From Lentilactobacillus diolivorans DSM 14421 (GTDB lineage: Bacteria > Bacillota > Bacilli > Lactobacillales > Lactobacillaceae), in assembly GCF_001434255.1 (NCBI RefSeq), contig NZ_AZEY01000053.1, positions 1 to 42,698 on the forward strand: DNA of 42,698 bases, given 5' to 3'. Below the pieces are notes generated by a model that had not been told where the DNA came from, ran no database searches, and saw only the letters and a program-made list of their open reading frames with translations. Positions 1 to 42,698 of the stretch are shown piece after piece. The position numbers and the translations under genes were made by a program. The number at the start of each line of letters is the position of its first letter. Positions within the stretch are counted from its first letter, which is position 1.

Positions 1-5
1 TATAT

Positions 6-36
6 GCAAAAAAAGATTGATACCTTACGGTATCAA
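6..36 (-). terminator. Hairpin with T-run on the minus strand
   Basis: A perfect 8-bp inverted repeat (TTGATACC, loop TTAC, GGTATCAA) at 17-36. Read on the minus strand it is followed by a run of T, as in an intrinsic terminator. Read on the plus strand it is followed by CCCC, so it is a poor terminator in that direction. No minus-strand gene lies to its right, so its client is unclear. Confidence 0.5.
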
Positions 37-334
37 CCCCAAAAATTTTAGACCCTTTTATTTTAGTTGCTAATGTTTGCTTAGCAGTATTAGATGTTGG
101 TTTTATCCTGATGCCCCATCTTCAATTGGTCATTATTCAAACGGCTCAAAATTTCTTATGTCTTGATTCGAGCTTCATTGTTGACAAAATTAAAAATAAT
201 GAAGCTCAGTGGTTAATCAGCTTCGAATCGTTAAAAATTTAAGCAAATTACATTTGTTAATTGATCCTGATTGGTGAGCACAGTTGGCGGTGTGATACGG
301 TTTGAACATCATTTCACAAAAATTAAGTTAAAGG
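37..334. other. Intergenic stretch, no gene seen
   Basis: AT-rich sequence with stops in all frames and no convincing start with a ribosome site. I see no RNA gene or riboswitch signature here. Confidence 0.5.
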
Positions 335-363
335 TTGTAACTGCGAATGCTTTTTGATATAAT
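335..363 (+). promoter_or_regulatory. Promoter of the nucleoside locus
   Basis: A -35 box TTGTAA (335-340), a 17-nt spacer and a perfect -10 box TATAAT (358-363) form a strong sigma-A type promoter. Transcription would start near 370, giving a leader of about 135 nt before the first gene. Confidence 0.75.
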
Positions 364-376
364 GAAAGCGCAATCA
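363..376 (+). promoter_or_regulatory. cre site (CcpA operator) on the transcription start
   Basis: TGAAAGCGCAATCA matches the cre consensus TGWAANCGNTNWCA at every constrained position but one. It begins in the last base of the -10 box and covers the expected start point, the classic place for CcpA repression. The inferred effect is shutdown of the nucleoside genes when a preferred sugar is present. Confidence 0.7.
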
Positions 377-505
377 ATTAGGTAAAAGGTATTACTTCCT
401 CACATTACGATGATTTTAGTTTACATCGTTTAGATTATTGAGTATCCTTGTCATTAGAATTACATATTTTATGCCGAATATTTTAGGGGAAAAGAAGGGT
501 CTTGA

Positions 506-1345
506 ATGAATTTTCGACGCGTAATTATTATTGACCTGGCTTCACTCGGAATCGGGGAAGCCAGTGATGCTAATCGATTTAATTCGGTTGGCGCAGATAC
601 TTTGGGCCACGTCGCCAGCCACGAGGGGATTAACTTAAAGCTGCCGACCTTGAGCAAATTAGGGTTAGGGAATATCCGGTTTGGTGACCCGATTTTGGGG
701 ATTGCGCCTGTTGATAAGCCGATTGGTTATTTTGGCAAAATTCACGAAAAGAATACGGCGACTGATTGTCAAAGTGGTCTTCGTGAAATGCTGGACTATC
801 AAGATCCAATTCGGGTGACCAGTGTCTTGGACCCGATTGTTAAATATAGTGATAACTATGCTCGTTCGATTATTATCACGAATTATCAGAGCTATTTTTC
901 GAATCAGAACCTGTCGGATATTATCGCGGTTAACAAGGATAAGTTGGCGTATCAATCACTTCATCACGAAGCAGTGGCACCCATCGACGGATTAATTTAT
1001 ACCAAGATTCTAGGCTTACAAAAGGCGGCTGTGACCGGTGACTTTGGCGCGTATGTGCAATCACTGCGGGAGGCTGACCAGCAAATTGCCCGGTTAATTA
1101 ATGAGATGTATAAGACTGATTTATTACTCATTACCGCTTCGTTCGCTGATGACCTGACAATCAGTACCACGCCAACTCGTGAGTATTTGCCACTGCTGGC
1201 ATATGTACCGGCGGATCCTGAAGGCAGTTCGCTGGGAATCCGTCATACTTTAGCCGATATTGGCTCGACAATTGCCGATGTCTTTCAACTCGATGTTGCC
1301 AAAGAGTCCATCGGGCATAGCTTTTTAAGTGAATTAAACAATTAA
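506..1345 (+). CDS. Degenerate phosphopentomutase homologue (probable pseudoenzyme)
   Basis: The 279-residue protein aligns by eye with phosphopentomutase (DeoB, about 390 residues), which interconverts ribose 1- and 5-phosphate. The start (LASLGIGEASDANRF, GADTLGHV, LPTLSKLGLGNI) and the end (TREYLPLLAYVP, SLGIRHTLADIGSTIADVF, SFLSEL) are clearly recognisable. The catalytic parts are not intact: the first metal-ligand Asp is Ala12, the KDTMTGHWEM phosphate-site motif has become TDCQSGLREM (residues 86-95), TADHGND has become TASFADD (210-216), and the His of DHTREY is Pro223. About 110 residues of the middle are missing, including the DFDxxYGHRRD region. The reading frame is open throughout. 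It heads the nucleoside locus behind a CcpA-controlled promoter. Mutase activity is unlikely. A binding or regulatory role is possible but unproven. Confidence 0.8.
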   Translation: MNFRRVIIIDLASLGIGEASDANRFNSVGADTLGHVASHEGINLKLPTLSKLGLGNIRFGDPILGIAPVDKPIGYFGKIHEKNTATDCQSGLREMLDYQDPIRVTSVLDPIVKYSDNYARSIIITNYQSYFSNQNLSDIIAVNKDKLAYQSLHHEAVAPIDGLIYTKILGLQKAAVTGDFGAYVQSLREADQQIARLINEMYKTDLLLITASFADDLTISTTPTREYLPLLAYVPADPEGSSLGIRHTLADIGSTIADVFQLDVAKESIGHSFLSELNN

Positions 1346-1461
1346 TTCACACATCAAACGGGGTTTAAAACTTAAAACCAATTTCAATCTATAGGGAGGA
1401 TAGGGATCGTTTATTGTTTTGCAATTATTGTTTATAAATTCAGAAAAGAGGATTTTACGAT

Positions 1462-2730
1462 ATGTATCTAGCAATTAATATTCTGGGGATTGTTGTTTAT
1501 TTAGCCATTGCGCTATTATTCTCCAAGAGTCGCAAAGATATCAACTGGCGGTCAGTCGCCGTTGTTTTAGTACTTAACTTGTTGATCGCATTTGTTCTGA
1601 CCGAGTTTAAGTGGGGCCGTGATGCTGTTAAGGCGGCTGCTGATGGTTTCAATTGGTTGGTTCAGGTTGCCTACACTGGAATTAATTTTGCATTACCAAA
1701 CTGGGTAACGCCACAATTTGGTGGGACTGCCAAAACGATGAATTTCGTTACCAGTGCGTTATTACCAATTTTGATGATTGTTCCATTGTTTGATACCTTA
1801 ACTTATATTGGGGTCTTACCTTGGATCATCAAATGGGTTGGCCGTGGCCTTTCATTTGTGACTGGCGCACCTAAGTTTGAATCATTCTTTGCTGTTGAAA
1901 TGATGTTCTTAGGAAACACTGAAGCACTTGCTGTTTCATCACTTCAATTAAAGCAAATGTCAGCAAAACGTAACTTAACCTTAGCCTTAATGTCCATGTC
2001 ATGTGTTACGGCTTCAATCATTGGTGCTTATACGCAAATGGTTCCAGGACAATTTGTATTAACTGCCATTCCTTTGAACGTTTTAAACGCATTGATTATT
2101 ACGAGTATTCTGAATCCTGTTAAAGTGGCTCCTGAAGAAGATACCATTGCTAAAATGGGTGGCTCCAGCAGTAGCCAAGCTGCCATTGAGGCTGGCGATG
2201 TTCAAGCCGATGGTAAACGTGAACCTTACTTCTCATTCTTAGGCGACTCAATTCTTGGCGCCGGCCGTTTGATCTTAATCATTGCTGCCAACGTTATTGC
2301 CTTTGTTGCCTTGGCTGCATTGATTGACAAGATTTTGGCATTATTCAACCCATGGTTGTCATTGGAACACATTTTAGGAATCATCATGTTCCCATTTGCA
2401 TGGTTAATGGGACTCGATGTTAATCAAGCCTTCCAATTTGCTCAATTTATGGGAATGAAGTTAGTTACCAACGAATTTGTTGTTATGGGTAAAATTGCCG
2501 GAACTATCAATAATCTTGCAATCTTCCCACACCATTATCAAGCACAATTGACGGTCTTCATTACATCATTCGCCAACTTCTCAACGACCGGTATGATTAT
2601 CGGTGCCTTCAAGGGATTGGTTGATAAGGAAAAGAACGATTTAATCAGTAAGAACGTTGGAACGATGTTACTTTCGGGGATTTTGGTTTCACTAATGTCT
2701 GCCGGAATTGTCGGACTATTTGTTTGGTAG
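1462..2730 (+). CDS. nupC: Concentrative nucleoside transporter (CNT/NupC family)
   Basis: A 422-residue, very hydrophobic membrane protein with CNT hallmarks: FFAVEMMFLGNTEAL (about 147-161), the ASIIGAYTQMVPGQF segment and VTNEFVVMGKI in the C-terminal half, which form the nucleoside- and cation-binding core in this family. Family members import nucleosides by proton or sodium symport. A short charged hydrophilic loop (SSSSQAAIEAGDVQADGKRE) divides the two halves. The ATG start is preceded by AAGAGG at good spacing. It lies 116 bp after the phosphopentomutase-like gene and 29 bp before the purine permease, so it probably shares their transcript. The specific substrate cannot be read from the sequence. 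Confidence 0.88.
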   Translation: MYLAINILGIVVYLAIALLFSKSRKDINWRSVAVVLVLNLLIAFVLTEFKWGRDAVKAAADGFNWLVQVAYTGINFALPNWVTPQFGGTAKTMNFVTSALLPILMIVPLFDTLTYIGVLPWIIKWVGRGLSFVTGAPKFESFFAVEMMFLGNTEALAVSSLQLKQMSAKRNLTLALMSMSCVTASIIGAYTQMVPGQFVLTAIPLNVLNALIITSILNPVKVAPEEDTIAKMGGSSSSQAAIEAGDVQADGKREPYFSFLGDSILGAGRLILIIAANVIAFVALAALIDKILALFNPWLSLEHILGIIMFPFAWLMGLDVNQAFQFAQFMGMKLVTNEFVVMGKIAGTINNLAIFPHHYQAQLTVFITSFANFSTTGMIIGAFKGLVDKEKNDLISKNVGTMLLSGILVSLMSAGIVGLFVW

Positions 2731-2759
2731 AATTTGAGCTAGAAAGTTAGGTTTTATGT

Positions 2760-4073
2760 TTGGATAAGAAACAAAGAGAAGAAGTTGTCGCTAACAAGTT
2801 GCCCCTTCGTGAAGCTTTGAAGGATAAGACACTCATCAAACGTGAAATGATTGCCGGAGTGACTGGCTTTTTCGCCATCTCTTATATCATCATTGTGAAT
2901 CCGATGATTTTAAAAGATGCAGGGATTCCAACTGATTTAAGCGTTTTTGCCACCATTATTTCGTCTTTGGTTGGTTGTCTGATTATGGGGATCTGGGCAA
3001 ATGCACCAGTCATTTTGACGCCTGGAATGGGTGTCAACGCGTTTTTCACCTATACTGTGGTTGTTGCCATGGGGTTATCTTGGCAGGAAGCAGTCGCCAT
3101 TTCAATGGTTTCAAGTGTGATTTATATCTTGATCGCGTTTACGAAGCTAAGCGAGATATTGGCTAAAGGGATTCCGGATGCATTGAAAGCGGGGATCACT
3201 GCTGGTATTGGATTGTTCCTAGTTGAAATTGGTCTGGAAAAGGCCCAACTCATTCAACAGGGAAAAAATTCGATTCTGGCGTTGGGTGATATGACTAAAC
3301 CAGCGACCTTATTAGCGATTTTTGGTTTGTTGTTGACACTATTTCTGTTTATTCGCAACGTGACAGGTGGTTTTTTCATTGGCATTTTGGTGACATCACT
3401 CATCGGAATTCTATTTGGGATTAAGGATCAAGCATCTCCATCAGTTGGAATTGGCGATATTACCAAGTATAGTGCGATCGTTGCTAAGGGTGATTTTAGC
3501 CGGATTATTTCGATTCCATTTATTTTGGCCTGCTTTTCAATGACGATGATTTTAGTCTTTGAATCGATGGGGCTTTTGGAAGGAATTATGCCCAACCCGA
3601 AGAAATTCAAAAAAGCGTTTCAAGCAAGTTCTGTCACTAGTTTTATTTCAGGGATTCTTGGAACCAGTCCAACTGTTGCGGCAGCAGAAAGTGCCTCTGC
3701 AATTGAAAGTGGTGGCCGAACAGGCTTAACGGCAATTGTGGCTGGCATGATGTTTGCAATTTCGATGTTTTTTATTCCGTTACTATCATTTGTTCCGCAA
3801 GCAGCGATTGCGCCGGTGATTATTATCACGGGTGCCTTGATGATGAACCAGCTTAGTCGGATCAATATGTTCGATTTTTCGGATTGGTTTCCTGCATTTT
3901 TAATTGTTGTTTTGATTCCGTTTACGACCAGTATTTCAACTGGCTTGGCATTCGGATTCGTAACGTACCCAATCCTGAAAATCGCTGCCGGAAAGGTCAG
4001 GGAACTGACCGTTGCGACGTATATATTAGGTGTTTTGTTCTTGTGCGACTTGGTTTTAAGCGCACTACTTTAA
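2760..4073 (+). CDS. NCS2 family hypoxanthine/guanine-type permease (AzgA/PbuG-like)
   Basis: A 437-residue polytopic permease of the AzgA-like branch of the NCS2 family, which takes up purine bases such as hypoxanthine, guanine or adenine. Diagnostic segments are GMGVNAFF at residues 89-96 and GTSPTVAAAESASAIESGG near residue 300. The start is TTG: an in-frame TAG lies 12 nt upstream and the nearby ATG at 2756 runs into a stop at once. The ribosome site is weak (AGAAAG), suggesting coupling to nupC, whose stop is 29 bp upstream. With the hydrolase downstream it lets the cell use both nucleosides and free bases. Confidence 0.85.
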   Translation: MDKKQREEVVANKLPLREALKDKTLIKREMIAGVTGFFAISYIIIVNPMILKDAGIPTDLSVFATIISSLVGCLIMGIWANAPVILTPGMGVNAFFTYTVVVAMGLSWQEAVAISMVSSVIYILIAFTKLSEILAKGIPDALKAGITAGIGLFLVEIGLEKAQLIQQGKNSILALGDMTKPATLLAIFGLLLTLFLFIRNVTGGFFIGILVTSLIGILFGIKDQASPSVGIGDITKYSAIVAKGDFSRIISIPFILACFSMTMILVFESMGLLEGIMPNPKKFKKAFQASSVTSFISGILGTSPTVAAAESASAIESGGRTGLTAIVAGMMFAISMFFIPLLSFVPQAAIAPVIIITGALMMNQLSRINMFDFSDWFPAFLIVVLIPFTTSISTGLAFGFVTYPILKIAAGKVRELTVATYILGVLFLCDLVLSALL

Positions 4074-4100
4074 AATAATGTTCCAAAGGGGAAAATAACA

Positions 4101-5015
4101 ATGACAATTAAGATAATTATGGATACCGATCCGGGAATTGATGATGCAGCGGCTTTAACGATGGCCTTAAATGATCCACAAATTGACTTAAAGTTGATTA
4201 CCAGTGTTGCGGGTAACGTGACGGTTGATAAGACCACGAAGAATGCTCAGAAGATTGTCCGCTTTTTCAATAAAGATGTGCCAGTTGCTGCTGGTGCCAA
4301 GCAACCCTTGATTAAAGAATTTGAGGATGCTGCTCGGATTCATGGTGAGTCAGGGATGCCAGGCTATGATTTTCCAGAGGACTTACCTAAGCCATTGGAT
4401 GTTACAGCTGTTGAAGCATTACATGATGCCATTATGAGTAGTGATGAAAAGATTACGCTGGTGCCAACCGGATCATACACCAATATCGCATTGTTATTTA
4501 GTGAGTATCCAGAGGTTAAAGATCACATCGAACGAATTGTCGCAATGGGCGGTTCACTAGGTAAAGGAAATATGACCAGTGCGGCCGAGTTCAATGTCTT
4601 TACTGATCCTGATGCAGCCAGAATTATGTACCATTCAGGAATTCCAATCACAATGGTTGGTTTGGATATCACAATGAAGGCGTTATTAACACCGGATTCA
4701 CTAAAGAAGTTAGCCACCATGAATGAAACTGGTAAAATGCTGCATGATATTATTATTCATGACGGCGATAACAGTGATGATGGGATTGCGATGCATGATG
4801 TTAATACGATTTTCTATCTATTGCACCCAGAGGCGATTACCACGAAGCAGATGTGGATTGACGTTGTCACAGATGGTCCGGCAATTGGTGAAACAGTTGG
4901 TGATATCCGTGGTGCTTATCATGACGGTAAGACAAATGCCAATGTTTGTGTTGATATTGATGCGGATGCATTTAATCAATGGTTCTTAGATGAAGTTAGC
5001 AAAATTCAAAAATAA
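4101..5015 (+). CDS. Ribonucleoside hydrolase (inosine/uridine-preferring family)
   Basis: A 304-residue member of the nucleoside hydrolase family, cytoplasmic enzymes that split nucleosides into base and ribose. The calcium-binding signature DTDPGIDD sits at residues 8-15. AAEFNVFTDPDAA (161-173) supplies the ribose-contact Asn165, and the C-terminal HD pair (His232-Asp233, in MHDVNTIFYLL) completes the active site. Length is normal. The ATG is preceded by AAAGGGG. It is the last gene of the locus, 27 bp after the permease. Assignment to rihA, rihB or rihC type is not safe from sequence alone. It makes the lack of an active phosphopentomutase understandable, because hydrolysis yields free ribose. 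Confidence 0.9.
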   Translation: MTIKIIMDTDPGIDDAAALTMALNDPQIDLKLITSVAGNVTVDKTTKNAQKIVRFFNKDVPVAAGAKQPLIKEFEDAARIHGESGMPGYDFPEDLPKPLDVTAVEALHDAIMSSDEKITLVPTGSYTNIALLFSEYPEVKDHIERIVAMGGSLGKGNMTSAAEFNVFTDPDAARIMYHSGIPITMVGLDITMKALLTPDSLKKLATMNETGKMLHDIIIHDGDNSDDGIAMHDVNTIFYLLHPEAITTKQMWIDVVTDGPAIGETVGDIRGAYHDGKTNANVCVDIDADAFNQWFLDEVSKIQK

Positions 5016-5038
5016 TTGATAAATTTATTTTGGTCAGA

Positions 5039-5116
5039 GCGGGACAAGGGGCGTTTAACTTCCAGAGTGTAATCGGATTATTCGGTTACACGGCCGGAAG
5101 TTGCCTTTTGTCCCGC
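5039..5116 (+). repeat. GGTTA-bulge hairpin element, shortest full copy
   Basis: A 78-nt imperfect palindrome, 23 bp after the nucleoside hydrolase stop. The outer arms are GCGGGACAAGGGGC and GCCTTTTGTCCCGC. Inside are the family motifs: bulge GTTTA opposite T, stem ACTTCC/GGAAGT and internal loop AGA/GGCC. The apical stem is much shorter than in the other copies. It is followed by a degenerate copy of the family flank (TTGCTTGGTAGCAATCG) and then by the terminator at 5154. Confidence 0.75.
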
Positions 5117-5153
5117 GTTTTTGCTTGGTAGCAATCGCATTTACACGAACGGA

Positions 5154-5187
5154 GACTGGACAAAGCGACTATTGTTCCAGTCTTTTT
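5154..5187 (+). terminator. Intrinsic terminator of the nucleoside locus
   Basis: GACTGGACAA pairs with TTGTTCCAGTC (one bulged base) followed by TTTTT. In this repeat subfamily a terminator hairpin stands about 30-40 nt beyond the large hairpin, so the two form one composite module. Confidence 0.75.
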
Positions 5188-5225
5188 GTTCGAGAAAAAT
5201 CGGATATCCAAGCCATTTAAAAAAA

Positions 5226-5255
5226 TTGTCAGTTGACGTATAGTTGACATATTAA
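5226..5255 (+). promoter_or_regulatory. Probable pepT promoter
   Basis: TTGTCA (5226-5231), an 18-nt spacer and TATTAA (5250-5255). The leader to pepT is about 150 nt. It contains a 21-codon frame from ATG 5311 with no good ribosome site, and a C-terminal-looking fragment (VLDKRIHLKKLKK, ending at a stop at 5397-5399) that may be a relic of a lost gene. Confidence 0.5.
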
Positions 5256-5407
5256 AGAAGTAAATTCATCGAAGTTATTCTGATAGTTGGTATTGCTTAT
5301 TATGTGGGCATGCCAATTGAGCAGGCGAGGTAAAGAAGAACGCAATCAATCCAAATGTCTTGGATAAACGCATTCATCTGAAGAAATTGAAGAAGTAGGT
5401 GGGCAGC

Positions 5408-6691
5408 ATGGATGAAATTGACAGTGAGTATATCGAATCGTTGTTTATTAAATATGCAAAAGTGAATACGCGCTCGGATCCCAAAACACAGACGGTGCCA
5501 ACGAGCCTAGGCCAAGTTAAACTAGCTAAAATGATTGTTGACGATCTCAAAAAGTTGGGAATCACTGATGTTGAATATGAACCTAGTAATGGGTATGTGA
5601 TTGCAACTTTGCCAAGCAATTCTGATAAAGACCTGGCACCAATTGGTTTTATTGCCCATTTGGATACAGCGGATTATAATGCCGAAAATGTGAAACCTCA
5701 AATTCATCCAGATTATAATGGTGATGACATTGTCTTAAACAAGAAACAGGGGATCGTTTTAAGTACGCAGCAGTTTCCTAATTTAAAGAAATTTATTGGG
5801 CAACGATTGATTACTTCTGATGGGACAACGCTCTTGGGGGCTGACGATAAGGCTGGTATTGCGGCAATCCTTGGTGCGTTTAAATTCTTTTTACATCATC
5901 CGGATGTCGAGCATGGCACTGTTCGGGCGGGCTTTGGTCCGGATGAAGAAATTGGTCGTGGCGCAAAACAATTTCCTGCTGAAAAATTTGGGACAGAATT
6001 TGCTTATACATTGGATAATGGCCAACCCGGTCAGATTGAACCGGAAACGTTTAATGCCTCTCAGGCCGAAATCAGCATTGATGGAACATCGGTTCATCCC
6101 GGGAATGCTTATGGTCTTATGGTTAATGCAATCAGTCTTGCTAACGAGATAATTAATGGACTACCTGAAGATGAAGTTCCGGAAAAGAGCCGCGATCGGC
6201 AAGGGTTCTTTTTAGTGACCGATTTTAATGCGACAATTTCTAAAGCGGATTTGACGATTATTATTCGTGATTTTGACACCGACAAATTCCGTGAACGGGA
6301 GCATTTGCTTCAAAAAATTGTTGACCGGATTAATGCTCGATTTGATCAACCGCGAATTGAGTTGAATGTAACTGAGCAATATCAAAATATTGGTGATGCG
6401 ATTAGAAAGAATCCATACATTGTTAACCTGGTGTTAGATACTTATAAGCGACTGGGCATTAAGCCAAACGTTTCGCCATTTCGTGGTGGGACAGACGGTG
6501 ATTTTATCACGGCTAAGGGGATTCCAACACCCAACTTGTTTAATGGTGGTGACAATTTTCATGGCCCATATGAATGTGTAAGCACGGAAGCAATGGCGGA
6601 AGTTGCCAAAGTGGTGGTTGAAATTGTCAGGGAACATGTGGCGCAGTATGGAAACCGGGATGAGAGTGCGTTAAGAAACAGAGTGCATTAA
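5408..6691 (+). CDS. pepT: Peptidase T (tripeptide aminopeptidase)
   Basis: A 427-residue M20B-family zinc aminopeptidase that releases the N-terminal residue from tripeptides in the cytoplasm. The di-zinc site is complete: HLD (His84, Asp86), GADDKAG (Asp146), PDEEIG (Glu180, Glu181), Asp203 in TLDNGQ, and His385 in GGDNFHGPYE. The dimerisation/substrate segment SVHPGNAYGLMVNAI is at 228-242. I chose ATG 5408 because AGGTGGG lies at the right distance; a GTG three codons upstream overlaps that site. The last codons (Val-His-stop) lie inside the left arm of a repeat hairpin, so the C-terminus may have been altered by the insertion. Confidence 0.93.
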   Translation: MDEIDSEYIESLFIKYAKVNTRSDPKTQTVPTSLGQVKLAKMIVDDLKKLGITDVEYEPSNGYVIATLPSNSDKDLAPIGFIAHLDTADYNAENVKPQIHPDYNGDDIVLNKKQGIVLSTQQFPNLKKFIGQRLITSDGTTLLGADDKAGIAAILGAFKFFLHHPDVEHGTVRAGFGPDEEIGRGAKQFPAEKFGTEFAYTLDNGQPGQIEPETFNASQAEISIDGTSVHPGNAYGLMVNAISLANEIINGLPEDEVPEKSRDRQGFFLVTDFNATISKADLTIIIRDFDTDKFREREHLLQKIVDRINARFDQPRIELNVTEQYQNIGDAIRKNPYIVNLVLDTYKRLGIKPNVSPFRGGTDGDFITAKGIPTPNLFNGGDNFHGPYECVSTEAMAEVAKVVVEIVREHVAQYGNRDESALRNRVH

Positions 6692-6794
6692 GAAGCGGTT
6701 AGATCCCAGAATATAAGTACGTCACGCCTAACAGTCCGGTTTTGACTGTTAGGCGTGACGTGCTTATATGGCCGGGATCTGCTTCTTAATGCAC
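6683..6794 (+). repeat. GGTTA-bulge hairpin element overlapping the pepT stop
   Basis: A 112-nt hairpin. The outer stem is GTGCATTAAGAAGC/GCTTCTTAATGCAC (perfect, 14 bp), then a GGTTA bulge opposite T, stem GATCCC/GGGATC, internal loop AGA/GGCC, and an apical 26-bp stem with one mismatch around loop CGGTTTT. The pepT stop codon is part of the left arm. A near copy of the arm (GAGTGCGTTAAGAA) lies just upstream inside pepT. Confidence 0.85.
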
Positions 6795-7020
6795 GTTTCG
6801 GCCAAGTAGCCATAACGGATTTTAAGTCCGGTTTTGACTGTTAGGCGTGACGTGCATATATGGCCGGGATCTGCTTCTTAATGCACGTTTCGGCCAAGTA
6901 GCCATAACAAATTTTAAGTCCGGTTTTGACTGTTAGGCGTGACGTGCATATATGGCCGGGATCTGCTTCTTAATGCACGTTTCGGCCAAGTAGCCATAAC
7001 GGATTTTAAGTCTGATTTTA
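6733..7020 (+). repeat. Tandem 92-bp right-half units
   Basis: AGTCCGGTTTTGACTG recurs at 6733, 6825 and 6917, exactly 92 bp apart, and a decayed fourth start is at 7009. Each unit contains the apical loop, the right arm (GGCCGGGATCTGCTT), the same ten variable bases (CTTAATGCAC) and the flank GTTTCGGCCAAGTAGCCA. Only the first unit has a left arm. The sequence from 7020 to about 7180 is AT-rich with nothing further recognised. Confidence 0.9.
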
Positions 7021-7208
7021 ATTATTAAGCATGGCTATTATTCATATGATTAAACCATCATATCAATGTGATCTTCCTGATTTTTTCAAGAATCAGGAAC
7101 ATCCGGTAATTGAATTATCATTGTTTATTGAAAGTGTCATTTTCGGATTCATTTCTGAAAGCTTTTAGCGTACTCTGCCCTTGTCATATAAGCGATTTTA
7201 AGGTAAAG

Positions 7209-7238
7209 TATAATAAGACGTGAAACAGATTGTTTCAC
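7209..7238 (+). promoter_or_regulatory. -10 box and inverted repeat before rsmG-parAB
   Basis: TATAAT at 7209-7214, with TTGTCA at 7181 too far for a standard -35. Immediately downstream is GTGAAACA-GAT-TGTTTCAC (7220-7238). The two arms are the two half-sites of the ParB target parS, but in everted order. It may be an operator or hairpin for the rsmG-parA-parB transcript. Confidence 0.5.
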
Positions 7239-7256
7239 AATTCAGGAGACTAAATA

Positions 7257-7991
7257 ATGAACAACGATCAATTTAAAAAAGCCCTTCTTGATCAGGGCAT
7301 TGAAGTTAACGATCAACAGATGCAGCAGTTCGATGCCTATTTTAAGCTGTTAATCGCAACTAACGAACACGTAAATTTAACGACGATCACCAAAAGATCG
7401 GACGTTTATTTAAAACATTTCTATGATTCTGTGACGCCTGCCTTTTTTGTTTCACAAATTAGAGATCAACCACTTGCTATTTGTGATGTTGGTGCCGGTG
7501 CCGGTTTTCCATCAATTCCACTAAAAATTCTATTTCCACAATTGAAGGTTACGATTGTTGACTCATTAAATAAACGAATTAATTTTCTTGAAACGTTGAT
7601 TGAAACGCTCCAGCTGACTGACGTAACACTGGTACATGCTCGCGCTGAAGAATTTGGCGGCAAAAAGTCATCCAGTCGGCAAGCATTTGATTTGGTGACG
7701 GCTCGTGCAGTTGCCAGGATGTCGGTGCTTAGTGAGCTTTGCTTGCCGTTAGTCAAAGTTGGTGGCCTAATGGTTGCCATGAAGGCTGCCAAGGCTGAGG
7801 ACGAGTTGAAGGATGCTCAGTCCGCAATTTCAATTTTAGGTGGTCGGTTGGCCGATGACTATGACTTTTCGTTGCCAATTTCGGACGAACAACGCCATAT
7901 TATTGTTATCAAAAAAATAAATGAAACGCCAAGAAAGTATCCTCGTAAACCTGGGACACCGAATAAAGAACCGTTAGGGCAAAGTAAATGA
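7257..7991 (+). CDS. rsmG: 16S rRNA (guanine-527-N7)-methyltransferase RsmG
   Basis: A 244-residue SAM-dependent methyltransferase of the RsmG/GidB family, which methylates G527 of 16S rRNA. The SAM-binding glycine motif [15 protein letters not shown] is at about residues 76-90, and HARAEEF and the [10 protein letters not shown] segment follow in the usual order. The C-terminal tail is basic ([14 protein letters not shown]). The ATG start is preceded by CAGGAG. It lies directly upstream of parA, the usual order near the origin in Firmicutes. Confidence 0.95.
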
Positions 7992-8009
7992 TGAGGAGGA
8001 GGGATGCAG

Positions 8010-8777
8010 ATGAGCTTTGTAATTGCACTGGCAAATCAAAAGGGTGGCGTTGGTAAAACGACGACTGCTGTTAATTTGGGTGCCGGTATGGCTTCCTTAG
8101 GTAAAAAGATTCTCCTCGTCGATGCTGATGCTCAAGGAAACGCGACAAGTGGGGTTGGGGTTGCCAAAGCAGACATTAAGAAGGATATTTACGATGTTTT
8201 GGTCAATGAGGAATCAATGGCTGAAACCATTGTTCATACCCAACACAAGGGATTAGATATTGTTCCGGCAACCATTCAATTGTCGGGTGCCGAGATTGAA
8301 TTGACTCCTCAGATGGCCCGTGAAACCCGCCTGAAAGCCGCCCTTGATGAGGTAAAAGATCAGTATGACTATGTTCTGATTGACTGTCCACCATCGTTAG
8401 GATTAATTACCATTAATGCCTTTACTGCCAGTGATTCGATCTTAATTCCGGTTCAAAGTGAGTACTATGCTTTGGAAGGATTGAGCCAGCTTTTGAATAC
8501 CATTGAGTTGGTTAAGAAACATTTTAATCCCAATTTGAAGATTGAGGGCGTATTGTTGACGATGTTTGACGCTCGAACCAACTTGGGTGTTCAGGTTAAC
8601 GCTGAGGTCCGTAAATTCTTTAAGAATGAGGTTTATGAAACGGTGATTCCAAGAAACGTCCGGCTGTCCGAAGCGCCAAGTTATGGACTACCAATTATGG
8701 ATTATGATGCGAAGTCGAAGGGCGCTAAGAAATACATGAAACTGGCCAAGGAGGTGTTGGCAAATCATGGTGAATAA
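8010..8777 (+). CDS. parA: Chromosome-partition ATPase ParA (Soj)
   Basis: A 255-residue ParA/MinD-type ATPase that works with ParB in chromosome segregation and in control of replication initiation. The deviant Walker A box KGGVGKTTT is at residues 11-19, with VDADAQGN and LIDCPPSLGL as the A' and Walker B motifs. I chose ATG 8010 over ATG 8004 because the strong ribosome site GAGGAGGAGGG ends at 8003. The gene starts 18 bp after rsmG and overlaps parB by 11 bp, so the three are probably cotranscribed. Confidence 0.93.
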   Translation: MSFVIALANQKGGVGKTTTAVNLGAGMASLGKKILLVDADAQGNATSGVGVAKADIKKDIYDVLVNEESMAETIVHTQHKGLDIVPATIQLSGAEIELTPQMARETRLKAALDEVKDQYDYVLIDCPPSLGLITINAFTASDSILIPVQSEYYALEGLSQLLNTIELVKKHFNPNLKIEGVLLTMFDARTNLGVQVNAEVRKFFKNEVYETVIPRNVRLSEAPSYGLPIMDYDAKSKGAKKYMKLAKEVLANHGE

Positions 8778-9651
8778 AAAGAAACCAACCGGTCTTGGAA
8801 AAGGAATTGAGGCACTTTTTCAAGATAATAATGTTGACACTAGTAAAGAAGATGTGATTGATATTAAGGTTAATCAAATTAAGCCTAATCCTTATCAACC
8901 ACGTCACCGATTTGACCAAAAGGCCTTGGAAGATTTGGCAGTTTCAATCAAGAATTCTGGCGTTTTCCAGCCGATCATTGTTCGACAACCCAATCCAGAA
9001 GTTCAAGCTTACCAACTATTGACGGGTGAGCGGCGATTGCGGGCGTCTAAAATTGCCCAGCAGGAAACGATTCCAGCGATTGTTCGTAACGTCAATGAAG
9101 AACAGATGATGGAAATTGCTGTTATGGAAAATCTGCAGCGAGAAGACTTAACGACTTTAGAAGAGGCTGAAGCTTATAATATGCTAATGACCCGGCTTGA
9201 TTTAACACAGGCGCAAGTTGCTTCCAGATTAGGTAAAAGCCGGCCATATATTGCCAACTATCTCCGGATCCTGGGGCTACCAACCGAAGTTAAAGATATG
9301 CTCGAAGATAATAAATTATCAATGGGCCAAGCACGGACATTGCTTTCAGTCAATAATAAGCAGGAATTAATCAAACTGGCCAAGAAATCGGTCACTGATT
9401 CAATGACTGTTCGGCAACTGGAGCAGGCAGCCGCCAAAATTAATGGAAAAAAGGGCACTAAAAAGAAACGGGTGCCACGTAAATCTCCGTTTGTCAGAGC
9501 CTCTGAAGGCCAACTTCAAGAGAAGTTTGGGACACAAGTTTCAATTTCGAATTCTTCCCGTAAAAAGGGAAAGGGTAAAATTGAAATTGAATACGCGTCT
9601 CAGGATGATTTAAACCGGATTCTCGAGATGTTAGACGTCAACTTAGATTAA
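8767..9651 (+). CDS. parB: Chromosome-partition protein ParB (Spo0J)
   Basis: A 294-residue ParB that binds parS and spreads as a CTP-dependent clamp. The N-terminal ParB/Srx domain contains IKPNPYQPRHRFD and TGERRLRASK (CTP-binding region). A helix-turn-helix domain follows (LTQAQVASRLGKSRPYIANYL), then a basic linker and a C-terminal dimerisation domain. ATG 8767 overlaps the end of parA and is preceded by AAGGAGG about 11 nt upstream. I did not find an intact parS (TGTTTCACGTGAAACA) in the window. Confidence 0.94.
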   Translation: MVNKKKPTGLGKGIEALFQDNNVDTSKEDVIDIKVNQIKPNPYQPRHRFDQKALEDLAVSIKNSGVFQPIIVRQPNPEVQAYQLLTGERRLRASKIAQQETIPAIVRNVNEEQMMEIAVMENLQREDLTTLEEAEAYNMLMTRLDLTQAQVASRLGKSRPYIANYLRILGLPTEVKDMLEDNKLSMGQARTLLSVNNKQELIKLAKKSVTDSMTVRQLEQAAAKINGKKGTKKKRVPRKSPFVRASEGQLQEKFGTQVSISNSSRKKGKGKIEIEYASQDDLNRILEMLDVNLD

Positions 9652-9690
9652 AGATTAGGGCTCTTGGGTGAGTTAGAAAGGATGTTTAAT

Positions 9691-9876
9691 ATGTATGATC
9701 TCAATGATCTTGTTGAAATGAAGAAGCCACATCCATGTGGCACGAACCGTTGGGAAATCATCCGAATGGGTGCTGATATTAAGATTCAATGTACGGGATG
9801 TGGTCATATCGTTATGATGCCCCGAAGAGAGTTTGATCGAAAATTAAAGAAAATCCTTGTTAAAGCTGAAAAATAA
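9691..9876 (+). CDS. DUF951 family small zinc-ribbon-like protein
   Basis: A 61-residue protein of the DUF951 family, found in Firmicutes next to ychF, function unknown. It has a short metal-binding-like pattern with three cysteines (HPCGTNRW and CTGCGHIV) and a basic C-terminus. I chose ATG 9691 because AGAAAGGATG precedes it at the right distance; frames opening at 9664 or 9682 would start upstream of or inside that site. It sits 40 bp after parB and 24 bp before ychF. Confidence 0.88.
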   Translation: MYDLNDLVEMKKPHPCGTNRWEIIRMGADIKIQCTGCGHIVMMPRREFDRKLKKILVKAEK

Positions 9877-9900
9877 ACTAGAAAGAAGCGTTGTTGAGTT

Positions 9901-11001
9901 ATGTCATTAACTGCAGGAATCGTTGGGTTACCAAACGTTGGTAAGTCAACACTATTTAATGCAATTACCAAGGCCGGTGCTGAAATGGCCAACTATCCGT
10001 TTGCTACTATTGATCCAAATGTTGGCATGGTTGAAGTTCCGGATAAACGATTGGATCGGATTCAAGAATTAATCCCCGCCAAGAAGGTTGTACCGACAAC
10101 CTTTGAATTTACTGATATTGCCGGAATCGTTAAGGGTGCCAGTAAAGGTGAAGGACTTGGCAACAAGTTCTTGGAAAATATTCGTCAGGTAGATGCAATT
10201 GTTCACGTTGTCCGGGCATTCGATGATGATAACATCACGACCGTTACCGGTAAGGTTGATCCAATTGATGATATTGAAACCATTAACCTGGAGTTGGGAA
10301 TTGCTGATCTGGATGCAGTTAACAAGCGCCTGGGTAAGGTTCAACGGGCTGCTAAGGGCAGCGACAAAGAAGCTAAGGCTGAATTGGCCGTTCTTAACAA
10401 AATCAAGCCGGTTTTGGAAGCCGGTGGTTCGGTTCGATCCATTGCTTTTGATGAAGACGAGCAAAAAATTGTCAAAGGGTTGTTCTTACTAACCAGTAAG
10501 CCAGTTCTATATGTTGCCAACATTGCTGAAGAAGATATGGCTGATCCTGAGCATTCTAAGTATTTTCCTGCCATTAAAGAATATGCTGAAAAAGAGGGTG
10601 CCCAAGCTATTGGAGTTGCAGCTGCTCCCGAAGAAGAAATTGCACAGTTGGATGACGATGAGAAGAAAGAATTCCTCGAAGCTGAAGGCGTTGAGGAGCC
10701 TGGTTTAAATCGGCTCATTCGGGCTTCATACAAGCTTCTAGGCCTGCAAACCTTCTTTACGGCCGGTGGTAAGGAAACCCGTGCATGGACCTTTAAAAAG
10801 GGAACCAAGGCGCCACAAGCTGCCGGAATTATCCATTCGGATTTTGAACGTGGTTTTATTCGAGCAGAAATTATGGCCTTTGAAGATCTTGATAAATACG
10901 AAACACCAGCTGCTGTTAAGGACGCTGGTAAATTACGGCTTGAAGGTAAAGACTACGTGATGCAGGATGGCGACATTGTTGAGTTTAGATTTAACGTCTA
11001 A
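9901..11001 (+). CDS. ychF: Redox/ribosome-associated ATPase YchF (OLA1 family)
   Basis: A 366-residue Obg-like P-loop NTPase. G1 is GLPNVGKST (residues 8-16), G3 is DIAG, and the TGS domain is at the C-terminus (AGIIHSDFERGFIRAEI to GDIVEFRFNV). In the family the G4 motif is NxxE rather than NKxD, giving ATP preference; here it is VANIAEED. It binds ribosomes and affects stress responses. Start ATG is supported by the conserved N-terminus MSLTAGIVGLPNVG; the ribosome site (AAAGAAG) is distant. Length is normal. Confidence 0.95.
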   Translation: MSLTAGIVGLPNVGKSTLFNAITKAGAEMANYPFATIDPNVGMVEVPDKRLDRIQELIPAKKVVPTTFEFTDIAGIVKGASKGEGLGNKFLENIRQVDAIVHVVRAFDDDNITTVTGKVDPIDDIETINLELGIADLDAVNKRLGKVQRAAKGSDKEAKAELAVLNKIKPVLEAGGSVRSIAFDEDEQKIVKGLFLLTSKPVLYVANIAEEDMADPEHSKYFPAIKEYAEKEGAQAIGVAAAPEEEIAQLDDDEKKEFLEAEGVEEPGLNRLIRASYKLLGLQTFFTAGGKETRAWTFKKGTKAPQAAGIIHSDFERGFIRAEIMAFEDLDKYETPAAVKDAGKLRLEGKDYVMQDGDIVEFRFNV

Positions 11002-11084
11002 TGAGATGGTTCTGAGTAGCGGCCGGGTCAAATACCATTTTATTCAGCCCATTTTAAGTTAATCAAAATTTGTTATTCAGCAAA

Positions 11085-11117
11085 AACGTGCGAAGAAAGA
11101 CGACTTCCGGCCATGTC
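11085..11117 (-). repeat. Decayed half-unit of the hairpin repeat family
   Basis: The segment AACGTGCGAAG, a few bases, then CGACTTCCGGCCAT matches the reverse-orientation half-unit pattern (AACGTGCAAAGGAGAAGC then TCCGGCCATA) seen at 14640 and 42540. It is a single decayed copy between ychF and the DUF1129 gene, and explains why the frame seems to extend upstream of the true start of the next gene. Confidence 0.5.
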
Positions 11118-11184
11118 ACCGGCTTTCATTCGACTCACATGTCAGGAAGAATTTAATCGGATTATTTTAAGGAGCGAACAGCTA

Positions 11185-11919
11185 TTGAGTAGTAACAGTG
11201 ATGAAAAGCGGCGTAATGCCAACGTTCGGCAAAAAAACGCCAATGTCCATCAGGATCGGGACCGGACAACGAAAATTGTCCATTCTCAATTTGATAACAT
11301 TGGGTTAACCAAGCGAAATGCCGAGTATATGTTTAAGTTCAACCAAGCAATTAGTGGTACTAAACTAACCGCTGACCAGCAAGGTGAAATTGTCAAAAAA
11401 ATGGTTGATGAATTATTAGCTGAGCAGAAGTCTGGAAAAACTGCCCGTAATATGTGGGGAACAGTTGATCAAAAAGTTGAGAGCATCTTGAACCCACCTA
11501 AGCGGCCGGCAGATCCGATCAAGGATTACTGGCCCAATGCAGGATACAATATGTTACTGTTCTTTGTGATCTTTTCATTCTTGTATGGGATTACTTATTT
11601 CTTCTCCAAGGGTGGCCAGCAGACGACAATGGGGATTACAGGAATCGTTGTAACGGCTGTGGTTGCCGGCTTGGGTATTCCGGCTTTAACGATGTTGATT
11701 CAACCTGGTGTTAAGCATAAGTACTCGCTGTGGGTTCGAATTCCGTTAATTATTCTGTTCTTCTTGGTTTGGATGTTTATCTTCTTCCTTGCAGGAATGT
11801 TACCAGCAGTTATTAATCCAATTCTTAATCCATATGCTTATATTGTTCTGGGATTATTGGGTGCTGTTGCGGCTTTCTTCGTCAAGCGTCGCTGGAATAT
11901 TACCGGTGGGTTGTTTTAG
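11185..11919 (+). CDS. DUF1129 family membrane protein
   Basis: A 244-residue protein with a charged N-terminal cytoplasmic part of about 110 residues and four or five hydrophobic segments (MLLFFVIFSFLYGITYFF, GIVVTAVVAGLGIPALTML, IPLIILFFLVWMFIFFLAG, AYIVLGLLGAVAAFFV). It fits the DUF1129 family that is regularly found beside ychF in lactobacilli; function unknown. I chose TTG 11185 because AAGGAG lies 10 nt upstream. The frame is open back to an ATG at 11113, but that part overlaps repeat-derived sequence. A terminator follows. Confidence 0.8.
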   Translation: MSSNSDEKRRNANVRQKNANVHQDRDRTTKIVHSQFDNIGLTKRNAEYMFKFNQAISGTKLTADQQGEIVKKMVDELLAEQKSGKTARNMWGTVDQKVESILNPPKRPADPIKDYWPNAGYNMLLFFVIFSFLYGITYFFSKGGQQTTMGITGIVVTAVVAGLGIPALTMLIQPGVKHKYSLWVRIPLIILFFLVWMFIFFLAGMLPAVINPILNPYAYIVLGLLGAVAAFFVKRRWNITGGLF

Positions 11920-11952
11920 CGTTAAAACGAGTTATTAAATCCAGATTGACTA

Positions 11953-11993
11953 AGTCCGTTATCGAGCAATTGTCTCGATGGTGGACTTTTTAT
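11953..11993 (+). terminator. Intrinsic terminator after the DUF1129 gene
   Basis: AGTCC...GGACT with an inner ATCGAG/CTCGAT stem, followed by TTTTTATTT. It closes the rsmG to DUF1129 block. Confidence 0.75.
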
Positions 11994-12010
11994 TTGGCCG
12001 TTTTAAAGTA

Positions 12011-12107
12011 AAACACGAACAATACATGATATGGATTTATGATAATTCCTATTTCAACTAAAAAATAGTTAAAAAGGCTTTATTTATTCGGAAAGTTCGT
12101 GTATAAT
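12011..12107 (+). promoter_or_regulatory. guaB promoter region with two opposed PurBox-like sites
   Basis: AAACACGAACAAT (12011-12023) and its inverted partner AAAGTTCGTGTAT (12092-12104, reverse complement ATACACGAACTTT) each match the Gram-positive PurBox consensus AWWWCCGAACWWT at 11 of 13 positions, with the same two deviations. The second overlaps a TATAAT -10 box (12102-12107). The spacing of about 70 bp is much wider than the 16-17 bp known in Bacillus. Control by PurR is possible but unproven. Confidence 0.4.
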
Positions 12108-12248
12108 CAAAACAATTTCTACAAGTTAGATTGTGACATAGTAGCGTCAATCATGAGACCGTGATGAGAATCCTTTCATAATCGTTGATTGTTGCGGGGC
12201 AAAATGATAAGTTATTAGGCAATCGATATTTAAAAAGGAGCGAGATAG

Positions 12249-13400
<1,152 letters not shown>

Positions 13401-13458
13401 AACACAATATGTTATAACTTTCCGCCAATCATACATTTATTTTAATGAAGGAAGCAGA

Positions 13459-13568
13459 GTGAGACAAAAGGCGGTTAACTTCCAGAGTACAACTGGATTA
13501 TCCGAATATTCCGGGCTTGAATATTGGGATAATTCGGTTGTACGGCAGGAAGTTGCCTTTTATCTCAC
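13459..13568 (+). repeat. GGTTA-bulge hairpin element after guaB
   Basis: A 110-nt hairpin beginning 59 bp after the guaB stop. Outer arms are GTGAGACAAAAGGC and GCCTTTTATCTCAC, then bulge GGTTA opposite T, stem ACTTCC/GGAAGT, internal loop AGA/GGCA, and a long apical stem capped by CGGGCTT. It is followed by TTTCCACTCGGTAATAATCG and by the terminator at 13596, the same order as at 5039 and, inverted, at 30796. Confidence 0.88.
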
Positions 13569-13595
13569 ATTTCCACTCGGTAATAATCGTGATTA

Positions 13596-13641
13596 CACAA
13601 AGGGGCTGGGACAAAATTACTTTTGTCCCAGCCCCTTTGTG
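13596..13641. terminator. Bidirectional terminator between guaB and the metalloprotease
   Basis: A perfect 21-bp stem (CACAAAGGGGCTGGGACAAAA and its complement) with loop TTAC. It lies between convergent genes and can serve both, though T-runs are short. Confidence 0.75.
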
Positions 13642-13695
13642 CAGACTTTCGGGATTAACTTAATCGGAACATTTAACGACTAGTCAGAATCCGAG

Positions 13696-14325
13696 TTATT
13701 CTTCTGGTTGGCCCTTCACCTTCAAAACAAAAGGATCTTGGAATGTATAGCTTTGGTAGGGAAACGCCTGGTTTCCAAGTGGTGAGCCGTACAATTGTTG
13801 AACTGCCTGAATATCAATATTTTGAATCCCATAGGTACGATTGTTGATATACATAACGCTGGCTTTATTAGCACTGTGCAATAAACCAATTGCGTGACCC
13901 AATTCGTGTTCGGCAACATTGGTTTGTTCAGTTGGCAGGTAAGAATACTTTGCTAATATTTTTGGATTTAGATTGGTTGTGACGTGTGAAATATAGCCTT
14001 GATCGTTGGTTGTTAAATTAGTTAGACCGGTAAACTTGGCGCTCATACCTGAATTAGTGCCAGCTATTACTTGTGCATTTGGACTGGTGCTTAAAGAAAA
14101 GCTAAATACACCAGTTCGATTCCATGCTCTGATTGCATTCATCCAGATAACCTGATAAGACTGTGAACTGTTTGAAATATTGATTGTTGCCTGTGGACTA
14201 TCAAACCTTGCTGTTCCCTCTGGAGTGATTTCAGTTGCAGATGTTGTGCTGACAAAGAAACCAAATATAGCAATGACAATCGTTAATGTACCCAAAGCAA
14301 TTGCTATCAATATTTTCTTTAACAT
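13696..14325 (-). CDS. Membrane-anchored or secreted matrixin-like metalloprotease
   Basis: A 209-residue protein with an N-terminal hydrophobic segment (residues 5-25, signal peptide or anchor) and a C-terminal metzincin zinc site HELGHAIGLLH (140-150; His140, Glu141, His144, His150) with a Met-turn SVMY (Met158). That places it in the M10/matrixin-like peptidases acting outside the cell. A short tail after the last helix (GNQAFPYQSYTFQDPF) has no recognised domain. Start: ATG 14325 with GAGGAAG eight bases upstream; the GTG three codons earlier overlaps that site. It stands alone between two repeat blocks. The substrate is unknown. Confidence 0.85.
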   Translation of the reverse strand: MLKKILIAIALGTLTIVIAIFGFFVSTTSATEITPEGTARFDSPQATINISNSSQSYQVIWMNAIRAWNRTGVFSFSLSTSPNAQVIAGTNSGMSAKFTGLTNLTTNDQGYISHVTTNLNPKILAKYSYLPTEQTNVAEHELGHAIGLLHSANKASVMYINNRTYGIQNIDIQAVQQLYGSPLGNQAFPYQSYTFQDPFVLKVKGQPEE

Positions 14326-14617
14326 TGGTCCCACTTCCTCTGTGAACTAGTGAGCAAAAGTGTCGAAATAAAAAAATTAAGAGTTGGATAATTCAATTCT
14401 CAACAGCAATAATGGATATCTAGTATCAAGTTAATTGTACAAATCGTAGGGAGATTAGGCAATAAAAGCGATCGTTAAAAATGAGTTGGTAAGGCTGACG
14501 TTACTAATTGATTGTCAACTGTGCAGAGGGTTGTTCAAACCGTGAGTATCTGGACTTTCTTTTGGATGTTTGTTGCTGAAACTGTCTTATAAGGTAGCTT
14601 AGTTTATATTAGAGATA

Positions 14618-14948
14618 TGGTGTTTGGGGTTACCGAGCCTAAACGTGCAAAGGAGAAGCAACTCCCGGCCATATAAGTCCCTTAATCCCATATTCCAAAA
14701 CCGGGAATATTCTTTGTGGGACTGGCTCCCGAGTCTAAACGTGCAAAGGAGAAGCAGACTCCGGCCATATAAGCCCCTTAATGGCATATCCCAAAACCGT
14801 GAATATTCTTTGTGGGCTGGCTCCCGAGTTTAAACGTGCAGAGGAGAAGCAGACTCCGGCCATATAAGCCCCTTAATGGCATATCCCAAAACCGGGAATA
14901 TGCCATTAAGGGGCTTATATTCTGGAGTCTAACCGCTTCTCTTTGCAC
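14618..14948 (-). repeat. Hairpin repeat array, reverse orientation
   Basis: Two right-half units (core AAACGTGCAAAGGAGAAGC then CCGGCCATATAAG) are followed at 14836-14948 by a full 113-nt hairpin with outer arms GTGCAGAGGAGAAGC and GCTTCTCTTTGCAC. Read on the minus strand it has bulge GGTTA, stem GACTCC/GGAGTC and loop AGA/GGCC. The full hairpin is at the 5' end of the array in its own orientation, as in the plus-strand arrays. The rest of the 14326-15058 gap holds no gene that I can support. Confidence 0.88.
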
Positions 14949-15058
14949 TCTCTATTTTCATTCCCCCCAAAATGGACTAAAATTAACATAGTTGTCACTT
15001 ATGTTCAAACGATTTAAATCCAAACATTAACAATACTTATGATAAGGGGATGGTTCAT

Positions 15059-15826
15059 TTGGCAGCATCTAACATCTTGGAACAACCATTTATTAACATT
15101 ACTAACATTATTTGGAGTTTTGATCACACGACCAACCGAGTGAACATTCTGTTGGTGAAGCGTGATAATCAACCCTACAATGGCTATTGGGCGCTTCCCG
15201 AAACGTTCATGCGGTTTCAAGAGAGTGCTGATGAAGCGGCACTACGTTTGGTTAAAGAAAAAATTGGAATGGCTTTATCCGGCAGTCACACCGAGCAGTT
15301 GGCTACCTTTACTAATAAATTGCGGACCCCGGGTGATCGAACCTTGTCATTAGCCTACATGACGTTTTTACCGGACAAACCGCAATTAAAGGCTGGCTAC
15401 GGCGCTTCTGATGCCCGCTGGTTCTCAATGGGGTATGCGGATAATTGCTATACGTTCAGTGATGGTCAACAAACTTTTCAAACCGCGATTAGTAGTACCG
15501 AAACCATGTTTTATGCGAAATTTGCTAAAGCCAATCTTGATCCGACGAAACATTTGGCCTTTGATCATGAATGGATTTTAAAAATAGCCTGTGATCGGAT
15601 TCGAAACAAGTTGGACTATCAACCAAATATTCTTTTGGTTTTGGGTGCCAAATTCACCTTGAAGGATGCTCGAATGGTCTATTCACCGTTTCTTAAGACA
15701 CCTGTTAACAAAATCGATAATTCTAACTTTAAGAAAAGTCACAATAAGTTATTTACAGATATGGGCACCACAACTGAAAATCGGCCTGGGCGGCCTGCTC
15801 GGGTTTACAAATTAGCGGCACTTTAG
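15059..15826 (+). CDS. nrtR: NrtR-type NAD-metabolism regulator (Nudix domain plus winged helix)
   Basis: A 255-residue protein with an N-terminal Nudix fold (about residues 15-145) and a C-terminal winged-helix domain of the NrtR type, ending in the NRPGRPARVYKL wing. The Nudix box is degenerate: GYWALPETFMRFQESADEAA continues into RLVKEKIGM, lacking the catalytic REUxEE glutamates, as expected for a protein that binds ADP-ribose without hydrolysing it. Known NrtR proteins repress NAD salvage genes and are released by ADP-ribose. It lies beside pncB, with two inverted-repeat operators between. I chose TTG 15059 because AAGGGG abuts the alternative ATG at 15050. Confidence 0.85.
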   Translation: MAASNILEQPFINITNIIWSFDHTTNRVNILLVKRDNQPYNGYWALPETFMRFQESADEAALRLVKEKIGMALSGSHTEQLATFTNKLRTPGDRTLSLAYMTFLPDKPQLKAGYGASDARWFSMGYADNCYTFSDGQQTFQTAISSTETMFYAKFAKANLDPTKHLAFDHEWILKIACDRIRNKLDYQPNILLVLGAKFTLKDARMVYSPFLKTPVNKIDNSNFKKSHNKLFTDMGTTTENRPGRPARVYKLAAL

Positions 15827-15859
15827 ACTTGAAATTTTTGAACAGAAGCGTTAACTTAG

Positions 15860-15884
15860 AATAAAAGTTTTCAATACTTTTATT
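15860..15884 (+). promoter_or_regulatory. Candidate NrtR operator 1
   Basis: A perfect inverted repeat: AATAAAAGT, 7-nt spacer, ACTTTTATT. Its core AAAAGT-N7-ACTTTT is repeated in the next site. It lies 34 bp after nrtR and 68 bp before pncB. Confidence 0.7.
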
Positions 15885-15893
15885 TTTATAACC

Positions 15894-15916
15894 ATAAAAG
15901 TGGAATGTACTTTTAA
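15894..15916 (+). promoter_or_regulatory. Candidate NrtR operator 2
   Basis: ATAAAAGT, 7-nt spacer, ACTTTTAA. It has the same core and spacer as site 1, with centres about 33 bp apart, close to three helical turns, so two dimers would sit on the same face. No matching site is seen upstream of nrtR itself. Confidence 0.7.
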
Positions 15917-15951
15917 GGAAACACCAAATAATGATGAAGAAGGATTTAATG

Positions 15952-17385
15952 ATGGATAATTTATCAATGGTCACTGATTTGTACGAATTTTCAATGGCAA
16001 ATGGGTATCGCCAAACGATCGATGAAGAACAGGGTGTATTTGATATCTTCTTCCGAAAGGTTCCAGATCAGGGAAGCTTCGTGATTTCAGCCGGGCTTGA
16101 GCAGGTCGTCAAATCACTTCAGAACTTTCATTTCGACGAGAGCGATATCACTTATTTACGCTCACTTCATTTGTTCAAAGAGAATTTTCTTGATTATTTA
16201 AAAACATTTAAATTTGACTGCCAGGTATCTGCAATTCCTGAAGGGACGCCGGTCTTTCCACGTGAGCCGATGCTGACAATTAAAGGACCGCTTTTGCAGA
16301 CCCAGCTATTTGAAACACTCTTGTTAAGTATTTTAAATCATCAGTCACTGATTGCGACTAAGGCACGGCGAATCACGTATGCTGCTGGCAAGCGACCGGT
16401 TATGGAATTTGGTGCCCGTCGTGCACAAGGCCCTGAAAGTGCCACGTATGGTGCCCGAGCCGCCGTGATTGGTGGCTGCACAAGCACATCGAATGTCTTA
16501 GCAGCTAAAAAGTTCGGCATTCCATCTGCCGGAACAATGGCCCATGCGTGGATTGAGGCCTTTCCTGATGAATTGACCGCCTTTGAGAAATGGGCGGAAG
16601 TTTATCCGGATAATGCCTCCTTGTTGGTTGACACGTATGATGTCCTGAAGTCTGGGGTCCCTAATGCGATTAAAGTCTTTAGGAAATTAAAACAAGCCGG
16701 GCATCAGCCAGTTGGTATTCGAATTGATTCTGGTGATATTACGCAACTTGCCAGAGGTGCCCGTAAATTATTAGATGACGCCGGATTCCCAGACGCCAAG
16801 ATTACGGCTTCCAACGCCTTGGACGAACACGTGATTCAATCGCTACTTGGAGAAGGAGCGCCACTTGATAATTTTGGGGTTGGTGAAAAGTTGATTACCA
16901 GTGCGTCATCACCTGTTTTAAGCGGCGTTTATAAGCTGGCGGCGATCGAGCAAAACAATCAATTAATTCCAAAGATTAAAGTCAGTGCCAGTCGTGAAAA
17001 ACTGACCTTGCCTGGATTAAAGCAGGTATATCGACTTTATTACCCTGGCACAAAACATGCTTTTGCGGATGTGATTGCGCTGCAGGATGAAAAATTGGAT
17101 AAGCCAATTGATGTGATTAAAGCCAATCCGTTGGCAACCAAACGCGACCACATGATTGATGATTATGATGCAGTACCGCTCCAAGAGAAGGTCTTGGACG
17201 CAACGAATCTTAAAACAGATTTACCTGCAGTGTTTGATATTCAAAAACATAGTAAGGAAATGTTGGCTGAAATTCCGGCTGCCACACAACGCTTAGTTAA
17301 CCCAGACGAATTTCCAGTTTATATTACCCAAAAGTTGGCCAATTTACAGGATGAGTTGTTGCAGCGCGATAAGGTATTTAAGTAA
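15952..17385 (+). CDS. pncB: Nicotinate phosphoribosyltransferase
   Basis: A 477-residue NAPRTase, which makes nicotinate mononucleotide from nicotinate and PRPP, the entry step of the Preiss-Handler NAD pathway. Family motifs: VTDLYEFSMANGY at the N-terminus, MEFGARRAQGPESA, GTMAHAWIEAF, GIRIDSGDI and FGVGEKLITS. Several ATG codons are in frame (15931, 15934, 15949, 15952); I prefer 15952 because GAAGAAGGA ends seven bases before it. The promoter region carries two NrtR-like operators, so derepression when ADP-ribose accumulates is the likely control. The following gene starts 17 bp downstream. Confidence 0.92.
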   Translation: MDNLSMVTDLYEFSMANGYRQTIDEEQGVFDIFFRKVPDQGSFVISAGLEQVVKSLQNFHFDESDITYLRSLHLFKENFLDYLKTFKFDCQVSAIPEGTPVFPREPMLTIKGPLLQTQLFETLLLSILNHQSLIATKARRITYAAGKRPVMEFGARRAQGPESATYGARAAVIGGCTSTSNVLAAKKFGIPSAGTMAHAWIEAFPDELTAFEKWAEVYPDNASLLVDTYDVLKSGVPNAIKVFRKLKQAGHQPVGIRIDSGDITQLARGARKLLDDAGFPDAKITASNALDEHVIQSLLGEGAPLDNFGVGEKLITSASSPVLSGVYKLAAIEQNNQLIPKIKVSASREKLTLPGLKQVYRLYYPGTKHAFADVIALQDEKLDKPIDVIKANPLATKRDHMIDDYDAVPLQEKVLDATNLKTDLPAVFDIQKHSKEMLAEIPAATQRLVNPDEFPVYITQKLANLQDELLQRDKVFK

Positions 17386-17401
17386 ACCAAGGAGCCGATT
17401 A

Positions 17402-18409
17402 ATGAGATCAACGGATAAAATTTTGGGCGCATTATACGGTCAGGCAATTGGCGACGCCATGGGAATGCCATCTGAGCTTTGGCCAATTCAAACACTCAAA
17501 AAACAGTTTAAGCAACCCATCACTGATTTTCTCGATAGTCCCAAAAATAACGATATTGCCAAGAACTTTAAACGTGGGCAGTACACCGATGATACCAACC
17601 AGGCATTGGCAATTCTTGATTCGTTAATTGAAACAAATTGGCAGCCTTCTGCGGCTAACTTAGTTAAACATATTATGGCTTGGGCAGACAAAGTTGGTGC
17701 ATGGCAATTTAATATTTTAGGACCCAGCAGTAAAGCAGCACTATTAGCTGTGAAGGCTGGTAAAGACCCACGCCCGGTAACGGATAAAGCGTTAACTAAT
17801 GGGGCGGGGATGCGGATTTCGCCGATCGGCACGTTATATGAGCCTGACCAAATTGATGAACTTGTTCAAATGGTTGATCAGGTGACGCGAATTACCCATT
17901 CAAGTGATGTTGCGATTAGTGGGGCTTGCATGATTGCCGGAGCAGTGACGGCTGCGGTGGCCGATTATTCCTGGGATCAAATTATTGATTATGCCTTAAA
18001 AGCAAATGATTTGGGGTTTGAACTTGGCGCGCCAACTTGGTCTGCCCACACCCATGAGCGCCTGCAGATGGCAATTTATACGGCCAATCGGCACATTGAC
18101 AATCAAAGTGGGTTTATGACCCAAATTTATAATTTAATCGGCACTGGGACGTTGATTTCGGAAAGCATTCCCGCGGCGGTGGCCATTGCCTACTTCACTA
18201 AGGATGTTAAAAAATGTGCTTTAATGTGTGCCAATTTAGGCGGTGATACCGATACAATTGGTGCGATGGCAACGGCAATTTGTGGTGCCAAGCAGGGCTA
18301 CCATACAATCAATTCTGATTGGGTTGACTTAATCGATAAACAAAATCCAGATCATGATTTGAAACAATACGCAGAAGTGATTAGTCGATTTCGGGATGGT
18401 TCGGAATAG
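17402..18409 (+). CDS. ADP-ribosylglycohydrolase family protein
   Basis: A 335-residue member of the ADP-ribosylglycohydrolase (DraG/ARH) family. Metal-binding motifs are present: GQAIGDAMGMPSE near the start, YTDDTNQAL (about 58-66) and GGDTDTIGAMATAI near residue 280. Family members cleave N-glycosidic bonds to ribose, removing ADP-ribose from proteins or small molecules. ATG 17402 has AAGGAG upstream. It follows pncB by 17 bp and probably shares its NrtR-controlled transcript. E. coli yegU, of the same family, lies with a transporter (yegT) and a PfkB kinase (yegV), the same three-family set as here. The natural substrate is unknown; a nucleoside is possible. Confidence 0.85.
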   Translation: MRSTDKILGALYGQAIGDAMGMPSELWPIQTLKKQFKQPITDFLDSPKNNDIAKNFKRGQYTDDTNQALAILDSLIETNWQPSAANLVKHIMAWADKVGAWQFNILGPSSKAALLAVKAGKDPRPVTDKALTNGAGMRISPIGTLYEPDQIDELVQMVDQVTRITHSSDVAISGACMIAGAVTAAVADYSWDQIIDYALKANDLGFELGAPTWSAHTHERLQMAIYTANRHIDNQSGFMTQIYNLIGTGTLISESIPAAVAIAYFTKDVKKCALMCANLGGDTDTIGAMATAICGAKQGYHTINSDWVDLIDKQNPDHDLKQYAEVISRFRDGSE

Positions 18410-18487
18410 TGGAAGAACCAGTGGCAGAAATCAGGTATTCTTTAAATTGAATTAGTCAAGGAAGTTGTTTCCCGCCACGGATTTTAG

Positions 18488-18592
18488 AGGCTGAGACAAA
18501 AGTAATTTTATCCAGCCCCGTTTTGTGTAATCACGATTATTACCGAGTGGTAACATGCGCCAAAAGGCAACCGCCTTTCGTCCCACTCTCTA
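18488..18592 (-). repeat. Terminator plus internally deleted hairpin element
   Basis: Read left to right: GGCTGAGACAAAA-GTAA-TTTTATCCAGCC (terminator-type stem), then GTAATCACGATTATTACC (family spacer), then GCCAAAAGGCAAC joined directly to CGCCTTTCGTCCCAC. This is the order of 30796-30975 with the central part of the big hairpin removed. It separates the ADP-ribosylglycohydrolase gene from the permease and may reduce read-through. Confidence 0.7.
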
Positions 18593-18622
18593 ATTAAAAT
18601 AAATCTTAATGAGGTGATCGTC

Positions 18623-19990
18623 TTGGACGACAACGTAATTTAAATTCCGACTGTTGATAAAACACTGACGCCCGGAAAATTATTTTATAATTGGTTTGCT
18701 GCAAATGTTGGCATCATGGGGTTTGTGTTTGGAGCGATGATTGTGAGTTACCACATGTCGTTTTTTCAAGCAATTCTGGCATCTCTGGTCGGGTCGTTGT
18801 CATTTCTGATTCCCGGTTGGGTGGCGATGATTGGCCAACGGGAAGGTGTCACAACGTTTAAGCTGAGCCGAGCTGCGTATGGCAGTCAAGGTAATAAGAT
18901 TCCCAATACTATCGCTTGGCTCAACATGGTTGGCTGGTTGGCAGTGAATGTCATCACGGGATCGTTGCTGTTGGTTTCTTTATTTAAGTTTTTTGGTTTT
19001 ACCAAAAGCAATGTGACGGTTGGTTTCTCGCTTATTATTTTTGGTGGCCTGGTCTTATTTTCCGGGGTTTTAAGTGAGAAAACGTTGGCTAACATTCAAA
19101 CTTGGTTAAGTTGGGTCTTTGGTATTTTAACAATTGTGATATTAGGGCTGTTTTTGGTAAAAGCAAATTGGTCGGCGGCCATTCATTTACCAAGTGGTCA
19201 TTGGGTAACTGGTTTTCTGCCGGCTGTTAGTATTGTTGCGGCCGGATCCGGCATTTCCTGGTCAATGGCAGCAGCTGACTGGGGTGCGTATGTTAAGCCA
19301 ACGACTAAACCGGCTGCTACTTTTTGGAATACGACGTTGGGTGGTGCTGTCCCGTTATTCATTTTAATGGCGGGCGGCGTTGTTTTAAGTACGATTGAAC
19401 CTACGTTAGCCGGCACTGGTGATCCGTTTGGTGTGATGTATGCGGCGCTGCCAAGTTGGATTGGTGCGATTTACTTTGTGGTTGCAGCCGGTGGCCTAAT
19501 TCCACAATGCATTATTTCGTTTAGATCAGCTCGAATTAATTTAGCAACCATTGGTATTAACGTTTCTCAGCGGACTTCGTTGATCTTTCATGGGGCTATT
19601 GTGATATTGATCCCAGTATATGTGTTATTTATTTCGGGTAATTTTTTAGGTAATTTTGAAATTTTTCTGAACTTTCTGGGCATTTGTTTGGCCAGTTGGG
19701 TTGCTATTTTTCTCTGTGATAGCGTGATGTTTCGACAGCGGGGGTATGATATCAAGCTTCTTGACCCTAATTCGCAGTTCAAATACAACTGGGGTGGCAT
19801 TATTTCCTGGATCATTTCAACAATTACTGGATTCTTATTTACGAATAATGCCATTTGGAATGGTCCATTTGCTTATGGCATTTTTCGGAATAATAGTTTG
19901 GGTGTCTTTGTTGCAGCGGTTTTGGCAATTGGGTCAATGCTGATCGTCAAAATCGCACGGATTCAGCGAAAAAGTGGGGTAACACGATGA
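18623..19990 (+). pseudogene. NCS1 family permease with in-frame stop at codon 7
   Basis: A polytopic permease of the NCS1 (nucleobase:cation symporter-1) family; about 424 residues are open from ATG 18716. The coding frame clearly continues upstream (IPTVDKTLTPGKLFYNWFAANVGIMGF) to TTG 18623, which has a good GAGGTGATC site, but codon 7 (18641-18643) is TAA. CAA or GAA would restore the frame. Starting at ATG 18716 would lose the conserved N-terminal lead into the first membrane helix and has no ribosome site. The gene is therefore broken, translated by readthrough or re-initiation, or affected by a sequencing error. The rest shows no damage. It overlaps the kinase gene by 4 bp. Likely cargo is a nucleobase or nucleoside-like compound. 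Confidence 0.75.
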
Positions 19991-20871
19991 GTCGATCATT
20001 GATCATTGGCGCGGCGTTTGTGGACATTGTGCTCGAATTACCAAAGCTGCCTTCATCTGGTCAGGACGTGACTGCTAATTTCCGAAAGTATAACATTGGT
20101 GGTTCGGCCTTTAATGTTTATGGGGCACTCCAGTATGCTGAACAGCCTGCTGATTTATTTGTACCGGTGGGGAATGGCCAATATGCTGATATGGTTCGGG
20201 CTCAAATGCAGCGGGCAAAGATTTCTGAAAAATTATCCATTTCAACTGGTGATAATGGCTGGGATTTGTCATTTGTTGAGCCCAACGGTGAGCGAACTTT
20301 TGTGACGATTCAAGGGGTCGAGCAGCAGTGGCGACCAGAGTGGTTTGATAATATTAACGTGAAAGACTACCAATATTTTTATTTAAGCGGTTATGAAATG
20401 GAAGACCCCAAAACAGCAAATGTGATTCTAGATGGACTAGCAAATCGTCGATCAGATTCTTACCTGTTATTTGACGTTTCGCCGCGAGTATCCTATCTCT
20501 CACCGAAAATTATGGCACGATTATTGACGCAACACGTGATTGTTCATGCGAATCAGGATGAAGTTGGTGAACTCTTGGGAAATGGGAGTAATCTGGCAGG
20601 CAAAATTACTCAGGTTAATCAACGAACGAACGCGCCGGTATTAGTGACACTGGGTGAAGCCGGTACGTTATATTATCATGATGGCAAGCAGGAAAAAATA
20701 ACCGCTGAGAAAAACCGAGTTGTTAACACAATTGGTGCTGGTGATACTTATTGTGGCGGAATCATTGCTGGGCTGAGCCAGGGAATGTCAATGATTGATG
20801 CCATTAAATTTGGAACCCATCTGGCCTCGTTGGTTGTTGGTCAGGAAACGAGTAGTTTAATTAATCACTGA
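19987..20871 (+). CDS. PfkB family sugar/nucleoside kinase (ribokinase-like)
   Basis: A 294-residue ribokinase-fold kinase. The N-terminal substrate motif IGGSAFNVYGAL is at residues 37-48 and the C-terminal anion-hole/catalytic motif VNTIGAGDTYCGG at 246-258 has base Asp253. ATG overlaps the stop of the permease gene (ATGA), indicating translational coupling. In the PfkB family substrates are sugars or nucleosides; with an ADP-ribosylglycohydrolase and a permease next door, ribose or a riboside is a reasonable guess. A terminator follows. Confidence 0.85.
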   Translation: MSRSLIIGAAFVDIVLELPKLPSSGQDVTANFRKYNIGGSAFNVYGALQYAEQPADLFVPVGNGQYADMVRAQMQRAKISEKLSISTGDNGWDLSFVEPNGERTFVTIQGVEQQWRPEWFDNINVKDYQYFYLSGYEMEDPKTANVILDGLANRRSDSYLLFDVSPRVSYLSPKIMARLLTQHVIVHANQDEVGELLGNGSNLAGKITQVNQRTNAPVLVTLGEAGTLYYHDGKQEKITAEKNRVVNTIGAGDTYCGGIIAGLSQGMSMIDAIKFGTHLASLVVGQETSSLINH

Positions 20872-20883
20872 GTTAATGCTTGG

Positions 20884-20918
20884 AGTCGGAGTAAGATCAT
20901 TTTGCCCCGACTTTTTTG
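20884..20918 (+). terminator. Intrinsic terminator after the PfkB kinase
   Basis: AGTCGG...CCGACT stem followed by TTTTTT, ending the permease-kinase transcript. Confidence 0.75.
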
Positions 20919-21053
20919 TGCTTTGAAGGATGGTTTGGGATGGCAGGTTTTGGTTCCTTACATATTAGTGAGCAGAGTGATATGACTGGGTAGAAAGCTG
21001 TCTTTTGCGTCACTGCGACTTCTGTAGTTTCTTTTAAGTTGGTTTTCTAAGAG

Positions 21054-21081
21054 TTGTCAGTTACACTAGAAAGTGTAAAAT
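21054..21081 (+). promoter_or_regulatory. Promoter of the response-regulator gene with inverted repeat
   Basis: TTGTCA (21054-21059), 16-nt spacer, TAAAAT (21076-21081). The spacer and -10 carry a perfect inverted repeat TTACACT-AGAA-AGTGTAA (21061-21078), a likely operator, perhaps for the regulator's own autocontrol. Confidence 0.6.
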
Positions 21082-21155
21082 CAGTGTTGAACGACAAATT
21101 TAACGGTAAATGATAACTTATAACAATAACAATTTAAAAATAATGAGGTTGATTA

Positions 21156-21848
21156 ATGATGAAAATTTTAGTTGTCGACGATGATAAAGAGATTGCTCAA
21201 CTGCTTGAAATTTATATTCGAAATGAAGGTTACGAACCAGTTTCAGCATATAGTGGCCAAGAAGCATTATCCAAGTTGCGGACTGAGTCTGATATTGGCT
21301 TAATGATTTTGGACATTATGATGCCGGGAATGAATGGTATTGAAGTGATTAAAGAGGTTCGTAAAGATTCCCAAATTCCAATTATTATTTTATCCGCGAA
21401 GACTGAAGATATGGATAAAATTCAGGGACTGATTAGCGGTGCCGATGACTATGTGACTAAGCCATTTAACCCGCTTGAGGTGATGGCGCGAGTTAAGTCG
21501 CTTTTACGACGGACTGAGGAACATGTTAAAAATGATACCCCGGATGTTTTGGATATTGGACCTTTAACAATCAATAAGGATTCACACGAAGTCAAAACAA
21601 TCACTGGCACGCCTATTCAGCTGACGGCTTTGGAATTTGGGATCCTGTACCTGTTGGCAAGTCATCCTAACCGGGTCTTTTCGGCGGATGAAATTTTCGA
21701 GCGAGTATGGCGTCAAGAGAGTATTGTCTCGGCTAAAACAGTCATGGTTCATGTGAGCCATTTGAGAGATAAGATTGAGGACGCCACAAACGGTGAAAAG
21801 GTAATCCAAACGGTGTGGGGCGTCGGGTATAAGATTGAGAGCCATTAG
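21156..21848 (+). CDS. OmpR-family response regulator (VanR-like)
   Basis: A 230-residue two-component regulator: receiver domain with acidic pocket DDD (8-10), phosphoacceptor Asp53 in LDIMMPG and Lys in TKPFNP, then a winged-helix DNA-binding domain (LTALEFGILYLLASHPNRVF to VWGVGYKI). The best resemblance is to VanR-type regulators. GAGGTT precedes ATG 21156; ATG 21159 is also possible. The partner kinase lies 526 bp downstream, beyond a repeat array. A D-Ala-D-Ala carboxypeptidase after the kinase suggests a cell-wall stimulus or target. Confidence 0.92.
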   Translation: MMKILVVDDDKEIAQLLEIYIRNEGYEPVSAYSGQEALSKLRTESDIGLMILDIMMPGMNGIEVIKEVRKDSQIPIIILSAKTEDMDKIQGLISGADDYVTKPFNPLEVMARVKSLLRRTEEHVKNDTPDVLDIGPLTINKDSHEVKTITGTPIQLTALEFGILYLLASHPNRVFSADEIFERVWRQESIVSAKTVMVHVSHLRDKIEDATNGEKVIQTVWGVGYKIESH

Positions 21849-21854
21849 AACAGA

Positions 21855-22252
21855 GTGTGCCAGAAAGCGGTTAGATCCCAGAATATAAGCACCCTAAGCC
21901 CAATATTCCGGGCTTGAATATTGGGCTTAGGGTGCTTATATGGCCGGGATCTGCTTTCTGGCACACGTTTCGGCACGGTAGCCAGCCAAAAAAGAAATAT
22001 TCCGGGCTTGAATATTGGGCTTAAGGTGCTTATATGGCCGGGATCTGCTTCTTAAAGCACGTTTCGGCACGGTAGCCAGCCAAAAAAGAAATATTCCGGG
22101 CTTGAATATTGGGCTTAAGGTGCTTATATGGCCGGGATCTGCTTTCTGGCACACGTTTCGGCTAGGTAGCCAGTCCAAAAAGGAAATATTCCGGGCTTGA
22201 ATATTAGGCTTAGGGTGCTTATATGGCCGGGATCTGCTTTCTGGTAAACCAC
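21855..22252 (+). repeat. Hairpin repeat array between response regulator and kinase
   Basis: A full 112-nt hairpin (21855-21966) starts 7 bp after the regulator's stop: outer arms GTGTGCCAGAAAGC and GCTTTCTGGCACAC, bulge GGTTA, stem GATCCC/GGGATC, loop AGA/GGCC, perfect apical stem with loop CGGGCTT. Three right-half units follow; the motif ATATTCCGGGCTTGAATATT starts at 21903, 21997, 22091 and 22186 (period 94-95 bp). The ten variable bases before CACGTTTCGGC differ in the second unit. The 22253-22374 remainder is the leader of the kinase gene; no clear promoter is seen. Confidence 0.9.
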
Positions 22253-22374
22253 TTAAACAAGTTATAGTCATTTATTTCGAAAGGGATCAATTCACCAACC
22301 TATTGTCATACTAAGTTGGCAAGAATTGGTATGTTTCATTGTTGTCAATTTTATTTGAAGGAAGAGGGACCATC

Positions 22375-23544
22375 TTGAAGTTAACCGGCCGTGAAAAAAC
22401 AGAATTGTTTCTTGAAGGAATTGTAACGGTCATCCTGCTCTTGTTGCTAAATCTGTCGATTATCATTCTGATTAACCAGTCAATCCAAACAAATCCGGGC
22501 CTCCGGGATGGCATTTTCATTATTAAACGATCGATCTTAATTGGACCTGATCACTTTCATCTTTGGAGCTGGGAGAACATTTTTATTACATTAATGCTGG
22601 TCTTTGACGCCGCGGTTGTTTATTGGCGTCTTATTCGGCGTTACCATCAAATGCAGCTGCGCCATATTATTAGTGAACTTCATTATATTGCGAATGGGCA
22701 TTTGGATCACCGAATTGGCTTCAAGTTGAAAGGAAATACCCAGTCGGTTGTTGAGAGTATCAATGCGTTGGTTGATAGTGTCATTAAATCAATGGATGAA
22801 GAGCGGGCAATTGAAAATTCGAAGGATGAGCTGATTACTAACGTCAGTCATGATCTACGAACGCCATTAACTTCTATTTTGGGCTATCTGGGATTGATCC
22901 AGGACAAGCAGTATCATAGTCAGGAAGACCTGTTAAAATATACAGAAGTTGCCTATTTAAAAGCTAAGCAGATGAAATCACTGGTTGACAATCTGTTTGA
23001 GTATACCAAGGTTAAACAAACCGGGACCCCGTTATCAATTAATCGAATTGATTTAAATCAGATGATGGAACAATTAGTTGCAAGTTTTGAATTGGAAGCC
23101 AAAAAAGTGGGCTTGACCATTTCTGCCAAAGATACTGATCAGCCATTATATATTGAAGCAGATGCTGAAAAGCTTGGTCGGGTTTTTAATAATTTAATTT
23201 CCAACGCGATCAAGTATGGGAAGGATGGCAAGCACATTTATTTGGATGCGCAAACCGGCCAACCTGGAGAAGTCATCATTCATGTTTCTAACGACGGGTC
23301 GCAGATCCCTCAGAAATCTTTAGATCAAATCTTTGAACGCTTTTACCGCGTCGAAGCTTCTCGCAATAAAGATACTGGTGGTTCTGGCTTAGGCTTAGCG
23401 ATTGCCCAGAGTATTATCGATTTGCATGGGGGTTATATCAGTGTTAGTTCCGATGAAAGATTGACGACGTTTTCTATTCATCTCCCCGTTAAACACGGTG
23501 ATCGACTGACCAAGAAAGATCAAGCACCTAAAACTACCAATTAG
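22375..23544 (+). CDS. Sensor histidine kinase (VanS-like)
   Basis: A 389-residue membrane kinase. Two membrane helices (about 13-35 and 69-84) flank a short extracellular loop of some 30 residues, followed by a HAMP-like linker, the HisKA motif VSHDLRTPLTS with His159, and the HATPase boxes NNLISNAIKYG, FERFYRVEASR and GGSGLGLAIAQ. TTG 22375 is preceded by AAGGAAGAGGG, better supported than the TTG twelve codons upstream. The small external loop suggests sensing at the membrane. It is followed 11 bp later by the carboxypeptidase gene, so these two are probably cotranscribed. Confidence 0.9.
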   Translation: MKLTGREKTELFLEGIVTVILLLLLNLSIIILINQSIQTNPGLRDGIFIIKRSILIGPDHFHLWSWENIFITLMLVFDAAVVYWRLIRRYHQMQLRHIISELHYIANGHLDHRIGFKLKGNTQSVVESINALVDSVIKSMDEERAIENSKDELITNVSHDLRTPLTSILGYLGLIQDKQYHSQEDLLKYTEVAYLKAKQMKSLVDNLFEYTKVKQTGTPLSINRIDLNQMMEQLVASFELEAKKVGLTISAKDTDQPLYIEADAEKLGRVFNNLISNAIKYGKDGKHIYLDAQTGQPGEVIIHVSNDGSQIPQKSLDQIFERFYRVEASRNKDTGGSGLGLAIAQSIIDLHGGYISVSSDERLTTFSIHLPVKHGDRLTKKDQAPKTTN

Positions 23545-23555
23545 AAGGGATCTCT

Positions 23556-24821
23556 ATGAAGTCCAAGCTTAAATTACTTCTCGTTGCAATTGCATTATTT
23601 GCGTTACCATTAAGTACCCAGCCTTATGTTAGTGCCAGCACGGTTGAAACAGCTCAGCCCAAAATTTATGCAAAGGCAGCGATTGCCGTTGATGCTAATA
23701 CGGGGCAAATCTTATATCAGAAGAATGCTAACCAACCGTTGGCAATTGCTTCAATTTCCAAGTTGATGACGATCTATATTGTGCATCAACAAATTAGCCA
23801 GGGAAAACTATCTTGGAATGATCATGTGAAGATAACCCCGGCAGTGGCTAAACTTAGTACAGCGTCTGGATTGACTAATGTGCCATTGAAATCTGGTCAT
23901 TCTTATTCAGTACGTGCGTTAGTTAATGCTACTTTAGTTGCTTCTGCGAATGCGGCAGCGATTGCGTTGGGTCAAGAAGTTTCCGGAAGTTCAAGCCAAT
24001 TTGCCGCTAAAATGAATCAAACGGCCAAAAAATTGGGGATTACCGATGCTAAATTTTACAACGCCTCCGGGTTAACGAATAAATTGACGGGTGGGTTAGC
24101 CTTGAAAGGGGTTAATGCCAACGCTGAAAATGAATTATCAGCCAGTGACGTTGCACTATTAGCCAGTCGGTTGTTGAAACGTTTTCCTAAAGTAACTCAA
24201 ATTACCAGCCAAGCACAGTCTTCGTTTTATGGGACGGCAATTAGTGGGCACAATGAACTACTAGGCAACAAGCAAATTGCACGTGGCGCGGTCGTTGACG
24301 GACTAAAAACCGGGACTTCTGATAAGGCCGGTGCTTGCTTTGTGGGTTCGGCTACCCGTCAACACCATCGAATTATTACAGTTGTTTTGGGAACGCGTAA
24401 CGATAGTGCCACGGATCCAGCTCGATTTATCCAAACAGCTAAATTAATGAAATTTGTTTTCACAAAGCAACATCCAATTATTGTTTCAAAAAATAGTCAG
24501 GTCAAAGGCGTTCATCTGGCAAAGGTACCTGACGGGAAACAAACCAGTGTTGATGTGGTGAACCAAAAGAAAACGTGGGTTTGGGCACCTAAGGCCATTT
24601 CTCGAAAGCAAATTACGGCCAAATATTTGCATCATCCTAAAAAAATTGCCGCACCTGCTAAGAAGAATACGAGTGCTGGGACTGCAAGACTCCTTGCTAA
24701 TGGTCAGGCGCCAAAGTACTTAGCTACTTATCAGGGGACAATTAAATTGTTCACAAACAAGTCGGTAAAGAAGGCCAATCCGTTTGTTCTCCTATGGCGA
24801 GCAATTTTGCGGCTCTTTTGA
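23556..24821 (+). CDS. dacA: D-alanyl-D-alanine carboxypeptidase (S11, DacA-type PBP)
   Basis: A 421-residue penicillin-binding protein that trims the terminal D-Ala from peptidoglycan pentapeptides. Signal peptide at 1-28 (VSAS), active-site SxxK at Ser66-Lys69 (SISK), SxN at 130-132 (SAN) and KTG at 251-253. The C-terminus (NPFVLLWRAILRLF) is an amphipathic or membrane anchor. The ATG has AGAAGGGA upstream. Position directly behind a VanRS-like pair parallels VanY/VanX contexts and suggests the kinase-regulator pair monitors or controls D-Ala-D-Ala processing; this is inference. Confidence 0.92.
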   Translation: MKSKLKLLLVAIALFALPLSTQPYVSASTVETAQPKIYAKAAIAVDANTGQILYQKNANQPLAIASISKLMTIYIVHQQISQGKLSWNDHVKITPAVAKLSTASGLTNVPLKSGHSYSVRALVNATLVASANAAAIALGQEVSGSSSQFAAKMNQTAKKLGITDAKFYNASGLTNKLTGGLALKGVNANAENELSASDVALLASRLLKRFPKVTQITSQAQSSFYGTAISGHNELLGNKQIARGAVVDGLKTGTSDKAGACFVGSATRQHHRIITVVLGTRNDSATDPARFIQTAKLMKFVFTKQHPIIVSKNSQVKGVHLAKVPDGKQTSVDVVNQKKTWVWAPKAISRKQITAKYLHHPKKIAAPAKKNTSAGTARLLANGQAPKYLATYQGTIKLFTNKSVKKANPFVLLWRAILRLF

Positions 24822-24900
24822 AAATGAATTGCCGTAAAAGTGTTTATTAATTGTTCAATATCCCATATAATTGAACTTGAATTGTGTTTACATTATTTTT

Positions 24901-24987
24901 ACATTGAAATGTGATGTGTGTCGAAAAGTTACATAACTGAGATTTTGAGTAGAATAATTGACTAAATTTAGTTAGGTGGCATAAATT
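24901..24987 (+). promoter_or_regulatory. Probable azlCD promoter and upstream palindrome
   Basis: TTGACT (24958-24963), 18-nt spacer, TAAATT (24982-24987). Fifty bases upstream is the palindrome ACATTGAAATGT (24901-24912), a possible operator. A similar ACATT-GCA-AATGT is found upstream of the S53 protease gene near 39980. Confidence 0.5.
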
Positions 24988-25056
24988 GTCGGGCGCGGAG
25001 CATTTAAGGAAACAGTTAAATCTGAATTTAAAGGTTTTTAAATGGAGGAAATCTTT

Positions 25057-25845
25057 TTGGGTAGAAATGCTGCAAGAATTGATAAGGATGCGCCGTATTG
25101 GAAAAAGATTTTAGACGCATCGTTACCAGTAGACTTGAGTTATATTCCAATCGGTTTGGCGTGTGGGATTTTATTGCATGCTTCGGGATTTAATGTTTGG
25201 ACAACGTTGATGGTGTCAATCATGGTCTTTTCAGGTGGTGCGCAGTTTTTAATTGCTTCACTACTGGCGACTAATTCACCAATGTTATCGGTTATCCTGA
25301 TGTTGTTTTTTCTTGAGTTGAGGTATGCGTTACTGGGATCGAGTCTTTCCAAATACTTACATGGGCAGTCGCTAGGCTTTACAGCGATATTTGCGGCGTC
25401 AATGAATGACGAAAATTACGCCTTAAACTATCTGAAGTTTTCAACCGATAAAAAGTTCACGCCCAAAGATGCTTTGAACGTCGAACACACAACTTTGTTA
25501 TTTTGGACGGTTAGCAACCTGATCGGGAGTTTAATTGGCAGTGCCATTAATATTGATTTAACGATTGTCCATTTTGCCTTGACCGCATTGTTTTTATACA
25601 TGATTGTGATGCAGTCAAAGAACGGTTTAATTATTGTAATCTGTGTTTTATCCGGCTTCTTGGCGGCTTTTTTCATGGTTCTTACCAAATCAACGCTTGG
25701 ATTGGTTATTTCGACTGTAGTCGCCTCTTTCATTGGATTTGCGGTGGAAGCTACAATCCGAAAGTTCGATCCAAAGAGTGGTTGGCTCAGGTCAATTAAA
25801 AACCTTGCTGGTGGGCCTGATGAAGACATTAATGACGAGGAGTAG
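25057..25845 (+). CDS. azlC: AzlC family branched-chain amino acid exporter, large subunit
   Basis: A 262-residue membrane protein of the AzlC family, which with AzlD exports branched-chain amino acids and analogues. Typical segments: SYIPIGLACGILLHASGF, VFSGGAQFLIASLLA, ELRYALLGSSLSKYL. TTG 25057 is chosen because GGAGGAA precedes it by eight bases; an ATG five codons upstream overlaps that site. It ends 5 bp before azlD, the usual paired arrangement. Confidence 0.9.
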   Translation: MGRNAARIDKDAPYWKKILDASLPVDLSYIPIGLACGILLHASGFNVWTTLMVSIMVFSGGAQFLIASLLATNSPMLSVILMLFFLELRYALLGSSLSKYLHGQSLGFTAIFAASMNDENYALNYLKFSTDKKFTPKDALNVEHTTLLFWTVSNLIGSLIGSAINIDLTIVHFALTALFLYMIVMQSKNGLIIVICVLSGFLAAFFMVLTKSTLGLVISTVVASFIGFAVEATIRKFDPKSGWLRSIKNLAGGPDEDINDEE

Positions 25846-25850
25846 GATTT

Positions 25851-26180
25851 ATGGAATGGAACACGACACAACATGTTTGGCTGATATTAGCGTGTTTTTG
25901 CGTGGCGTTTGCACCACGTTTGATCCCGTTACTATTTTTTCGTACTCGAAAAATACCTGACTGGTTCAATGAATGGATGAGGTATGTGCCCATTTCATTA
26001 TTCACGGCACTGGTTGTTAAGGATCTTTTCATTTCGCCAGATTATGCAGTGACTTTCAGTCGAATCCCAGAAATGGTGGCCGCTGTTATTGTGATCGGCA
26101 TTGCCTTTTGGACACGCTCGATGGCAATTTCGGTTGTCCTTGGACTGGCTGCTGTCTTTATGTTGGCGCTGTTTTTGTAG
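25851..26180 (+). CDS. azlD: AzlD family branched-chain amino acid exporter, small subunit
   Basis: A 109-residue protein with three or four hydrophobic helices and the AzlD signature FAPRLIPLLFF followed by WMRYVPISLFTALVVKDLF. GAGGAG precedes the ATG. It is the small partner of AzlC directly upstream; both are needed for transport in characterised systems. Confidence 0.9.
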   Translation: MEWNTTQHVWLILACFCVAFAPRLIPLLFFRTRKIPDWFNEWMRYVPISLFTALVVKDLFISPDYAVTFSRIPEMVAAVIVIGIAFWTRSMAISVVLGLAAVFMLALFL

Positions 26181-26237
26181 TCAATATTAGGTGATTATTT
26201 TAGATTAACATTTAAAATTAAATAAAAATTGTGATGG

Positions 26238-26265
26238 GGCTGAGACAATGTGATTTTGTCCAGCC
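26238..26265 (+). terminator. Terminator-like stem after azlCD
   Basis: GGCTGAGACAA-TGTGA-TTTTGTCCAGCC, a member of the terminator module that accompanies the large hairpins; the following TGTCATCATGGCTATTGCC looks like a decayed family spacer, without a large hairpin. The rest of 26266-26467 shows no gene. Confidence 0.65.
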
Positions 26266-26467
26266 TTATTTTGTGTCATCATGGCTATTGCCTCACGTTA
26301 CTTTTGATGACGTGTGAACATTAGAACTAAATGATGGGCTAGGATAATTGTCAGTATTAGGGGTGGTTGTGGCGTTAAACATGAAAAATTCAAAGCGCGC
26401 AAGGGATGAGTCAATCATGTTAATGGTGATATCGGGATCATTGAATTAAGAAATTAACTAAAAATCC

Positions 26468-26496
26468 TTTACTTATTAAAAGTAAGTTGATATACT
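26468..26496 (+). promoter_or_regulatory. Promoter of the nitroreductase gene
   Basis: TTTACT (26468-26473), 17-nt spacer, TATACT (26491-26496). The -35 and spacer contain TTACTT-ATTAA-AAGTAA, a possible operator. The leader is about 35 nt. Confidence 0.65.
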
Positions 26497-26537
26497 TATA
26501 AGCATTGAATAAGAAATAAATAAAGCGAGGTATTACA

Positions 26538-27140
26538 ATGAAGGAACAACTTTTAGACTTAGCTAAGAAACGCCGTTCAATTTATGCATTAGGCCGTAAC
26601 GTTGAACAATCCCAGGATGATATTGCTAACTTGATTAAAGAAGATATCAAGTGGGCACCAACTCCGTTTAACAATCAAACAACCCGTGCCGTGATTTTGT
26701 TTAATGAGAATCACGAAAAGTTGTGGGACATTGTTGCAAAGCGTCTGAAGTCGGAGGTCCCAACTGAGGCTGCTTATCAAAAGACTTTGGAAAAGATTAA
26801 CGGCTTTAAAGCTGCTTTTGGAACGGTTCTTTTCTACACTGACGAAGAAATTGTTCATCGTTTTGAAAATGATTTTGCATTGTATGCTGATAACTTTGCT
26901 GATTGGTCGGAACAAGCGCAAGGAAATGCCCAATTTGCTGTTTGGACATCATTAGCTGAAAATGGTATTGGCGCCAACTTGCAACATTACAACCCACTGA
27001 TCGATGACCAAGTAAAGGAAGCCTTTAATATTCCTGATAGCTGGAAGCTCAGAGCGCAATTGGACTTTGGCTCAATTGAAGCACCGGCAGGGGACAAAGA
27101 CTTTATCGAGGATTCGGAACGGTTTAGGGTGTTAAAATAA
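26538..27140 (+). CDS. Nitroreductase family FMN-dependent oxidoreductase
   Basis: A 200-residue protein of the nitroreductase fold, subgroup of Hbn1/YdgI-like enzymes. The FMN-contact start KKRRSIYALGR (about 10-20), WAPTPFNNQTTRAVIL and the C-terminal LDFGSIEAPAGDKDF are family features. Such enzymes reduce nitro, quinone or other electrophilic compounds with NAD(P)H. AGCGAGG precedes the ATG. The gene stands alone with its own promoter. Physiological substrate unknown. Confidence 0.87.
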   Translation: MKEQLLDLAKKRRSIYALGRNVEQSQDDIANLIKEDIKWAPTPFNNQTTRAVILFNENHEKLWDIVAKRLKSEVPTEAAYQKTLEKINGFKAAFGTVLFYTDEEIVHRFENDFALYADNFADWSEQAQGNAQFAVWTSLAENGIGANLQHYNPLIDDQVKEAFNIPDSWKLRAQLDFGSIEAPAGDKDFIEDSERFRVLK

Positions 27141-27145
27141 CAAGA

Positions 27146-27600
27146 GTGGTCTAGCAAGCGGTTAGATTCCAGAACATAAGGCCCCTAAACCCAATATTCC
27201 TGAACTTGGAATGTTGGGTTTAGGGGCCTTATGTGGCCGGAATCTGCTTGCTAGACCACGTTTTCGACTAGATAACCAATACCGAGCCGAATATTCCTGA
27301 TTTTGGAATATGGGCAGTTACAAATGGCTTATATGTGCGGAATCTGCTTGCTAGACCACGTTTCGGCCAAGCAGCCAGCCCAGAATCCAAACCCTGATTT
27401 TGGAATATGGGCATTAATGGCTTATATGGCCGGAATCTGCTTCTGATTGGCTCTTTCCACACTTTAGTGAAATTTTGATGATGATTGTTAAACCGCAAAC
27501 TGAAAACGGAATAACTTGGCAAGTTCAACCAATTTTCATCTGATTTTATTTTCAATTATCACTTCATCATGGAAAGAGCCTTCTGATTCCACGTTTCGAA
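27146..27600 (+). repeat. Hairpin repeat array after the nitroreductase gene
   Basis: A full 114-nt hairpin (27146-27259) begins 5 bp after the stop: outer arms GTGGTCTAGCAAGC and GCTTGCTAGACCAC, bulge GGTTA, stem GATTCC/GGAATC, loop AGA/GGCC, apical stem starting ACATAAGG/CCTTATGT. Two right-half units follow; the first keeps the variable bases GCTAGACCAC, the second has CTGATTCCAC and is split by a MITE. Confidence 0.87.
27449..27580 (+). mobile_element. 132-bp MITE, ISL3-like ends, 8-bp target duplication
   Basis: Terminal inverted repeats GGCTCTTTCCA / TGGAAAGAGCC bound a 132-bp AT-rich element without a gene. The direct repeat TTCTGATT flanks it on both sides (27441-27448 and 27581-27588). 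GGCTCTT ends and 8-bp duplications are typical of the ISL3 family, so a transposase of that family elsewhere could mobilise it. Removing element plus one duplicate restores an intact repeat unit. Confidence 0.87.
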
Positions 27601-27629
27601 CACTAATCGATATCCAAGAATTGATAACA

Positions 27630-27664
27630 AAAGGTTGAGACAGTTTCACGTCTCAACCTTTTTT
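27630..27664. terminator. Bidirectional intrinsic terminator
   Basis: AAGGTTGAGAC-AGTTTCAC-GTCTCAACCTT followed by TTTT; in reverse it is also followed by a short T-run. It ends the DUF1694 gene (minus strand) and blocks read-through from the array. Confidence 0.8.
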
Positions 27665-27689
27665 CATCGGCTTCTCAATATCAATAAAG

Positions 27690-28070
27690 TTACAACAAAA
27701 TTCGCCGTTTGATTTTTTTATCTGGTGAAGCGATAACCAATCCAAAATCACCTGAATGAACCTCTTGTTCAACTCGAACACCATTTTGAACGAGAATGGT
27801 AAATTGATAATTTGATTGGACCGCAAGTTTCATAAATTTTGTAATAAGCGAGTCTGGCATTTTGCCGTTGATATACATTCGGTATTCGGGATAGTGGTCA
27901 ACAATATTTTGAACCATCTTAACGGTTTCAGGTTGACGCAATTGTTGAATGGTTAACGCCAAGGCAACGCGTTCACGAAAATTACCCAAAAATGCTCGTT
28001 TTTCGTCTGGTTTAAGTTCGGGCTGACCAAACATATGCTGCTTAATAAACTCTTCTGATTCATTTGCCAT
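27690..28070 (-). CDS. DUF1694 (YueI-like) protein
   Basis: A 126-residue cytoplasmic protein resembling the YueI/DUF1694 family: FGQPELKPDEKRAFLGNFRE at the start, LTIQQLRQPE, and a C-terminal DFGLVIASPDKKIKR. Function unknown. ATG 28070 is preceded by AAAGGAGCC; the frame extends nine codons upstream without a ribosome site. It stands alone, transcribed toward the terminator at 27630. Confidence 0.8.
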   Translation of the reverse strand: MANESEEFIKQHMFGQPELKPDEKRAFLGNFRERVALALTIQQLRQPETVKMVQNIVDHYPEYRMYINGKMPDSLITKFMKLAVQSNYQFTILVQNGVRVEQEVHSGDFGLVIASPDKKIKRRILL

Positions 28071-28261
28071 TACAGAGGCTCCTTTCATCCTGAACAATTA
28101 ACGCTACTATACCAGAGTATTCTGAAATTGTCTTGTTGTTAGAGGGCAGGCTGATATCGCAAAAATTTGATTGTGATTACTGAATGGCATAACTAAGCAG
28201 AACCTGATTTTTTGAATCGATTTCCAGCCTTTAAATTAACTACTTGGTTGGCAAAAGTACG

Positions 28262-29434
28262 TTATTGATACATATATTCCCTTGTCATTGGCAAATTGTG
28301 GCCTGATGGTCCCTTTGAAATGAGATATTGCATGACGTCAATATTGCCAGAACGAAATGAAGCGGCACATGCTTGGAGATACAAGTCCCACATTCGAGCG
28401 AACCGTTTATCAAACATATCTTCAACTTGGCCGCGGACATGATTAAAATTATCATCCCAAGTCTCAGTCGTTTTCTGATAGTGACGGCGCAATGATTCCA
28501 AGTCATAAATTTGCATGCCATTTTCAACGATGTGATCAAGATTTTCACTTAAGCCGGGAATGTAACCACCCGGGAAAATCCATTTATTGATCCAGCCGTT
28601 GAGGGCACCCCCTTGCTGACGGGTAATTCCGTGAATAAGTGCGGTGCCGTTGGGAGCTAAATAATTTGCGACACAATTAAAGTACTCACCAAGGTTTTCT
28701 TTGCCAACGTGTTCAAACATACCAACTGAAGTAATGTAGTCAAATTGGACATCACCCAACTCACGATAATCCATGAGTTTGACTTCGGCGACATCTTTGA
28801 GACCCAGCAAGTTAATTTTCTGGTTGACGTAATCATACTGTTCCTTGCTCAATGTAATCCCAACAACGTGAACGCTGTATTTTTCCGCTGCCCGCAGCAT
28901 TAATGTTCCCCAACCACAACCAATATCGAGAAGGGAACGGTGTGGCTTCAAATTTAGTTTTGCCAAAATATGATCGACTTTATTTTTCTGGGCAGTCTCT
29001 AAATCATCATTAGGGGTTTTAAAGTAGGCGCAGGAATAAGTCATTGTTTTATCCAACCAGAGCCGGTAAAAGTCATTACCAATGTCGTAGTGTTCTTGAA
29101 CATCTTTGGCACTTTCTTTTTCATCGTGTGAGACTTTTGGTAGATAATGAATGAATTTTTTGTTGTGAAAGAAGCTGTTGGGATTCTCGTAAGCGGACGT
29201 AATTAAGTCTTCAATACTACCATGAATATCAATTTTGCCATCCATATAGCCCTCGCCAAGAGCGGTTGACGCATTTTTAATGATTTGGCGGATCGGGATT
29301 GCTTCGTGAAATGTGATACCGACTTTTGGCGTGCCATTCCCATAGATTTCTGTTTTGCCGTCCCAATATGTAACCTGAACCGGAATTGTAAAAGCGTCTT
29401 TCAAAAATGATCGATAGAAGTGTTTTTCAAGCAT
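28262..29434 (-). CDS. cfa: Cyclopropane-fatty-acyl-phospholipid synthase
   Basis: A 390-residue SAM-dependent enzyme that adds a methylene bridge to unsaturated phospholipid acyl chains, a response to acid and other stress in lactobacilli. Family motifs: [23 protein letters not shown] site [23 protein letters not shown] and the FPGGYIPGL segment. ATG 29434 has GAAAGGGGAAAA upstream. Monocistronic; the 28071-28261 gap on its 3' side shows no clear terminator. Confidence 0.94.
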
Positions 29435-29482
29435 TAAATTTTCCCCTTTCAACTGGTGTCATATTTTGGCTGAATCATCAAG

Positions 29483-29641
29483 AAGCTGAAATAAGCGTTA
29501 TTTTAACCAGCTTTTTTGAACAATCGCAACTATTATTGAGCGAAAACATGAGAGAAAAGACAACTCTCTGGCGTCCAACTGGATCATCTCACAATTCAAC
29601 CTGCAGAGTAAACCTCTGGAAGTTAACCGCTTTTGTCTCAC
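29483..29641 (-). repeat. Degenerate terminator-plus-hairpin element
   Basis: AAGCTGAAATAA...CCAGCTTTTTT (29483-29517) is the terminator module, and 29548-29641 is a worn copy of the large hairpin (GAGAGAAAAGACAACTC on one side, GAAGTTAACCGCTTTTGTC on the other). The apical stem is disrupted. Orientation matches 30796-30975. Confidence 0.65.
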
Positions 29642-29697
29642 TCTGGATATTTCGCCATTCATATTTATTATACCTTTTAATCTAGGCGACTAAACAC

Positions 29698-29728
29698 TTG
29701 AATGTCAGGGCTGCAAAAATGTTATAAT
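29698..29728 (+). promoter_or_regulatory. Promoter of the TPR-like protein gene
   Basis: TTGAAT (29698-29703), 19-nt spacer, perfect TATAAT (29723-29728), about 80 nt upstream of the start codon. Confidence 0.55.
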
Positions 29729-29810
29729 TACGTTGAGACTTATTTCACAACTGTTTGGGATTGTGAACGATGATAATCTTAAACGTAATTATAATGTAGG
29801 AGGGCAAATT

Positions 29811-30734
29811 TTGAAGAAATGGATATGGGTTGTCATTACCATCATTATTGCAGGTTCGGTTGGTGGTTATGCATATGCTCGTCATAGTCAAAATGAAAAA
29901 TTATACGCGCAGGCAATGCAACGCGCCAGCCTTCAAATTTCAAATGAGAATTACCCGTCGGCTGAAACATCATTTACCAACGCCTTGAAACGTAAGCCAA
30001 GCGATACAAAAGCGAGTCGGCTGCTTAATCAGACCCAATCATTCATCGCTGCCAATGAATCGTTTGACAATCAGCAGTTTGGAACTGCGAAGGACAATTA
30101 TCAATCCGTTGCCAATACAAAAAAGGGTAACGAGCAACTAAAGGATCGGGCTCAAACGCGAATCGATACAATTAAAACCATTCAGGGCAATATGAAGACC
30201 TATAATAAGCTTTATGATCAGGCCTTGAACGAGAGTGGTGAGGGAAAGTACGTACAATCTAATAGTACTTTGGACAAACTCTTCGCTGACAAATCGATCA
30301 AGCAAACCTACTACACTAGCATTTTGACAAAAGCCAAGAAGCTGCAAAAGCAAAACAACAATGCAATCAGTGGTTCAACGTTTGATTCCGGGAGTAGTAC
30401 GGCTAGTTCAAGTAATGATTTTGAACAGTCCAATTCTAATCAGAATACGACTAACAATCCCAATGTTTCTTCCAGTAGCAGTGCTAGTCTGACTTCTTCA
30501 GAAAAGAAGGCAGCCAATGATTACAAAGGATCTAATGAATACACGGTTACTAAGAAGGATAAAGAGGTAAATGGTAAGCCGATTACCGATAACCAAATTA
30601 CCAAAGCCCGTCAAGAAATTAGCGCTGCCGGTGTTGATTCGAATGCCATGAGTGATCAAGATGTCCGAAACGTTATTAAGGGCGCCCATACTAATCACCA
30701 AACGATCCAGCAGTATGTTAAAGAAAAATACTAA
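29811..30734 (+). CDS. Membrane-anchored TPR-like extracellular protein, function unknown
   Basis: A 307-residue protein with one N-terminal membrane helix (about 4-23, no lipobox Cys). Two or three TPR-like helical repeats follow (YAQAMQRASLQISNENYPSA, FDNQQFGTAKDNYQSVAN, YDQALNESGEGKYVQS), then a Ser/Asn-rich linker (about 190-240), and a C-terminal domain of some 65 residues (KKDKEVNGKPITDNQITKAR to the end). I do not recognise the C-terminal domain. TTG 29811 has AGGAGGG at good spacing; the upstream TTG at 29733 has none. Orientation outside the membrane is inferred. Confidence 0.7.
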   Translation: MKKWIWVVITIIIAGSVGGYAYARHSQNEKLYAQAMQRASLQISNENYPSAETSFTNALKRKPSDTKASRLLNQTQSFIAANESFDNQQFGTAKDNYQSVANTKKGNEQLKDRAQTRIDTIKTIQGNMKTYNKLYDQALNESGEGKYVQSNSTLDKLFADKSIKQTYYTSILTKAKKLQKQNNNAISGSTFDSGSSTASSSNDFEQSNSNQNTTNNPNVSSSSSASLTSSEKKAANDYKGSNEYTVTKKDKEVNGKPITDNQITKARQEISAAGVDSNAMSDQDVRNVIKGAHTNHQTIQQYVKEKY

Positions 30735-30795
30735 GACAAATTGATTGGTATTACATCAGATTTGTATTTAACTAGGATTCATTCAAAAGGGGAGT

Positions 30796-30975
30796 GGGGG
30801 CTGAGACAAAAGTGATTTTGTCCAGCCTCCCATTTTTGTAATCACGACTATTACCAAGCCGAAACGTGAGATAAAAGGCAACTTCCTGCCGTACAACCGA
30901 ATTATCCGGATATTCAAGTCCGGAATATTCGGATAACCCAGTTGTACTCTGGAAGTTAACCGCCTTTTGTCTCAC
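30796..30975 (-). repeat. Composite terminator plus GGTTA-bulge hairpin, reverse orientation
   Basis: GGGGGCTGAGACAAAA-GTGA-TTTTGTCCAGCCTCC (30796-30830), then GTAATCACGACTATTACCAAGCCGAAAC broken into the family spacer and flank, then a 110-nt hairpin 30866-30975. Outer arms are GTGAGATAAAAGGC and GCCTTTTGTCTCAC; read on the minus strand it has bulge GGTTA, stem ACTTCC/GGAAGT and loop AGA/GGCA. It is almost the mirror image of 13459-13641. Confidence 0.88.
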
Positions 30976-31088
30976 TCTCCCCCTTTGATAAATCAACTAA
31001 CATTTCCTTGTTTGAAACCGGTTCACTAGAGTAGAATTAGGATCACCCAGAGGGAAAACTAAAATTGATTCGAGAAGGAGTGGGTTGT

Positions 31089-32138
31089 TTGTCGGTTTGG
31101 TCAAGATTTGTTAATAATGTGCCACTTAGAAGATTTGCTGTATTGATGCTCGCAATTTTGGTGCTTTACATTGTCAGAAGTATGATGAGTACGATTTTGT
31201 TAACTTTTATCTTTTGTTTATTGGTGGTTAAACTCACTAATTTGGTCAGACGGCATGTCAAAATTCCGTCACAAGTCATCGTTACCGTCCTGTATTTAGT
31301 GGTGATCTTGGCGCTGTATTATGCGATTACAATCTATATTCCGCGGATCGCGGAGCAAACCATTGGCTCAACCAAAGATATCATTGATTTTTATTCAAAT
31401 CCAAAGAACTTACCAGATGATAATACTTTAGATTGGGTAAATGAACTCATTAAACAGAGTAATATCATGGGACAAATGAAAAATGGTGTTTCTCTGATTT
31501 GGAAGTACATCACTGGAATTGGGACGATGGGTGTAACATTGTTTCTGTCAATGATTTTGAGCTTCTTCTTTTCAATTGAGAAAAAAACAATGGATACCTT
31601 TTCGAGAACGTTCCTGCAAAGCGATTTTGGCTGGTTCTTTCAAGACTTATATTTCTTTGGCAAGAAATTTGTTTCAACTTTTGGCGTGGTGATTGAAGCC
31701 CAGTTCTTCATTGCAATTTGTAATACGATTCTAACTACCATTGTGATGGCATTTATGCATTTACCACAATTAGCAGTGTTGGCACTAATGGTCTTTATCC
31801 TGAGTTTGATTCCGGTTGCCGGAGTTATTATTTCTTTTGTTCCGTTATCGCTGGTTGGGTACTCGGTTGGTGGTATTCAGGATGTCTTTTATCTGTTAAT
31901 TACAATCATCGTTGTCCATGCTTTTGAGGCTTATGTTTTAAATCCTAACTTTATGGCTTCACGAACGAATTTACCAATCTTCTATACGTTTGTTGTTTTA
32001 TTAATTGGTGAACACTTCTTCGGTATCTGGGGGCTGATCTGTGGCGTCCCAATTTTTACATTTTTCTTGGATATCCTAGGAGTTAAACGCCATGATGAAA
32101 CCGTTCCTGTACCAAAAGAACCGGATCCAAAAAAATAG
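31089..32138 (+). CDS. AI-2E family transporter (PF01594-type permease)
   Basis: A 349-residue membrane protein of the AI-2E family with about eight hydrophobic helices and the conserved C-terminal block NLPIFYTFVVLLIGEHFFG and WGLICGVPIFTFFLD. Family members include exporters of AI-2, sodium/proton antiporters and proteins of unknown cargo, so substrate is open. TTG 31089 has AAGGAGTG at the right distance; the TTG at 31065 lies upstream of it. A very strong hairpin follows. Confidence 0.87.
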   Translation: MSVWSRFVNNVPLRRFAVLMLAILVLYIVRSMMSTILLTFIFCLLVVKLTNLVRRHVKIPSQVIVTVLYLVVILALYYAITIYIPRIAEQTIGSTKDIIDFYSNPKNLPDDNTLDWVNELIKQSNIMGQMKNGVSLIWKYITGIGTMGVTLFLSMILSFFFSIEKKTMDTFSRTFLQSDFGWFFQDLYFFGKKFVSTFGVVIEAQFFIAICNTILTTIVMAFMHLPQLAVLALMVFILSLIPVAGVIISFVPLSLVGYSVGGIQDVFYLLITIIVVHAFEAYVLNPNFMASRTNLPIFYTFVVLLIGEHFFGIWGLICGVPIFTFFLDILGVKRHDETVPVPKEPDPKK

Positions 32139-32204
32139 CTGATAGGACTGGTTGTAACTTGCATTTTCCAGAAAATCGGTTGTCTTTTAAATCGTAATAT
32201 TAGT

Positions 32205-32260
32205 AAATAGGGCATTTTCCAAGTCAATATGAATTGGTTGACTTGGAAAATGCCCTATTT
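32205..32260. terminator. Long perfect hairpin, bidirectional terminator
   Basis: A perfect 23-bp inverted repeat (AAATAGGGCATTTTCCAAGTCAA and its complement is broken here only by a 10-nt loop). It lies between convergent genes: the AI-2E permease and the secreted-protein pair. The ATTT ends give short U-runs in both directions. Confidence 0.8.
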
Positions 32261-32304
32261 ACCGTGGCCTTAATGGCTGATGTTAACTAACTTTGTTTTG
32301 CACT

Positions 32305-33153
32305 TTAATACTTGCTCTTAATCTCAGCAGTTCCCAGATGCATCAAATAATTAGTTTTGCCAATCTGATAGCGACTCCCAATTTCAATTTTGCTGATATT
32401 TGTTGGTTCATTGGTTGCAGTAATTGGGGTTGCAGTGTATGCAAACAGCCGTTTGATGACGAGTCGATATCGATTGTTTCCCTTCTTATTAATTCGGGTA
32501 GTTTCTGCAAATTTTGGCTTGGTTTTAAAATATAAATCCAATTTCCCGTTATTTACCGAGTACGTTGCTTTTTGAATTTGAAGAGAATCGGTTGGCTTGG
32601 GTGCCAGCAGGCTGGTCATATTAACACTTTGAGAATACTCCAAATAGCCATTGGCAGTAATTTGAACCAAGGCTGCAGATTGCGTACTTGGATCGGCCGG
32701 CCAGACAGTCGTTTGCCATAGATTGCCATCAGCGACATATGAGCGATAAGCCCCCTTGGGATAGGATTTGTTAATCGCGTAAAAGTTGAGGTATGTGGGT
32801 TTGTGGACCCGTTTGAAATTCTTGGTGTTGGTAGAAATCCAATGGGTCCATTTGGTGGTGCTGTTATTCGCAATTAGTGGCTGGCGAATCTTATAGTTTA
32901 GCTGATTCGCATTTAAATCAATGTAACGCTTCTTATTGCGAGTAGTGACTCCTGCTACTTGAACAACAGTATTTTTAGGGATCGTCATTGAAATGGTTTT
33001 CTTGCTGTTATAGGTTTTGATCTGACGGGTTGTTTTTAAGAAGTTGTTTTTGGTAACTTTTAAGTAGGTATCGGCAGCCGCAACGTGGGTGGGGATGTTG
33101 AAGATAATCACAGCGCCCAGCATGGCACCAACTAACAAATGAATGATTTTCAT
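32305..33153 (-). CDS. Secreted protein, paralogue of the next gene, function unknown
   Basis: A 282-residue protein with a signal peptide (hydrophobic 6-22, cleavage near HVAAA). The mature part is basic and Tyr/Asn/Thr-rich with beta-type sequence. It shares with the gene upstream a set of blocks: TIPKNTVVQVAGVTT, QLNYKIRQPL, KRVHKPTYLNFY, GNLWQTTVWPAD, ANGYLEYS, GKLDLYFKTKPK and NRYRLVIKRL. I recognise no catalytic motif or anchor (no LPxTG), so it is probably released or bound non-covalently to the wall. AAGGGGAA precedes the ATG. It is the second gene of a two-gene unit. Confidence 0.75.
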   Translation of the reverse strand: MKIIHLLVGAMLGAVIIFNIPTHVAAADTYLKVTKNNFLKTTRQIKTYNSKKTISMTIPKNTVVQVAGVTTRNKKRYIDLNANQLNYKIRQPLIANNSTTKWTHWISTNTKNFKRVHKPTYLNFYAINKSYPKGAYRSYVADGNLWQTTVWPADPSTQSAALVQITANGYLEYSQSVNMTSLLAPKPTDSLQIQKATYSVNNGKLDLYFKTKPKFAETTRINKKGNNRYRLVIKRLFAYTATPITATNEPTNISKIEIGSRYQIGKTNYLMHLGTAEIKSKY

Positions 33154-33166
33154 GACATAATTCCCC

Positions 33167-34042
33167 TTAATTATCTAAATTAATTGATTCAGTTGTCATG
33201 TAGTAGTCCTTGTTGGCAACTGTATACTTTCCAGAAACCATGACGTAATCAACGTTTAATGGATCGGCAGGATTTTTTCCGTTTGAAATGTTAGTGACCG
33301 CATTTTGATACAGCCGATTAATAATCAGTCGATAGCGATAGTTGCCTTTTTTATGGAATTTGGTGGTTGCAATTTTTTTAGGCTTTGTCTTAAAGTACAA
33401 ATTGAGATGTCCTTTGTTAAAGTAGAGTGCCTTCTGGACTTTTGTTGTACTATCTGGTTTTCCACTGATACTGTAATAGAAGGGTGACTTGCTAAAATGT
33501 TCAAGATAGCCGTTGGTTGTCACTCGAATTCGATTGGCGGTCGCACTTAAATAATCGGCTGGTAATTGAGTGCCCTGCCAAAGATTACCATCATTACGGG
33601 CGATTCGTGATGCACCGGTTGGGAAAATGTGGTTACCTGGATAATATTTTAAATAAGTTGGCCGTTTGATCCGTTTAAAAAGAGTCGATTTTGCTGCAAT
33701 CCAAGCCGTGTAGCTGACAGTTGATTTGTGAGCCAAAAACGGTTTTCGGATGCTGTAGTTTAGCCCATCAACGGAAACTTGGAGATATGAATGACCACGT
33801 TTCGTGGTGGTTGTATAACCGGGCTGAAGAATCGTCCCTTTGGGAATGGTTACCTTGAACCGTTTAGTTGATGTCCCTTGAGTAGTAAGAATTTTTGCTT
33901 TAGTTAGGTAATAATGATGTGGTGAAACATTTATGTAACCCTTGCTAAGTTTGGTGGCCCTCGCGTCAGTCGTTTGCGAGGTGCTGCCCAACAAACACAG
34001 GCTGGCAGAAACGCCAAGTAAAATAGTCGTTAATTTTGTCAA
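33167..34042 (-). CDS. Secreted protein, paralogue of the downstream gene, function unknown
   Basis: A 291-residue protein with a signal peptide (TTILLGVSASLCLLG region). Blocks match the downstream neighbour in the same order: TIPKGTILQPGYTTT, GLNYSIRKPF, KRIKRPTYLKYY, GNLWQGTQLPAD, TNGYLEHFS, GHLNLYFKTKPK, NYRYRLIINRL. The pair arose by tandem duplication and has since diverged strongly. TTG 34042 is chosen because GGAGG and AAAGGA precede it; the upstream ATG at 34075 lies ahead of the ribosome site. No domain name can be given; surface-layer-like or adhesin-like roles are only guesses. Confidence 0.72.
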   Translation of the reverse strand: MTKLTTILLGVSASLCLLGSTSQTTDARATKLSKGYINVSPHHYYLTKAKILTTQGTSTKRFKVTIPKGTILQPGYTTTTKRGHSYLQVSVDGLNYSIRKPFLAHKSTVSYTAWIAAKSTLFKRIKRPTYLKYYPGNHIFPTGASRIARNDGNLWQGTQLPADYLSATANRIRVTTNGYLEHFSKSPFYYSISGKPDSTTKVQKALYFNKGHLNLYFKTKPKKIATTKFHKKGNYRYRLIINRLYQNAVTNISNGKNPADPLNVDYVMVSGKYTVANKDYYMTTESINLDN

Positions 34043-34248
34043 TTCCTTTGTATCCTCCCCATAGAAAGTATTCAATTCAAGTATACTTTAAACGCAGGTA
34101 TTAGGATATCTTGACGTTCGTTTTTGTCTTGTTTGGATAACCGAGAATGTCCAAACTGCTTTTTTCCGATTGGGGCTGAAATTCCGGTGGATTTGGTGTA
34201 AAATCTAATGAGTATATGACTAAGAGAATTTAGAAAGAGGTAATTATA

Positions 34249-34938
34249 TTGGCAAAACTTGTTTTAATTCGTCATGGTCAAAGTGAATGGAATTTATCTA
34301 ACCAATTTACTGGTTGGGTTGATGTTGATTTAAGCGAAGAAGGCGTTAAGCAGGCTATCAATGCTGGTAAATTAATCAAACAAGCCGGCATTCAGTTCGA
34401 CTATGCTTTCACTTCTGTTTTGACCCGTGCAATCAAGACATTACATTACGTATTGGAATACTCAGATCAACTTTGGATCCCAGAAGAAAAATCATGGCGT
34501 TTAAACGAGCGTCATTATGGTGCATTGCAAGGCCACAACAAGGCTAAGGCAGCTGAAAAGTATGGTGAAGATCAAGTTCATATTTGGCGTCGTTCATACG
34601 ATGTTTTGCCACCACTTTTGAGTGCTGATGACGAAGGTTCAGCTGTTCACGACCGTCGTTATGCCAACCTTGATCCACATATTGTTCCTGGTGGTGAAAA
34701 TCTCAAGGTTACTCTTGAACGAGTAATGCCATACTGGGAAGACAAGATTGCCCCATTATTGCTTGATGGCAAGAATGTGGTCATTGCCGCCCATGGTAAT
34801 TCATTACGTGCCCTTTCCAAGTACATCGAAAACATTTCTGATGAAGACATCATGAATCTTGAAATGGCAACCGGTGAACCAGTTGTTTATGATTTTGATG
34901 ATAAATTGAACGTTTTAAATAAGAAAAAATTGGACTAA
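34249..34938 (+). CDS. gpmA: 2,3-bisphosphoglycerate-dependent phosphoglycerate mutase
   Basis: A 229-residue dPGM, interconverting 3- and 2-phosphoglycerate in lower glycolysis. The phosphohistidine motif [10 protein letters not shown] (His9) is followed by [13 protein letters not shown], the [12 protein letters not shown] motif and the second His in [12 protein letters not shown]. The start is TTG with AAAGAGG upstream; a TAAAAT -10 box is near 34199. Length is normal. Codon use is more biased than in neighbours, as expected for a highly expressed glycolytic gene. The perfect terminator at 34980 follows. Confidence 0.95.
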
Positions 34939-34979
34939 AAGCCTGGAGTAGGGTGGTAAATGCCCAGCTCTCAGATTTT

Positions 34980-35030
34980 AAATAATAAAAGCCAATATTC
35001 CGAATCTTGGAATATTGGCTTTTATTATTT
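34980..35030. terminator. Perfect 22-bp bidirectional terminator
   Basis: AAATAATAAAAGCC plus AATATTCC pairs exactly with the 35009-35030 arm around the loop GAATCTT. It lies between convergent gpmA and the ThrE-type gene, and AT-rich ends give U-runs both ways. Confidence 0.85.
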
Positions 35031-35079
35031 AACTGTTGGAAAAAAACATCTTCTGTCTCAATTTCAATTGGTTGAATAA

Positions 35080-36432
35080 TTAATCAAAATGCCGCCATTC
35101 CTTATCCAACAAGACTCGAGCAACGAATAACCCAAACGGCAGGAACATGATGATCAATACCGCCTTTGTGAGCCACAGCGCGCCAACTGCGATTGAGTTA
35201 ATCCCGATACTATAGACGGCGCGATAAATATAAAGGCCGGGAACCATAATTACAATGGATGGCACGGTGAGTGAAATTCGCGGATATCCATTGTAGCGGT
35301 TGATTAGGGATGCAAGTAAACCGGCAACCAGTGCGCCGCAGAAAGCCGCAGCGGCTGGTGGCATTGAAGTTAGGTCAACCAGTTCCAATCTTAGGGTGTT
35401 GGCAATGGCACCAATTAGTCCAGCGGCAGTTGCCATCCGAGTTGAGCTGTTAAACATAATTGAGAAGCCGAAGACCCCGCAAAAGCTGGCAGGTAGCCGC
35501 AGAAGCATCAAGACAAGGGGACTAATCCCAAGTGGGATAAAATCTTCAGGCTTTAAATTCACGGTTAATGCGACCAGCCAACCAATTAAAGTTGCAACGA
35601 CGGTGATCATAATAGCATAGGCAAGTCGTTCCAGTCCTGAGCGCATGTCCAACTTGGAGATATCCAACATACTGGTAATAAATGGAAACCCTGGGATCAC
35701 GAATAGCATTGCCCCAATATAACCTGCTTCGTGGTGAGCTGGAATTTGAAAGGCGTATTCAAATACTTTAAACATGCAGAGATAAACCAAGCAGGCCACT
35801 GCAACACCCACGGCTACGTTGGCAATGGTGGTCATCCGTTTATCAATCATTTTTCGGCGAGTCCAATTACCAAGACCAGCACCGACAAATGAGCAGAACA
35901 TTTCGGGGAGACCACCACCCAGCAGAAAAATGAAGGCACTGCAGGCTAAGGCAGCCGCCAATCCAGCACTAACCGGTGAATAGCTTCCTGGTTTATGCTG
36001 GATTTCATCGATTCTCGCATGAATTTGTTTGATTGTTAAACCAGCGCATTCTTTTTTAAAATTCATTGCGAAATTTTCCAGTAGGTTTAATTTATCAGTA
36101 TTAACTCCCGTACTTGGCAATGAAAGTACCTGAGAATAACTGAGGTCGGCTTCGAAGCAAGTGTATTCGATGGTTGTCAACCCGATATCAGCCGAACAGG
36201 TTAGTCCGAAAACTCGTGAGACAGTGTTCATCGCGTCACGAACCCGCCAAGCTCCTGTCCCGCAGGCTAACATCTGAATTCCAACCCGGCCAACAACTGA
36301 GGCTCGTTCCTTTAGACTGGCATCCTTAGCCAGAACATTATCATTTTCAATGAAGTTATTCCACGGAATTGTCATGTGGTGGCTTTGAGATAGTTTGATT
36401 TTTGATGAGACTTTTACTTTACTTTTATCCAT
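35080..36432 (-). CDS. ThrE-type threonine/serine exporter, fused two-domain form
   Basis: A 450-residue protein combining an N-terminal DUF1212 part (ERASVVGRVGIQMLACGTGAWRVRDA, SADIGLTTIEYTCFEAD; soluble about 1-150) with about ten membrane helices, covering both the ThrE/YjjP and the YjjB-like halves in one chain. Members export threonine and serine in Corynebacterium; small dicarboxylates in other branches. ATG 36432 has CGGGG upstream. A promoter and an upstream cre-like site precede it on the minus strand. Confidence 0.85.
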   Translation of the reverse strand: MDKSKVKVSSKIKLSQSHHMTIPWNNFIENDNVLAKDASLKERASVVGRVGIQMLACGTGAWRVRDAMNTVSRVFGLTCSADIGLTTIEYTCFEADLSYSQVLSLPSTGVNTDKLNLLENFAMNFKKECAGLTIKQIHARIDEIQHKPGSYSPVSAGLAAALACSAFIFLLGGGLPEMFCSFVGAGLGNWTRRKMIDKRMTTIANVAVGVAVACLVYLCMFKVFEYAFQIPAHHEAGYIGAMLFVIPGFPFITSMLDISKLDMRSGLERLAYAIMITVVATLIGWLVALTVNLKPEDFIPLGISPLVLMLLRLPASFCGVFGFSIMFNSSTRMATAAGLIGAIANTLRLELVDLTSMPPAAAAFCGALVAGLLASLINRYNGYPRISLTVPSIVIMVPGLYIYRAVYSIGINSIAVGALWLTKAVLIIMFLPFGLFVARVLLDKEWRHFD

Positions 36433-36497
36433 GATAAACCCCGTATTTTATTTTTCTTACTATGTAATGAGAATTTTGTAAAAAGCATATACCCAAA

Positions 36498-36555
36498 AAG
36501 ATAGCCCATTTACAACCTTTTTTCAAGTTAACGGTAAAGTAGATAAGCGCTTACA
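36498..36555 (-). promoter_or_regulatory. Promoter and upstream cre-like site of the ThrE-type gene
   Basis: On the minus strand: -35 TTGAAA (36526-36521), 17-nt spacer, -10 TATCTT (36503-36498). Sixteen bases upstream of the -35 is TGTAAGCGCTTATC (36555-36542), matching the cre consensus except at the last two positions and containing the palindrome TAAGCGCTTA. A cre upstream of -35 would favour activation over repression. Confidence 0.55.
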
Positions 36556-36572
36556 TATCAGTATTTATAAGA

Positions 36573-36612
36573 AAACAGCAATCAAAAACAAAATTGCTTT
36601 TGACTGCTGTTT
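36573..36612. terminator. Bidirectional terminator between SDR gene and ThrE-type gene
   Basis: AAACAGCA-A-TCAAAA pairs with TTTTGA-C-TGCTGTTT. It ends the two-gene minus-strand unit to its right. Confidence 0.7.
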
Positions 36613-36642
36613 GAATTTTCAATAACGAATGCTGTCGGATTC

Positions 36643-37299
36643 CTAATGATACTGGACTTCTGCCGGTTGGCGGTCATTTGCCAAATTCTCAAAAGCGCCT
36701 GCGATTACATTTGGATCCATGTGACCTGGTTTTCCTTTCCGAATATACGTGTTGATGGTGACCATTCCGGCAAAAACACCTGATTTGCTTAATTCTTTAT
36801 TCAGTGCCAAAACATAGCTGTGTAAGCCAGCTTTGCCGATTGACTGTTCAACATCACTTGGGCCTGGTTTGGCTGCCACGATACTACCAGTATATAGAAA
36901 GACCCCGTTACCGGTTTTCTTGACATAGGGAAGTGCCAAATTAGTGACGGTAATGGCACCGATTAAATTACTGGGAAGGCTTTGATTCAAGATGTCGGCG
37001 GTTAGTTCAGCTGGTTTGTTTTTGGTTCGCTGAGTTGCTGTATAAATAACGGTTTGAAGCTCACCTTTATCCGTGATTTGCCTTAATGCCGCACTAACAG
37101 TTGCCGGATCAGCCAAGTTGGCAGTCACCGCGAATGCCGAAATATGATCGTCGGCTAACACTTGTACTAAACTATCAAGGTCGGCTTGGTTTCTACCCAG
37201 CAACGCGATCGTGTTACCTTGAGAACCAAATCGTCTTGCAAGAGCTTCTCCGAGGCCAGCGTGTCCAGGACCGACAATTAATGTCACTTTTTCAGCCAT
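36643..37299 (-). CDS. SDR-like NAD(P)-binding protein without the catalytic Tyr
   Basis: A 218-residue Rossmann protein of the short-chain dehydrogenase type. The cofactor motif GPGHAGLG is at residues 10-17, LLGRNQADLDSL follows, and LYTGS supplies the active-site Ser region. The usual YxxxK is QSIGK, so Tyr is replaced by Gln and normal reductase chemistry is doubtful. AAAGGAAG precedes the ATG. It is the second gene after the Tag-like gene (26-bp gap), so the two are probably cotranscribed. Confidence 0.78.
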   Translation of the reverse strand: MAEKVTLIVGPGHAGLGEALARRFGSQGNTIALLGRNQADLDSLVQVLADDHISAFAVTANLADPATVSAALRQITDKGELQTVIYTATQRTKNKPAELTADILNQSLPSNLIGAITVTNLALPYVKKTGNGVFLYTGSIVAAKPGPSDVEQSIGKAGLHSYVLALNKELSKSGVFAGMVTINTYIRKGKPGHMDPNVIAGAFENLANDRQPAEVQYH

Positions 37300-37325
37300 T
37301 TTAAAGACTTCCTTTCATCGTTCAT

Positions 37326-37841
37326 TTATTCGGGCTCATGTTTCAAGATACCTGTACTGACCAGCAGTAATTCGATCGTGGTGGGCCCGACAAACGTAAA
37401 CCCACGCTTCTTCATGTCTTTGGCAACCAACGTGCCTAATGTGTGGGAATCGTGGGGAAGTGGTCCTTTAATAATATCCGCGTCAGAATGAGTTGGCTTA
37501 AACGACCACAGATAATCAGCCAGACTTTTAAATTCAGGCTGCAGGTTTAAAGTGGCCTGGGCATTTTGAACAACGGCCCGAATTTTACGCGGATTACGAA
37601 TCATCTGAGGATTTGCCTCTAATTCTTCGAGATCTTGTTCATCAAATTTTGCAATTTCCGTGACATCAAAATGTTTAAAAACCTTGTCAAAAACTGGGAG
37701 TTTACTGGCTGCAACCCGCCAGTTCAGGCCCGGTTGGAAGACGTTTACAGTGAGCATTTCAAACATCACTCTTGGATCATGTGTTTCGGTACCAAACAGT
37801 TCATGGTAAATTTGAACACCATTTTTTTGTTCAGTCATCAT
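37326..37841 (-). CDS. DNA-3-methyladenine glycosylase I (Tag)-like protein, divergent
   Basis: A 171-residue protein matching Tag through the helix-hairpin-helix core: FEMLTVNVFQPGLNW (27-41), MIRNPRKIRAVVQNAQ, LADYLWSFKP and KRGFTFVGPTTIELLL. It lacks the Tag N-terminus (CGWV, YHDxEWG) and the C-terminal His/Cys zinc ligands, and the base-recognising Glu38 of E. coli Tag aligns with Asn. It is therefore either a glycosylase with changed specificity or a non-catalytic DNA-binding relative. AAGGAGG precedes the ATG pair. Confidence 0.78.
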   Translation of the reverse strand: MMTEQKNGVQIYHELFGTETHDPRVMFEMLTVNVFQPGLNWRVAASKLPVFDKVFKHFDVTEIAKFDEQDLEELEANPQMIRNPRKIRAVVQNAQATLNLQPEFKSLADYLWSFKPTHSDADIIKGPLPHDSHTLGTLVAKDMKKRGFTFVGPTTIELLLVSTGILKHEPE

Positions 37842-38268
37842 TGGCCTCCTTGATTAGTTATTTTGAATGTAGAATAGCACGTTCTGATAATAGTGGGGTT
37901 GAAAACGCTTATTTAATGTTCGTAATGGTGTGACGGCTGGTATATAAAAATCTGGAGATTCCAATTAACGTTAATGTCTGGAATCAATCTCTTCTAAAGT
38001 CAGAAATAGTAGCATATTCTGGATTGTCGGTCTTAAATATTCTATTTTTATGCAAATTAGCACTGATTTCACCGAAAATGTGAATAATTTTCGCAAAATT
38101 TTAACATTTATATGTAAAGATGTTACAGTCGATTTTGGTATTCAAATCATAGGTTTTAAATTTTGTGAGAAAAATCTGACATGATATTCTAACTATAATG
38201 AAGCATTGACAGACATCAATGCCAATTGGCTTATATTAATGATTTTATGATGAAGGGAAGTGTTCACC
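37842..38268. other. Divergent intergenic region with cre-like site
   Basis: Contains TGAAAACGCTTATT (37900-37913), 12 of 14 to the cre consensus, the inverted repeat GATTCCA/TGGAATC (37957-37985), and for the plus-strand permease TTGACA (38206-38211) with TATATT 20 nt on, or TTGTGA/TATTCT further up. No gene is seen. Confidence 0.45.
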
Positions 38269-39711
38269 ATGACAACTCAAACGAATCAAATAACGAACCC
38301 GAAGGGAATTGGACTAACTTCGCTAACTGCGATGGCAGTGACAACCTCAATTGGCGCCGGCGTCTTTGCCCTAACTTCTGATTTGGCAAAAGCAGCCTCA
38401 CCGGGTCCGGCATTGATTGCTTGGGGCATCGTTGGATTGGGAATTTTGATGCTGGCGTTATCTCTAAATAATCTTGTTTTGAAACGACCTGATCTTGAGG
38501 GTATCTTTGCTTATGCCGAAGCCGGATTTGGTCAATATGCCGGATTTATCAGCGGTTGGGGTTATTGGTTATCGTCATGGATGGGCAACGTGGCTTTTGC
38601 GACCGTGATGATGAGTGCCGTTGGCTACTTTATTCCAATTTTTAAAGCCGGCAATAACGTCCCATCAATTATGGTTGCCAGCGTGATTGCATGGAGCTTA
38701 ACAGCCATTGTGAATCGCGGCGTTGAAAGTGCCGCAATTTTGAATGCGGTAATTACCGTTTGTAAATTAATTCCACTATTCACATTTATTGTCTTTGCAA
38801 TTATCTTGTTTAAAGACCATCTATTTACTGCTGATTTTTGGAATAACATGACAGGGAATTTCAATGGTGGCGCAACCGTTGGCTCACAGATCAAGAATTG
38901 TATGATGGTGATGATGTGGGTCTTTGTTGGTATTGAAGGGGCCTCGATGATGTCATCGCGGGCTAAGAAAAAATCTGATGCCGGCAAAGCAACGATCTTA
39001 GGTCTGGCTTGTCTGCTGACAATTTACGTATTAGCCTCTCTTTTGCCATACGGCTATATGTCCCGGTCCGAATTGACGACCATTAATCAGCCGGCAATGG
39101 TTTATATTTTTAAAGATATGGTTGGAACCTGGGGTGGGGCCTTGATTAGCTTGGGATTGGTTATCTCAACACTTGGCTCATGGCTGTCGTGGACGATGTT
39201 ACCGGCTGAAACGGTCAGTCTAATGGCAAAGCGAAATTTATTGCCCGCTATTTTCGGTCGGAAAAATAAACATGGTGCGCCGACATTCTCATTAATTGTA
39301 AGTGGCTTGTTAATCCAGGGATTTCTATGTACCCTGATCTTCACTGACCGGGCATATAATTTTGCCTATTCACTTTGTACGGCTGCAATTGTTGTATGCT
39401 ATTTATTTGTGGCCGCGTACCAGATTAAATATTCTTTTCAACACATCCATGTAAAAGGAAATCGAATCCAGCTGTTGATTGGCATTCTGGCATTTGCCTT
39501 TGAAAGCATCGGCATTTATATGGCCGGCTTGCAGTATTTGTTGCTGTGTTCAATTGCCTACATTCCAGGATTCTTTCTATTTATGCACGCTCGTAAAGAT
39601 GCTGCTGGCAGTAAATGGTTCAATAAAGTGGAATCATTGTTAACGGTGGCAGTGATTAGCAGTGCGATATTAGGAATTGTCTTATTCTCAATGGGAAGAA
39701 TTAGTATCTAA
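38269..39711 (+). CDS. APC superfamily basic amino acid/polyamine antiporter
   Basis: A 480-residue, twelve-helix permease of the basic amino acid/polyamine antiporter (APA) branch. TTSIGAGVFALTSDLAKAASPG is the unwound helix-1 substrate motif (split here by position), and FAYAEAGFGQYAGFISGWG followed by YWLSSWMGNVAFA is typical of ArcD/HdcP/AguD-like exchangers. Such proteins swap an amino acid for its decarboxylation or deimination product. No decarboxylase or deiminase gene is near, so the exchanged pair is unknown. ATG 38269 has GAAGGGAAG upstream; GTG 38260 overlaps it. Confidence 0.85.
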   Translation: MTTQTNQITNPKGIGLTSLTAMAVTTSIGAGVFALTSDLAKAASPGPALIAWGIVGLGILMLALSLNNLVLKRPDLEGIFAYAEAGFGQYAGFISGWGYWLSSWMGNVAFATVMMSAVGYFIPIFKAGNNVPSIMVASVIAWSLTAIVNRGVESAAILNAVITVCKLIPLFTFIVFAIILFKDHLFTADFWNNMTGNFNGGATVGSQIKNCMMVMMWVFVGIEGASMMSSRAKKKSDAGKATILGLACLLTIYVLASLLPYGYMSRSELTTINQPAMVYIFKDMVGTWGGALISLGLVISTLGSWLSWTMLPAETVSLMAKRNLLPAIFGRKNKHGAPTFSLIVSGLLIQGFLCTLIFTDRAYNFAYSLCTAAIVVCYLFVAAYQIKYSFQHIHVKGNRIQLLIGILAFAFESIGIYMAGLQYLLLCSIAYIPGFFLFMHARKDAAGSKWFNKVESLLTVAVISSAILGIVLFSMGRISI

Positions 39712-39739
39712 CAATCCGTTAATTATTTACAACTAAGCA

Positions 39740-39779
39740 GGAATCTGGTCTTGATAAAAAAAGACTGGGTTCCTTTTTT
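39740..39779 (+). terminator. Intrinsic terminator of the antiporter gene
   Basis: GGAATCTGGTCTT pairs with AAGACTGGGTTCC, followed by TTTTTT. Confidence 0.85.
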
Positions 39780-40243
39780 GTCTCTTAGCAGTTAGCTAGT
39801 GATTTTAAAGGATGACTTAAATCGGAAACCCAAAATAAACTTAATCGAAAACTAATTCATCAAAAATGCTTTAACAACGGGAAGGGTAACCTAATGTAAC
39901 GTATTCATTGCTAGTCGAAAATAAGAGTGTGTGTTAGTGTTTTGCTTATGCGATCAATTAAATTGGCGGAGAAATTGTCACATTGCAAATGTCATGTTTT
40001 TGTAATGCTATTGACACAATTTCGAGAATGGCGTAATCTCACAATAGTTAGCAACGTTTGTGGTCTTAATGGGTGGTGATCATCTTTGAAAAGCTCGAGA
40101 GATGGGAATTTGATTGATCCGTTATTCACTTTCAGGATTAGAATTCATACATAATCAAAATGTGAATTAATGATAAGATCAAAAACGCTTTCAATTGTAC
40201 TAGATCACTATTTGAGCGTATTCTAAAGGTGTGAATTTGAGCA
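39780..40243 (+). promoter_or_regulatory. Upstream region of the S53 protease gene with cre-like site
   Basis: A 464-bp gene-free stretch. It has the palindrome ACATT-GCA-AATGT near 39980, a perfect -35 TTGACA (40011-40016) with a weak TAATCT 17 nt on (40034-40039), and CAAAAACGCTTTCA (40180-40193), which fits the cre consensus except at its first two positions. Catabolite control of the protease is a reasonable guess. Confidence 0.45.
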
Positions 40244-42271
40244 ATGATTTGGGGAAAATTTGAGTCTAATGATATGAGGAAGAAGTTGAGGAATTTGAGG
40301 AAGAAGAAATGGTTCGTTGGCGCTGTCAGCTTTGCAGCATTGCTATTGGTTTCGCCGGCAGCCCAGGCGGCGTCAAAAAAGAAAGCGGCTGGAAAGGATC
40401 CTTATGGGATCAATAAGCTCCTAAAACAGTTAAGTGGTAAGCAAAAGCTTTCACCAAACAAGCAGGTGCAACTCGAGGTTGTCCTGAAGCCACGGGATCA
40501 GAATCAAATGGCTGATCAGATTTATGCGGTTAATACACCAGGAAATCAGGACTTTAAACATTTTTACAGTCCTGCAAGTTTCCGTGCTAAATTTGGTCAA
40601 AATGCAGAAGTGGTTGGTCAGTATCGACCATATTTTAAAAAGTACCATTTAAAGACCCACAATTATAGTAATGGCTTAATGATTAAGGTTTCAGGGAAAG
40701 CTAAGAATGTTAATAAAGCTTTTAATACGAACTTACAAACGGCTAAGTATCGTGACAATCCCGTTCAGTTTTCATCTAAGAAGCCCAAAATGCCGGCTGA
40801 ATTAGCTGACAATGTTTTGACAGTTCTAGGAATCACTAGTTTTAATAGTAAAATGGGCGGTGGCCTGACTCAAACGGGGGCTCAAGCCGCATCAGCCAAA
40901 TCATCTAAAAATAAGACCAACAAGAAGACCAACAAGAAGACCAAGGTTCAGACTAAGGTGACCAAGAAGAAACCAACTAAGCCTGAGAAACAATTTGCAC
41001 CTCAGAAGTTTGTTAATCGATATCATTTACAGCCCCTGTACGACAAAGGCTATTACGGACAAGGCCAAACTTTAGGGGTCGTTACTTTCGGTGGCTTCAG
41101 TAAGCGTGATGCCCAACAGTATTGGAAAGGTGAGCATATTGCAACTAAACCCAATCGGATTAGTGTTAAGAAACTTAGTGCACCGTCTCCATTTGGGGCA
41201 GCCGCTGAAAAGTCTTATGGTTTAGAGACGACGCTTGACGTTCAACAGTCGGGTGCGATTGCACCTCAAGCCAATATCCGGGTTTACCAATCGAAGTTTA
41301 GTGATGTTGGCATGGTTGATGCATTCACAACGGCATTTGATGAAAATCGAGTTAGTTCATTATCTTTGAGCTATGGCTTAAGTGAGTACATTATGCGTTA
41401 CTTAAAAAATCAAGGCCTTATTAATCCGGTTTACGGCCAAGTTATGAATATTGTGATGGCTCAAGGTGCTATGCAAGGGATTTCAACATTTGTCGCTTCC
41501 GGTGATACCGGAGCCTATAACATTGGAATTGGCGGAAAAATTTTAAATGCCATTCAGTTACCAAATTATAGTATTTATGGTACTTTCCCAGCTGATAATC
41601 CGTGGGTCACAACGACGGGTGGGACGACCCTGCCGTTCCATAAAAATTATGGTCATGGTTTGAAATTCTCGGTTGATAAAGAACGGGCATGGGGTGGCGA
41701 CTATATGTTTAAAGCCTTCGCCAAGCATCGAAACGTTTTCTTATCCAATCTAACCCTTTATTCTCAGTTATTAAATGGTGGTGGCGGTGGCATTAGCCAC
41801 GTTTATGGCACACCACAGTACCAACAGGGTGTTTCAGGTGTTAATACGTTCAATGCTCGTGAGTTTATTTCCAATGCCCTTCAGCCCCGGATGAATCCGG
41901 TTCTGCTTAGTGGTACTGATTATGGGCGTAACTTCCCTGATGTTTCTGCAAATGCGGATCCAATGACTGGTTATCAAATTTATATGAAGAAGACCGGCTG
42001 GGTTTCAAACATTGGTGGGACAAGCGCCGTTGCACCACAGTTCAGCGGAGCAACTGCCGTTATTAATAGTGGTAAAGGTGGTCGTATGGGCTTTTGGAAT
42101 CCACAAATATACAAATTGGCTCAAGATAAGGATAAAACGCCGTTTACGACGCTTGACAGCGCAACTGATAATTCCAATTTGTACTACACAGGCCAACCTG
42201 GTAAGATTTACAACCAAGCTACCGGTTTGGGAACGGTTGATTTTGAAAAACTGTATAACAATTTCCAGTAA
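40244..42271 (+). CDS. Secreted S53 (sedolisin/kumamolisin-type) serine-carboxyl peptidase
   Basis: A 675-residue pre-pro-protease. Signal peptide with a very basic n-region, hydrophobic 24-40 and AQA cleavage near 42; an S53 pro-domain (about 70-200); a Lys/Thr-rich linker (216-250); then the catalytic domain. The S53 triad is visible: Glu328 and Asp332 in ETTLD, oxyanion Asp421 in SGDTGAYN, and Ser594 in GGTSAVAP. Such enzymes are acid-active endopeptidases, which suits a bacterium that acidifies its surroundings. ATG 40244 has AAAGGTG eleven bases upstream; ATG 40274 would also keep the signal peptide. No LPxTG or other anchor is seen. Confidence 0.9.
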   Translation: MIWGKFESNDMRKKLRNLRKKKWFVGAVSFAALLLVSPAAQAASKKKAAGKDPYGINKLLKQLSGKQKLSPNKQVQLEVVLKPRDQNQMADQIYAVNTPGNQDFKHFYSPASFRAKFGQNAEVVGQYRPYFKKYHLKTHNYSNGLMIKVSGKAKNVNKAFNTNLQTAKYRDNPVQFSSKKPKMPAELADNVLTVLGITSFNSKMGGGLTQTGAQAASAKSSKNKTNKKTNKKTKVQTKVTKKKPTKPEKQFAPQKFVNRYHLQPLYDKGYYGQGQTLGVVTFGGFSKRDAQQYWKGEHIATKPNRISVKKLSAPSPFGAAAEKSYGLETTLDVQQSGAIAPQANIRVYQSKFSDVGMVDAFTTAFDENRVSSLSLSYGLSEYIMRYLKNQGLINPVYGQVMNIVMAQGAMQGISTFVASGDTGAYNIGIGGKILNAIQLPNYSIYGTFPADNPWVTTTGGTTLPFHKNYGHGLKFSVDKERAWGGDYMFKAFAKHRNVFLSNLTLYSQLLNGGGGGISHVYGTPQYQQGVSGVNTFNAREFISNALQPRMNPVLLSGTDYGRNFPDVSANADPMTGYQIYMKKTGWVSNIGGTSAVAPQFSGATAVINSGKGGRMGFWNPQIYKLAQDKDKTPFTTLDSATDNSNLYYTGQPGKIYNQATGLGTVDFEKLYNNFQ

Positions 42272-42348
42272 ATGATGAAATGCCGGCATTTGTTGGTCGC
42301 ATCGTTGTTAAAAATTTGAATATTAAGCGAAGAAATTAGGAGCCTGAG

Positions 42349-42380
42349 TGATCGTGATGGTCGCTTTGGGCTTCTTTTTT
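42349..42380 (+). terminator. Intrinsic terminator of the protease gene
   Basis: AGCC...GGGCT with an inner GTGATC/GGTCGC stem, followed by CTTTTTT. Confidence 0.7.
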
Positions 42381-42506
42381 ATGGATTGCTGAATGATACT
42401 GGTTAGCATCTTTGTAGATTGTTGTATGAAAATGAGTGGTGGTGATTTTGATAGCTGAGGAGAAGTTTGAGGGAGAGGGTTAGTTGCTGAACTTTTTATT
42501 GTGCCA

Positions 42507-42698
42507 AAACGTGGTCTAACAAGCAGCTTCCGGCCATATAAGCCCTGCCAACCAATATCCCAAAACAAGGATATTGGTTTGTAGATTAGATTATTTATTA
42601 TGCTGAAACGTGGAATCAGAAGCAGATCCCGGCCATATAAGCAACACAACCCCATATTCCAAATTCAGGAATATGGGGTTGCCATTTTGGTAGATTAT
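42507..42698 (-). repeat. Hairpin repeat array, reverse orientation, cut by window end
   Basis: Two right-half units in reverse: AACGTGGTCTAACAAGCAGC then TTCCGGCCATATAAGC, and AACGTGGAATCAGAAGCAG then ATCCCGGCCATATAAGC. The variable bases differ between units. By analogy with 14618-14948 a full hairpin should follow just beyond the window. Confidence 0.8.

Follow-up and report, generated by a model that had tools for sequence, protein, structure and literature searches.

The stretch of DNA analysed here (the window; 42,698 nt from Lentilactobacillus diolivorans DSM 14421) carries hairpins whose stems differ from copy to copy while the unpaired bases between them stay the same. This raises the question of whether the folded form is what is recognised and, if so, whether as RNA or as single-stranded DNA. 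A sequence-only reading had placed seven full copies in the window. We observed that all seven were matched by a covariance model at 84-132 bits, scores that are not independent, since the model was built from these same seven copies. The tandem right-half arrays, the hairpin at 13596-13641 and the degenerate copy at 29543-29644 did not figure in that reading. The features are as follows.

5036-5121 (+): subfamily-B short hairpin with a GTTT bulge and a shortened apical stem; 83.8 bits; 21 nt behind the ORF 4101-5015.
6680-6799 (+): subfamily-A full hairpin; 129.7 bits; pepT (ORF 5399-6691) takes its TAA stop, 6689-6691, from the outer stem.
6733-7019 (+): right-half tandem units of the pepT copy, period 92.
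13456-13573 (+): subfamily-B full hairpin; 121.7 bits; downstream of an IMP dehydrogenase/GMP reductase-like ORF, 12249-13400.
13574-13641 (+): subfamily-B tail, consisting of a GTAATAATCGTGATTAC mini-hairpin and a terminator-like hairpin (arms 13596-13616 and 13621-13641, perfect).
14831-14951 (-): subfamily-A full hairpin; 113.1 bits.
14633-14901 (-): right-half tandem units of the 14831-14951 copy, period 95.
21852-21971 (+): subfamily-A full hairpin; 132.4 bits; starts 4 nt past the stop, at 21848, of an ORF for a VanR/PhoB-type response regulator.
21902-22244 (+): right-half tandem units of the 21852 copy, period 94.
27143-27264 (+): subfamily-A full hairpin; 123.3 bits; starts 3 nt past the stop (27140) of the ORF 26538-27140.
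27265-27597 (+): continuation of the 27143 copy in right-half units; a MITE (27449-27580) splits the last unit.
29543-29644 (-): degenerate eighth copy with a recognisable left half; 32.6 bits; left-half profile match.
30861-30978 (-): subfamily-B full hairpin; 120.9 bits; antisense to both flanking ORFs; the tail and terminator-like hairpin run on below 30861.
42496-42645 (-): a pair of right-half units at the end of the window; the left arm of the copy to which they probably belong falls shortly beyond it (contig 42960-43077, -).

The hairpin has three stems, is mostly 115-122 nt long and starts with AGAG. The claim that the stems differ yet stay paired was borne out by an alignment of the seven copies, in which 95.8% of the cells paired and 30 of 47 pairs had changed on both sides. 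None of 500 shuffles reached either value, and sliding the partners by 1-3 columns reduced pairing to 36-43%. The bulge, described earlier as GGTTA facing a single T, is present, but its size had to be revised: it is best read as 4 nt (GGTT), with a middle stem of 7 bp, because its A pairs with the supposedly single T.

Using this model, we found at least 150 non-overlapping matches in the 3.26-Mb genome to which the window belongs; 144 of the listed copies were fetched for analysis and 6 were left out. Among the 143 copies without N, a GNTT/ANTT bulge was kept in 138, AGA (or AAA) on the left side of the internal loop in 137, and GGC followed by C, A or G on its right side in 135, with all three motifs together in 125. 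A stricter parse, which presupposes a 4-nt bulge and such an internal loop and left 19 of the 144 copies unparsed, gave GGTT (87), GCTT (15), GTTT (14) and GATT (7) as the bulge of the 125 parsed copies. The internal loop in this parse was AGA/GGCC in 98 and AGA/GGCA in 24, the two forms reported before.

The family is not confined to this genome. Two relatives had 146 and 136 matches, and a complete genome (G006) had 88, a count that includes opposite-strand hits of the same hairpins, as the 146 and 136 may also do. The search of Lactobacillaceae that had been proposed as a check gave matches in 133 of 301 genomes. In a phylum-wide sample, 1 of 249 genomes matched, this being the window's own, and none of 23 genomes from other families of the same order did. 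We have so far seen the family in Lactobacillaceae only. The whole window gave no match at the gathering score against 4227 Rfam families, and two copies scanned at a lax E-value gave sub-threshold hits only, mostly to microRNA, in agreement with the earlier statement that no named family has this architecture. No description of it was found in the open-access literature on repeats and RNAs of lactobacilli, REP, BOX and template switching, subscription papers lying outside this scope. What we have here is apparently an undescribed, large, REP/BOX-like family of food and beverage lactobacilli.

Each unit runs from left arm through apical stem and right arm to a short tail (a hairpin of about 120 nt, or about 180 nt in subfamily B with the terminator-like hairpin). 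Of 177 arrays, 160 consist of a left arm followed by 1-5 right arms, and the first right arm is the best match to the single left arm. The other 17 are solitary L, R or RR arrays; when these were inspected for autonomous copies within the fetched regions, no solitary L had a same-strand solitary R within 5 kb. In subfamily B, a terminator-like GC-rich hairpin is followed in many copies by a T-rich stretch, and this separate tail hairpin has the form of an intrinsic terminator in many copies. The main hairpin lacks that form (a GC stem directly before a U run), CACGTTTC following it instead. When the surroundings of two window copies were scanned for terminators, the main hairpin as a whole was not flagged; the scan allows loops of 3-8 nt and likewise left the subfamily-B tail hairpin unreported.

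We further examined where the copies lie relative to genes, which in all of these counts are our own ORF calls rather than annotation. An ORF ended nearby in 88 of 144 copies, and 56 had no such ORF end. The stop began at -8 to -1 in 49 copies, and the element supplied the whole or part of the stop in 22, of which 11, at -1, are also counted among the 49. Placement departed strongly from uniform (KS p=1.8e-27, n=109, with 1 of 110 copies giving no interval), while the antisense control did not (p=0.11, n=29). Replicate sets gave a stop in -10 to +2 for 41 of 76 (141 copies examined) and in -9 to -1 for 15 of 25 (38 copies examined). A strict rule identified terminator-like stems at 36 of 382 gene ends without the element; they began a median of 32 nt past the stop, one of them within 5 nt, whereas the elements mostly start 0-8 nt behind stops. 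As judged from these ORF calls, a large share of the copies have their left end where a co-oriented gene has its stop codon.

The arrays were also oriented with respect to transcription. In a set of 139 (omitting 19 edge arrays and 2 inside ORFs), 110 lay downstream of a co-directional ORF, and the 29 behind an antisense ORF showed no stop-codon placement. Divergent gaps made up 7 of the 126 gaps with arrays as against 80 of the 270 without (Fisher p=9e-9), and convergent gaps 55 of 126 as against 51 of 270 (Fisher p=4e-7).

Mismatches within the stems were asymmetric between the strands. The apical stem of the parsed copies had 160 G.T and 15 A.C mismatches; isolated mismatches numbered 97 and 23, respectively, and 71 and 6 in a second count. 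The excess was weak in the outer stem (53 vs 38) and non-significant, by distinct contexts, for subfamily B alone (14 vs 6) and at the named loci (11 vs 3). A first wobble count had given 108 A.C and 29 G.T in the middle stem; this was attributed to a wrong register near the internal loop, and the parsed and isolated-mismatch counts replace it. Since G.T exceeds A.C, the left-to-right strand is taken to be the folded one, and the asymmetry points to a selected fold of this strand. Selection on single-stranded DNA of the same strand would also produce such an excess, and strand-biased deamination is a possible added source of it.

The sequence-only reading had left RNA and single-stranded DNA side by side. 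We favour RNA, because of the stop-codon position, the orientation and the terminator-like tail. The explanation that we consider reasonably likely is a REP/BOX-like, non-autonomous family of 3'-UTR hairpins that is read as RNA, its arms being kept by selection and by template switching together.

The main alternative is a DNA-level mobile element, in which a transposase or recombinase would recognise the folded top strand as single-stranded DNA in the manner of IS200/IS605 ends, REP/RAYT or integron attC. Any RNA role would then be incidental, and the adjacency to stops would come from the mechanism of insertion or from tolerance. The asymmetric unpaired motifs kept in most copies are consistent with this, as are the arrays and the dispersal of the family. 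Near-identical copies at unrelated loci share a sharply defined left end: among 30 listed pairs, similarity on the left stops at AGAG in 26 and extends 1-6 nt past it in 4, and on the right it covers 50-66 nt in 8, which is roughly where the tail hairpin ends. AAAC stands just before AGAG in 27 of 144 copies (0.6% background), within an A/C-rich flank, and this flank bias is also present in copies without a nearby stop. No target-site duplication was noticed in the flanks of the near-identical pairs compared, by unsystematic inspection. Plasmids of other genera carry the element as well; three plasmid copies that have a left end were examined, of which one starts at a stop and one 2 nt behind a stop. 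On a plasmid, we also observed an ISL3 transposase gene beside a hairpin broken off in its apical region.

A comparison of strains for empty sites and a search for a co-occurring protein family had both been suggested. The first yielded one clear presence/absence, between sister species. Plasmid searches with the element's flanks gave no clean empty site, nor did pepT, where, among 24 loci, the element was present only in the window's genome; 11 of these loci are clear orthologues (61-72% protein identity), judged too distant for an alignment of the 3' ends. The second, which covered four families, found none that follows the element across 24 genus genomes. Y1 transposase (PF01797) was present in 7, IS110 in 6 and TnpB in 11, none of them in the complete genome with 88 matches, and reverse transcriptase (PF00078), on which elements of the group II intron, retron or DGR type depend, was present in 8, neither the window's genome nor that complete genome being among them. 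In the same complete genome, 26 of the 34 copies scoring at least 85 bits lay on one strand, a lean seen in both halves of the genome. The lack of Y1, IS110 and TnpB in that complete genome counts against a DNA element, and transcription fits better, because the orientation to genes and the stop adjacency are polar. We regard a DNA element as unlikely.

It could also be argued that nothing recognises the fold, and that palindromes spread by chance duplication are kept perfect by template switching (quasipalindrome correction) alone, the covariation being a mutational by-product. Template switching is a mutational process described, in passages of PMC8794818, as creating and maintaining RNA hairpins. 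At one site in two sister species (95% identical), the left arms match different right arms, and at least 5 copies out of 143 have plain palindrome in place of the bulge or internal loop; judged from these sequences, this is what template switching would leave. By our own reading, 11 of 15 sister-species indels of 40 nt or more fall within hairpins and 1 further indel spans one. However, the bulge and internal loop, which such correction would remove, are retained as counted above; a roughly tenfold apical excess of G.T over A.C is not expected from it, nor should it place copies at stop codons. We consider this very unlikely as the whole explanation. It does bear on the earlier argument that compensatory change plus fixed loops means a recognised fold: motif retention and the strand-asymmetric wobble speak for that argument, but compensation does not suffice as proof, since the arms undergo rewriting too, for which template switching is the apparent cause, and covariation alone overstates recognition. 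The 146 left arms have 95 distinct outer stems, a diversity that would partly reflect selection on the fold together with template switching.

Movement between the sister species looks slow in recent times, reciprocal tests giving a match at the orthologous place in 28 of 32. For L. rapi/L. dabitei, covariance-model hits were used, since the half-site profiles, built from the window's genome, were too narrow; 150 of 170 hits were aligned and 146 kept once overlaps were removed. At one sister-species site, the element with a terminator-like hairpin stands against a plain hairpin behind the stop in the other species. That site, the subfamily-B tail and the enrichment in convergent gaps would suit an elaborate intrinsic (bidirectional) terminator family replacing native terminators, but this is the most improbable of the alternatives, as the main hairpin is followed by CACGTTTCGGC and not a U run and was not flagged as a whole by the scan of two copies, ordinary stems begin much further past the stops, and fixed internal motifs and right-arm arrays are needless for termination.

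Under the RNA reading, the hairpin would be transcribed together with the upstream gene, forming the 3' end of its mRNA, and would start inside the footprint of the terminating ribosome. There it may shield the mRNA 3' end or slow the last codons, in the way reported for REPs that lie up to 15 nt from stops in E. coli, and the attached hairpin, where present, may end transcription; these effects on transcription, termination and the ribosome we infer from sequence. The fixed unpaired motifs would be read by a putative trans-acting protein, either a mobilising enzyme or an RNase or RNA-binding protein. Selection on the RNA fold, together with template switching in replication, would keep the arms complementary, and the family would spread as a non-autonomous element, plasmids included. 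A more speculative and rather doubtful extension is that the mobile element is itself recognised by RNA shape rather than by sequence and delivered to stop codons, the arrays forming mutually exclusive hairpins at mRNA 3' ends, while template switching rewrites the arms so that shape is kept and sequence identity escaped. With stop-codon adjacency that can be set against an internal antisense control, at least 150 natural variants in a single genome and a sister pair with a rewritten arm, the family makes a testable system. It opens the questions of how a stop-codon hairpin affects mRNA decay and translation beyond the Enterobacteria, and to what extent RNA covariation can be mimicked by template switching alone.

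When we compared the family with known systems, REPs were similar in being high-copy, dispersed, extragenic palindromes at gene 3' ends, a share of them close behind stop codons. Passages of PMC12306157 on E. coli, crediting Liang 2015, report that some REPs within 15 nt of stop codons lower translation, and passages of PMC3733652 note that GTAG REPs often provide a TAG stop, and also GT pairing of their stems. REPs, however, are palindromes of 20-40 bp, short single stem-loops described in two superfamilies with a GTAG or CGTC end, whereas the family here has three stems in about 120 nt beginning with AGAG, a fixed bulge and internal loop, arrays of one left and many right arms and, in one subfamily, a terminator-like hairpin. 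Our family also shows no link with Y1 transposases.

The BOX elements of Streptococcus pneumoniae are, in the passages of PMC3049150 concerned, modular dispersed repeats with a variable number of internal modules, folded if transcribed and enriched between convergent genes, in which the predicted fold of boxB makes few contacts to boxA or boxC. The analogy with our family, drawn from this description, concerns the modularity and a repeated module that varies in number. In our family, however, the modules that repeat are right arms, and the first of these is the best match to the single left arm; the order is left arm and then right arms in the 160 of 177 arrays, and no constant closing module was apparent in subfamily A. 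With MITEs it shares being small, non-coding, highly paired, dispersed and presumably mobilised in trans, but its similarity ends at AGAG on the left, and an unsystematic look recognised no terminal inverted repeats of known IS. In integron attC sites and IS200-IS605 ends, a folded strand is recognised through its unpaired bases while the stems vary. Our family resembles them in keeping its unpaired motifs over varying stems; it differs in that Y1 transposases do not follow it and in its strong tie to stop codons and to the direction of transcription.

The sequence-only reading had described seven full copies of a hairpin repeat with covarying stems in the window, and all seven were confirmed in place. 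Their alignment upheld the 14-bp outer stem, the internal loop and the long apical stem, but corrected the bulge to the 4-nt GGTT and the middle stem to 7 bp. Inwards from the outer stem come the bulge, the middle stem, then the AGA/GGC[CA] internal loop and finally the apical stem, closed by a loop of about 7 nt. The covariation also held: both sides had changed in 30 of 47 pairs, while 95.8% of cells were paired. Neither value was attained in 500 shuffles, and pairing dropped to 36-43% when partners were slid. Across the window's genome the bulge was kept in 138/143 copies, and the left and right sides of the internal loop in 137/143 and 135/143, respectively.

In the window's genome, a covariance model (R1) built from the seven window copies gave at least 150 matches that do not overlap. 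R1 matched 21 of 60 genomes, made up of the window's own, 15 of the 23 further genomes from its genus, and 5 of 13 from other genera of the family; none of the 23 genomes from other families of the order was matched. The wider Lactobacillaceae search that had been proposed, with 12 candidates scored per genome, matched 133 of 301 genomes, the window's own among them, and in a phylum-wide sample only the window's own genome matched (1/249). The matches listed from an exact-pattern scan included Lentilactobacillus parakefiri, rapi, dabitei and farraginis, the genera Secundilactobacillus and Levilactobacillus, and also Loigolactobacillus backii, Pediococcus damnosus and Lactobacillus kefiranofaciens. 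Since a palindrome can score on its opposite strand too, the weak matches outside the genus may partly include generic long hairpins. Rfam gave no match at the gathering score, in agreement with the earlier statement that no named family is known to have this architecture, and we found no description of the element family in Rfam or in the open-access literature, to which the search was confined.

We examined the anatomy of 144 of the 150 copies, fetched with their flanks. Simple motifs sorted these into subfamily A (94), subfamily B (41) and others (9). Most listed B copies have a tail with a GTAATAATCGTGATTAC-like mini-hairpin and then a terminator-like hairpin, GGGGCTGGGACAAAA...TTTTGTCCCAGCCCC, often followed by T's. 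Using a separate profile for each hairpin half, we observed a left half (L) followed by right halves (R) in 160 of 177 arrays.

Array types according to the half profiles (n = 177)
LR: 79
LRR: 40
LRRR: 21
LRRRR: 14
LRRRRR: 5
LRLR: 1
Solitary (L, R or RR): 17

Successive right units were spaced 75-109 nt apart in 138/147 cases. Among the right arms, the first was the closest to the left arm (outer-stem identity averaging 0.885, n=129), with later ones at 0.78, 0.81, 0.75 and 0.59 (n=57, 31, 10 and 3) against a baseline of 0.60 in random arrays; 95 of 146 left outer stems were distinct. In L. rapi, a tandem of whole hairpins is possible instead: a locus in a genome that is probably L. rapi (L205:14579-15067, G016) has four complete hairpins head-to-tail whose internal-loop motif differs, in contrast to the arrays of one left and many right arms in the window's genome. 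Two perfect inverted repeats of 24-25 bp in the window (34978-35032 and 32203-32262) had low model scores; the former is similar to the apical stem found in a copy from a Lactiplantibacillus plantarum plasmid and could be a degraded, AT-rich relative. Five copies lie about 60-330 nt from contig ends in the window's genome (C16, C23, C60, C100), which suggests that short-read assemblies break at the repeats.

Placement was evaluated in 139 of the 160 arrays beginning LR, namely those outside ORFs with an ORF on both sides (19 at region edges and 2 inside ORFs were left out). The upstream ORF was co-directional in 110 of these, with a median of 3.5 nt from its stop to the left end. Counted by stop codon, an ORF of 80 codons or more ended near the left end in 88/144 copies, the stop beginning at -8 to -1 in 49 of the 88. 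In 22 copies the stop is wholly or partly provided by the element, the pepT copy (window 6680-6799, +) among them; 11 of these, at -1, are counted also among the 49. Position within the gap departed strongly from uniformity (median u/(u+v) 0.015, n=109, KS p=1.8e-27), whereas arrays behind an antisense ORF showed no bias (median 0.51, n=29, p=0.11). In two sister species, probably L. rapi and L. dabitei, stops fell at -10..+2 in 41/76 (141 copies looked at), and at the named loci at -9..-1 in 15/25 (38 looked at). At genes without the element, terminator-like stems, which a strict rule detected at 36/382 gene ends, began a median of 32 nt past the stop, and only 1/36 within 5 nt. AAAC directly precedes the initial AGAG in 27/144 copies (background, 0.6%); this flank bias extends to copies with no stop nearby and so does not by itself account for the stops. 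Gaps with arrays were convergent in 55, co-directional in 64 and divergent in 7 cases, as compared to 51, 139 and 80 without arrays (Fisher test; convergent excess p=4e-7, divergent deficit p=9e-9).

If the fold is selected on one strand, G.T wobbles on that strand should outnumber A.C. Reading from left to right arm in the 125/144 copies that parsed, G.T and A.C numbered 160 and 15 in the apical stem, 20 and 4 in the middle stem, and 53 and 38 in the outer stem. Restricted to isolated mismatches in the window's genome, the counts were 97 and 23 (distinct contexts 59 and 15, p=2.6e-7), with 14 and 6 distinct contexts in subfamily B alone (p=0.12). The two sister species gave 71 and 6 (distinct 48 and 6, p=3e-9), and the named loci 11 and 3 distinct contexts (p=0.06). 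This strand is the sense strand of the front gene where that gene is co-oriented. RNA is the economical reading of the selected form, although single-stranded DNA of the same strand may be what folds.

It is unlikely that the palindromes are merely maintained by mutation through template switching, with the fold not recognised. Template switching is reported to create and maintain RNA hairpins (PMC8794818). L. rapi and L. dabitei share 95.1% identity over 201,467 aligned nt. Between them are 15 indels of 40 nt or more; by our reading, 11 fall within a hairpin or its array and a twelfth spans one. At one site, the left arm of each species matches a different right arm, and the intervening right arm is absent in one. 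The internal loop is lost in at least 4/143 copies of the window's genome and the bulge in 1/143, leaving plain palindrome there. Such arm rewriting and palindromised loops are what template switching would leave, so the covariation is partly mutational and does not by itself bear out the earlier claim that the folded form is recognised. However, all three unpaired motifs together are still kept in 125/143 copies, and the retention of these asymmetric motifs and the wobble asymmetry argue for function.

Near-identical copies occur at unrelated loci. In the 30 listed of 50 such pairs, left similarity ended at AGAG in 26 and 1-6 nt further in 4; right similarity, compared without gaps, extended 50-66 nt in 8, which is roughly where the tail hairpin ends, while the other 22 stopped elsewhere (at 0-33 or 122 nt). 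Plasmids of other genera carry whole or partial copies, and the left junction of one such copy, behind fabI on a plasmid of Loigolactobacillus backii, is the same as that of a copy in the window's genome (contig C59). The comparison for empty sites revealed one sister-species site with a whole element and tail in one and a plain hairpin in the other, and in 28/32 reciprocal tests (15/16 and 13/16) the orthologous position also held a match; recent movement between the sister species seems, on these comparisons, to be slow. As for the co-occurring protein family whose search had been proposed, the occurrence of the Y1, RT, IS110 and TnpB families does not track the element.

The last right-half unit of the copy at 27143 contains a 132-nt MITE (window 27441-27588) with ends GGCTCTTTCCA...TGGAAAGAGCC, which look ISL3-like, and an 8-bp duplication, TTCTGATT. 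Copies at C45:111807 and C35:219232 (the latter by its left end) are interrupted by sequences with similar ends. On Pediococcus damnosus and L. backii plasmids (L297, L298, L299, L300), fabI-linked hairpin matches break off in the apical region, where an ISL3 family transposase gene adjoins. This suggests that ISL3 elements land in these hairpins. In a complete carrier genome (G006, contig C1, 2.51 Mb), the best 50 matches are absent from about 0.68 Mb around the apparent replication origin (the GC-skew flip near 2.3-2.4 Mb), where two weaker ones are present.

Together, these observations are best read as a non-autonomous, REP/BOX-like 3'-UTR hairpin, which we consider probable. Starting 0-8 nt past the stop, the hairpin would lie inside the footprint of a terminating ribosome. 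It may protect the mRNA, slow termination or simply be tolerated. The REP/BOX kind of element is known; the architecture appears new, with its three stems and fixed asymmetric motifs, one-left/many-right arrays, stop-codon placement, and terminator-like hairpin in one subfamily. E. coli REPs at most 15 nt from the stop are reported to reduce translation (PMC12306157), and GTAG REPs often give a TAG stop (PMC3733652). BOX elements have a module of varying repeat number and are enriched between convergent genes (PMC3049150), as are these arrays.
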